42,116 nucleotides of DNA from an uncultured Luminiphilus sp. Lineage in GTDB: Bacteria; Pseudomonadota; Gammaproteobacteria; Pseudomonadales; Halieaceae. Made by a program: the position numbers and the translations under genes. Under the pieces are notes generated by a model. The model did not search any database, was not told the DNA's origin, and saw nothing but the letters and a program-made list of their open reading frames with translations. The stretch is taken from contig CAJQLP010000086.1 of the NCBI GenBank assembly GCA_905479205.1, positions 1 to 42,116 on the forward strand. Reading direction: 5' to 3'. Below are positions 1 to 42,116 of the stretch, piece after piece; the first letter of the stretch is position 1, and the number at the start of each line of letters is the position of its first letter.

Positions 1-174
1 CGTTTTATCTTCTCCGGGTGTTCCCGGCGCTCGGCCCTCGAATGTGTCTGAGGCCAATACTTTTACAATGTTCGTAAGCCGTTGAGCACTGATCTCTGTT
101 GCTTGTTCGGCGTGGGCTACCAGTGAGCTCAGCGAACAAAGCACTGCCAGTGTGAGAATGAAAAATCGTAGCAT
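1..174 (-). CDS. M28-family metallopeptidase, N-terminal fragment (cut by window edge)
   Basis: Only the first 58 codons are visible; the gene continues beyond base 1. The ATG is read from 174 leftward and has a GGAGA ribosome binding site a few bases upstream. Residues 1-22 form a typical Sec signal peptide (basic start, hydrophobic core, ending around AHA), so the product is exported. Residues 40-58 contain LASDTFEGRAPGTPGE, which in my knowledge is typical of the region after the signal peptide in secreted M28 zinc aminopeptidases. The metal-binding residues lie outside the window, so activity cannot be judged. It is 56 bases downstream of the Rieske gene on the same strand and may be co-transcribed, but a link to the catabolic cluster is unproven. 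Confidence 0.7.
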   Translation of the reverse strand, partial: MLRFFILTLAVLCSLSSLVAHAEQATEISAQRLTNIVKVLASDTFEGRAPGTPGEDKT

Positions 175-230
175 GGTGTTCTCCGCGTATCTGATGTGCC
201 TAGAGTAACCAATAGCGATGCGCTAATCTG

Positions 231-1376
231 TTATTCCCTATCGCTTGTCGCAAGCTGTCGGTGCAAGTTCTGATGAAAGGTGACAATTGCTTTCTCAAAA
301 TAGCCAAAGGTTAGGTGCGAATTGGCTTGAGTGGTTACGGTTTCCTGAATTGCGCGAGCGGCCTCCCGATCTTCTTCCTGCCCGGACTGATTAACAAATG
401 CAACGTCTCGCATGGCGTCTTCAATAGTAATGCTCTCATTGACCGTATCAGGATGTTTAACGCAGTAAGACTCCATGCGTGTCTGAGTAGGGCTTATAGG
501 TTCAATAATGGTCACGCTGGTATGTTTAGACAGCACCGCAACACTCACGTTGGGAAACAAGTGATAAACCAGGGTGGCTGATCCTGCGATTCGCCGCTGC
601 TCACGTTTTATTGCGCGTAGTTTCTCGATGCGCTTAAAGGGGTACACAATGCGTGAATTCTCGCCAAATGTCTCGACCACGTTGATGTTATCCAAGCCGA
701 ACGGATAGAAGGAATCTCGATGCAGAGATTTGATGTGGTATCCCTCTAGCAAGGTTTCAGTAAGTAGCTTCCAATTGGCGTTATCCTCAGTTGCACTTTG
801 ATGAAACAGGATTTGGTCGCGCGAAAAAAAATCAGGTGCGCAGTCCAGCATCGCGTCGGTAATCTCACCCTGTTGCATCACATAAACTAGGCCGCCTTTC
901 TCAACGGCACTCACCTCCACTAAACCATCGGCTGCCATATCCAAGTCAGGAAACGCGGCTTTTCCTGGGACGCCTTTCAGGGTTCCATCAAGATTGTAGG
1001 TCCAGCCGTGGTAGGGACACGAAAACGCGCGTGAGCAGCCTTGGCCTGCCGCAACTTGCATACCTCGGTGTCGGCAGGCATTGATGAAGGCACGCACTTT
1101 TCCATCTTGTCCCCGCGCAACCAGCAGTGGTGTCCCAGCGGCATTACGCGCCACGTAAGAGCCAGCGTCAGGTAGGGCACTAGAGGGGCAAAACACGACG
1201 GGGCGTTGTCGCAGTAGTGCTAGTTCTCGTTCAAATCGCGCTTGCTCGTAATAGCTCGATACAGGTTCATGCCACTGGGTCTCACCTAAGTCGGTGGTTC
1301 CGTTATCGATATGGTCAAAGATGCGGTCGATTACATCGAGTTCACACAGTAAGCCCAGCTGCTCGGCATTGAACAT
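231..1376 (-). CDS. Rieske non-heme iron oxygenase, alpha subunit
   Basis: Predicted ring-hydroxylating or Rieske-type monooxygenase, 381 residues. The Rieske [2Fe-2S] ligands are visible as C101-x-H103 and C120-x2-H123 (CRHRG...CPYHGW). The mononuclear iron site is visible as E-G-Y-H214-x4-H219. I chose the ATG at 1376, not an upstream extension to 1526, because the start has a GGAG site about five bases upstream, begins one base after the stop of the M48 gene, and the extension would run 50 codons inside that gene with no family resemblance. Electron-transfer partners (ferredoxin, reductase) are not in the window. The substrate is unknown; the BVMO further upstream on the same strand suggests an alicyclic or aromatic compound. 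Confidence 0.88.
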   Translation of the reverse strand: MFNAEQLGLLCELDVIDRIFDHIDNGTTDLGETQWHEPVSSYYEQARFERELALLRQRPVVFCPSSALPDAGSYVARNAAGTPLLVARGQDGKVRAFINACRHRGMQVAAGQGCSRAFSCPYHGWTYNLDGTLKGVPGKAAFPDLDMAADGLVEVSAVEKGGLVYVMQQGEITDAMLDCAPDFFSRDQILFHQSATEDNANWKLLTETLLEGYHIKSLHRDSFYPFGLDNINVVETFGENSRIVYPFKRIEKLRAIKREQRRIAGSATLVYHLFPNVSVAVLSKHTSVTIIEPISPTQTRMESYCVKHPDTVNESITIEDAMRDVAFVNQSGQEEDREAARAIQETVTTQANSHLTFGYFEKAIVTFHQNLHRQLATSDRE

Positions 1377-1377
1377 G

Positions 1378-2538
1378 TCACTCCGCTCCGTGTTCTGCCT
1401 TCCACTCCATCGCTCGACGTACCCTCCGCTCGACCGAGGGATGGGTATAGAAGAGCCATTCTTGTAGTTGCGTAGGTCTGGGGTAACGATATTCTGCGGT
1501 TTGCACAAGGGAGCTCGCGAGCGCATCAGGCAAATTGACTGACTCGAGGGAGTAGCGATCGGCCTCAGTTTCGTTGCTACGCGAAAGGGTATTGGTAATA
1601 GGCTGAGTGAGCGTCATTAGTAAGCCGACAATAAAAATAAGTACCGGGAGGCTCGCGGGATTACTGACATCTTCTTCAGCCCCGAAGAAACGAGCGATAG
1701 GGTTAAACAGTCTATCGGCCAGCAAAAAACTCACCATAACCAAGACAGTAAGCACAGCAACAATGTCCCACACATGACCGAGCACGTAGTGCCCGACTTC
1801 ATGCCCTGTCACCGCTTTTACTTCGTCGAGCGTTGCCGCGTCGAGCGCTACATCTGAAATCGCGATTCGCGCAGACGACCCTATTCCGCTCACATTGGCT
1901 GTAAAATTATTGGATTGGCGTGAACCGTCGTACATAAAAATACGGTCGGTCGGAATGCCGGCTTCAATGGCCATAGCCTCGACGGCATCTTTTACTTCAC
2001 CTTCCGGTACGGTTTTGTAATCGTTGAAGAGTGGCTCAATAGCAATGGGTCCCAATAGCAACAGCAGAGCGATAGAGCCTGCCGTCAAACTACCGGACCA
2101 AAGCCACCAGCGCGAACCTACACGCTGAATGAGCCCATAAACCGCAGTCAGAAATAGGCCCATAAAGAGGGTGTTCAATGCGAGGGCTAAACCACTTTGG
2201 CCGAGAAAGTCTGCCAGCGACTGACTTGTTCGCCCGTACAGTGTCTCTCGCCACCAGCCCGTATAGATGGACCACGGCAACTCAATAATTCCCGACAGCA
2301 CGAGGAAGCCAGCGCAAATACTAAAAGTGCGGAGAAAAAAGCCACGGTTGCTAAGAGTGGCAGCGATACGATGAAGTAATCCGCTGCGAACAATGAGCCA
2401 GGTGACAAGAACGGTGACGAGCAGTCCGCTGAGCATCAACCAATGATTGCCACTGGTGTACGCCGCCGCTTTCTCCAGCGCTTGGGTACCTAAGCTATTG
2501 ATGTAGTCCTGCGTTGCTTGTTCGGCATCAAATGTCAT
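1378..2538 (-). CDS. M48-family integral membrane zinc protease (Ste24/CAAX protease type)
   Basis: 386 residues with several hydrophobic segments (about 33-50, 70-88, 118-135, 150-170, 258-275, 297-315). The zinc-protease motif HEVGH is at 246-250 and the third ligand is E325 in NETEAD; a C-terminal HPSVERR is also typical of Ste24-like M48 proteases. Length and topology fit the Ste24/M48A group, whose bacterial members are thought to act in membrane protein quality control; bacteria have no farnesylated CAAX substrates of the yeast type. The start at 2538 has a GAGG site about seven bases upstream. Its stop is one base before the Rieske start, so the two are translationally linked, although its housekeeping nature makes it an odd partner. 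A 170-base spacer (2539-2708) separates it from the next gene; I see no convincing hairpin or promoter there. Confidence 0.92.
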   Translation of the reverse strand: MTFDAEQATQDYINSLGTQALEKAAAYTSGNHWLMLSGLLVTVLVTWLIVRSGLLHRIAATLSNRGFFLRTFSICAGFLVLSGIIELPWSIYTGWWRETLYGRTSQSLADFLGQSGLALALNTLFMGLFLTAVYGLIQRVGSRWWLWSGSLTAGSIALLLLLGPIAIEPLFNDYKTVPEGEVKDAVEAMAIEAGIPTDRIFMYDGSRQSNNFTANVSGIGSSARIAISDVALDAATLDEVKAVTGHEVGHYVLGHVWDIVAVLTVLVMVSFLLADRLFNPIARFFGAEEDVSNPASLPVLIFIVGLLMTLTQPITNTLSRSNETEADRYSLESVNLPDALASSLVQTAEYRYPRPTQLQEWLFYTHPSVERRVRRAMEWKAEHGAE

Positions 2539-2708
2539 GTTGTGACCTCGTTAGCAATTATTATTGACGCCTTTCATATCATTATTCGTTGCGCGCAGTA
2601 AAATTGGACGAGCGACTTATTACGGCGACACGGGTGAGTAGCCTAGCAGTGCGCTGAAATTGTCGATATAGGGAAATTTGTCGAGATTAGGGAGTCAGCC
2701 AGGGAGGG

Positions 2709-3119
2709 TCACACCGTATTGATTAATAAGGTGTCCCAATAAAATGGCCGGAGCAGCACAATTTTCTCCGCTTTGAATTCTAGCCATTCGCAAATTAATG
2801 TCTCAAACGGCTCTGCGGTTTTTTTGCCAATGCCTTTCGCACTAATGAGAACCGCGACACTATCTTCGTTGCTAGTGAACGAAAGTGGTTCAACAGAGAA
2901 ATGCTGAAAGTGCGTAAACACCTGCTTGCCCAGAGTCTGCAGTCCTTCAAGGCCTTTATACGTTCCGTTAAAGGGTAAGCCCTGAGCTTCTACAATATGG
3001 AATTCGGGGTGTAGAAGTGTGGCAACGGTACTCCAATCACCCTTAATCGCAGCGCTGTAAAACAACTCAGCGCTGTCAAGATTCCTTTGGCGCGCCATTG
3101 TGTTTGATATCTTGGTCAT
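2709..3119 (-). CDS. NTF2-like / SnoaL-type small protein
   Basis: 136 residues with the layout of the SnoaL/ketosteroid-isomerase (NTF2) fold: an N-terminal helix (LDSAELFYSAAIKGDW), the LLHPEFHI turn, and a curved sheet ending in a WLEF...LLRPFYWD strand. This fold binds small hydrophobic ligands and includes isomerases, dehydratases and cyclases. I cannot assign catalytic residues. The first ATG (3119) is preceded by AAGGTGG about nine bases upstream; the internal ATG at 3098 has no ribosome site. It lies downstream of the BVMO on the same strand, so it may act on a BVMO pathway intermediate. It is one of four NTF2-fold genes in the window. Confidence 0.75.
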   Translation of the reverse strand: MTKISNTMARQRNLDSAELFYSAAIKGDWSTVATLLHPEFHIVEAQGLPFNGTYKGLEGLQTLGKQVFTHFQHFSVEPLSFTSNEDSVAVLISAKGIGKKTAEPFETLICEWLEFKAEKIVLLRPFYWDTLLINTV

Positions 3120-3156
3120 CGCACCAAACCACCTTTTTTCTATGTCTTGGAAATGA

Positions 3157-3180
3157 CAACGCCGCTGTTAAGCGGCGTTG
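3157..3180 (-). terminator. Perfect 10-bp hairpin downstream of the BVMO gene
   Basis: CAACGCCGCT and AGCGGCGTTG form a perfect 10-bp stem with a GTTA loop. It lies 39 bases after the BVMO stop and 38 bases before the NTF2 gene start, on the transcribed minus strand. No uridine run follows, so it is not a canonical intrinsic terminator. It may attenuate transcription or protect the 3' end of the BVMO message. Confidence 0.45.
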
Positions 3181-3218
3181 CATGTAGGTCAAATTTCACC
3201 GTTAGGTGCCCTTGAATG

Positions 3219-4841
3219 TCAGGCAGCATGCTCGGCGAATTCTAGCTCTGGGAAGCCGTTGTCCGCTGACTCTTTGAGCTTGTCGTAATAGACGTTGGCG
3301 CCGCCAAAATAAATTAACACGCGCGGCTTTCGGTCCTCTCGGTTTGCCCCCATCATCCAAGAATTCACCTTGTCACCTTCGGCCATTAGCGTTTGCTCAT
3401 GGATTTCTGCTGTGTGAGCTGTCCACTCATCCTCGGCTTGCTGGCTCGGATAAAATACTTCCTTCCCTTCTCGCTTCATCTGCTTAATACAGTTTGCAAT
3501 GTATTGGGCATTTTGATCGATCGAGGTCGGGAGGTTGGCGAAGGGCGCTTGCGGTCCCGTGACCATGAAAAAGTTGGGATAGCCTGATACCGCGACGCCC
3601 ATGATTGAGCTTGATTGATCTTGCCACTTGTCGCGAAGTGTTTCACCGGTTGCACCAACAATGTCCATTGCCTCCAGTGCACCCGTGTACGCATTAAAGC
3701 CGGTTGCAAGTACGATGATGTCAAATTCGTACTCATGCTCGCTGGTGCGGACACCTGTTTCAGTAATTGTTTCGATAGGCTCGCGATCTTTGATATCCAC
3801 GAGATGGACATTGTCGCGATTAAACGTTTCGTAGTAGCCGTGATCCAAAGGCGGGCGCTTAGCAAACAGCGGATAACCTTTTGGCGTTAGAAGATCGGCG
3901 AGTTCCGGGTCATCGACCTTCGCTTTGATCATCTTCTCAATAATAAAGTCGGCGGCCGCCTGGTTTGCTTCTGGTGATGCGAGGAGATCATCAAAGGTTT
4001 CGAACACCCAACGGAAGCTACCGTGCCAGTTCTCTTCAAACACCTGGCGAATTTCTTCGGGGGTGCTGTCGGCAATTGTACGACCTGACGGCGGGTTAAA
4101 TGCCATGCCAAACACGTGGTTTCGACACTTGGCGATAATCTCGTCATAGTTTTCTTTGATCTCTTTTTCCCACTCAGGCGTCATCGGCTTTTGCATCGCC
4201 GGCATCACGAAATTAGGCGTTCGCTGGAACACGGTAACGTCAGCTGCGACTTTGGCGAGCTCGGGAAGCATTTGTACGGTGGTCGCGCCTGCTCCGATGA
4301 TGCCGATACGCTTGCCTTCATATTCCAATTCCTCGGGCCAGCGTGAGGAGTGGAATAAGGGCCCTTTAAACGTATCCATGCCTTTGAGATTTGGAATTTG
4401 CGGCTCTGAGATCATACCCATTCCACTAATAAAGTAGCGACATGTATAGGTTTCGCCGCTCCCTGTTGTCACCAGCCATGTGCCGTTATCTTGGTATTCG
4501 GCGCTCTTTATCTCAGTATCAAACTGAATGTCCCGCCACATATCGAATTTATCAGCGACAAAGCGAAGGTAATTTTGTGTTTCTTTCCAACCAGGATATC
4601 GGCGTGACCAGGTCCATTCCTGTAAAACCTCTTCAGAAAAGGTTAAGCAGTAGTAGTAGCCTTCGCTGTCGGTGGCTGCGCCAGGGTATTTATTCCATGC
4701 CCATGTGCCGCCGATGTCGGTGGCGCGATCGAAGACCTTCAATGACAAACCCGCTTCGCGCAAATAATGAATGAGGGTTATGCCGGCGAAGCCCGCGCCC
4801 ACCACAATGGCGTCATAATCTACGTGTTGATTGTTTTGCAT
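3219..4841 (-). CDS. Flavin-containing Baeyer-Villiger monooxygenase
   Basis: 540 residues, the usual length for class B type I Baeyer-Villiger monooxygenases, which use FAD, NADPH and O2 to convert ketones to esters or lactones. Visible: FAD-binding GAGFAG at 15-20; the family fingerprint FKGPLFHSSRWP at 158-169 (FxGxxxHxxxWP); a second dinucleotide fold GAGATT at 183-188; and the late LATGF motif. The chosen ATG at 4841 has AAGGAG nine bases upstream; an ATG 14 codons earlier lacks one. It heads a minus-strand unit and is transcribed away from the LinA-like/TonB receptor operon. The shared control region carries the putative operator. It probably performs the ketone-to-ester/lactone step of the cluster; cyclic versus linear ketone preference cannot be read from sequence alone. 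Confidence 0.93.
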   Translation of the reverse strand: MQNNQHVDYDAIVVGAGFAGITLIHYLREAGLSLKVFDRATDIGGTWAWNKYPGAATDSEGYYYCLTFSEEVLQEWTWSRRYPGWKETQNYLRFVADKFDMWRDIQFDTEIKSAEYQDNGTWLVTTGSGETYTCRYFISGMGMISEPQIPNLKGMDTFKGPLFHSSRWPEELEYEGKRIGIIGAGATTVQMLPELAKVAADVTVFQRTPNFVMPAMQKPMTPEWEKEIKENYDEIIAKCRNHVFGMAFNPPSGRTIADSTPEEIRQVFEENWHGSFRWVFETFDDLLASPEANQAAADFIIEKMIKAKVDDPELADLLTPKGYPLFAKRPPLDHGYYETFNRDNVHLVDIKDREPIETITETGVRTSEHEYEFDIIVLATGFNAYTGALEAMDIVGATGETLRDKWQDQSSSIMGVAVSGYPNFFMVTGPQAPFANLPTSIDQNAQYIANCIKQMKREGKEVFYPSQQAEDEWTAHTAEIHEQTLMAEGDKVNSWMMGANREDRKPRVLIYFGGANVYYDKLKESADNGFPELEFAEHAA

Positions 4842-4955
4842 GGCGCTGCTCCTTGTTTGTATTTTTGGGTGAGTCGTTTCCACGTTGAGAAGCTGGACTG
4901 CGATTCAACCCGGTTATGTTTATTTGATAGTAGCGTTAAAGTCATTCTTATTAAA

Positions 4956-4974
4956 CTTGCTGGACGCAAGTAAG
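4956..4974. promoter_or_regulatory. Putative operator, copy 1 (CTTGC-N5-GCAAG)
   Basis: CTTGCTGGACGCAAGTAAG: inverted repeat CTTGC / GCAAG with a five-base spacer (six pairs counting the flanking A and T). It matches the motifs at 13134 and 31633 at the consensus CTTGCTnnRCGCAARYAAG. It lies 115 bases upstream of the BVMO start. Recurrence in three divergent promoter regions argues for a regulator site. The TetR protein encoded at 16629-17276 is the only transcription factor in the window and the natural candidate. Confidence 0.65.
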
Positions 4975-5075
4975 TTTCGCCATTCTGCATGTTTACGTCA
5001 ATCTCTTTCCGCAGACATTCTTGTACCAAAAGAAAATTTTTAGTCTGGCGGCTCAACCAAGATTACGCAAAACAC

Positions 5076-5104
5076 TTGACTATCGTAACGTCTTTCAATA
5101 GCTT
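5076..5104 (+). promoter_or_regulatory. Candidate sigma-70 promoter for the plus-strand operon
   Basis: TTGACT (5076-5081) and TAGCTT (5099-5104) are separated by 17 bases. The -35 is good and the -10 is poor. It is about 75 bases before the LinA-like gene, and the degenerate operator at 5102 would overlap the -10, consistent with repression. This is a motif match only. Confidence 0.3.
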
Positions 5105-5120
5105 GCTAGTCACAAACAAG
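5102..5120. promoter_or_regulatory. Putative operator, degenerate copy
   Basis: CTTGCTAGTCACAAACAAG agrees with the copy at 13134 at 15 of 19 positions (the CTTGCT and CAAACAAG ends match; the centre differs). It ends 58 bases before the start at 5179, similar to the 65 bases between the 13134 copy and its plus-strand gene. The match is weaker than the three main copies. Confidence 0.35.
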
Positions 5121-5178
5121 AAAGACTGTCGTGCTCGGCGCGATGAATAACAAATAAAAAAAACTGATTGGTAAATGT

Positions 5179-5643
5179 ATGAGCGAAGCTTTGTTGGAGC
5201 GACTAGACCGCCTTGAAAGCCGGGTAGACATCGAGGCTCTGGCCTCTAATTATTGTCATGGCTTTGATAAACGCGATGAAGCCCTATTTATGAGCATTTG
5301 GAGCGATGACTGCATTTGGAATATAGGCCCACCGTTCGGCTCGTTTGAGGGTTCTGCGGGAGTTCATCACGCTTTGATTGACATTCTTTGGCCCGCATGG
5401 GGTATTAGCCAGCACGTGACGTCTAATCTCGTCGTTAACTTTATCGATAATGATCATGCAACATCGCGATGTGATGTCGATTGTACTGGGACGCTTGCAG
5501 ATTCGAGGGAGGCCACCTTCGTAGGCGCGACGTATAGCGATGTGCTAGAGCGCCGGGATGGGGCCTGGAAGATTAAGCAGCGCGATGTTGTTATTCACTA
5601 TTTCAACTCATTTTCAGGGACCAACTTGTCGGCCCCTAGTTAG
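5179..5643 (+). CDS. LinA / scytalone-dehydratase-like NTF2-fold protein
   Basis: 154 residues. It resembles, from my memory of the family, gamma-hexachlorocyclohexane dehydrochlorinase LinA. Shared features are an opening LDRLxSR, DKR around the catalytic Asp (here D30), SIWxDD, a LWP, an H-x2-TNL-like block (here H79 in QHVTSNL), and a final ERRDGxWK followed by a YF near the C terminus. LinA uses an Asp-His dyad about 48 residues apart; here D30 and H79 are 49 apart. The natural reaction could be a dehydratase, isomerase or HX elimination; I would not call it a dehalogenase on this basis. It is the first gene of the operon with a TonB receptor, and divergent from the BVMO. The ribosome binding site is weak. 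Confidence 0.75.
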   Translation: MSEALLERLDRLESRVDIEALASNYCHGFDKRDEALFMSIWSDDCIWNIGPPFGSFEGSAGVHHALIDILWPAWGISQHVTSNLVVNFIDNDHATSRCDVDCTGTLADSREATFVGATYSDVLERRDGAWKIKQRDVVIHYFNSFSGTNLSAPS

Positions 5644-5735
5644 TGTGGTCTGCGAAAGAGTAAACTGATGTAAAGTAAAAACAAAAATACAAACTTAACC
5701 ATAAGCTCAAAGGCACTTAGCCAGAGGTAAAAGCC

Positions 5736-7964
5736 ATGAAAAAAACCCCAATAGCCCTCGCTGTTTTAGCAGCAGCTTCAATGGTCCCGGTCGCCACGCC
5801 TGTATTTGCGCAAGATTTTGCGCTTGAAGAGGTCGTGGTAACCGCGCGTAAACGTACTGAGAGCCTTCAAGACGTTGGCTTTTCGGTCAGCGCTCTATCG
5901 CAGTCTCAAATTGATGGGCAGTTCGCCCGTGATATCACTGATCTTGCGAATATCTCGCCCAATATTGTCATCGACGACACGGCTCAAGGTCCAGGTGGCG
6001 TTGCGGCGATCTTTATCCGAGGCATTGGTGTTGCCGACGTGGAAAAGAACTTTGACCCCGCGGTAGGTGTTGTGGTCGACGGCATGTTCATTGGATCCAA
6101 TGCGGGCAGCCTGCTGCGCAGCATTGACATCGCCAGTATGGAAGTACTTCGCGGTCCCCAGGGCACCCTGTTTGGTCGTAACACCATCGGCGGTATTATC
6201 AATATCACGCGAACAAAGCCCACCGGCGAAGTTGGCGGTAAGTTCCGCGCAGGTTACGAGGAGTACGACACGTATTACGCCGATGGTATTTTTAACTTTG
6301 GTGTTGGCGAGGATCTCGCGATTAAGTTGACCGGCGCTGTTCGGGACCAACAGGAAGGCTATTACCAAAACGATGCAATCGGTCGCGACGTGGGTCGTAA
6401 CGACTACCAGTCTTACGGCTTAAACGCACTGTGGACTCCCACTGACGATCTTGAAATTGAATACACCGGGCAGTTTGAGGAGACCGACCAAGATACGCCG
6501 CCGCTTCTCAATACTGCGCAGCCTCGGCACCTATTTTGCTCAGCCTATGGCTATTGCTCTCCCAGCGAAAATTCAACCATCACTGGTGATCGCAGAAAGA
6601 CGGCGAACGTCGGTTATATCCCACCGGACCCCAACGGGGCGGCTTTCGCTGCGTCAACGCCAGATCAAGCCCGCGAAGCAGAAATGGCGGCAACGTTTGA
6701 TGCCGATACCCACATTCTGGAAGTAGGCTGGCAGGCGACGGATGCGCTGCGACTTGACTATGTCTATGGCAGCTACGAGTCAGATGAGACGATTATTTCA
6801 AACTGGGACGGTACGCCAACTTTCTTGTACGGCACTACACGTCCAGCGACTTATGAGCAGTCGACCCATGAATTCCGTGCAAGCTGGGACAATGGCGGCG
6901 CCATTAATGCGGTAGCCGGGGTTTATCTTTGGGATTCAGAGTACGAGATCGGACTGCGCAGTTGGGTGGGGTTCGTGACACCTGGCGTTATCCTCGATCT
7001 GTTACAGAACTCGCGTCAAGAGAGTGAGTCGCAGGCTATCTTTGCAGATATCGACTGGGCTATTAGCGATAAGCTGACGCTCAATATTGGTGGACGCTAC
7101 AACGAAGATGAAAAATGGACCTACCAAGACGGTTTGGTCAACGCCACGGCAAACGAGAGCTGGAATGAATTCACGCCTCGCGCCAGTCTTCGTTATCAAA
7201 TGACTGAAGGCCTCATGACCTATGCCACTTACTCTTCTGGCTTCCGAGCGGGCGGGTTTAATGGCCGGGTGAACTCAATAGAGGAAGCAACGCAGCCTTA
7301 CAACCCTGAGACAGTTGACAACTTTGAGCTTGGCTTCAAGTCAGAGTCGGATGATCGTCGCGTGCGTATCAACGGCTCGGTCTTCTACATGCAGTATGAC
7401 GACAAGCAGGAAGAACTCCAGCTGCCATCTGATACCGGTACTGGTCAGAAGACCGTCGTGACTAACGCATCGGAAGCGGCCATCTGGGGCGTCGAGTTAG
7501 AGGCGCAGGCGGTTATTGGTGAAGCGCTGACCGTGCGTGCCAATATCGGTTATCTCGATACCGAGTACGATAGCTTTCAATACACGGACGCGGTAACAGG
7601 CGGCACGGTTGACCTGAGCTATTTAGAGTTCCGTCGTGCACCTGATTTCACTGGTACGGTCGATGCTACCTATGAGTGGGACACATCGACGGGAAGAGTT
7701 TGGGTGCGCGGTGCATACCACTTCCTAGGCGAGCACCACGTCAACGTTACCAACTCACCTGAGCTAGAAAACGATGCGCAGCATCTACTCGACGCATCAG
7801 TGAATTGGGAAATGGATAACGTAAGAGTTAGCGTGTTTGGTAGAAACCTAAGCGATGAAGACGGTTATACCCACGGCTACGATGTGGCGGGCCTCTGGTC
7901 CTACGCTGCGGTACGAGCACCGCGTACTATTGGTGCCGAGATCGTTTACAACTTCGGAGAGTAA
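5736..7964 (+). CDS. TonB-dependent outer membrane receptor
   Basis: 742 residues. Signal peptide at 1-25 (MKKTPIALAV..., cleaved after VFA), then a TonB-box-like region EEVVVTARKR, a plug domain with VEVLRGPQGTLFGRNTIGG-type signature (here MEVLRGPQGT, about residues 132-155), and a long beta-barrel ending with a C-terminal aromatic-containing strand (IVYNFGE). It imports a substrate too large or hydrophobic for porins, using TonB energy. Co-transcription with a LinA-like protein, an NTF2 protein and an SDR, and no siderophore genes nearby, suggests an organic carbon substrate rather than iron. The start has an AGAGGT site. The next gene begins two bases after the stop. Numerous smaller reading frames in other frames here are shadows. 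Confidence 0.92.
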   Translation: MKKTPIALAVLAAASMVPVATPVFAQDFALEEVVVTARKRTESLQDVGFSVSALSQSQIDGQFARDITDLANISPNIVIDDTAQGPGGVAAIFIRGIGVADVEKNFDPAVGVVVDGMFIGSNAGSLLRSIDIASMEVLRGPQGTLFGRNTIGGIINITRTKPTGEVGGKFRAGYEEYDTYYADGIFNFGVGEDLAIKLTGAVRDQQEGYYQNDAIGRDVGRNDYQSYGLNALWTPTDDLEIEYTGQFEETDQDTPPLLNTAQPRHLFCSAYGYCSPSENSTITGDRRKTANVGYIPPDPNGAAFAASTPDQAREAEMAATFDADTHILEVGWQATDALRLDYVYGSYESDETIISNWDGTPTFLYGTTRPATYEQSTHEFRASWDNGGAINAVAGVYLWDSEYEIGLRSWVGFVTPGVILDLLQNSRQESESQAIFADIDWAISDKLTLNIGGRYNEDEKWTYQDGLVNATANESWNEFTPRASLRYQMTEGLMTYATYSSGFRAGGFNGRVNSIEEATQPYNPETVDNFELGFKSESDDRRVRINGSVFYMQYDDKQEELQLPSDTGTGQKTVVTNASEAAIWGVELEAQAVIGEALTVRANIGYLDTEYDSFQYTDAVTGGTVDLSYLEFRRAPDFTGTVDATYEWDTSTGRVWVRGAYHFLGEHHVNVTNSPELENDAQHLLDASVNWEMDNVRVSVFGRNLSDEDGYTHGYDVAGLWSYAAVRAPRTIGAEIVYNFGE

Positions 7965-7966
7965 GC

Positions 7967-8539
7967 GTGGAGCCACGACTCGTAGAATTACTGGCTAAGC
8001 AAGATATCTACGAGGTCATCGCCCGCTACGCGCGGGCGATTGATCGCTTAGATGAAAATATGCTGAGAGGGGTGTTTCACGCCCACTCGACGCATAACCA
8101 CTTCTACCAAGGTCCCTCATCGGACGCGTCTCGTGCTGCAACCGACGAAGACCCAGGCGATTTTGTGCGCTTTGCTTTGCAAGTTCTCTCAACCTATAGC
8201 CGTACGCATCACCAGCTTGGCAATACGCTGATCGAACTGACTGGCGAAACGACGGCGACGGCAGAAACCTATTTCACTGCATTTCATAGGGTTCGACCTA
8301 TTGGGGACCCGCTTGCCGGCCCTGAAGCGTATGAAACCGAGATGGATTTTTTCGTTGCTGGGCGCTACATCGATCGATTTGAGTGCCTAGCCGGTGAATG
8401 GAAAATTGCTCATCGTACAGGTATGACAGACTGGATACGCCTTGAAGCCCCTGCGTCTAGGGGAACTTCAGGTATTGATCAGTCGACGATTGGTCAGCGC
8501 GCGCCCGATGATTTGATTTATCAATTTATATCGGTGTGA
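7967..8539 (+). CDS. SnoaL/NTF2-like protein
   Basis: 190 residues. It begins with GTG, two bases after the TonB receptor stop, with GGAGAG (inside the receptor end) as ribosome site, so translation is probably coupled. The pattern ARYARAIDRLDENMLRGVF near the N terminus, a THHQLGN block in the middle and a WKIAHRTGMTDW strand near the end fit SnoaL_4-type NTF2 proteins, which include dehydratases and small subunit-like proteins of Rieske systems. The Asp of AIDRLD and the His pair of THHQ sit where catalytic residues are found in scytalone-dehydratase relatives. The C-terminal 25 residues after EAPASRG are an extra tail. Substrate unknown. Confidence 0.78.
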   Translation: MEPRLVELLAKQDIYEVIARYARAIDRLDENMLRGVFHAHSTHNHFYQGPSSDASRAATDEDPGDFVRFALQVLSTYSRTHHQLGNTLIELTGETTATAETYFTAFHRVRPIGDPLAGPEAYETEMDFFVAGRYIDRFECLAGEWKIAHRTGMTDWIRLEAPASRGTSGIDQSTIGQRAPDDLIYQFISV

Positions 8540-8552
8540 GTCGGTATTTTAG

Positions 8553-8569
8553 TAAACCGTAACGGTTTA
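8553..8569. promoter_or_regulatory. Perfect 17-base palindrome touching the SDR ribosome site
   Basis: TAAACCGTAACGGTTTA pairs over eight bases on each side of one central base. Its last base is the first base of the AGGAG ribosome site of the SDR at 8580. It could be a small hairpin affecting SDR translation or a protein site; it does not match the shared 19-bp operator. Confidence 0.35.
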
Positions 8570-8579
8570 GGAGATCCCC

Positions 8580-9416
8580 ATGGAGCAGAGATTGAGCGGT
8601 CGTGTGGCAGTGATCACAGGCGGTGCCAGTGGCATTGGTGCAGCGACGGCAGAAAAGTTCGTTGAGCACGGCGCTAAGGTGGTGTTGGGCGATATTCAGC
8701 AGGGTCCTCTCGATGAGTTTGTCGCACGTCTTGGCGATAACGCCATTGGACTCCGTTGTGATGTGACCAATGAAGACGACGTTGCCGCTCTTGTCGATTT
8801 GGCGGTAAGCCATTTCGGACGCATTGACGTCATGTTCAATAACGCAGGCATTGTCGGTGCTATTGGGCCCATGGATACAACCCCCACCTCTGAGTGGAAG
8901 TTTAGTCTCGACGTGCTACTCAATGGCGTGTTTTATGGCATGAAACACGCGAGTCGCCATATGAAAGTGCAGGGCTCAGGCTCGATTATAAGTATGTCGA
9001 GCACTGCTGGCGTGATGGGCGGTTTGGGCCCCCACGCTTACGCAGCGGCTAAGCATGCCGTCGTCGGTCTCACTAAGAATTTGGCGGCGGAAGTGGGCTC
9101 GAATGGTATTCGAGTGAACTGCATAGCGGCGGCAAGTATGGCGACGCCTATGGTGGCCGCGGCGCTGGGCAATGAGCATACCAACATTGATGACACCTTA
9201 ACGGCCCTTGCCGATATGTCTCCTTTACGTGGGCGCCCTGGACGCGCGGACGATATCGCCAATGCGGTACTGTGGCTCGCCAGCGATGAGGCTGGATACA
9301 TTAGCGGGCATACGCTGGCTGTTGATGCGGGTTTGACCACCGGATCTACTGCAGGGGACCCTAACTTCGCTGAGTATCAGCCGATCATGCGAGAGGCGGG
9401 CAACAAGGGTCTCTAA
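8580..9416 (+). CDS. Short-chain dehydrogenase/reductase (NAD-type)
   Basis: 278 residues, classical SDR. Visible: cofactor loop TGGASGIG (13-20), D38 at the end of the second strand (GDIQ) favouring NAD(H), NNAG (87-90), catalytic S141, Y154 and K158 with the usual 13 and 4 spacing. The C-terminal tail of about 25 residues (after DAGLTTG) is longer than in FabG-like proteins. AGGAG lies six bases before the ATG. It is last in the LinA-like/TonB receptor operon and is followed by a hairpin terminator. Probable role: oxidation of a secondary alcohol to the ketone, possibly one used by the divergent BVMO; inferred from context only. Confidence 0.9.
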   Translation: MEQRLSGRVAVITGGASGIGAATAEKFVEHGAKVVLGDIQQGPLDEFVARLGDNAIGLRCDVTNEDDVAALVDLAVSHFGRIDVMFNNAGIVGAIGPMDTTPTSEWKFSLDVLLNGVFYGMKHASRHMKVQGSGSIISMSSTAGVMGGLGPHAYAAAKHAVVGLTKNLAAEVGSNGIRVNCIAAASMATPMVAAALGNEHTNIDDTLTALADMSPLRGRPGRADDIANAVLWLASDEAGYISGHTLAVDAGLTTGSTAGDPNFAEYQPIMREAGNKGL

Positions 9417-9454
9417 TAACGTGGGCCTTTAATAGCAAGGGCCTGTAATAAAAA
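9407..9454 (+). repeat. Three tandem 16-bp units across the SDR stop codon
   Basis: Units GGGTCTCTAATAACGT, GGGCCTTTAATAGCAA and GGGCCTGTAATAAAAA follow head to tail. The first includes the last SDR codons and stop. The pattern looks like local slippage duplication that supplied one arm of the following terminator. Confidence 0.6.
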
Positions 9455-9462
9455 GGCCCTTT
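9437..9462. terminator. Bidirectional hairpin terminator between convergent genes
   Basis: AAGGGCC (9437-9443) and GGCCCTT (9455-9461) form a seven-pair stem around an A-rich loop. It sits between the plus-strand SDR stop and the minus-strand quinoprotein stop. A short T run follows only weakly on the plus strand, so strength is uncertain. Confidence 0.55.
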
Positions 9463-9494
9463 CATTCCAGCCACCATCATTTATTGTCCCGGTT

Positions 9495-11633
9495 TCATGG
9501 CCCGCTCGGCAGCTCAAAGACAAACAGTCCGCCGCCGCCAGGAGGCTGATAAATGTCTGGGAAAATCACCGCGGTCAGCGCTCTAAAGACACCAATACCT
9601 GTGGGCACCGCAACAAATTGACGACCATCGGCCTCGTAGGTGATGGGGTAACCGTGAGTGGGTGCAGGTAGGCGAGACGACCAAAGTAGCTCTCCGGTAC
9701 TTTGATCAAAGGCCTTGAAGTACCGATCTAAGTCACCAATAAATACCAGTCCACCATCGGTCGATAGCGCCCCGGTTAAAAACAACGCTTCCTGCTCGAT
9801 GGACCACAATGGCTGCAAGTTTTTGGCATCGATAGCCATCAGCTTTCCTGCGGCACTTTCTTTTCCCGGCATGGGGTATGTGGCCACGTCAGCACCGTAA
9901 CCACCGCCGCCTTCACCCAAGTCGACCGCGCGGGGCGTCATGTCTGAGCAAAGTTGGTGTAGCGGTAAAAATAGATGGTTGCTTTGTGGGTTGTAACTGG
10001 CTGACTGCCAGTTGTGGCCACCATAAATGCCAGGGCACGCGGTAAACGTTGTTCCAATTTGTGCGCTAGCAATGTCATGTCGATAGGTGAGGCTGCCTGT
10101 GGAGTGATCGATATCAAAGATGTTCTGAGGCAGTGTTTCGAGTAGCGCGATGAATTCGCCTGACGCACGATCGAGCTTCCAAAGAATGCCGTCCTTGCCT
10201 GCTGTTAAGACCACCTGTTGGCCATCGATATTGGCGAGAATGCGCTCGAAACCCACTTCCATATCGATGGTTTCACCGGGTATGTGCTGGAAGTACCAGC
10301 GGATGTCACCCGTCTTGGGGTCGAGGGCAAGGGTCGAGTTGGTATATAGCGCGGCATCATCGACGCTCATTCCGCGACTTACCGCAGCCCATGGCTTGGG
10401 CTGTGATGTTCCATAGATCACTAAATTGAGCTCTGGATCGTAACTGCCGGCAATCCATGTGTCGCCGCCGCCACGTCGGTCGGGCTCAATCTCACCCCAG
10501 CTCGCATAAGCCTCGGTATCGGGTTCGGCGAGTGTCGACGTGCGCCACAGCTCTTCTCCCGTGTCAGGGTCATGTCCGGTAATAAAGCAGCCATCTTCGG
10601 TAAACAGTTCGCAGCCATTGATGCCACTGACGACAACCCCGTCGGCAATAATGGGTCCGGCGCTGTGAGTAAACGCCTGACGGAAGTCAGCCTTTTCGGT
10701 ACGCCAGCGCTCTGTTCCCGTTTTGATGTCGATAGCGACTAATGCGGCATCATAGGTGGCCAGGAAGAGCGAGTCTTCGAACAGCGCAATGTTACGAGTG
10801 GGGCCGCCTAGTAGTTTGGAGCCGGGCGGATAGGGATAACGGTATTCCCAAATGAGTGACCCCGTAGCGCCATCGATCGCTTGGATTTTGTTGTCGGGAT
10901 GGGTGAGAAACATCACGCCATCGCGGACGAGGGGAGTTATTTGACTGCTACCCGATGATAGCGCCATCGACCAGCTGAGCGTCAGCTCGCGGACATTTTC
11001 TGTGTTGATGTCAGACAATGGGCTGTGGCCATCGCCCTGCGCGGTTCTGCGCCAGTTGAGCCAGTCTGCGGGCTTAGGGTTCTCCAGTTCGGCCATGGTT
11101 ACGGGTTGGAAGTCTTTAATTGTCTGGTTGTTGAAGCCCCCGGCATTGTTGGCAAGGTTCATGATTGCCTCAGCACCCGAGAATTCAACGGCACTGCTGT
11201 CTGCGGCACTGCTATCGACATCACTGCTGTCAACGGCTGCAGTTGCCTCTGGAGCGGTTAAAAGCCCATCTAATTCGCCGAGGCTGGCAAGGAGAGGGGA
11301 GTCGACGAGACGGTCTTTGTTGTACTCAACAATATATCGAGTAAGTTGAGCATGCTCTTTAGGCGTCAGGGTATGCGCAGCGCCGGGAGGCATTTGCGTT
11401 TGCGTAAGCGTAAACAGCGAAGTGGCTGTTTCGTTACGCCATTTATCAATAAAGCCTTTGCCGGCGAGTGCAGCACCATGGGCAGAGCCACGCAGGGATA
11501 CACTGTGACATCCGGCACATTGCTCGTCGTATAACCTCTTTGTTTGATTCGCGTCCTCGCTGGTAGCCTGCGTGGGGGGCGCGGTAAGAAGAGTACTAAG
11601 CGTTACAAGCGCGAGGGTATTAATTGTTTTCAT
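9495..11633 (-). CDS. Cytochrome c-PQQ quinoprotein dehydrogenase fusion (periplasmic)
   Basis: 712 residues. Signal peptide 1-23 (MKTINTLALVTLSTLL...TQA). An N-terminal class I cytochrome c domain follows, with heme motif CAGCH at 39-43 and likely axial Met81 in QMPPGA. A Ser/Asp/Ala-rich linker (about 131-155) leads to an eight-bladed quinoprotein propeller with repeated W-motif blades (GTERWRTE, GEELWRTS, GDIRWYF, GELLWSS) and an alcohol-dehydrogenase-like GGGDTWIAGSYDPELNL segment. In classical quinohaemoprotein alcohol dehydrogenases the heme domain is C-terminal; here it is N-terminal. The ATG at 11633 has GAGG eight bases upstream and starts the signal peptide; the upstream extension to 11699 is rejected. 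It lies downstream of the acyl-CoA dehydrogenase, probably in the same unit. Expected role: periplasmic alcohol oxidation feeding electrons to the respiratory chain. Confidence 0.88.
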   Translation of the reverse strand: MKTINTLALVTLSTLLTAPPTQATSEDANQTKRLYDEQCAGCHSVSLRGSAHGAALAGKGFIDKWRNETATSLFTLTQTQMPPGAAHTLTPKEHAQLTRYIVEYNKDRLVDSPLLASLGELDGLLTAPEATAAVDSSDVDSSAADSSAVEFSGAEAIMNLANNAGGFNNQTIKDFQPVTMAELENPKPADWLNWRRTAQGDGHSPLSDINTENVRELTLSWSMALSSGSSQITPLVRDGVMFLTHPDNKIQAIDGATGSLIWEYRYPYPPGSKLLGGPTRNIALFEDSLFLATYDAALVAIDIKTGTERWRTEKADFRQAFTHSAGPIIADGVVVSGINGCELFTEDGCFITGHDPDTGEELWRTSTLAEPDTEAYASWGEIEPDRRGGGDTWIAGSYDPELNLVIYGTSQPKPWAAVSRGMSVDDAALYTNSTLALDPKTGDIRWYFQHIPGETIDMEVGFERILANIDGQQVVLTAGKDGILWKLDRASGEFIALLETLPQNIFDIDHSTGSLTYRHDIASAQIGTTFTACPGIYGGHNWQSASYNPQSNHLFLPLHQLCSDMTPRAVDLGEGGGGYGADVATYPMPGKESAAGKLMAIDAKNLQPLWSIEQEALFLTGALSTDGGLVFIGDLDRYFKAFDQSTGELLWSSRLPAPTHGYPITYEADGRQFVAVPTGIGVFRALTAVIFPDIYQPPGGGGLFVFELPSGP

Positions 11634-11667
11634 AAGAGTGCCTCGACGATTAAATGCGCGGTCTAAC

Positions 11668-11693
11668 CAGCCCCAACCTGTCGGCTGGGGCTG
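11668..11693 (-). terminator. GC-rich hairpin between ACAD and quinoprotein genes
   Basis: CAGCCCCA (11668-11675) pairs with TGGGGCTG (11686-11693), and the stem extends inward by two or three pairs with one mismatch around a TGTC loop. It falls just after the ACAD stop on the minus strand and before the quinoprotein start. There is no T run, so it may be an attenuator or processing site that lets the two genes be expressed at different levels. Confidence 0.45.
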
Positions 11694-11708
11694 TGCCAAA
11701 GAAGCGGT

Positions 11709-13004
11709 TTAGCTTTCGAGATAATGACCGTATTTCTCTAGTGCCTTTGCCCGTAAAGTGGGCGTATGGTACGACGGGAAGAGGGCCTCATGGGGGGTGT
11801 AGTTACGCAAGATGCCTTTTGCAACGGCGATCTTGTGCACTTCCGTTGGCCCGTCAACTACGCCTAGTTCCGGGATGTTAGCCCACATAGTCGCCAATGG
11901 CGTTTCGTCGGAGCTGCCAAGACTGCCGTGCAGGTGCATGGCTCTTGATACGATTTCGACCAAGACTTTTGGGGTCGCAGCCTTGATCGCCGCAATCTCC
12001 ATGCGTACTTCGCGGTTGTATTCTTTATGCTTATCGATCAACCACGCGGTGTAGAGCACGTGCAAACGATACTGCATCATCATGGTGTATGAGTCGGCAA
12101 TTTTCTCTTGCGTCATTTGCTTGTCAGCTAGGCGCTCGCCTTTGGTTTGTCGACTGACAGCGCGCTCACACATCATATCGAGGGCTTTTCGGATCACGCC
12201 CACGGTCCGCATAGCATGGTGAACTCGGCCACCTCCCAAGCGAGTTTGCGCAACTAAGAAGCCTTCGCCTTCCTCGCCCAACAAATTATGAGCGGGCACA
12301 CGGCAGTCTTTAAAATTAATGTAGGCGTGCACTCCATCGCCCTGCTCTATGTAAGGGCCCACGGCGGAGTTGCGGATAATATCCATGCCCGGCGTGCCTT
12401 GTTCTACTAAAAAGATAGACGCACCTTTGTGAATGGGCGCGTCGGGGTCGGTAACTACCATGACCAGTAAGAAGGCCGCGAATCGTGCGTGAGAGGCAAA
12501 CCACTTTTCACCGTTAATAACCCACTCGTCACCATCCCGAACGGCGGTGCATAAAAATTCGCCGGGATCGGCGCCCGCCTGGGGTTCAGTCATGGAATAA
12601 CACGATGCGATGTCGGCATTGAGTAATGGAGTGAGGTATCGCTGTTTTTGTTCAGGTGTGCCGAATTTGGCAAGAATTTCAGCATTGCCTGAGTCGGGTG
12701 CCTGACAGCCAAAGACGCTAGGTCCAAAACGGCTTCGACCGAGAATTTCGTTCATGAGTCCAAGGTTGACTTGTCCGTAGCCTTGGCCACCAAGTTCAGG
12801 TTCTAAATGGCATGCCCATAGATTTTTGCTTTTGACGATCTCCCTCAAGGGCGCCATTGCCTTGGCGGCAGGGGAGTTCGGATCCCACGGATCTCCTGGC
12901 TCCCGAAATACTAAATCCAGCGGCTCAATCTCTTCACGGGTGAATTCATCTATCCAATCGAGGGATTTTTGGAAGTCGGGATCGGTTTCAAATGACCATG
13001 TCAC
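11709..13004 (-). CDS. Acyl-CoA dehydrogenase, ACAD10/11 (LvaC-like) type
   Basis: 431 residues with full acyl-CoA dehydrogenase layout: N-terminal helical domain, the CYSMTEPQAGADP flavin/substrate segment at 135-147, the KWFASHA strand and the C-terminal helical domain. The block GGGRVHHAMRTVG (257-269) followed by ALDMMCERA and the late VDGPTEVHK (383-391) are, as I know the family, characteristic of ACAD10/ACAD11 and related bacterial enzymes rather than of MCAD-type enzymes. D384 sits where MCAD has its catalytic Glu. In mammals this domain is fused to an APH-type kinase; here that kinase is encoded separately at 13949, in the divergent operon. The start is GTG with TAGGAG about eight bases upstream. 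See the finding on gamma-hydroxyacid processing. Confidence 0.9.
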   Translation of the reverse strand: MTWSFETDPDFQKSLDWIDEFTREEIEPLDLVFREPGDPWDPNSPAAKAMAPLREIVKSKNLWACHLEPELGGQGYGQVNLGLMNEILGRSRFGPSVFGCQAPDSGNAEILAKFGTPEQKQRYLTPLLNADIASCYSMTEPQAGADPGEFLCTAVRDGDEWVINGEKWFASHARFAAFLLVMVVTDPDAPIHKGASIFLVEQGTPGMDIIRNSAVGPYIEQGDGVHAYINFKDCRVPAHNLLGEEGEGFLVAQTRLGGGRVHHAMRTVGVIRKALDMMCERAVSRQTKGERLADKQMTQEKIADSYTMMMQYRLHVLYTAWLIDKHKEYNREVRMEIAAIKAATPKVLVEIVSRAMHLHGSLGSSDETPLATMWANIPELGVVDGPTEVHKIAVAKGILRNYTPHEALFPSYHTPTLRAKALEKYGHYLES

Positions 13005-13062
13005 AATCGTGTCTCCTATCAGTAGACGCTAGTAATGTAGTAAGCGAGTTCGCCCGGCGGCC

Positions 13063-13089
13063 GAACGATTGTTGCGCTACTAATCGTTC
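13063..13089. promoter_or_regulatory. Inverted repeat in the ACAD leader
   Basis: GAACGATT and AATCGTTC form an exact eight-base inverted repeat with an 11-base spacer, 59 bases upstream of the ACAD start. It differs from the shared 19-bp operator. It could be a second regulator's site or a leader hairpin. Confidence 0.4.
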
Positions 13090-13133
13090 AAAACAAAGTG
13101 CTTGGGCTTGTCAAATTCCGCCGTTAGTTTAAA

Positions 13134-13152
13134 CTTGCTTTACGCAAACAAG
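13134..13152. promoter_or_regulatory. Putative operator, copy 2
   Basis: CTTGCTTTACGCAAACAAG, matching the copies at 4956 and 31633. The inverted repeat is slightly imperfect (CTTGC / GCAAA). It lies in the 213-base divergent region between the ACAD gene (130 bases away) and the SDR starting at 13218 (65 bases away). The TTAAACTTGCT flank is also shared with the 4956 copy. Confidence 0.65.
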
Positions 13153-13217
13153 CAACGCGAATAATGGTTTAATAACGCGTTTGTGAGTTGAAAGCACAAT
13201 AAAACGAGAAAATACGT

Positions 13218-13949
13218 ATGACTGACTCCCCGGTTTGGCTCATCACAGGTGCGTCGCGCGGTATTGGCGCCGCCATGGCCCGCCAAGCACATGAGCACGG
13301 TTGCAGGGTAGCTATTGTCGCGCGCAGCGACGCCGCGGATGCGCTGGCGATAAGCTTGGGGGAAGGTGCGATTGCCGTCCGAGCTGACGTCAGTAATTCA
13401 GCATCTGCCAGGTCCGCTGTGGATCAAACGATTGAGGCATTTGGTCGTCTCGATGTCGTCGTTAATAACGCGGGAGTCCACCGCGGTGGCCGCGTTACAC
13501 GCCTGAGTGAGGAGCATTGGCAGGAAGTCCTAGACGTCAATCTCACCGGAGCGCTTAACGTTATTCGTGCCGCAACGCCGCATCTGGGTGAGGGCGCCAG
13601 CATTATCAATATTGGCGCGGTTGTGGGCTTTAGAGGATTCCCGGGAGATGTTGCCTATGCGTCATCTAAGGCGGGCCTTTCCGGTATGACCAAAGCGCTG
13701 TCGATAGAGTTGGCGCGCAAAGGTATTACGGTCAATTTGGTCGTGCCAGGCTTGGTTTTGACCGAAATGACTTCAGGGCTCACCGAAGCTGCGATGGAAA
13801 CCATGCGACAACAAATTCCTATTGGGCGACTCGGCCAGGAGCAAGAAATTGCCAGCGTAGCGTATTGGGTAGCTCAAAGCCGATACATGACCGGTGCAAC
13901 AATACCGGTCGATGGCGGACTGTTGTGCAGCTTTGGAGTGGTTGGATAG
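13218..13949 (+). CDS. SDR-family protein lacking the catalytic serine
   Basis: 243 residues, FabG-like SDR. Visible: TGASRGIG (10-17), NNAG (83-86), N108, Y147 and K151. The position of the catalytic Ser (13 residues before Tyr, Ser138 in E. coli FabG) is A134, in NIGAVVG; the codon is GCG, so it is not a near-miss misread. The second strand ends VARS, which suggests NADP(H). The loss of Ser may mean low activity, a substrate-assisted mechanism, or a non-catalytic role. It is the first gene of the large plus-strand operon. Its stop overlaps the start of the kinase gene by one base. Confidence 0.88.
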   Translation: MTDSPVWLITGASRGIGAAMARQAHEHGCRVAIVARSDAADALAISLGEGAIAVRADVSNSASARSAVDQTIEAFGRLDVVVNNAGVHRGGRVTRLSEEHWQEVLDVNLTGALNVIRAATPHLGEGASIINIGAVVGFRGFPGDVAYASSKAGLSGMTKALSIELARKGITVNLVVPGLVLTEMTSGLTEAAMETMRQQIPIGRLGQEQEIASVAYWVAQSRYMTGATIPVDGGLLCSFGVVG

Positions 13950-14968
13950 TGAGTGAGTTGCCACAGAAAGTTTGTCATTGGCTCAGCGAAGAGTTGGGCT
14001 GGACTGATCCAACGTTTACCGGTGCCCTGAGCGGCGGAAATTCGAATTTGACGTGGCGTTTCGACGCTGAAAATGGGGCATGTGTGGTGCGTACGCCGCC
14101 GGCTGAGGCTATATCGCCAAATTCAGGTCGAGGTATTGAGCGAGAAGCCAAGGTCCTGGCTGCCGTGGAAGGCCGCGCTAGAGCGCCGCGGCTTTATGCT
14201 TACTGTAACGATCTTACGGTCATTGGTAGGGCTTTTCTGGTTCAAGAATGCATCGACGGCGTCTCCATTACTGATACCCTGCCGCAGGATTATACTGACC
14301 CTATCGCTGCAACAAATGCACTGGGTATCGATTTAGTGACTCAGCTGGCTGCAGTACATGCCATCGCATGGCCCGATCCAAAGCTCGAGGGCTTAGGCAG
14401 GCCCGACCAGTTTGTCGAGCGGCAAATTGGCCGCTGGCTTCAAGTACGTGAACAGCAGTCATTTCGCGATTTACCCCAGCTATTTGAGTTGGGACGATGG
14501 CTTTTAGATAACATTCCCGAGAGCGAGGGGGCGGTCCTAACCCACGGTGATTATCATCTCGACAATACCTTAGTCAGCACAACGGCTCCTGAGATAAAAG
14601 CAATTATTGATTGGGAGTTGGCAACGGTGGGTGAGCCGGCTATGGATGTTGCGCTTGCATTGTTATTCTGGGGCCAAAAACGAATACCCAATCCTCCGGG
14701 CTTTGCTCATTTACAGGCGATTTCACGAAAGTCTGGTGTGATCGGGCGGAGAGATCTTGCGCGCGAGTGGGCGTCACTGACAGGTCGTTCGCTTGCGCAC
14801 ATGGATTATTACATGGCCCTGGCGGCTTGGCGCTTGGCGTCTATTGTGGAAGGCGCCTATGGGCTGTTTCTGCAGGGGAAGGTGTCAACAAGCTATGCCT
14901 CTTCCCTAGAGCATGATGTCCCCGCGCTATTACTGGAAGCTGAGCACGCGGCCCGAGGCGATTGGTGA
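13949..14968 (+). CDS. APH-family phosphotransferase, ACAD10/11 kinase type (4-hydroxyacyl-CoA kinase candidate)
   Basis: 339 residues from a GTG that overlaps the SDR stop (TAGTG), with GGAG about ten bases upstream; the longer frame from 13865 would lie inside the SDR. Visible kinase features: nucleotide loop LSGGNSNLTW (27-36), catalytic loop THGDYHLDN (198-206) with D201 and N206, and metal-binding D221 in DWELATVGEP. The DWEL-T-GEP/DP form and the SGG-SN loop are, from knowledge of the family, typical of the APH domain of ACAD10/ACAD11 and of LvaA, which phosphorylates the 4-hydroxyl of 4-hydroxyacyl-CoA, rather than of drug-resistance phosphotransferases. The matching dehydrogenase is divergently encoded at 11709-13004. 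Cytosolic; no signal peptide. Confidence 0.85.
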   Translation: MSELPQKVCHWLSEELGWTDPTFTGALSGGNSNLTWRFDAENGACVVRTPPAEAISPNSGRGIEREAKVLAAVEGRARAPRLYAYCNDLTVIGRAFLVQECIDGVSITDTLPQDYTDPIAATNALGIDLVTQLAAVHAIAWPDPKLEGLGRPDQFVERQIGRWLQVREQQSFRDLPQLFELGRWLLDNIPESEGAVLTHGDYHLDNTLVSTTAPEIKAIIDWELATVGEPAMDVALALLFWGQKRIPNPPGFAHLQAISRKSGVIGRRDLAREWASLTGRSLAHMDYYMALAAWRLASIVEGAYGLFLQGKVSTSYASSLEHDVPALLLEAEHAARGDW

Positions 14969-14972
14969 CCTT

Positions 14973-16604
14973 ATGTTAAGCACCATGATGCATACGCCGC
15001 TGGGTGTAAAAACATTGTTCGATTTCGGCGCGCGCCATTTCGCTAGCAGTCGTGTTGGTGAGTATGACGGCGATACCATTCAATGGCACAGCTACGCGGA
15101 CATCACGACACAGGCTGCCAAATTGGCCAATGCATTAACGCATCTCGGTATTGGCAATGGCGAGCGTGTAGGTACTTTTTTGTGGAACAGCGCGGTCCAT
15201 TTGAGCCTTTACCTCGCGGTGCCAAGCATCGGCGGCGTGTTACATACCCTCAACTGTCGTTTGGCCGCCGATCAAATTAGCTTCATTATCAATCATGCCA
15301 ATAATAAAGTCGTCGTGGTCGATGGCCGATTGGAAGAGCAATTTTTGCCGGTTCTTTCGCAGATTCCCCGCGTAGAGCACATTATTGTCGTCAATCCTTG
15401 CGGGTTACTGGCGGATGATCCCCGCGTGATCGATGTCCACGAGTTGACTAAAAGTAGCGCCAGCCACTTCGATTGGATTGAATCGCCTGAAGACAATGCG
15501 GCGGGTATTTGCTACACGAGTGGTACAACAGGTAATCCTAAGGGCGTCGTATATAGTCATAAAACGACGTATCTGCATGCTCTGGCTTCTCGTTCCGTCG
15601 ACAGCTTCGGTGTCCACGAGCGCGATACTATTTTGATGTTACCCTCGATGTTTCACGCTAATGCATGGGGTTTCCCTTACAGCGGTTGGCTGTCAGGTGC
15701 AGATATGGTGATGCCAGGGCCGCATCTGCAGATTCCGCACTTGCGAGCAATGATTAACAGCAGTAAGCCTACGCTCACGGCTTTAGTGCCTACCCTATTA
15801 GGCGACTTGCTGCGCACTGATGAATCTGAATCGCTCGATTGCAGTTGTTTTCGAGCCATTATTTGCGGCGGCTCCGCCGTTCCATCCTCAATGATAGATG
15901 CTGCTCGGGACCGATGGGGTGTTGCGGTGATTCAGGGCTGGGGTATGACGGAGACTAGCCCCATGTGTGTCTTATCGCACCCACCGAAAGATCTTCGAGG
16001 TCATTCAGAAACTGATTTCCGTATTAAAAGTGGCAGGCCTGTGCCCGGAATCGAAGTCCGAGTTATTAACGATCAGGGTGAAAGAGTCGCCTGCGATGGT
16101 AAAACGGTAGGTGAGCTGCAGCTGCGTGGCGCGTGGGTCACGGGCAGCTATCTTGATATTGAAAGTGACGCCTTCGCGGAAGATGGCTGGTTGAAGACGG
16201 GAGACGTAGGGCATATCGATCCTCAAGGTTATGTGCAGCTAACTGATCGATCGAAAGATGTCATCAAATCGGGTGGTGAATGGATCTCGTCGGTCGATCT
16301 TGAGGATGCCATTCTTTCCCACCCGGGCGTAGAAGAGGTCGCGGTTATAGCGATCCCCGACGAGCGATGGCAGGAGCGGCCGCTGGTAATCATAGTGCCC
16401 TCAGAAAACGATCGGCCTAATCCAGCAGATATACGCGTTTTCCTGAACACGCGTGTCGCTGGATTCTGGATACCAGAATACTGGTCTTTTGTGGACGCCA
16501 TCCCCAAAACCAGCGTTGGGAAAATTGACAAAGCACAGTTGCGCAAAGATCTACAGGCGAGTGTTATCACGCCAATAGTTGTTAAAGGCGGTAATAAACC
16601 TTGA
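14973..16604 (+). CDS. Acyl-CoA ligase (AMP-forming), DmdB/medium-chain type
   Basis: 543 residues. The ATG at 14973 gives MLSTMMHTPL, the N terminus expected for DmdB-like and related medium/long-chain ligases; the in-frame ATG at 14913 would lie inside the kinase gene. Visible: P-loop YTSGTTGNPKG (about 181-191), GWGMTE, the GDVGHIDPQGY hinge block, RSKDVIKSGGEWI, and the late KTSVGKIDK with the catalytic Lys. It makes an acyl-AMP and then the CoA thioester of a carboxylic acid. Sitting directly after the kinase, it probably supplies its acyl-CoA substrate. A second, distinct ligase is encoded at 18601, so two different acids or stages are likely. Confidence 0.92.
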   Translation: MLSTMMHTPLGVKTLFDFGARHFASSRVGEYDGDTIQWHSYADITTQAAKLANALTHLGIGNGERVGTFLWNSAVHLSLYLAVPSIGGVLHTLNCRLAADQISFIINHANNKVVVVDGRLEEQFLPVLSQIPRVEHIIVVNPCGLLADDPRVIDVHELTKSSASHFDWIESPEDNAAGICYTSGTTGNPKGVVYSHKTTYLHALASRSVDSFGVHERDTILMLPSMFHANAWGFPYSGWLSGADMVMPGPHLQIPHLRAMINSSKPTLTALVPTLLGDLLRTDESESLDCSCFRAIICGGSAVPSSMIDAARDRWGVAVIQGWGMTETSPMCVLSHPPKDLRGHSETDFRIKSGRPVPGIEVRVINDQGERVACDGKTVGELQLRGAWVTGSYLDIESDAFAEDGWLKTGDVGHIDPQGYVQLTDRSKDVIKSGGEWISSVDLEDAILSHPGVEEVAVIAIPDERWQERPLVIIVPSENDRPNPADIRVFLNTRVAGFWIPEYWSFVDAIPKTSVGKIDKAQLRKDLQASVITPIVVKGGNKP

Positions 16605-16628
16605 GCCCGTTTCGAGAGAGAGCATTTT

Positions 16629-17276
16629 ATGGATATGCAAGCTAAACCCACTGGCGCTGGTCGAACTAACAAACAGGCGGAGCGCAGTGCCTTATCCGAT
16701 AAGCTGATGTTTGATGCGGCAGTCCAATTAATCAATGAGCGTGGCACTGCCAAGACGACGCTAAAAGATATTGGCGAGGTAGCAGGCTACAGTCGCGGCT
16801 TGGCAAGCTATCGGTTCGGCTCGAAAGACGGCTTATGGATGGAGCTATTCGATAAATTCGATGAGCTTTGGAAAGCGCACATCGGGTCATATGTTTCGGG
16901 TAAGCGAGGACTTGATGCCTTGAGTGCGGCAATCAGTGCTCAGTGCGACATCTTTAAGAATGAATCAAGCTATCTGCGGGCCATGTACATTCTCTGGTAT
17001 GAGTCATTAGGCGACGAATCGGAAATCCGTGCCAGTCTCGCGCGCCATCACATTATTTATCGTCGGGATGTTCAGCGTTGGATTGAAGAAGGACTCGCAG
17101 ATGGATCTGTTAGAGACTCTGTTGACCCCGCACGCTTCGCCACAATGTATTGCTCAACGATGTTCGGGACGATCTACCAGTGGGTGGTCGCTGCGGACGC
17201 AATTGATATCGATGATTTTTTTGAACATCTTGAAAAAATGATGCTGTTTTACCTAAAAGAAGCGAGGAATGACTAA
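16629..17276 (+). CDS. TetR/AcrR-family transcriptional regulator
   Basis: 215 residues. The N-terminal helix-turn-helix is visible as TTLKDIGEVAGYSRGLASYRF (residues 43-63), followed by the SKDGLW helix typical of TetR proteins. The C-terminal ligand domain is helical and unassigned. The GAGAGA site precedes the ATG. It is embedded in the operon between a ligase and a hydrolase, with the hydrolase ATG overlapping its stop (TAATG). The position suggests autoregulation by a pathway acid or acyl-CoA. It is the only transcription factor in the window and the best candidate to bind the 19-bp repeats at 4956, 13134 and 31633. Confidence 0.9.
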   Translation: MDMQAKPTGAGRTNKQAERSALSDKLMFDAAVQLINERGTAKTTLKDIGEVAGYSRGLASYRFGSKDGLWMELFDKFDELWKAHIGSYVSGKRGLDALSAAISAQCDIFKNESSYLRAMYILWYESLGDESEIRASLARHHIIYRRDVQRWIEEGLADGSVRDSVDPARFATMYCSTMFGTIYQWVVAADAIDIDDFFEHLEKMMLFYLKEARND

Positions 17277-18079
17277 TGGCGAGATTAGCGGTTGATGGCA
17301 GCAAGTCCATATACTTCGAAGACTTGGGTGCAGGTGATATTGCACTGGTACTCATTCATGGCTGGGGTATGAGCGGCCGTTGTTGGGACGGTATTCTAAA
17401 ACCGCTGCTCGAGCATGGCTTGAGAGTGGTGACCATCGATCATCGCGGTTGCGGTCGCTCTGACCACGACTTTGCCGATTTATCTATCGATGCCATTGCC
17501 TCCGATGTCGCTGCGCTGGTCGACGAATTAAACCTTGAGTCAGTGATATTGAACGGATGGTCTCTTGGCGGTGCAGTTGCAACCAAGGCCGCGTCTTTGC
17601 TCGGTAGTCGTTGCAGTGCGCTGGTTTTAACGGCGGGCGCGAGCCCCATCTATACGCAGAAACCTGACCTCCCTTTGGGCGGCACGGCGGAGGATGTTGC
17701 CGGTGTTGTGGCGGCGATGGATGATGATCGCGTGACATTTTTAGCAGGCCTCGCCAATGCAGTCTGCGCGAAGCCGATTTCTGATGCGATGCTAGCTTGG
17801 ATGGGAGATGCATTTATTGCCTCTGCTGCCAGAGCATCATCTACTCTGGGCGAGCTAGCCCATATTGATCAGCGGGAGATGTTGCTGGGGCTCGATATGC
17901 CCGTTCTCTCCTACATCTGCGGTCAGGATGGCTTTGTTGCGCCAGAGATTTCGCGGTGGGTAGCTGACAATCACCCTCGCGCCAAAGGCATTGAATTTCC
18001 CGATAGTGGGCATGCTCCGTTTATAGAGGAACGAGCGGATTACGTCAGTACGCTGGTTGAATTTGCGAGAGCTGTATAG
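17276..18079 (+). CDS. Alpha/beta hydrolase (lactonase/esterase candidate)
   Basis: 267 residues. Visible: oxyanion-hole HGWGMSG (28-34), nucleophile elbow GWSLGG with S96, acid D218 in GQDGF, and H246 in DSGHAPF, a complete triad. Similar proteins include BioH-like carboxylesterases and enol-lactonases; sequence does not decide between them. The ATG overlaps the TetR stop by one base. In a cluster with a BVMO it is the natural enzyme to open the ester or lactone product, which is inference. No signal peptide, so cytosolic. Confidence 0.88.
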   Translation: MARLAVDGSKSIYFEDLGAGDIALVLIHGWGMSGRCWDGILKPLLEHGLRVVTIDHRGCGRSDHDFADLSIDAIASDVAALVDELNLESVILNGWSLGGAVATKAASLLGSRCSALVLTAGASPIYTQKPDLPLGGTAEDVAGVVAAMDDDRVTFLAGLANAVCAKPISDAMLAWMGDAFIASAARASSTLGELAHIDQREMLLGLDMPVLSYICGQDGFVAPEISRWVADNHPRAKGIEFPDSGHAPFIEERADYVSTLVEFARAV

Positions 18080-18171
18080 AAATTCGTATTGAAAAATATT
18101 AATCGAGGCTTGTTCAGTGCGGCGCTCTCGCGAGGTCGCCCAGAGAATAAATAACAAGACGATGGAGAGCC

Positions 18172-18591
18172 ATGAATATGTTGTCAGCCGATGACCGTTT
18201 TGCAATAACCGAACTGTTAGCTAGAGCGTCATACGCTTATGACCAGCGTGATTTAGCGCTTCTAGAGTCCTGTCTCTGTGCCGATGCCTCCATCAGCTTC
18301 CGTATTGGTGGCGGTGACTTAGCAGGGCCCTATGAAGGTCGAGAGACCATGATGGGTGTTTATAAAGGGGCTATGGATTCGCAGAATGATGTTCGCCGAC
18401 ATGTGGTGTCCAACGCGATGTTTACGCCCAACGGTGAAACGGTTGATGTGATCTCAAATCTCACGCTATTCGCGACCGAGGACGGCAATACAAAGCTACT
18501 GACCGTTGGGTTGTATCACGACACCGTGAAGCAAGAAGACGGCGCGTGGCGGATTGCTAAACGTCATGTTGAGCTCGACAGTGCGTACTGA
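18172..18591 (+). CDS. SnoaL-type NTF2-like protein
   Basis: 139 residues, fourth NTF2-fold gene of the window. N-terminal helix block ITELLARASYAYDQRDLALLESCLCADA, a middle RRHVVSN block with His, and a final WRIAKRHVELD strand match the SnoaL_4 layout. The Asp in YDQRD and the His in RRHVV are the positions of the Asp/His pair in scytalone-dehydratase relatives. A GGAG site precedes the ATG. A 92-base spacer (18080-18171) separates it from the hydrolase; I see no clear promoter there. It starts a subgroup with the second ligase ten bases later. Possible dehydratase or isomerase; substrate unknown. Confidence 0.78.
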   Translation: MNMLSADDRFAITELLARASYAYDQRDLALLESCLCADASISFRIGGGDLAGPYEGRETMMGVYKGAMDSQNDVRRHVVSNAMFTPNGETVDVISNLTLFATEDGNTKLLTVGLYHDTVKQEDGAWRIAKRHVELDSAY

Positions 18592-18600
18592 GGGTTCGGT

Positions 18601-20157
18601 ATGAATCTCGGAGATATCCCAGCCAAAATTGCCGCCAACTCACCGGAACGCGAAGCGCTTGTCGATGTGCCCAATGATCGCCGCATAACTTATGGCGAGC
18701 TTGAGGATCGAGTTTCCAGGCTGGCCAATAGCTTGCGTGGCGATCTTGGCCTACAGAAGGGCGATCGTGTTGCGATTCTGTCACGCAATTGCATCCAATA
18801 CATGGAGATCATGTTTGCTGCTGCGCGCTGCGGATTAATTGCGTTGCCATTGAATTGGCGTTTGAGCGAGCCAGAAATGGCGAGGCTGCTTGAAGACGGC
18901 GAGCCTGCGGTTGTGTTCAGTTCTGCGGAATATCAGGAGACAGCTGCCAATCTACAAAAGTGCGTTGCACTGCCTCATTGGCACAACTTCGCAGAGGGTT
19001 TCGACTGTAGCTATGAGCATTTGATTGCAGCGGCGTCGCCCGATGCACCCGTTTGGGACGACGAAGTTGGCGCTAATGATCCCCTGCTGATTCTCTACAC
19101 AGGTGGAACTACGGGCCAGTCAAAAGGCGCGCTGCACACCCACCATTCACTGTTCATGGGCATGCTTAATCAGACGGTGGCCGAGCGTATTGTTCCCAGC
19201 GACGTGTATATGTTGACTGGGCAGATGTTCCATATACCTGTGGCATTGGCGATGAATTACATGGCCCATGGTTGTCCGGTCGTACTTATTAACTTTGAAG
19301 CTAAGCTGGCGCTTGAGGTCATTGAGCGAGAGCGGGTGTCGGCGTTTCTTGGTATTACCACCATGATTAACTGGATGATGGCTGTTGAGGGTTTTGAAAA
19401 CTACGACCTGAGCAGCCTGCGTAATTTCCAGTACGGTGGGGGTCCTATGCCGCGCTCTGTTGTAGAGGCTGCAATGCAGGCCTTTCCTTGCACGATGATT
19501 CAGGGATATGGCCAGACCGAAGGCATGACGATGACCTTTTTATCTCAGGAGGATCATGAGCGTGCCATTGCAGGCGCCCATACAGAACGTTTGGGGTCAT
19601 GTGGGCGAGCAGGTTTTATTACCGACATTCAGGTAGTAGACCCGGCGGGTCACGCGGTGCCGAAAGATGGCCATACACATGGTGAAATAGTGGTTCGCTC
19701 TGAGGCGAACATGGTGGGCTATTGGCGTCGACCTGATTTGACCGCCCAGACCTTGCGTGATGGTTGGATGTGGACGGGCGATATTGCGGTATGGGATGAA
19801 GAGGGCTACGTCTTCATTGTTGACCGCGCCAAGGACATGATTATCTCTGGCGGCGAAAACATTTTTAGTACCCAAGTCGAGGCGGCTATTCACCAGCATC
19901 CAGACGTTTTGGAGTCAGCGGTTTTTGGCGTGCCCGATGACGTGTGGGGTGAGGCCGTCAAAGCGGTCGTCGTGCTGAAGCCGGGTTGCACTGCCACCGC
20001 GGAGGAGATAATTGCCGAAACAAGCAAACATTTAGCGTCCTATCAAAAGCCAAAAACTGTTGATTTCGTTGACGCATTGCCCAAAGCCCCGACAGGTAAG
20101 ATTCTCAAGCGAGAGTTACGAGACCCCTACTGGAAAGCGCAGGAGCGAAAAGTATGA
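18601..20157 (+). CDS. Acyl-CoA ligase (AMP-forming), second of cluster
   Basis: 518 residues. Visible: P-loop LYTGGTTGQSKGA (about 166-178), GYGQTEG, WTGDIAVWDEEGY hinge block, RAKDMIISGGENI, and the late APTGKILKRE with catalytic Lys. It resembles FadD3-like and cyclohexanecarboxylate/long-chain ligases by overall layout, but the acid cannot be named. Its TGA overlaps the ATG of the MaoC-N gene (ATGA), so it is translationally coupled to the hydratase/aldolase genes and probably supplies their CoA thioester. Confidence 0.92.
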   Translation: MNLGDIPAKIAANSPEREALVDVPNDRRITYGELEDRVSRLANSLRGDLGLQKGDRVAILSRNCIQYMEIMFAAARCGLIALPLNWRLSEPEMARLLEDGEPAVVFSSAEYQETAANLQKCVALPHWHNFAEGFDCSYEHLIAAASPDAPVWDDEVGANDPLLILYTGGTTGQSKGALHTHHSLFMGMLNQTVAERIVPSDVYMLTGQMFHIPVALAMNYMAHGCPVVLINFEAKLALEVIERERVSAFLGITTMINWMMAVEGFENYDLSSLRNFQYGGGPMPRSVVEAAMQAFPCTMIQGYGQTEGMTMTFLSQEDHERAIAGAHTERLGSCGRAGFITDIQVVDPAGHAVPKDGHTHGEIVVRSEANMVGYWRRPDLTAQTLRDGWMWTGDIAVWDEEGYVFIVDRAKDMIISGGENIFSTQVEAAIHQHPDVLESAVFGVPDDVWGEAVKAVVVLKPGCTATAEEIIAETSKHLASYQKPKTVDFVDALPKAPTGKILKRELRDPYWKAQERKV

Positions 20158-20609
20158 CAGGACTACTGTCCGATGAGTTACTAGCCAACATTGGTCGGAC
20201 CAGTGAGCCGCGCCGTGAGATAGTGACTCGCCGCGATATTCGCAAATATGCCGTTGCGACAGGCAGTAAGATTGCTAAGTATTTGCAGGGTGACGTCGCC
20301 CCCCCTATGTTTCATGTGCCGCTGTTCTGGGATGTCGTGGAGCTAGATGAATTGACACCTGACGGCGTATCAGTAGATAAGCTGCTGCCTAAATTCCCTC
20401 TCGAGCGCGCCATGGCTGGCGGTTTGGAGATCGATTATTTGCGGCCTATTCATCCTGGAGACTGGTTAACCGCCACGCGAACACTCACTGATATTTATGA
20501 GAAACATGGGCGCTCAGGCCCTTTAATTTTTTATGAAGTTGTTATGAATATCGAGGATGACGAAGGTAATTTGGTGATTAAAGAAAAGACCACAAGGATT
20601 TTACGATGA
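20154..20609 (+). CDS. FAS1-like / MaoC N-terminal hot-dog domain hydratase subunit
   Basis: 151 residues. The sequence has the features of the N-terminal hot-dog half of two-domain MaoC enzymes (HTD2/mesaconyl-C4-CoA hydratase type): a start rich in RRDIRKYAVATGS, the APPMFHVPLFW strand, and AGGLEIDYLRPIHPGDWLTA in the central strand. This half usually lacks the catalytic Asp/His and shapes the acyl-binding tunnel. It overlaps both neighbours by four bases, so it is made together with the next gene, which supplies the catalytic half. Expected role: hydration of an alpha,beta-enoyl-CoA with a bulky or branched side chain. Confidence 0.82.
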   Translation: MTGLLSDELLANIGRTSEPRREIVTRRDIRKYAVATGSKIAKYLQGDVAPPMFHVPLFWDVVELDELTPDGVSVDKLLPKFPLERAMAGGLEIDYLRPIHPGDWLTATRTLTDIYEKHGRSGPLIFYEVVMNIEDDEGNLVIKEKTTRILR

Positions 20610-21013
20610 ACCCACAACCCGCTGTGGGCGTTGCTTTACCGGAGCGAGTCCATGCACCTGATACGGTGCAATTGATGCTTTATAACGCCATTCTGTGGAA
20701 TGGACACCGTATTCACTTCGATTTGCCTTACGCGACTGAGGTTGAAGGTTATCCGGGGCTTGTTTTGGCCGGCCCCATGTTGGGCGACTGGCTCCATCAG
20801 GTCGTTGACGAGTGGCTCGGTGATGCAGGAATGATTACCCGAGTCGAGTACTCCAATCGTGGCGCTACTTATATTGGTGATCAATTAACAGCGGGCGCTA
20901 CCATTACGGCTTATGACCCCCAAACGGGTGAGCTGTCCCTTGATGTATTTATCAAGAATGAGGCGGGAGATATCGTCGCCCCCGGGAGCATTGGGGCCAA
21001 GCTGTATGGCTGA
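20606..21013 (+). CDS. MaoC-like dehydratase, catalytic hot-dog subunit
   Basis: 135 residues. It contains WNGHRIHFDLPYATEVEGYPG (about 31-51), the hydratase-2-type block with the N/D and His residues (N32, H37, with D39), followed by LAGPML. In larger relatives (3-methylfumaryl-CoA hydratase, HTD2) this is the second domain of one chain; here it is a separate gene overlapping the first by four bases. Together they probably form a heteromeric enoyl-CoA hydratase like ChsH1/ChsH2 of steroid side-chain degradation. It is followed after 14 bases by the thiolase homologue. Confidence 0.85.
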   Translation: MNPQPAVGVALPERVHAPDTVQLMLYNAILWNGHRIHFDLPYATEVEGYPGLVLAGPMLGDWLHQVVDEWLGDAGMITRVEYSNRGATYIGDQLTAGATITAYDPQTGELSLDVFIKNEAGDIVAPGSIGAKLYG

Positions 21014-21027
21014 ACAGGAGTGTTTCA

Positions 21028-22188
21028 ATGGGGTTAGATGATGTCGTCATTGTCGGTATGGCGGAGACGGATCTCGGTGTTGTCACTGACAGGGGCCCTA
21101 TGGAACTTGGTGTTCAGGCCACTAAATTGGCACTGGACGATGCCGGCCTCGACCTAAGGGCGATCGATGGGCTAATCACCTGTAATTCCCTTGTTCATCC
21201 GGTTATGTATCACGCCGAGGCGACGGCAGAGTATCTCGGTATTGAGCCCAGGCATTGCTTGAGTGTCGGTACTGGCGGCGGCACAACCTTCACTGCACTC
21301 CGTTATGCTGCCGCAGCCATCCAGACGGGCATGGCCCACACCGTAGTTGTATCGATGGCTGACAGCATGCGGAGTTTTATGACGCGTGAGCGGGCCATGA
21401 TTGTGCAGGCGAGCTCAGGGCACCCTCTGTATGAGCAACCGTACGGGCCAACGGTACCCGCTTATTACGCACTTATTGCCCGCGCACACATGGCGGAGTT
21501 CGGAACGACCGAAGAACAATTTGCCGAAGCTATGGTCTCGTCGCGCGAGTGGTCGGCCATGAACCCGACAGCGCAGTATCGCGAGCGCATCACGGTGAAT
21601 GACGTGATGACGTCGAAGCCTATTGCTGACCCGCTGAAGATGCTCGACTGCTCTATTGTCTCTGATGGTGGTGCGGCGATTGTGCTCACCTCGAGGGAGC
21701 GAGCTGCAGACCTTCCCCACGCACCCATTAGTATTTTGGGTTACGGTGAGGGGCATAGCTACGAGCATATTAGCCAGTCGAAAAACCTGACCACCTCCGC
21801 TGCGTTGAGGTCGGGTCAATTGGCCTATGCCGATGCGGGCTTAACGGCTCGCGACATTGATATAGCGCAGCTTTACGACTGTTTTTCACCAGCGCTTTTA
21901 ATACAGCTTGAAGATCTAGGGTTTTGCGATAAAGGTGAGGGTGGTGCATTTTTGCAGTCGGGTGCAACGCGTCCGGGCGGCAGCTTACCGGTGAATACTC
22001 ACGGTGGCATGCTGTCGCACTGTCATCCTGGAAACCCCGGGGCTATGTTTGGTCTTACCGAAGCGATTGCCCAATTTCGAGGATTGGCGGGTCCGAGACA
22101 GCAGCAGGATCCGCAGCATATTCTGTTACATGCGCAGGGCGGAATTATGTCGAGTCACGCCACAGTTATTCTTGGACGGGGAGTCTAG
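21028..22188 (+). CDS. Lipid-transfer-protein-type thiolase homologue (retro-aldolase candidate)
   Basis: 386 residues, SCP2/Ltp-type thiolase superfamily. At the nucleophile position true thiolases have a Cys (pattern xCxSG or CATG); here it reads SVGTGGGTTF (79-88) with no Cys, so condensation or thiolysis by the normal mechanism is unlikely. The C-terminal half keeps the family blocks YDCFSP (Y283), NTHGGMLSHCHPG (323-335) and a late LHAQGG. Ltp2-type enzymes of cholesterol side-chain degradation are retro-aldolases that need a DUF35 partner, and the next gene encodes one. Predicted role: cleave the beta-hydroxyacyl-CoA made by the MaoC pair. Coupled neighbours and gene order support this. 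Confidence 0.85.
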   Translation: MGLDDVVIVGMAETDLGVVTDRGPMELGVQATKLALDDAGLDLRAIDGLITCNSLVHPVMYHAEATAEYLGIEPRHCLSVGTGGGTTFTALRYAAAAIQTGMAHTVVVSMADSMRSFMTRERAMIVQASSGHPLYEQPYGPTVPAYYALIARAHMAEFGTTEEQFAEAMVSSREWSAMNPTAQYRERITVNDVMTSKPIADPLKMLDCSIVSDGGAAIVLTSRERAADLPHAPISILGYGEGHSYEHISQSKNLTTSAALRSGQLAYADAGLTARDIDIAQLYDCFSPALLIQLEDLGFCDKGEGGAFLQSGATRPGGSLPVNTHGGMLSHCHPGNPGAMFGLTEAIAQFRGLAGPRQQQDPQHILLHAQGGIMSSHATVILGRGV

Positions 22189-22190
22189 TT

Positions 22191-22583
22191 ATGCAGAAGG
22201 TTTTACCAGACCCCAGTCCACTAGCACGTCCCTATTTTGATGGCTGTCGCGAAGGACAGTTGCTTTTGCAAAGCTGCCAAACCTGCGACAAGCCGCAGTT
22301 TTATCCGCGCGTAGTGTGTTCCCACTGTGGCGCATCGACGCTGCATTGGACGCCGGCAAGTGGCCGCGGATCCGTCGCCAGTTTTACTATTGTGCGCCGC
22401 GCAGTGTCGCAAGCTTACGATGCGCCTTATGTTTTAGCCCTCATCGATTTGGCAGAGGGTCCTAGAATGATGTCTCAAGTTATCGATGTTGATATTGATA
22501 CTATGACTGTCGGAATCGAGGTGTCGGTGGCATTTGAGGCTTGGTCGGATGAGATCGATATGCCGGTTTTTAGACCGGTGTAA
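22191..22583 (+). CDS. DUF35 Zn-ribbon/OB-fold acyl-CoA-associated protein
   Basis: 130 residues. The rubredoxin-like zinc ribbon is C29-x2-C32 and C43-x2-C46 (CQTC...CSHC); the following OB-fold begins GRGSVASFTIVRR. It starts two bases after the thiolase stop. In known systems (ChsH2 C-terminal domain with Ltp2, and thiolase partners elsewhere) DUF35 proteins form a complex with Ltp-type thiolases and are required for activity. Here it is a stand-alone protein. No promoter is seen before it. Confidence 0.9.
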   Translation: MQKVLPDPSPLARPYFDGCREGQLLLQSCQTCDKPQFYPRVVCSHCGASTLHWTPASGRGSVASFTIVRRAVSQAYDAPYVLALIDLAEGPRMMSQVIDVDIDTMTVGIEVSVAFEAWSDEIDMPVFRPV

Positions 22584-22606
22584 TACTTTTTGAGAGGGTA
22601 GTCGAG

Positions 22607-23965
22607 ATGAACAGTAGTGTGATCCCAGTAGCAATAATCGATCCCGATGCGCCGACCGGAAGCCTAGAGAAAAAGCAGCCGGATGTTAACAACGGCGTTG
22701 AAGTGCACAGTAAAGAAGGCTATTTCTCTAAAGATTACGCCGAGCTCGAGTGGGAAAATCTCTGGAGCAAAACGTGGCTCATCGCTGGTGTGCAGGCAGA
22801 TTTGCCGAATATTGGCGATTACTTCTTGTTCAAGATACGCCATGAGTCTTTCATTATTAGTCATACTCAGGAAGGCATTCGCGCGTTTTACAATGTCTGC
22901 CCGCATCGTGGCGCGCGCTTGTTAACTGAGGAGCATGGCAACCGCAAAGTTTTCATCTGCCCGTTTCACAGCTGGAGCTTTAGTAATAATGGCGATCTTC
23001 GATCTATTACTGATGAGAATACTTTCCAGCCAGAGGTTGTTTGTCATCGCCCCGGATTGAAACAGGCGAGGGTTGAGGTGCTGGCAGGACTCATCTTTAT
23101 CAATATGGATGAGCATGCGCCGTCGTTAAAAGACGAGATTGGATTGCCAGAGGGTTATCTTGAGAATTACCGTATCGATCAAATGAAGGTCGTTCGGCAC
23201 GTCCGCAGCGAATGGGGTTCTAACTGGAAGGTTGGCGTAGAAGCCTTCTATGAGAGTTATCACTTGCACGCAGTACACCCCGAGACTCGCGGTGTTATGG
23301 CCGATCTTCACGTTCAGTATGACCTTTATCCCAAGGGCGCCAGCCGAATGATTGTGCCCCTTGGTCAGCCCAGTCCGCGTCATCATGACCAGCAGACCGT
23401 CAACGAAGGTTTGCAAATGATGCTAGCCGAAGCCGGCGTTGATCCAAGCGCATTTGAGGGGACAGCGGTCGATGTACGCAAAGCTATTCAGAAAGGTAAA
23501 CGCGAACGTTCAGATCGTTTAGGGCTCGAGTACGAGCGCTTCACGGACGGTCAGCTTTCCGATAGCTGGGCGACAGGTATTTTCCCGAACGTGCAAATTG
23601 GCTGTCATCCTGAAGCTGTTTTTCTGATGCGGTTTATACCTCACGATACTGATCCGGGAAGGTTTTGGTACGACACCATGACGTTAATGTTTCCGGTTGA
23701 AGATCCAAACTACTGCCCTCCAGCATGGATGGGGCTACCTGAAGGCACGGATTTTACCGGCAATACACGCCCCGAGACCGAAAGCTATTTAATAGATGAA
23801 GATCCGGGCTTGGGGTTGGTGCTGAGTCAGGATGCCGCGTTTTTGCCTTCTGTGCAGGAAGGCATGCGGAGCAAGGCATTTGACGGCCAGCTTTGGGGAG
23901 AACAAGAACAGAGGCTGCGTCATTTTCACGTTGAGCTTGAGCGCCGCCTCAATCTGCGCGAATGA
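22607..23965 (+). CDS. Rieske non-heme iron oxygenase, alpha subunit
   Basis: 452 residues. Rieske ligands C98-x-H100 (CPHRG) and C118-x2-H121 (CPFHSW). Mononuclear iron site in YESYHLHAVH with H219 and H224. It has a 35-residue N-terminal extension and is longer than the Rieske protein at 231-1376, with which it is clearly not a recent duplicate. It resembles the large subunits of aromatic-ring or phenylpropionate-type dioxygenases. No small subunit, ferredoxin or reductase is adjacent, though one of the NTF2-fold proteins could in principle act as a beta subunit. Its GAGAGGG site precedes the ATG. Substrate unknown. Confidence 0.9.
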   Translation: MNSSVIPVAIIDPDAPTGSLEKKQPDVNNGVEVHSKEGYFSKDYAELEWENLWSKTWLIAGVQADLPNIGDYFLFKIRHESFIISHTQEGIRAFYNVCPHRGARLLTEEHGNRKVFICPFHSWSFSNNGDLRSITDENTFQPEVVCHRPGLKQARVEVLAGLIFINMDEHAPSLKDEIGLPEGYLENYRIDQMKVVRHVRSEWGSNWKVGVEAFYESYHLHAVHPETRGVMADLHVQYDLYPKGASRMIVPLGQPSPRHHDQQTVNEGLQMMLAEAGVDPSAFEGTAVDVRKAIQKGKRERSDRLGLEYERFTDGQLSDSWATGIFPNVQIGCHPEAVFLMRFIPHDTDPGRFWYDTMTLMFPVEDPNYCPPAWMGLPEGTDFTGNTRPETESYLIDEDPGLGLVLSQDAAFLPSVQEGMRSKAFDGQLWGEQEQRLRHFHVELERRLNLRE

Positions 23966-24078
23966 CGAGAGAAAGGGAAGAGTGACGCCGTTAGTAGGGC
24001 GGGCGGTTTTAATCGATAACCCGCGGCGACCTTTGACTATGAGTTAGCCGATAAAAAAAAGTAAAGAGGGAAGAACTT

Positions 24079-25911
24079 ATGAAATTTAGTCACCGCTGGT
24101 TGGCGTTGCTGTGTTTTTTTATACCGCAAGCGAACGCCCAAGAGTCGATTTCAGGTGAAGCGCTTTACGAAGCAAATTGTGCTGCGTGCCACAATGGCAG
24201 GGTTTCAAAGGCGCCACCCTTGTCGATGATGGCGACGTTCTCCCCGACATCAGTTCTGCGTGCAATGAATGAGGGCATCATGCAGAGTCAAGCTGCAGCG
24301 CTCTCTCAGCCCCAGCGTTTGCTGGTTGCCGAATACATGACAGGCAAAGAGATCACTGACACTGCTACTGCCTCAGCACCCATGTGTGATCAAAAAAACA
24401 TTGATTTGTCTCTGCCTCCTAAGGTGAGCGGGTGGGGCATTAATCTTGGCAATAACCGGTACTTCGGCGAGCAACTAACGGATATCACATTAAGCGACAT
24501 GCCTGCGCTCGAATTGGCTTGGGCTTTCGCATTCCCTGACGCATCGAGAGTCCGCTCGCAGCCGACCGTAGCAGGTGACAGCTTGTTTATCGGCAGCCAG
24601 ACAGGTGATGTGATGGCAATCGATCGATCAACGGGCTGTGTTCGCTGGACGTTCACTACTGTCGCCGAAGTTCGCACCGCCATTGTTGTTTCCGATTGGT
24701 CTGATACCGACGTCGATACTCCACTGGTGTTTTTTGGCGATCTTGTAGGTAATGTTTATGCGGTCGATGCACGTACCGGTGAGCTCGCGTGGCGAGATCG
24801 CCCCGATCCCCACCCAAGCCTAACGATTACTGCCGCACCCGCATTGCATGAGGGGCGACTGTACGTTGCCTTCTCGTCTTTGGAGGTTGTTGCTGCAGCT
24901 GATCCGGACTACGAGTGCTGCACTTTCCGTGGGGGCGTGGCGACTTACGATGCTGCTTCGGGTAACAAACTATGGACGGGGTATACGATTGATGAAGATC
25001 CAGTGGTCGTTGGCAAAAATGCCATGGGCACCAATCAATTAGCACCTTCTGGTGCGCCTGTTTGGGGTACGCCGGTCATTGATCCAAAGCGGAATCGGCT
25101 CTATGTCGGTACTGGCGAGAGTTATTCATCTCCGGCTGGCAGTACCAGCGACGCGATTTTAGCCTTAAGCCTCGATGATGGCGCGATCATTTGGGCATTG
25201 CAGGCCACGTCTGGTGATGCATGGAATATGTCTTGCGAAACGGAAGGTCGTTTGAACTGTCCTGCAGAGGATGGACCTGATTACGATTTTGGTGCTGCGA
25301 CACTGCTGGCCACCGCGTCTGATGGCAGTGACATATTAATCGCAGGGCAAAAATCCGGCGCTGTGTTCGGTATCAATCCCGATAATGGAGAGCAGGTTTG
25401 GCATAACAAATTAGGTCGTGGTGGTATACAGGGCGGTGTCCACTTCGGCATGAGTGTCGATGGCGATGTTTTATATGTGCCGATATCGGATTTCTATGGT
25501 GGGCCTCGATGGCCGGGGCGGGCCTATCCGGGAATGTTTGCCGTCGACGTGCGCACGGGCGAGACCCTCTGGTTTACTGAAACCGATAACGTCTGCGATG
25601 GCCGTGAATTTTGTGATCCCGGCCTCTCTGCGGCAGCATCTGCCATTGTTGGTGGCGTGGTGGGCGGAGCAATGGATGGGCGGCTGAGAGCCTATGCGCA
25701 GGACAGTGGAGAGGTCGTATGGGAGTACAACTCCCTTAAGGATTACGCCGGTGTCGGTGGCGCGAAAGGGTCAGGTGGCTCGTTCAGTGGTGCAGCTGGT
25801 CCTGTATTTGATGGCGATATGATGTTCGTAACCTCAGGTTACGGAATTTATAACCACATGGCCGGAAATGTCTTGTTGGCATTTAAGCGTCAAGCACATG
25901 AGGATAAATAG
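24079..25911 (+). CDS. Cytochrome c-PQQ dehydrogenase, PVA-dehydrogenase-like (periplasmic)
   Basis: 610 residues. Signal peptide 1-20 (ends ANA). N-terminal heme domain with CAACH at 34-38; a probable axial Met lies in the following RAMNEGIMQ region. The rest is a quinoprotein propeller with W-motif blades (GELAWRD, GEQVWHN, GETLWF, GEVVWEY) and a vicinal cysteine pair C280-C281 in CCTFRG, as used near PQQ in this class. Length and domain order match polyvinyl-alcohol dehydrogenase (cytochrome) relatives. It is paralogous to the protein at 36362-38239, including the CCTFRG motif. It oxidises an alcohol in the periplasm; PQQ synthesis genes are not present here. GAGGGAAG precedes the ATG. The 113-base spacer before it holds only a weak hairpin. 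Confidence 0.88.
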   Translation: MKFSHRWLALLCFFIPQANAQESISGEALYEANCAACHNGRVSKAPPLSMMATFSPTSVLRAMNEGIMQSQAAALSQPQRLLVAEYMTGKEITDTATASAPMCDQKNIDLSLPPKVSGWGINLGNNRYFGEQLTDITLSDMPALELAWAFAFPDASRVRSQPTVAGDSLFIGSQTGDVMAIDRSTGCVRWTFTTVAEVRTAIVVSDWSDTDVDTPLVFFGDLVGNVYAVDARTGELAWRDRPDPHPSLTITAAPALHEGRLYVAFSSLEVVAAADPDYECCTFRGGVATYDAASGNKLWTGYTIDEDPVVVGKNAMGTNQLAPSGAPVWGTPVIDPKRNRLYVGTGESYSSPAGSTSDAILALSLDDGAIIWALQATSGDAWNMSCETEGRLNCPAEDGPDYDFGAATLLATASDGSDILIAGQKSGAVFGINPDNGEQVWHNKLGRGGIQGGVHFGMSVDGDVLYVPISDFYGGPRWPGRAYPGMFAVDVRTGETLWFTETDNVCDGREFCDPGLSAAASAIVGGVVGGAMDGRLRAYAQDSGEVVWEYNSLKDYAGVGGAKGSGGSFSGAAGPVFDGDMMFVTSGYGIYNHMAGNVLLAFKRQAHEDK

Positions 25912-25912
25912 A

Positions 25913-27724
25913 GTGCGCCGGTCTCATCCACTCAAGCGCCTAGCAATGACTCGAATTTCCCTGGTGTTTTTGGGCGCTTGCTTTGTCATGAATCCATCTA
26001 TTGCAAGCGATTCATACTCGCCCAATGTCTCGGAGCATCGGACGCAATTGTATTGGGGTGATCTTCACCTCCATACGGCATTGTCTGCCGACGCATATAC
26101 AATGGGTGCGCGGACTAGCCCTGATACAGCCTATCGCTTTGCGCGCGGTGAAACAGTGTCGGCAGGTAACGGCATGCCAGTGAGGGCCCGTTATCCTCTC
26201 GATTTTTTAGCAATAACCGATCACGCTGAGTACCTGTCGATTTACGCGTTGCTCGATGCTGAGGATCCGCGGCTTGCGGATTGGGAGCTTGGTAAAGAAT
26301 GGACAGCGCTTTTGCGCGCGGGCCGTATGGGTGAGCTGACCATGGCCTTTGCCAACGCTTTTCAAAATCCCTCTCCAGAAAATATGGCGCCACCTGCAGT
26401 GGTGAAGGGGGCGTGGGATGATGCCGTCGCTACCGCCGATCGATACAATCAACCTCATCGATTTACCACACTGCCTGGTTATGAATGGACGTCGACGATA
26501 GCGGGCGACAACTTGCATCGGGTGGTTATATATCGAGAGGGCGTTGGTTTTGCCGACCAATTGCAGCCGTTTTCATCTCAGGACAGTAGCGACCCCGAAA
26601 TGCTGTGGGCTGCGCTTGAGCGCTATCAAGCGTATTCGAGTGGTGAGGTGCTTGCTATTCCTCATAATTCAAATGTCAGCAATGGAAGGCTCTTTTCGCC
26701 CATTCGGCACAACGGTGAAGCCTTCGATAGCGATTACGCAGCGAAACGCAAGCGGTGGGAGCCACTGCTCGAGGTTACGCAGGTAAAAGGTGACTCCGAA
26801 ACGCATCCCTATGTATCACCCCAAGACCGTTATGCGGACTTCGAGCGGTGGGATGAGGGCAACATTAATTTAACTCAGCCAAAAGCACCGTGGATGTTTG
26901 CGCAAGAATACGCAAGGCCAGTACTCCAAGCAGGGTTGCTTTATCGAGAGCAGTTGCATCAAAACCCCTATGAGTTTGGATTAATCGGTTCTTCGGATTC
27001 GCACACCGGATTCAGTGCTGTTGCTGAGGATAATTTCTTCGGCAAGTTTCGCAGCAGCGAGCCGTCGGCAGAACGCATGTTCACGCGGATGGCCGATGTA
27101 CTGAATGAAAATTGGCGGCTGAGTGCTTCTGGTTTAACCGCTGTTTGGGCAGAAGAGAATACGCGAGAAGCGATCTTTGATGCGCTTCGTCGACGGGAAG
27201 TCTATGCCACCACAGGATCACGAATTAGCCTGAGATTTTTTGGCGGCTGGCAGTTTTCGCCTTCCGATTTGCAGAGCGTGCCGCTGTCGACTGTTGGTTA
27301 TCAAAAAGGCGTGCCTATGGGGTCGGTGATGGCGCCCAATAACGATGCTGATGGCTCCCCCAGTTTCATGCTGATGGCAATGAAAGAGCCAGACGGGCCA
27401 AACCTGCACGCTTTGCAGGTCGTCAAAGGCTGGGTTAATGATCGAGGTGAGCGCAAAGAGCGCGTATACGACGTTCAGCTAGCAGGTCCGAACGAAGAGG
27501 ACGGCGCTCCCAGTTTGTCGGCCGTGTGGCGAGATGAGGATTTCAACGCTATTCAAGATGCCGTCTATTACGCTCGAGTGATTGAAGTGCCAAGGCCTCG
27601 CTGGACGTCTAAAGACGCGTTATTTTTTGACGTGAAGCGCCCGGACGACGCGCCAGAGCAGCTCCAAGATCGGGCCTACTCGTCGCCCATTTGGTACTAC
27701 GCAAATCCTACGGCGTCGCAGTGA
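25913..27724 (+). CDS. DUF3604 protein, PHP-like exported metal-binding protein
   Basis: 603 residues from the GTG at 25913, which sits just after the quinoprotein stop and has GAGGA about eight bases upstream. Alternatives are ATGs at 25898 (overlapping the quinoprotein) and 25946, all in frame, so the start is not certain. With the GTG start there is a basic n-region followed by a hydrophobic stretch ending at ASDS, a signal peptide. Motifs YWGDLHLHT (47-55) and FLAITDHAEYL (98-108) are the PHP-superfamily metal-binding signatures; SSDSHTGF later adds more. The family's function is unknown. Immediate coupling to the PVA-dehydrogenase-like gene suggests a role in the same periplasmic oxidation, for example hydrolysing a product ester or phosphate; this is inference. 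Confidence 0.8.
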   Translation: MRRSHPLKRLAMTRISLVFLGACFVMNPSIASDSYSPNVSEHRTQLYWGDLHLHTALSADAYTMGARTSPDTAYRFARGETVSAGNGMPVRARYPLDFLAITDHAEYLSIYALLDAEDPRLADWELGKEWTALLRAGRMGELTMAFANAFQNPSPENMAPPAVVKGAWDDAVATADRYNQPHRFTTLPGYEWTSTIAGDNLHRVVIYREGVGFADQLQPFSSQDSSDPEMLWAALERYQAYSSGEVLAIPHNSNVSNGRLFSPIRHNGEAFDSDYAAKRKRWEPLLEVTQVKGDSETHPYVSPQDRYADFERWDEGNINLTQPKAPWMFAQEYARPVLQAGLLYREQLHQNPYEFGLIGSSDSHTGFSAVAEDNFFGKFRSSEPSAERMFTRMADVLNENWRLSASGLTAVWAEENTREAIFDALRRREVYATTGSRISLRFFGGWQFSPSDLQSVPLSTVGYQKGVPMGSVMAPNNDADGSPSFMLMAMKEPDGPNLHALQVVKGWVNDRGERKERVYDVQLAGPNEEDGAPSLSAVWRDEDFNAIQDAVYYARVIEVPRPRWTSKDALFFDVKRPDDAPEQLQDRAYSSPIWYYANPTASQ

Positions 27725-27756
27725 TCGCGGCTGTCGGTTTCTAGGGGTCGCCGACG

Positions 27757-28458
27757 ATGGATAATCCTGAATACACGGTGTATCTCTATCCCTCCCCGAA
27801 TTCTTTAAAAGTCATTATTGCTTTGGAAGAATTAAATCTTCGCTACCAGACCGTCGTCGTTGATCTGGCGGAAGGCCAGCAGCTGGCGCCGGCATTCGCG
27901 GCCTTAAATCCAAACCGGAAAGTGCCTGTATTAACCGCCGGTGACCTGACCTTGTTCGAGTCAGCCGCCATTCTTGAGTACTTAGCGACGACACATGACC
28001 AACTGATGGGACAGACGGTTCAGCATCATTGGCAGATCAAGTCCTGGCTTTATTGGCACGCGGCGGCTTTTGGGCCAATGGCGGGCCAAGCACATCACTT
28101 TCGGTGTTTTGCTCCGGAGCACGTGCCTTATGCCGTACGCCGTTATTCCGACGAGATGAACCGACTCTATGGCATTTTGGAGGAGCAGCTCGCAGGCAGA
28201 GAGTGGGTCTGTGATACCTATTCCATCGTCGACATTGGTCTCTGGCCATGGGTACGCCATCACGACTGGCAAGGTCAGTCACTCATTAATTTTCCATCAG
28301 TGCAGCGTTGGGCTGATGCGATGGCTGCGAGGCCCGCTGCGATTCATGCAGTCGAGCGTTATCCCATTCAATTGATTGCTCCCCATAAGTACGGTGTGCT
28401 GCTTAATCAAACCGCAGCATCCCTTAAAGCCTCATCGACAGAAGAAGAGATTAATTAA
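27757..28458 (+). CDS. Glutathione S-transferase family protein (first of two)
   Basis: 233 residues. The N-terminal thioredoxin-like domain shows the LYPSPNSLKVIIALEE start, NPNRKVPVL with the cis-Pro, and the glutathione-binding FESAAILEYL (Glu-Ser pair). The C-terminal helical domain includes VDIGLWPWV. It resembles YfcG/Ure2p and LigF-like GSTs. AGGGG lies before the ATG. Its TAA overlaps the ATG of the next gene (TAATG). Two GSTs in a catabolic operon may act in ether cleavage, dehalogenation or glutathione-dependent isomerisation; I cannot choose between these. Confidence 0.88.
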   Translation: MDNPEYTVYLYPSPNSLKVIIALEELNLRYQTVVVDLAEGQQLAPAFAALNPNRKVPVLTAGDLTLFESAAILEYLATTHDQLMGQTVQHHWQIKSWLYWHAAAFGPMAGQAHHFRCFAPEHVPYAVRRYSDEMNRLYGILEEQLAGREWVCDTYSIVDIGLWPWVRHHDWQGQSLINFPSVQRWADAMAARPAAIHAVERYPIQLIAPHKYGVLLNQTAASLKASSTEEEIN

Positions 28459-29390
28459 TGATTCCGATACTCCATCACTACGATGCATCGCCGTTTTCCC
28501 GCAAAGCACAAAAAATGCTAGGCATCAAAAAACTCGCATGGGTGTCGATCGAAATGCCCATGACGGCACCTAAGCCTGATATTGAGCGCCTTACCGGCGG
28601 CTATCGAGGGACGCCAGTTCTCCAGTTGGGCGCTGATATTTTCGTCGACAACCTCGCCATTGCCGAGGCATTGGACGGTCTCTACCAAGACGCGCCTTTA
28701 CTTATGGGGAAGCAGTCGAGATTTATCGATGCTGCAATCGGACATTGGGCCGATGCGCTTTTTGACCCTGTACTTCGCGCCGCCGTTGGGAAATATTCAT
28801 CAAGCTGGGATGATCATTTCTTGGCGGACAGAAAAGCTGTTTTCCCGCACCTCGATTTTGATCAGCTTGCGGAAGAACTGCCTTTATACGCCAATCGAAT
28901 TGCGATGTTAGCCAGTGAATTGAATGACCATTTGGCGAGCCATGGCCCCTTTATAAATGGGCCCTTTATACATGGGAGTGATGTGAGTCTTGCGGACGTG
29001 CATTGCTGGGGCATTCTCTGGTTTGTGCTCGCTGGACTCCCTGAAACTTCCGGCGCTCTGGCGGCAATGGCGAAGCTCCAAAGTTGGTACTCAGCGTTAG
29101 ATGACATAGGGTTTGGCGATCGAGCTGAGAAGAGCTACGACTATGCATGGCAGATGCTCGAGGAGAATCAAGATGCGCCGCCATGTTTAGATCTCACTTC
29201 CGTCGAATCGTTCGCAGATTGGGTTGGAAAACCTGTTGCTGTGAAAGCTGAAGGCGCGGATCGAGGAACCGTGTTGGGGCGTTTAGAGGCAATTTCCGAG
29301 CGCTTAATTTTACTAGCGGTGACGCAAGATAATGGCTCGGAAGCGCGTGTTCACCTCCCGCGTGCGGGCTACTCGTTGGATTTCAATTGA
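28458..29390 (+). CDS. Glutathione S-transferase-like protein with C-terminal extension
   Basis: 310 residues. A GST N-terminal half (HHYDASPFSRKAQKML, later GTPVLQLG and FVDNLAIAEAL) lacks the usual Glu-Ser pair at the FxESxAI position; it reads VDNLAI, so glutathione binding may differ. The helical domain contains ADVHCWGILWF. A C-terminal extension of about 70 residues (after YDYAWQML) ends VHLPRAGYSLDFN and has a small beta-rich look. Inside the gene a 15-bp tandem duplication encodes GPFIN GPFIH (around 28944). It is translationally coupled to the first GST and 22 bases before the SDR. Confidence 0.75.
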   Translation: MIPILHHYDASPFSRKAQKMLGIKKLAWVSIEMPMTAPKPDIERLTGGYRGTPVLQLGADIFVDNLAIAEALDGLYQDAPLLMGKQSRFIDAAIGHWADALFDPVLRAAVGKYSSSWDDHFLADRKAVFPHLDFDQLAEELPLYANRIAMLASELNDHLASHGPFINGPFIHGSDVSLADVHCWGILWFVLAGLPETSGALAAMAKLQSWYSALDDIGFGDRAEKSYDYAWQMLEENQDAPPCLDLTSVESFADWVGKPVAVKAEGADRGTVLGRLEAISERLILLAVTQDNGSEARVHLPRAGYSLDFN

Positions 29391-29412
29391 TCGACTGAGA
29401 GGAAACGTATTG

Positions 29413-30234
29413 ATGACGGCATTACTGGAATTTAAAGATGGAACTTCGCGAATCGCCCTTGTAACGGGTGGTGCCGGTGGTATTGGCTCTGCTACTGCAC
29501 GGGCGTTGGCGAGTCATGGCGCATCAGTCGTTGTCACAGATATTGATCGCGCAGCGATAGACGCTGTGGTCGACGATATTCGCAGTAAGGGTGGACAAGC
29601 TACCGGCTGTGTTCTTGACGTGGGCGACCCCGCATCATGGCTCGCCGCTCGCGATGTGGTCAAAGACACCTATGGTGATTTATCTGTGCTTGTTAACAAT
29701 GCAGGCGTTGACGTGATTAAGAGTGTTGCCGATACGACCCTGGCTGATTGGGAGCGCTTATTCAGGATCAATAGCACCGGTATGTTTCTGGGCACACAAT
29801 GTTTTCTTGATGATTTGCATGCGGCGGGTGAACGAACAAAGGTTTACAGTTCCATTATTAATATGTCGTCAATCTGCGGCAATATTGGCGTCGCTTTTCA
29901 GAGTGCTTATTGCGCGACTAAGGGCGCGGTGCGCATGTTTACTAAGGCTGCTGCTGTTGAATTTGGCAGTTTAGACAAGCGAGTGCGAGTCAATTCAATC
30001 CACCCCGGAACGGTCGATACCGCCTTTGCTGCCCAGTGCCTAAAAGAGCTAGGAGAAGCAGGCTTCGCTCCAAGCCCCGAGGAAGCGCGAGAAGCAATAA
30101 GAGCAGCTCATCCGATTGGCAATATGGCAAGCGGCGATGAGATCGCAGATTCGATTGTATTTTTAGCGTCTGACTTATCACGCTTTATGACGGGCTCTGA
30201 GATGTTAGTGGACGGGGGTTACACCGCCCAATAG
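29413..30234 (+). CDS. Short-chain dehydrogenase/reductase
   Basis: 273 residues from the ATG at 29413, preceded by AGAGGA; the longer frame from 29332 would overlap the GST gene by 58 bases and adds no family residues. Visible: VTGGAGGIG, TDID at the end of the second strand (NAD-type), NNAG, and catalytic Ser-Tyr-Lys in MSSICG...YCATK with standard 13 and 4 spacing. Unlike the SDR at 13218, this one has a complete catalytic set. Last gene of the long plus-strand run and convergent with the M24 gene, 22 bases away. Likely alcohol/ketone oxidoreductase acting on a ring or side-chain hydroxyl. Confidence 0.9.
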   Translation: MTALLEFKDGTSRIALVTGGAGGIGSATARALASHGASVVVTDIDRAAIDAVVDDIRSKGGQATGCVLDVGDPASWLAARDVVKDTYGDLSVLVNNAGVDVIKSVADTTLADWERLFRINSTGMFLGTQCFLDDLHAAGERTKVYSSIINMSSICGNIGVAFQSAYCATKGAVRMFTKAAAVEFGSLDKRVRVNSIHPGTVDTAFAAQCLKELGEAGFAPSPEEAREAIRAAHPIGNMASGDEIADSIVFLASDLSRFMTGSEMLVDGGYTAQ

Positions 30235-30256
30235 CGCTTTAATGCGCCCGACACCA

Positions 30257-31522
30257 TCATGTCACTTCAATAAGATCGAGCGGGGTTTGATACAAGCTGT
30301 AACTACCCGTCTCGGTTACGATGAAAACATTTTCCATATGTGAGGGACCCAGCTCACTCCCAAAGTACAAGCAGTCGATACTGATTGCCATTCCGGGTTT
30401 AACGTCGAAACCATCGCGAGCCGCATGCCAACCGGTCCCCGGATAGGCGACGGGGCTTTCCAGCGGTACGTGCCCCACGGAGTGCGCGACGACCAATAAC
30501 TTGTCCGGCGCACCTAACCGTTTGGTTTCCGGAATATTGTCTATTCGACAAATCTGCGCCGTGTTGGCGCCGGGTTTTAATCGCTCCACGAGTGTTGTGT
30601 AGATTGCTTTCACGCATGCGTGCTGATCGCGATAGGCCTGCGGCGGGGTGCCGATATATGCGGTGCGGTTGATGTCAATCCAGAAACCGCGATACCGACC
30701 CTGGGTTTCCATGATCGCTATTTCTCCGCCTTCGAATGGTCGATCGTAAGGGGTGCGGAATAAGTCAGAGCGAAAGACGAGATCATAGGCGCCACCAAAC
30801 AGCATTGGGCTGCCAGGTAATGGATCAACGCCTTCATCGATCATAAACTTCGCCACTGATTTTTCGACATTGCTCCATGATTTGCCGACGCCAAGCTGGC
30901 TCACGGTATGAGCGATGATTTTGTCGGCGACTACGCCGCTCTCTTTCAGGAGGGCAATCTCCGCCGGCGTTTTTACGGCGCGCGTGGCTAGCATGACGTC
31001 AAGGGCATCTTGCCAGCGCTGCCCATTACTTTCGGCAAGTCTGGTGGCCACCCGCAGATCATCGAACATGATGACTTGATCGGTAAAACCGCGTTCTTCA
31101 AGGCAATGCTTTAGCGCGAGCATAATGTTCTCGGCGCATTGACCCTCAATGAGTTGAGTAATAGATGAAAGCTCGGCGGTCAGATCATCCGGAAGGTCAA
31201 GGTGCGCGTCGTGGCCGCGAGCAGTCTCGCAAAAATTCAGCATGTCGTAGGTGCGTATCCGTTCGTAAAAAACAGGATGGCCACCTCGCTCCGAGGTGAT
31301 AAGCGACACTAGACTCGCCTCAGGCATAAAGAGGGTCACTGGCTCCTCAGCGTTGGTGGGCACAAAGACTGCAGCGATCGGCTCTATTAAGTGCCAACCG
31401 TCCATGACCGAGCTGAAACCGGTCGCGTAAAGGATATTGTCTGTTGTTGTTAGCATTGCACCCGCTGAGCCCGCCTGAGTTAAGCGTGATCGCAGTTGGG
31501 CAATTTTCAATGCGTAGTCCAT
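30257..31522 (-). CDS. M24-family (creatinase/aminopeptidase P fold) protein with altered metal ligands
   Basis: 421 residues. The N-terminal creatinase-like domain (1-185) and C-terminal pita-bread domain are both present. Aligning by eye with aminopeptidase P ligands D260, D271, H354, E383, E406 gives E272, D283, H347, D383 and E397: the first Asp is Glu and the fourth Glu is Asp, so two carboxylates are swapped in type. The fold also includes creatinase and other C-N or C-O hydrolases, so a peptidase role is uncertain. The AGAGGG site precedes the ATG. It is divergent from the TonB receptor at 31733, with the operator motif between them, so it is probably co-regulated with the cluster and acts on a pathway metabolite. 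Confidence 0.85.
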   Translation of the reverse strand: MDYALKIAQLRSRLTQAGSAGAMLTTTDNILYATGFSSVMDGWHLIEPIAAVFVPTNAEEPVTLFMPEASLVSLITSERGGHPVFYERIRTYDMLNFCETARGHDAHLDLPDDLTAELSSITQLIEGQCAENIMLALKHCLEERGFTDQVIMFDDLRVATRLAESNGQRWQDALDVMLATRAVKTPAEIALLKESGVVADKIIAHTVSQLGVGKSWSNVEKSVAKFMIDEGVDPLPGSPMLFGGAYDLVFRSDLFRTPYDRPFEGGEIAIMETQGRYRGFWIDINRTAYIGTPPQAYRDQHACVKAIYTTLVERLKPGANTAQICRIDNIPETKRLGAPDKLLVVAHSVGHVPLESPVAYPGTGWHAARDGFDVKPGMAISIDCLYFGSELGPSHMENVFIVTETGSYSLYQTPLDLIEVT

Positions 31523-31587
31523 GGTGAACCCTCTTTTGATGAGCCCACGTTATCGCGAGTCATAGGTCTGGTGTGTGTCGTGAGAAA

Positions 31588-31599
31588 ACAATTAATTGT
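31588..31599. promoter_or_regulatory. Perfect 12-bp palindrome in the M24 leader
   Basis: ACAATTAATTGT is fully self-complementary. It lies 66 bases upstream of the M24 start, between that gene and the operator at 31633. It is AT-rich, and such short palindromes arise often, so it is only a weak candidate protein site. Confidence 0.25.
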
Positions 31600-31632
31600 G
31601 GTTGCACTAGCTCCGAGTTTATAGTTAATATC

Positions 31633-31651
31633 CTTGCTGTGCGCAAGCAAG
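31633..31651. promoter_or_regulatory. Putative operator, copy 3
   Basis: CTTGCTGTGCGCAAGCAAG, with a perfect CTTGC / GCAAG inverted repeat and a five-base spacer. It matches the 4956 copy, with agreement continuing into AAGTT. It lies 111 bases upstream of the M24 start and 82 bases upstream of the TonB receptor start. Confidence 0.65.
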
Positions 31652-31732
31652 TTGTAAGCGCTAAGCGAGAAGTGATCCACTCACGAAAATCTTGCAATTT
31701 ATCCCATAAAAAAAATGTAGGGAGTACATAAG

Positions 31733-34261
31733 ATGTCATTAACCTTCGGTAGAGGTAAATCCTCATCCTTTAAGCTGCTTGCTTTGCCAGCCGCAGTCGC
31801 AACGTTATGTGCGTCGATGGGCACGATGGCTCAGGATCAGACGCGGAGTTCAGCAGCACTAGAAGAAATTATCGTTACCGGTACAAAGCGCGATATCGGC
31901 CAGCAAGATCTTCCCATCGCTGTGAGTACCATTACTGCGGCCCAGTTAAACAAGACTTTTCAGAACTCAGTCACTGAGCTCGCACAATTCGCGCCAAACG
32001 TTACTTTAACGCCTCAAAATGGATTTAACGCCATTGCCGGTGGTATGCGTGGAACGGGCTTTATCTCCATTTTGGTGACGAAAGATCCCTCGGTAGGCAT
32101 TAGCGTGGATGACTTCGCGTTTAACCACGTGCAATCGCAATTTGTGGAAGTCTTTGACATTGAGCAAGTAGAAATTTTCCGCGGTCCTCAGGGAACGCTG
32201 TTCGGCAAAAACACGACGGCGGGAGCGATTGCTTTCACAACCATTAAGCCTGACGTTGGTGGTGAAGTTAGCGGTAATGTGGAAGTAAACTTCGGTCGCT
32301 ATGACAGCAATGACAGTGACCTAAACAAATTCAAATTCGCCCTGAATGTGCCATTGTCAGATACGTTGGCAGCGCGCTTGTCAGTGATCCGCGATTACTC
32401 AGACGGCTACTACTCAAACACCAAGCCAATGGGCGGTACATTTACTTGCTTCACTTGTAGTGATGGCCTCTTCCCAACTCCAGGCAACCCCAGCACGGCT
32501 GAGATCAAGAGCACATACCCCACAACAGGCGATGGCTCTAGCATCGGCGGTAAGGACGTACTGGCTGGCAAGCTGAAATTTCGCTGGGAGCCAACTGACT
32601 GGTACTCAGCAGACTTAATGTTTGAGTACCTCGATGATCAGTCTGAGACGGTAGCAACGGCTAATGAAACGCCTAACAACGAAGGCTACGTGTGGCCCAT
32701 TATTGGCTTCCCCGGTATCGCGGATGTGGGCATCACTGACCCCTTCAACACGGGGCAGTCATATACTCAAACCGCTGTGATTGACTTAAAAGGTGGCCAT
32801 AAGGTCGAAGCAAACGGTGTTTACCTGAACCAATTAATAACTATTGGTGACTACGAAATTAAGTCCATTACTGGCATGCGAGACCAGGATGAAATTCTTG
32901 CGAGCACCTACACTGGTGAGGCTTACACGTCACTCTATGACGCAAGCCGAAACAGTAAGCGTGAGCAGTTCCAGCAGGAATTTAGAGTGGCCAGTCAATA
33001 TGACGGTCCATTCAACTGGGTCGGCGGAACCGCACTTTATCGCGACGATGTAGACTTCATTGTGTTTGGCAATCTCGGCTTCTTCGGACCGCTCGCCGCT
33101 ACCAATTTTTATGACGATCGGTATGAAGTTCAAGAGACGACGCAGGATCGTACTACCTGGGCGGTTTACGCCGACGGATCCTTCGACGTCAACGATAAGC
33201 TGACGCTATCTGCTGGTGCTCGTTACACCGAAGATAAGAAGGACTTTGAGCGTTACAACTTAGGTACCGCTGCGAATCCTGTCAGCAATATTATTTCCCT
33301 CGATCAGTACGCGGGGCCGTTTGTTAACCCTTTGCCTGAGTCAGCCTTTGGTAATGTCCAGAAAAATTCAGAAACCTGGGATGCTGTGACCTATCGGCTT
33401 GTTGCTGACTATAAGATCAACGATGACGTGATGGTCTATGCCAGCTTCGCAACTGGATTTGTGGCGGGTGGATTCTCTGAGACCTGTGGCTCTGAGTTCT
33501 CATGCTCACCCTATGACAGCGAGGAGAATGAAAACTTTGAAATTGGTCTGAAGTCTGACCTGTTAGACGGCACATTGCGTCTCAACTTGGCAGCATTCCA
33601 TACAAAGTACGACAACCTTCAGCGCGATACAGTAGTGACTATTCAGGATGCGGCAGGTAACACCTTCCAAGAGACCGTCTCGGTTAACGAAGGACAATCT
33701 ACTGCCCAGGGCTTTGAAGCTGAAATGCAGTGGGCCGTGTCTGATAGTTTCCGAATTGACGCTAACCTCGGTTACCTTGATCACACCTACGATAGCTACA
33801 CACCTGGTATCAACCCGGCTGATTTAGGTTTGCCCGCGGGCGACGCCATAAACCCTGACCTGTCGGGCTTGCGAGTTCCTTTCTCGCCTGAGCTGACCTA
33901 CGGCGTTGCGGCAACCTATTTCCAGGATCTCGCAAGTGGTGCCAGCATCACCTATAACCTGAATATGCACTACCAAGATGATGCTGAAACCAGTCCTTTC
34001 CCAGCTAACTTCCAGGGCGCCGACGCACAAGGTAACCCGATCATCGTGCAGAAGGCGCTTACGCAAATGGAAGAGCGTACGCTTGTTAATGGATTCATAA
34101 CGTATAACGGTGCCGATAACGGCCTTGAAATATCGGTATACGGGAAGAACCTGACAAACGAGATCTATCGAGTGGCCGCTAACCCAGTGGCGACGCTTTG
34201 GAACTTTACTCGTCATGGACCACCCCGCGAGTACGGTATTCAGGTAGGTTATAGCTTCTAA
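31733..34261 (+). CDS. TonB-dependent outer membrane receptor, second of cluster
   Basis: 842 residues. N-terminal signal peptide (about 1-33, ending TMA), TonB-box-like EEIIVTGTKR, a plug domain with VEIFRGPQGTLFGKNT (about 140-155), then a long barrel ending GIQVGYSF with the terminal Phe required for outer membrane assembly. It is 100 residues longer than the receptor at 5736 and only distantly similar, so the two may import different compounds or forms. AGGGAG precedes the ATG. It has the shared operator upstream and a strong intrinsic terminator downstream, so it forms its own transcription unit. Opposite-strand frames inside it are shadows. Confidence 0.93.
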   Translation: MSLTFGRGKSSSFKLLALPAAVATLCASMGTMAQDQTRSSAALEEIIVTGTKRDIGQQDLPIAVSTITAAQLNKTFQNSVTELAQFAPNVTLTPQNGFNAIAGGMRGTGFISILVTKDPSVGISVDDFAFNHVQSQFVEVFDIEQVEIFRGPQGTLFGKNTTAGAIAFTTIKPDVGGEVSGNVEVNFGRYDSNDSDLNKFKFALNVPLSDTLAARLSVIRDYSDGYYSNTKPMGGTFTCFTCSDGLFPTPGNPSTAEIKSTYPTTGDGSSIGGKDVLAGKLKFRWEPTDWYSADLMFEYLDDQSETVATANETPNNEGYVWPIIGFPGIADVGITDPFNTGQSYTQTAVIDLKGGHKVEANGVYLNQLITIGDYEIKSITGMRDQDEILASTYTGEAYTSLYDASRNSKREQFQQEFRVASQYDGPFNWVGGTALYRDDVDFIVFGNLGFFGPLAATNFYDDRYEVQETTQDRTTWAVYADGSFDVNDKLTLSAGARYTEDKKDFERYNLGTAANPVSNIISLDQYAGPFVNPLPESAFGNVQKNSETWDAVTYRLVADYKINDDVMVYASFATGFVAGGFSETCGSEFSCSPYDSEENENFEIGLKSDLLDGTLRLNLAAFHTKYDNLQRDTVVTIQDAAGNTFQETVSVNEGQSTAQGFEAEMQWAVSDSFRIDANLGYLDHTYDSYTPGINPADLGLPAGDAINPDLSGLRVPFSPELTYGVAATYFQDLASGASITYNLNMHYQDDAETSPFPANFQGADAQGNPIIVQKALTQMEERTLVNGFITYNGADNGLEISVYGKNLTNEIYRVAANPVATLWNFTRHGPPREYGIQVGYSF

Positions 34262-34277
34262 GTTGTTCAAGCCCGTT

Positions 34278-34303
34278 AAAGGCCCCCATTGGGGCCTTTT
34301 TTT
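34278..34303 (+). terminator. Intrinsic terminator after the second TonB receptor
   Basis: AAAGGCCCC and GGGGCCTTT form a nine-pair GC-rich stem with a CATT loop, followed by a run of seven or more T. It is a textbook Rho-independent terminator placed 17 bases after the receptor stop. The E1alpha gene 30 bases later must then rely on read-through or a promoter within this short gap. Confidence 0.92.
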
Positions 34304-34332
34304 GACTGCAAAATTTCAATTAAGGATCTTTT

Positions 34333-35307
34333 ATGGAATACACCAAGGAGGAGTTGGTTAAGGCTTATCGCCTTATGAAAAGTATTCGCGAGTTTGAAGA
34401 GCGCATGCGATCTGAATACCAACAGGGCAAGCTTCCCGGCTTTATTCATATTTATCGTAATCAAGAGGCGATCGCGGTTGGCGCCTGCCTAGACATGAAC
34501 AATGGTGACTACATAGCCAGCACGCATCGCGGGCATGGGCACTGTATTGCTAAGGGTTGTGACTTAGATGGCATGATGTTGGAGCTTGCATGCAAGCAAG
34601 ACGGATTCTGTAACGGCAAAGGCGGCTCAATGCACATAGCCGATATGTCCAAGGGCATGCTCGGTGCCAATGCCATTGTTGGCGGTGGCCCTCCCATTGC
34701 CGCAGGTGCGGCACTCACCGCAAAAACGCTGAAGAATCGTGGTGTGTCGATGGCCTTTATTGGCGATGGCGCGTCTGATCAAGGTACGGTTGCGGAGGCG
34801 CTAAATCTTGCGGTGGTTCTCAAGTTACCGATGATCTTTATGTACGAAAATAATTTCTACGCTGAATTCACACGTAATCCAAAACCTGAGGGCCAGATTG
34901 CCGCTCGAGCGGGTTCATTTGGTATGCCTTCGGTAGTGGTCGATGGATCAGACTTCTTCGCCGTGCATGCCGCCTGTCGAGAGGCCATTGAGCGTGGTCG
35001 TGATGGTGGCGGCCCTACGGCAATTGAAGCCGTCTCAGCGCGTTATTACGGTCATTTTGAGGGTGACGCCCAGGCTTACCGCGATAATGAGGAGATGAAG
35101 CGACAGCGCATAGAAGGCGATCCAATCCCTCGGTTCTTAGCTGATCCACGAGCGAGTGCTCTCGATGAGGAGCTAATCAATACAATTGACGCACAAATTC
35201 AAGCCGATTTGGATCATGCTGTCGAGCAAGCGCTTGCTGCTGACGATCCAACGCCCGATAAGCTGTATACCGATGTTTATATTAATTACGAAGGGGAGCT
35301 GCGCTGA
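34333..35307 (+). CDS. Thiamine-diphosphate dehydrogenase E1 alpha subunit (acetoin-dehydrogenase type)
   Basis: 324 residues. Visible: HRGHGH (65-70), NGKGGSMHIAD (94-104), GANAIVGGGPP (111-121), and the thiamine-diphosphate motif GDG (144-146) ending in ENN (172-174). The GKGGSMHIAD and GANAIVG blocks point to AcoA/branched-chain-like rather than housekeeping pyruvate dehydrogenase, but 2-oxoacid specificity cannot be excluded. AAGGA lies before the ATG. Its TGA overlaps the E1 beta ATG. With E1 beta and E2 (38232) it would form a multienzyme complex that cleaves an alpha-hydroxyketone, diketone or 2-oxoacid and makes an acyl-CoA. No E3 is present in the window. Confidence 0.9.
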   Translation: MEYTKEELVKAYRLMKSIREFEERMRSEYQQGKLPGFIHIYRNQEAIAVGACLDMNNGDYIASTHRGHGHCIAKGCDLDGMMLELACKQDGFCNGKGGSMHIADMSKGMLGANAIVGGGPPIAAGAALTAKTLKNRGVSMAFIGDGASDQGTVAEALNLAVVLKLPMIFMYENNFYAEFTRNPKPEGQIAARAGSFGMPSVVVDGSDFFAVHAACREAIERGRDGGGPTAIEAVSARYYGHFEGDAQAYRDNEEMKRQRIEGDPIPRFLADPRASALDEELINTIDAQIQADLDHAVEQALAADDPTPDKLYTDVYINYEGELR

Positions 35308-36284
35308 TGCGAATGTCTATTCGAGAAGCCATTAACCTGACGCTTGACGAAGAAATGGCGCGCGATGAGCGTGTGGTTATTCTGGGCGAAGACGTTGCCA
35401 GTGACCAGGGTGGGGTTTATGGCATTACCGCGGGGCTGCCAGAGAAGTATGGTGTGGAGCGTGTTATCGATACGCCGATCACTGAGTCGGCAATTATTGG
35501 TGCTGCGGGTGGTGCTGCGTTGACGGGTCTACGTCCTGTAGCAGAGCTCATGTTTGTTGATTTTTTGGGTGTTTGTTTGGATCAACTGTTAAACCAAATT
35601 GCTAAATTTCGGTACATGTTTGGTGGGCAAGCGCGCACACCTGTGGTGATCAGAACCATGATCGGCGCTGGCACAGGGACAGGTCCACAGCACTCACAAA
35701 TTCTTTATCCGCTTCTTGCGGCCATCCCAGGAATTAAGGTGGTGGTGCCCTCTAATGCAGCGGATGCTAAGGGTTTGCTAGCTGAGGCTATTAGGCAAGA
35801 TGACCCAGTTGTGTTCTGTGAGCACAAAGCACTCTATATGGACGAGTGCGATGTCCCCGAGGGGGAGTTTTTGATTCCTTTTGGACAAGCTCGGACGGTA
35901 GTTGAAGGAACTGACATTACGGTTGTCGCAATCTCACGTATGGTGATTTTCGCTGAACAGGCGGCCAAGCAACTGGCTAGTGAGGGCATAAGCGTTGAAG
36001 TGATAGACCCGCGGACCATATCCCCGCTTGATGAGGGCGCCATACTTACAAGCGTGGCTAAAACGGGTCGTTTGGTTGTGGTCGACGAAGCGAATCCGAT
36101 CTGTAGCATGGCATCGGAGATTGCGAGCATTGCGGCCGAGCGCGGGTTCGATTACCTCGATGCACCGATCAAGAAAGTCACTGCACCGCATACCCCAGTG
36201 CCAGCAACGCCGTGTCTTGAAGCCCATTACGTTCCCAGTGTTGACAACATAGTGACTGCGATAAAGGCAACGCTCGACTATTAA
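35307..36284 (+). CDS. Dehydrogenase E1 beta subunit (acetoin-dehydrogenase type)
   Basis: 325 residues, usual length. Visible: GEDVASDQGGVYG, the conserved DTPITESAIIGAAGGAAL block, GPQHSQ (with the E1-beta His), and IDPRTISPLD near the C-terminal domain start. It pairs with the E1 alpha gene by a one-base overlap (TGATG). Together they carry the thiamine-dependent decarboxylation or carbon-carbon cleavage. The next gene is a periplasmic quinoprotein, separated by 77 bases with no clear hairpin. Confidence 0.92.
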   Translation: MRMSIREAINLTLDEEMARDERVVILGEDVASDQGGVYGITAGLPEKYGVERVIDTPITESAIIGAAGGAALTGLRPVAELMFVDFLGVCLDQLLNQIAKFRYMFGGQARTPVVIRTMIGAGTGTGPQHSQILYPLLAAIPGIKVVVPSNAADAKGLLAEAIRQDDPVVFCEHKALYMDECDVPEGEFLIPFGQARTVVEGTDITVVAISRMVIFAEQAAKQLASEGISVEVIDPRTISPLDEGAILTSVAKTGRLVVVDEANPICSMASEIASIAAERGFDYLDAPIKKVTAPHTPVPATPCLEAHYVPSVDNIVTAIKATLDY

Positions 36285-36361
36285 ATGCTCGACCCGTAGC
36301 GGTAAGGTTAAATAATTAAAGCCCCCTGGGTGTAGGTGGGCACTTTGGAGAGGGAGACACT

Positions 36362-38239
36362 GTGAGAACAGGTTTATTAACGGTTTTCCTGGCGCTTTCA
36401 ACGGCTGTACCTAGTGCGTTGGTTCAAAGCGCTGTTACAACTGGGGCGGGCGCGCAAGCCACCGATGGCGCGTCGCTGTTTGCAGAGCACTGTGCGGGCT
36501 GTCATAACGGGTCAGTCCCGCGCGCGCCGCATTTCATTACGTTTAATATGATGTCGCCGGAGTCATTGTTGGCAGTTATGAATGAAGGCGCTATGCAACG
36601 GCAGGCGGCGCACTTGTCTACTGTGCAGCGTACAGCGGTGGCAGCATTCCTTAGTGGGTCTTCAACCTCGTCGCCAGCGGCCGTACTCATGTGCGATGAA
36701 TCCGTAACGAATGCTCTATCGGCGGTGGGTAGCGAATGGACAGGCTGGGGTGGCAATCAGTACAACCATCGATACGTTAGCGCTTCTGCTGACGCGATAG
36801 GTAAAGCAGAGTTGGAGTCGCTCACTTTAAAATGGGCATTTGCCTACCCAGGAGCCACTCGAGCACGATCGCAGCCGTTGGTACATTCAGGTTCAGTCTT
36901 TGTTGGTTCACAGGACGGTGCGGTGTACGCACTAGATCTTGAATCAGGCTGTGCGCACTGGGTGTATCAGGCGGGTGCTGAGGTACGTAATGGTCCAAGC
37001 ATTATTGATGACGTCGAAAATGATGCCCCTTTATTGGTTTTTGGCGACTTTGATGCGCGCGTACATGGTGTCAATGCGCGCACCGGACAGCGGGTTTGGT
37101 TAACCGATATCTCGACCCATCCAGATGCTACTATCACGGGCTCGGTAAAAGTGTCTGGGCAGAGAATATACGTCCCGCTGTCCTCTTCGGAGTGGGCGAC
37201 AGCCGCAGATCCCGGATATACATGTTGTACCTTTAGGGGCAGTGTTGCCGCGTTGGACGTGAGTACCGGTAAGCTGCTGTGGAATTCTTTTGTTATTCCT
37301 GAGCAACCTGCCGATACCGGCGAGCCCAATGTTCACGGTGCCAAGCGACTTGGGCCGTCGGGTGCGCCGGTTTGGAATACTCCCTCAATTGATACAAAGC
37401 GTGGTTTGCTGTACGTGGGCACTGGAGAGGCCTACACCTCACCGGCATCAACGAGCAGCGATGCAGTTATCGCGATGCGTTTATCCGATGGGAAATTGAT
37501 GTGGCGCAAGCAGTTGCTGGCGGGCGATGCCTGGAATATGGCCTGCTTTATAGGTGGCGGTGGTAATTGTCCGGAAGAAAATGGACCTGACCTAGACATT
37601 GGTGCAGCGACCATCTTATGGCAAACCGATGATAGCGAGCTGCTACTCGTTGGCCAGAAAAGTGGGGATGTTTACGGCCTTGACTTGGATAAACAGGGTG
37701 ACGTGGTTTGGCATCGGAAATTAGGTCGTGGCGGGTTCGCCGGAGGCGTGCACTGGGGTATGGCGACTAACGGCGACAAGTTATTTGCGCCGATAGCGGA
37801 CACCGACTTTCTCGGTCTCGCCAAGGGGGAACCTTTCCCAGGTATGCATGCGCTGAATCCTTTGACAGGTGTTACCGATTGGTACACGCGGGCCGAAGAC
37901 ACTTGTCGCGACGAGGCAAAGCCCGCGTGTGACCCAGGTATGTCTGCAGCCCCAACGAGCACCAGCGAGTTGGTATTTGCCGGAGGTTTTGACGGTCTGT
38001 TGCGCGCCTACGATAGTAATGATGGCAAAGTGCTGTGGGAGTTCAATACCTTCGACACATTTCCCGCGGTAAACGGCGATATAGCGCGCGGTGGATCTAT
38101 CGAGTCGGATGGTCCCGTTTTGTCGAATGGACATTTGCTGGTTAATTCAGGTTATCTTTTTGGCAGCCGGATGCCAGGTAACGCACTGTTAGTATTTGCG
38201 CCCAGTGAGCGCCCAGCTGAGGAGTTGGCGAGTGAGTAA
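36362..38239 (+). CDS. Cytochrome c-PQQ dehydrogenase, PVA-dehydrogenase-like (periplasmic), second
   Basis: 625 residues starting at GTG, with GGAGAGGGAG just upstream. Signal peptide (about 1-32, ending GAQA). Heme motif CAGCH at 44-48, then a quinoprotein propeller with the vicinal Cys pair C288-C289 in CCTFRG and W-motif blades. It is a paralogue of the protein at 24079. It is inserted between E1 beta and E2, and its end overlaps the E2 start by eight bases, so a periplasmic dehydrogenase is translationally coupled to a cytosolic E2. Possibly it makes the ketone that the E1/E2 complex cleaves. Substrate unknown. Confidence 0.88.
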   Translation: MRTGLLTVFLALSTAVPSALVQSAVTTGAGAQATDGASLFAEHCAGCHNGSVPRAPHFITFNMMSPESLLAVMNEGAMQRQAAHLSTVQRTAVAAFLSGSSTSSPAAVLMCDESVTNALSAVGSEWTGWGGNQYNHRYVSASADAIGKAELESLTLKWAFAYPGATRARSQPLVHSGSVFVGSQDGAVYALDLESGCAHWVYQAGAEVRNGPSIIDDVENDAPLLVFGDFDARVHGVNARTGQRVWLTDISTHPDATITGSVKVSGQRIYVPLSSSEWATAADPGYTCCTFRGSVAALDVSTGKLLWNSFVIPEQPADTGEPNVHGAKRLGPSGAPVWNTPSIDTKRGLLYVGTGEAYTSPASTSSDAVIAMRLSDGKLMWRKQLLAGDAWNMACFIGGGGNCPEENGPDLDIGAATILWQTDDSELLLVGQKSGDVYGLDLDKQGDVVWHRKLGRGGFAGGVHWGMATNGDKLFAPIADTDFLGLAKGEPFPGMHALNPLTGVTDWYTRAEDTCRDEAKPACDPGMSAAPTSTSELVFAGGFDGLLRAYDSNDGKVLWEFNTFDTFPAVNGDIARGGSIESDGPVLSNGHLLVNSGYLFGSRMPGNALLVFAPSERPAEELASE

Positions 38240-39425
38240 GCAATTTGAAGCGGTGACTATTCCTAAATGGGGCATCGAAATGACCCACGGGCGTATTGTG
38301 GAGTGGCGCTGCGCTGAGGGTGCCATCGTCGCTGCAGGGGATGAACTGGTCGATATCGAGACCGATAAAATTGTTAACAGCTTTGAGGCGAGGGAGTCGG
38401 GCACGCTTGTGCGTATTCTAGTACCTGAAGGTGAGGAGTTGGCAGTTGGCACTCTGATCGGTGTGATTGCACTTGCCGACTATTCGCCATCGGATCTTGA
38501 CCAGTTCATAAGTGCGCAGACAACAAGTACGTCGTCCCAAGAGTCCACTAGTATCGATGCTCATAGTGACAGTGGGGAGGGTGCCGCCGCGCAGCCATCC
38601 TCTTCTAATGAGGTGAAGATTAGTCCCGCCTTACTCCGTAAGTTAAGCAAAGCCGGTATCAGCCCAGAGGTTGTCACGGCTTCGGGGCCAAATGGGCGAA
38701 TTTTAAAAGAAGATGTTGACCGCGCTATCGAGCAAGGTGCGCACAGTGACACCAGTCATGGTGAGCGCCATGCTTTGAACGCCTCGCAGAAGAAAGTTGC
38801 CTCTGCCTTGAGCGAAGCACAGTCAACAGTGCCTATTTATCACGTCCGCAGGCAGTTACGCGTGGGGCGCGCTTTGGCACAAATGAAAGAGCAATTGTCC
38901 AATGGGTCGGGTGTTTTGACTGCACTGCTCGTTAACGCGGTTGCTCGCGCGCTGGATAAGCATCCAACATTGAATACTCAATTTGAGATGGATGCCTTGA
39001 AACCAGTGGGTGCGCTGAATGTGGCTGTAGCTGTCGCCCGCGATGATGGTGCCGTGGCCGCTCCTGTTCTGACAAATATAGATCAACTCAGTATCGTCGA
39101 GATGGCGGAAGGTTTAGCGTCGCTTGTCGCTCGAGCCCGCGCCGGTCGGTCGGTAGCAGGCGACGTTCAGCCCGCCGCTATAGCGATTAGCAACTTGGGT
39201 ATGTATGGCGTTGATGACTTCACTGCAATGGTCACACCACCGCAAGTCATGGTGTTGTCGGTGGGACGCTTAAGCGTTCAGCCTTCTTGGGATGCGCAAA
39301 CTCAAACGTTCGTCCCCGAGGAGCAGGTAACAGTCACCCTAGGAAGTGATCACCGGGTGGTGAATGGTGCTCAAGCGGCCGAGTTTCTTCAGTCACTGGC
39401 CGCCGTCATTGAGGGAGCTGAGTAG
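38232..39425 (+). CDS. Dihydrolipoyl acyltransferase E2 component
   Basis: 397 residues from the GTG at 38232, preceded by GAGGAG inside the quinoprotein end; the longer frame from 38196 would overlap more and adds nothing. Lipoyl domain 1-80 with the lipoyl Lys K46 in ETDKIV; a Ser/Glu-rich linker (about 95-125); a peripheral-subunit-binding domain (128-166, KISPALLRKLSKAGI...GRILKEDV); and the catalytic domain. The active-site block reads GSDHRVVNGA: H374 is kept but the usual Asp of HRxxDG is N378. This may lower or change activity. It functions with the E1 subunits at 34333-36284. Confidence 0.88.
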   Translation: MSKQFEAVTIPKWGIEMTHGRIVEWRCAEGAIVAAGDELVDIETDKIVNSFEARESGTLVRILVPEGEELAVGTLIGVIALADYSPSDLDQFISAQTTSTSSQESTSIDAHSDSGEGAAAQPSSSNEVKISPALLRKLSKAGISPEVVTASGPNGRILKEDVDRAIEQGAHSDTSHGERHALNASQKKVASALSEAQSTVPIYHVRRQLRVGRALAQMKEQLSNGSGVLTALLVNAVARALDKHPTLNTQFEMDALKPVGALNVAVAVARDDGAVAAPVLTNIDQLSIVEMAEGLASLVARARAGRSVAGDVQPAAIAISNLGMYGVDDFTAMVTPPQVMVLSVGRLSVQPSWDAQTQTFVPEEQVTVTLGSDHRVVNGAQAAEFLQSLAAVIEGAE

Positions 39426-39454
39426 GTTTTTGTGCCTTGAAAGAATGGTGATCA

Positions 39455-40702
39455 ATGGCTATTGATGAGTTCCCCAATTTAATGGATGCGCATGTTCAAC
39501 AGCAGCCTTACGAGGTGTACCGAGAGCTACGCAATCGCTGCCCCGTCTATGAAATGCCTGCTTCCGGATTTCATATAGTCGTTTCCGATCAACATGCTAG
39601 AGAGGTGCTTCGCCAGCCGGATCGTTTTCTTAGCGGCGTCAGTCCTATGGCGCTGGCCGACGGCGGGAGTGTTGACCAGGACATTATCGATATTTATCAA
39701 AATGAAGGCTGGCTACCCCTCTCTTCTTGCTCGACGACTGACCTGCCGCGACACCGAAAAGTGCGCGGCTTTTTGGAAACGCTGTTTACCGCCAAGCGGG
39801 TTAGGCATGCGACCCCGATGATTGATCAGGTGGCTACTGAATTATTCGATAGTTTCGACACGAGAACGGACATCGCCTTTATTCATGAGTTTGCGCATCC
39901 GTTTCCTATGGTCGTGATTGCCAATCTCCTGGGTGTGCCTGCGACCGATATTGCTCAGTTTAAAGTCTGGTCCGATGCGATCGTTGAGCCCTTCAGTATG
40001 ATGGCTTCGCGCGAGCGAAGAATAGAGTGCGCGCGGTTAGTGGTCGAGATGCAGCACTATTTTGCTGAGATGATCGCGGAGCGGAGAAAGCATCCTCGGG
40101 ATGATTTTATTAGCGAGGCATTGGCCTACCGCGATACATCCGGTGAGTCATTTGATATGCAGGAGCTGATGACATTAATCACTATCGACTTACTGGCGTC
40201 TGGGAATGAGACCACTACAGCTGCGATAGGCTCAGGGATAAAATTGCTGCTTGAAGACCCTGCAGCAATGGAAGCTCTTGCCCAAAATCCTGCGTTAGTG
40301 CCGGTTGCGATAGAAGAAATGCTCCGCCTTGAGTCGCCCGTGCAGGGCATGTTTAGAGAGTGCGCCCATGCTGCGAATATTGGTGAGGTTGGCTTTGCAA
40401 AGGGCGATTTACTTAATATTCGCTTTGGCTCGGCCAATCGCGATGAAGCCCGATACGACCATGCGGAACGCTTTGACTTTCAGCGCAAAAAACCCGGCAG
40501 CCATCTTGCCTTTGGGATTGGTCGACACGTGTGTGTCGGTGCGGCACTTGCGCGGCAAGAAATGATCAGCGCATTTAGTCAGCTTTTTGGGCGCTATCAG
40601 AGCTTCGCACTCACCGCTGATACGCCCTTGCCCACCTACCAACCTAGCTTTTTTGGGCGTAATCTCGATGAGCTCTACGTTACGCTCACAGCTCGACAAT
40701 AA
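39455..40702 (+). CDS. Cytochrome P450 (bacterial soluble type)
   Basis: 415 residues, no membrane anchor. Visible: I-helix oxygen-activating ASGNETT (248-254), ExxR as E288-M-L-R291, and heme-binding FGIGRHVCVGA with axial C360. The I-helix has Asn-Glu where many P450s have D/E-T. It resembles terpene/steroid-type bacterial P450s in overall layout, but the substrate is not readable. No ferredoxin or reductase is adjacent. The ribosome site before the ATG at 39455 is weak. It could hydroxylate an unactivated carbon before oxidation by the quinoproteins or SDRs. Confidence 0.92.
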   Translation: MAIDEFPNLMDAHVQQQPYEVYRELRNRCPVYEMPASGFHIVVSDQHAREVLRQPDRFLSGVSPMALADGGSVDQDIIDIYQNEGWLPLSSCSTTDLPRHRKVRGFLETLFTAKRVRHATPMIDQVATELFDSFDTRTDIAFIHEFAHPFPMVVIANLLGVPATDIAQFKVWSDAIVEPFSMMASRERRIECARLVVEMQHYFAEMIAERRKHPRDDFISEALAYRDTSGESFDMQELMTLITIDLLASGNETTTAAIGSGIKLLLEDPAAMEALAQNPALVPVAIEEMLRLESPVQGMFRECAHAANIGEVGFAKGDLLNIRFGSANRDEARYDHAERFDFQRKKPGSHLAFGIGRHVCVGAALARQEMISAFSQLFGRYQSFALTADTPLPTYQPSFFGRNLDELYVTLTARQ

Positions 40703-40734
40703 ATTCTAAATAGGCGAAATGCCAAGTGGAAGGC

Positions 40735-41178
40735 TTATGACTGTCCTATGTCCAGCTGTTGCCCGCCACTCATTGCTGCCTTTAGCATTTGGACATTGAA
40801 GACGTAGTCGACATTACCGTCCTGATCAAAGTAGGTCACGGCGCCTTCGCCAAGAAATAGCATCTCGGTCTCAACCTTACAGTGAGCATCGACGTGCACA
40901 GCAAAGATCGGTTCGAAGCCATAGGTCCCGGGTCCCGCCGTACCTGCGTCGTAAATTAATTCGCCCTTGGTAACAAAAAATTGACCCGTGCCCTCGTGGC
41001 GGTGGGCTTGGAAGCGGGCTCCCGGCGCCATATTGACATAAAGCGCCCACTGTCCGGTGTGTTCACATAGCCGCAGAACCTTAAATTTGGTTCCGCCGCC
41101 AACATCCAGCCAATCCATCGCATGGATGTCGGCCAGTAAATCTCCCTCGGGAGTCGTTCGAATACCTTCGGTGACCAT
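40735..41178 (-). CDS. Cupin, 2,4'-dihydroxyacetophenone-dioxygenase-like
   Basis: 147 residues, single cupin domain. Metal-binding block AHRHEG (H59, H61, E62 with H95 downstream) and the overall layout recall the 2,4'-dihydroxyacetophenone dioxygenase (DAD) and ChrR-type cupins. It is predicted to cleave a carbon-carbon bond or simply bind metal; the family has many uncharacterised members. AAGGA lies about ten bases before the ATG. It follows the quinoprotein at 41193 by 14 bases on the minus strand and is convergent with the P450 gene, 32 bases away. Confidence 0.78.
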   Translation of the reverse strand: MVTEGIRTTPEGDLLADIHAMDWLDVGGGTKFKVLRLCEHTGQWALYVNMAPGARFQAHRHEGTGQFFVTKGELIYDAGTAGPGTYGFEPIFAVHVDAHCKVETEMLFLGEGAVTYFDQDGNVDYVFNVQMLKAAMSGGQQLDIGQS

Positions 41179-41192
41179 GGGCTTAAAAGTCC

Positions 41193-42116
41193 TTATTTAT
41201 CGAGTGTGTAGGCTATTAGGTAATCGCCGGGAGGGGTCCCCAAGGCGGCGTGTCCCCCTGCAGCGATAACAACGTATTGATCGCCGTCATTGGTTTCATA
41301 GGTGACGGGTAAGCCGTGGGCTGATGTGGGCAGTCGGCCCTTCCAAAGTTCTTCACCAGTGTCCGTAGCGAACGCACGCAAGAAATAATCCGTCGTTGCA
41401 GCGATAAAGGTAAGGCCAGATCGAGTGACGGTAGGGCCACCAATATTGGGTGCGCCATCGATAAACCAAAATGGGAAGGGTGCCATATCTCGCGACGTGC
41501 CTAGGGGCACCTGCCACTTCACATCCCCGGACACAATATCAATGCCTGCCAAGGTACCCCATGGTGGTGGCGTACAAGGTGCGCCAAGGGGCGAAACAAA
41601 GCCGAGCCAACGTCGGTCGCAATAGGGTGTGCCTTTTGATGGCTCGTCAAGAAATAAGCCGTGGGCAACTGGGTCCGGGAAGCTGCCATCTTCGCACTGA
41701 TCCCGCGGAATCAATTGCACAACCGTACCCAGGTGCTGGGTATTTACGACCAGCGTTGCGCGATCTGGGTCAATAGCGGGGCCGCCCCAGTTTTGGCCGC
41801 CAAAAGCACTTGGCATGTGCAGAGACCCTTGCTCACTTGGGGGAGTGAAGGGTCCTTCGTAGCGCAGATTTGCCAGAGTGTCGGCACAGGCGGCTTCATC
41901 CCAAAATGTTAACCCCCAAACCTTCTCTGTTACGCCTGGCAATTCAAACAAAGAGCGTGGCTTTGACGGCACGGGCTGAGTGGCTGCAGTGTAGTCTCCT
42001 AGTACGGCGGATTGCGGCACCGGTGTCTCAACAACTGGGAAAAGCGGTTCACCTGTCTCTCGGTTTAACAAAAAGACGTAGCCCTGTTTGGTTGTTTGTG
42101 CCAATCCGAGAACGCG
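41193..42116 (-). CDS. PQQ quinoprotein (glucose-dehydrogenase-like), C-terminal part, cut by window edge
   Basis: 307 codons are visible up to the last base and the frame stays open at base 42116, so the gene continues outside. The first visible residues read RVLGLAQTTKQGYVFLL, then NRETGEPLFPV, a block typical of membrane-type quinoprotein glucose/quinate dehydrogenase. Later features are SAFGGQNWGGPAIDP, NVEE-type propeller blades (GDVKWQVPLG, GEELWKGRLP) and a closing HGLPVTYE. This differs from the cytochrome-fused quinoproteins elsewhere in the window. Whether a membrane domain exists upstream cannot be seen. Confidence 0.88.
   Translation of the reverse strand, partial: RVLGLAQTTKQGYVFLLNRETGEPLFPVVETPVPQSAVLGDYTAATQPVPSKPRSLFELPGVTEKVWGLTFWDEAACADTLANLRYEGPFTPPSEQGSLHMPSAFGGQNWGGPAIDPDRATLVVNTQHLGTVVQLIPRDQCEDGSFPDPVAHGLFLDEPSKGTPYCDRRWLGFVSPLGAPCTPPPWGTLAGIDIVSGDVKWQVPLGTSRDMAPFPFWFIDGAPNIGGPTVTRSGLTFIAATTDYFLRAFATDTGEELWKGRLPTSAHGLPVTYETNDGDQYVVIAAGGHAALGTPPGDYLIAYTLDK

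Follow-up and report, generated by a model that had tools for sequence, protein, structure and literature searches.

The question raised by this locus is what reads a 19-bp sequence that recurs at the promoters of a large oxidative gene cluster. The window considered here is the whole stretch of 42,116 nucleotides, from a Luminiphilus-type (Halieaceae) assembly of 2.5 Mb in 230 contigs, estimated to be 83% complete. I will argue, with good confidence, that the window contains four such sites and that they serve as operators for a TetR-family repressor that the cluster itself encodes, at 16629..17276 on the plus strand.

The motif CTTGCTNNRCGCAARYAAG occurs exactly at 4956-4974, 13134-13152 and 31633-31651, the positions given by the first-pass annotation, which also correctly placed these copies 115, 130 and 111 bases from the minus-strand starts at 4841, 13004 and 31522. 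The sequence at 5102-5120 differs from the motif by two mismatches. With up to three mismatches permitted, the window contains five matches against 0.94 expected, a number reached in one of 100 shuffles. A weight matrix was built from 33 distinct 25-mers of relatives, excluding the window from training (the site at 13134 is letter-identical to one relative's training site; those at 4956, 5102 and 31633 are not). It scores 30.5 at 4956 (operator B), 28.1 at 13134 (operator A), 25.0 at 5102 (operator C) and 20.9 at 31633 (operator D), all four intergenic, and the next-best place in the window, an intragenic one, scores 10.7; the motif is indeed confined to the sites already named. In 200 order-1 Markov sequences as long as the window, maxima averaged 9.7 and went up to 24.5, a score of 20.9 being reached by one sequence and 25 by none. 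The copy at 5102 had been called degenerate, a status I reject, given that it outscores the site at 31633 and is conserved in relatives before SnoaLb-TonB1. The original observation is confirmed and is stronger than first stated, with four predicted operators in place of three and a degenerate copy.

A search of the whole assembly found that the motif is not frequent: zero-mismatch sites occur only within the window, which has three. Outside it there are a single one-mismatch match, within an ORF that by eye resembles an aldehyde dehydrogenase, and five two-mismatch matches. Of these five, an SMC-like ORF contains two and a different ORF a third, a fourth separates convergent genes, and the fifth, in contig C217, overlaps no ORF of 90 aa. 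All but the C217 match were dropped as coding or as lying between convergent genes, and no other credible site was found elsewhere in this 2.5-Mb, 83%-complete assembly.

The core of the motif had been described as CTTGC-N5-GCAAG, centered on position 8 of the 19-mer. That center leaves 48% of pairs complementary, as against 53% for the best dyad center, position 10, and I have set it aside as the dyad, only narrowly by symmetry count. Sites before distant homologues show the fuller palindrome CTTGCTTG-N3-CAAGCAAG. The looser palindrome CTTGCTNNNNNNNARYAAG was discarded as a genome-wide query, its chance matches being too common (74 of 97 genomes).

Comparative genomics bears out the idea that the sites define a regulon, but six transcription units are predicted, not the five first counted. 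Operator B is kept in relatives before unit B, a Baeyer-Villiger monooxygenase (BVMO; 3219..4841, minus strand, its ORF also open from 4883) closest to cyclohexanone/phenylacetone monooxygenases. Operator C stands before unit C (5179..9416, plus), which encodes SnoaLb, TonB receptor 1 (TonB1), SnoaLc and SDR1. Operator A, at the ACAD / SDR-APH-ACS-TetR divergent promoter, separates an ACAD11-like acyl-CoA dehydrogenase (ACAD) and a PQQ/cytochrome c dehydrogenase (unit A minus; 9495..13004, minus) from SDR2, an APH-type kinase, an acyl-CoA ligase, the TetR and an alpha/beta hydrolase (unit A plus; 13218..18079, plus). The plus-strand genes at 18172..30234 (SnoaLd, ligase 2, a FAS1-type dehydratase, a thiolase, a ChsH2-like OB protein, a Rieske oxygenase, PQQ2, DUF3604, two GST and SDR3) are probably transcribed onward from unit A, an operator of their own, E, being seen only in G039. 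The thiolase is closest to an uncharacterised thiolase and then to lipid-transfer-type chains. Operator D separates an M24 peptidase-like protein (unit D minus; 30257..31522, minus) from TonB receptor 2 (TonB2), E1 alpha, E1 beta, PQQ3, E2 and a cytochrome P450 (unit D plus; 31733..40702, plus). Its counterpart lies between TonB2 and M24 in four relatives (G028, G034, G039 and G042); in G040 it precedes a different TonB receptor (31% identical), and in G038 it precedes E1 alpha.

Judged by sequence, the enzymes at the core of the cluster form a 4-hydroxyacyl-CoA module of the ACAD11/LvaA-LvaC type, in split form. The kinase has the APH-type catalytic HGD..N (HGDYHLDN) and aligns to 8v3v and 8v3u (E 9e-29 and 2e-27), its best PDB chains overall being 9o56 (E 3e-38) and 3dxp (E 8e-35). 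For the ACAD the best PDB chain is 8v3u (E 7e-74). When compared with the ACAD11 residues described in PMC12440821 (arginine, histidine, arginine and a catalytic aspartate), it retains, by my own reading of the alignment, the R/HxxR residues (HAMR for HCMR) and the aspartate.

The placement of the sites relative to promoter elements bears on how they might act. Of 49 site/direction entries, 19 have a −35 hexamer (at least 5/6) at an offset of exactly 26 bases ahead of the operator, and every other offset occurs at most four times; among those without a hexamer at that distance are all entries for D, most of those for B and six of the 18 for A. In the window, the −10 of a promoter, TTGTCA-N16-TAAACT (13108..13135, plus), overlaps operator A, and a −35, TTGACT (5076..5081, plus), precedes operator C by 26 bases, with a −10-like TAGCTT (5099-5104) overlapping the operator. 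These −10 elements are weak (4/6 at A, 3/6 at C), and the promoter tool called only the A promoter in the window, the hexamer at C falling under its threshold. Facing the BVMO, a −35-like TTGACG (4996..5001, minus) lies 27 bases before operator B, an offset found in only two of eight relatives' entries (the window's included) and without a good −10; the orientation of operator B relative to the BVMO is also reversed as compared with relatives. The fixed distance behind the −35 at two promoters, A and C, with the −10 covered, suggests repression by occlusion. It is conceivable, though unlikely, that the TetR is instead an activator, or that it represses one flank only and leaves the divergent minus-strand genes (ACAD and M24) uncontrolled, as might be thought from the promoter-like layout, present only from A towards SDR2, from C towards SnoaLb and weakly from B towards the BVMO. 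However, TetR proteins are mostly repressors, coverage of a −10 is ill-suited to activation, and ACAD and SDR remain divergent around the site in most of the relatives read.

The first-pass annotation proposed the TetR as the candidate regulator, and this proposal has gained support. The protein matches TetR_N (PF00440) at 44.0 bits (cut-off 24), has a conserved recognition helix and gives an all-helical, TetR-like AlphaFold2 model (pLDDT 88.7). A fold search with the model returned only generic TetR neighbors and no ligand. As is characteristic of the family, a palindromic operator is predicted from sequence at several promoters, that of its own operon among them.

More telling is the distribution of gene and site across genomes. 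Within the genus (57 genomes), a site with no more than one mismatch is present in 26 of the 27 genomes with tetR and in eight of the 30 without it, three of the eight having other cluster genes. Over all 97 relatives, the counts are 29/30 with tetR and 16/67 without; the reversed control pattern finds matches in 11 of the 57 and 24 of the 97. Of the 30 with tetR, one has a fragment at a contig edge (G036, E 7e-12) and the other 29 reach E 1e-30 or better, two of them (G083 and G091) at only 38-40% identity; G083, counted among the 29 positives, has two near matches on contigs other than that of its tetR-like gene. The one genome with tetR but no site, G043, has its tetR on a contig of only 4.6 kb. 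The ACAD orthologue, found in 12 of 390 genomes of the order, has the site at its promoter in all eight that have tetR and in none of the four that do not, and the ACAD promoter of G060, a fifth ACAD genome without tetR, likewise lacks it.

Around tetR relatives themselves (53 loci, flanks of at most 10 kb), 41 loci contain 49 matches, which fall at 47 places, as against one match for the reversed pattern. The 12 loci without a site at two mismatches or fewer include several whose contig ends before the promoter, three with weak tetR matches and one (L126) with a three-mismatch form. Where site and tetR are linked, in 46 loci (44 distinct records), the site always stands at the head of the tetR operon, in 45 of them at the A promoter. 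The script finds it in 42; of the remaining four, three (L091, L128 and L302) have an SDR ORF that was called too long and encloses the site, and one (L135) has it at the operon head before TonB1. Since site and tetR occur together, the tetR operon begins with the site, and the ACAD promoter lacks it in the five ACAD genomes without tetR, the TetR is very probably the regulator of these sites.

It is improbable that the palindrome is bound by some different regulator, local or global, and that the TetR only travels with the cluster. The clusters of both L. syltensis and G060 contain a second TetR, and in three genus genomes (G011, G029 and G046, assemblies 74-83% complete) sites and cluster genes are present although no tetR match was found. 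I nonetheless reject the second TetR as the binder: it is not among the 36 genes scanned in the window, its recognition helix differs, and it persists in G060 even though that genome has lost the site. Those 36 genes include no further transcription factor, and the window's own genome shows no other credible site. Sites before distant TetR paralogues also point to the lineage of this TetR: of 19 paralogues (34-44% identical), ten are preceded by a site that is significant (combined p 2e-7, for related sequences that are not independent, four of the ten positives coming from one genus, g28). The g28 sites are weaker and lie 125-245 bases upstream. Eight of the 19, all of family f41, have no operator upstream yet an identical recognition helix, and therefore the helix does not discriminate among paralogues; L283 was counted as a miss owing to an over-long ORF call, although a site is visible there. 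The genes next to the paralogues vary: some encode an acyl-CoA mutase, an ACAD or a carboxyltransferase, others a GMC oxidoreductase and an AcrB-type pump (G381) or a nitronate monooxygenase (G193). As for the sites being RNA hairpins or fortuitous repeats, folding is possible for any inverted repeat, and copies with two or three mismatches do arise by chance, but I give the idea almost no credence, since the repeats at A and C are located where the −10 should be, and hence are mostly untranscribed, and the sites occur in either orientation and are kept while their flanks diverge.

From the sites, their conservation, their co-occurrence with tetR and the fixed −35 distance at A and C, all read from sequence, I infer binding by the cluster's own TetR, and repression rather than activation. 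The protein, binding as one dimer or two, would occupy the 19-bp palindrome and cover the −10 region, silencing the uptake receptors, the monooxygenases, the CoA ligases and the 4-hydroxyacyl-CoA kinase/dehydrogenase module, with both genes at each divergent promoter presumably controlled together. It would repress itself as well, since the operon that site A heads includes tetR among its later genes. Release may come from an intermediate of the pathway, an acyl-CoA being the likeliest. The natural losses, of operator with tetR and of enzyme with cofactor (below), serve as built-in controls.

Operators B and C had been placed in one promoter region. The pair belongs to two separate promoters. 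In eight Luminiphilus relatives for which both ends were read, their counterparts flank an operon for F420 biosynthesis and a luciferase-like oxidoreductase, which the window lacks. The operon of G039 encodes CofC, CofD, CofE, CofG, CofH and NpdG beyond curated cut-offs (its CofGH scores 997.9 against 1018 with the full-length model, and over cut-off with its two domain models); in the other genomes it was recognized by CofD/CofE matches and similarity only. The window's assembly (G000, 83% complete) has no match to CofE (PF01996), and its CofD-like gene (contig C207) is a GAK-system protein, not one of F420 synthesis. Most likely, the window's lineage lost the F420 operon, bringing operators B and C side by side. 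The luciferase-like oxidoreductase of the relatives falls under the curated F420-LLM cut-off (TIGR03619, 131.6 bits vs 166.9), and I infer its use of F420. The evidence is evenly balanced on a broader proposal, that this catabolic TetR commands F420 synthesis: in most Luminiphilus with the cluster, the cofactor would be produced only when needed, dedicated to one luciferase-like enzyme of a 4-hydroxyacyl-CoA/Baeyer-Villiger pathway, and the window's lineage would have lost enzyme and cofactor operon together, the abutting operators being the scar. F420 in these relatives would then be tied to a single, probably inducible pathway. According to section 23 of a 2021 review (PMC8498797), no F420-dependent reductase or F420-reducing dehydrogenase from outside the Actinobacteria had been studied experimentally, so a cultured strain (HTCC2080, for example) would make a proteobacterial role of F420 directly testable.

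How does the proposed regulon compare with known systems? MtrR, TtgR and FadR, with solved structures, share the TetR fold, with TM-scores of about 0.7 and a best phmmer E of 2e-8, but at about 18-25% identity neither operator nor ligand is transferable. The lva operon of Pseudomonas putida is under a sigma-54 activator, whereas the cluster described here has a TetR regulator. Like that operon and ACAD10 and ACAD11, it pairs a kinase with an ACAD, there for 4-hydroxy acid catabolism (PMC12440821), but the window has them as separate divergent genes within a far larger oxidative cluster. In the F420-linked degradation of picrate by Rhodococcus, Nocardia and Nocardioides, as reviewed in PMC8498797, luciferase-like hydride transferases likewise serve catabolism; what differs is that the relatives' F420 operon lies between two operators of a catabolic TetR, an arrangement the window lacks. 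KstR2 of mycobacterial cholesterol catabolism is likewise a TetR, described as having one palindrome in three promoter regions of a single catabolic cluster, including that of its own gene (PMC3068626). The half-site word CAAG/CTTG is common to both, but the window's sites do not fit the KstR2 motif, AnCAAGnnCTTGnT, which has CAAG on the left, CTTG on the right and two bases between; the window's site has the opposite order, CTTG then CAAG, and other spacing (CTTGCTTG-N3-CAAGCAAG), and the regulated genes differ. The comparison places a previously unassigned TetR of marine bacteria, now given a predicted operator and target list, in a regulon of known type, of which the inducible supply of F420 would be the novel part.

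The 19-bp motif described in the first-pass annotation was found at every position claimed for it: site A (13134-13152), in the divergent promoter between ACAD and the SDR-APH-ligase-tetR operon, site B (4956-4974), at the BVMO gene, site C (5102-5120), at the SnoaLb-TonB1 unit, and site D (31633-31651), at the M24/TonB2 promoter. Scored with a symmetric matrix derived from 33 distinct sites in relatives, they rank as the window's best four (B 30.5, A 28.1, C 25.0, D 20.9); the site at 13134 is letter-identical to one of those 33. The fifth-best score (10.7) falls inside a gene, and a score of at least 20.9 was reached in 1 of 200 random sequences. Since the copy at 5102, earlier called degenerate, ranks among these four, it is a full operator. 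A whole-genome search, proposed earlier as a check, placed all zero-mismatch sites of the assembly (2.5 Mb in 230 contigs, 83% complete) on the window's contig; six weaker matches occur elsewhere, four in ORFs and one between convergent genes.

The dyad is best centred on position 10 of the 19-mer, where 53% of pairs are complementary over 36 distinct 25-mers, as compared to 48% at position 8, the centre proposed before. The window's sites keep CTTGCT at the left and CAARYAAG at the right, and a fuller form, ACTTGCTTG-N3-CAAGCAAGT, precedes distant TetR paralogues. In two loci (L087:3149-7127, from genome G091, and L295:6525-10491, from G338) the operator lies just before such a paralogue, and a fused MeaB/acyl-CoA mutase gene adjoins. 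Operator B is oriented, relative to BVMO, opposite to its counterpart in relatives. The related genome G039 has an extra operator, E (L251:17905-17923), before its SnoaLd-ligase-thiolase operon; in the window these genes directly follow the tetR operon.

The ACAD and APH genes flanking site A are, by sequence, a split ACAD11. The ACAD matches structure 8v3u (E 7e-74) and the kinase matches 8v3v (E 9e-29) and 8v3u (E 2e-27), with catalytic and phosphate-handling residues retained in the alignments. Together with the genes for a BVMO, Rieske proteins, a P450, PQQ dehydrogenases, ligases, a thiolase/ChsH2-like pair and two TonB receptors, they make up an oxidative catabolic cluster, its pathway probably passing through a 4-hydroxyacyl-CoA.

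The TetR encoded at 16629-17276 (+) is the candidate binder of these sites on four lines of evidence, which support, with corrected details, the regulon and regulator first suggested. The first is co-occurrence. Of 57 genomes of the genus (Luminiphilus, Halieaceae), 27 have tetR, and 26 of these carry a site with 0-1 mismatch; so do 8 of the 30 that lack tetR (p 5e-8, uncorrected for relatedness). The reversed control pattern matches in 11 of the 57; three of the eight (G011, G029 and G046) have cluster genes. Over all 97 relatives the counts are 29/30 with tetR and 16/67 without (control 24/97). The second is position. The 53 loci around tetR relatives, drawn from the named genome collection, hold 49 matches (at most two mismatches) at 47 places in 41 loci, against one for the control. 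Where the tetR operon promoter is present on the contig (46 loci, 44 distinct records), a script found the site there in 42, and the other four also have it: inside an over-long ORF call in L091, L128 and L302, and before TonB1, the first gene of the tetR operon, in L135. The third is natural absence. An ACAD orthologue occurs in 12 of 390 genomes of the order, and its promoter has the site in 8/8 with tetR and 0/4 without (G106, where ACAD no longer faces SDR, G172, G199 and G223). Genome G060 keeps the gene order (ACAD/SDR-APH-ligase-hydrolase-luciferase); its ligase and hydrolase genes have no tetR between them, and 20 kb of sequence gave no site. Because G060 nests among tetR-bearing genomes in the tree of cluster proteins, this loss is judged derived. 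The fourth is apparent family-wide autoregulation: 10 of 19 TetR paralogues (34-44% identity), four of the ten from one genus, have a significant site before their own start (combined p 2e-7); none of the eight members of paralogue family f41 does.

The G060 and L. syltensis clusters encode a second TetR-family protein, absent from the window, beside the SnoaLd operon (L255:10804-11409, L084:12765-13400); unnamed ORFs of similar size occupy this position in other genera. Its different recognition helix excludes it as the binder. In orthologues of the TetR at 16629 the recognition helix (AGYSRGLAxxRFGSK) is nearly invariant, but it is not sufficient proof of the operator assignment, since it is largely retained in the paralogues whether or not they have a site.

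Of 49 site/direction entries, 19 have a -35 hexamer (at least 5/6 matches) at a distance of exactly 26 bases ahead of the operator (12/18 at A, 7/11 at C, 0/20 at B, D and E; the next-best offset has 4), so that the operator covers the -10 region. In the window, site A has TAAACT as its -10 (4/6 matches) and is also called by the promoter tool, and site C has the -10-like TAGCTT (3/6). TTGACG faces BVMO with operator B 27 bases after it, and no clear promoter was seen at site D. In the simplest mechanism the predicted TetR on its operator would exclude RNA polymerase until a ligand lifted the block. That ligand is likely an acyl-CoA, given the acyl-CoA chemistry of the core operon and the acyl-CoA enzymes beside some distant paralogues (fused mutases in G091 and G338, a dehydrogenase in G338, a carboxyltransferase in G211); other distant paralogues have no such neighbours.

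In eight Luminiphilus relatives with both ends of the BVMO-SnoaLb stretch covered (G008, G015, G020, G028, G031, G034, G039 and G046), an operon with an operator at each end lies between BVMO and the SnoaLb unit. In G039 (L071:5751-11291) Pfam and NCBIfam models identify it as an F420 biosynthesis operon (NpdG/Fno, CofE, CofD, CofC, CofGH), and the other seven have CofD and CofE at the same place between B and C. G031 has, on a different contig (C122, L246), another BVMO-operator-F420 segment, which may reflect duplication or contamination. Most relatives also carry a luciferase-like oxidoreductase after the hydrolase of the tetR operon (e.g., L070:14602-15606), whose best model is an F420-LLM family, at a score below cut-off. 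Among the 57 genomes, CofE occurs in 18/27 with tetR and 2/30 without (G011 and G046, both with operator B), contig ends (seen in G024, G038 and G040) making loss counts uncertain. For the luciferase-like gene, at E 1e-40 or better, the corresponding counts are 24/27 and 2/30.

The F420 operon is absent from the window, and neither CofE nor the luciferase-like gene was found in its assembly or in the one-contig genome of L. syltensis. The L. syltensis BVMO gene has another position in the cluster, and no F420-type operon occurs in the stretch read there. The only other tetR genome without the luciferase-like gene is G004, whose tetR contig stops right behind tetR. A tree of five cluster proteins places the window next to G039 as its sister (support 0.994); G039 carries both genes, and L. 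syltensis is the first branch in the genus, so the window's lack of them is most simply a derived loss. The adjoining pair B and C, 127 bases apart, would most simply be a remnant of the lost stretch. Elsewhere in the window's assembly (contig C207, L237:9317-12670) a GAK-system CofD-like protein adjoins an S41 peptidase and a nitroreductase-family protein.

No joint mention of F420 biosynthesis and Halieaceae was found in the openly licensed PMC literature, nor, among the titles and abstracts listed, any description of an F420 operon placed under TetR control within a catabolic regulon; two of the listed papers do name F420, in connection with hydrogenases of other organisms. The F420 extension in relatives is what makes the regulon interesting. 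In kind it is ordinary, local TetR regulons with such a layout being already known, and the nearest analogue found is KstR2, whose palindrome is ordered differently from the window's.
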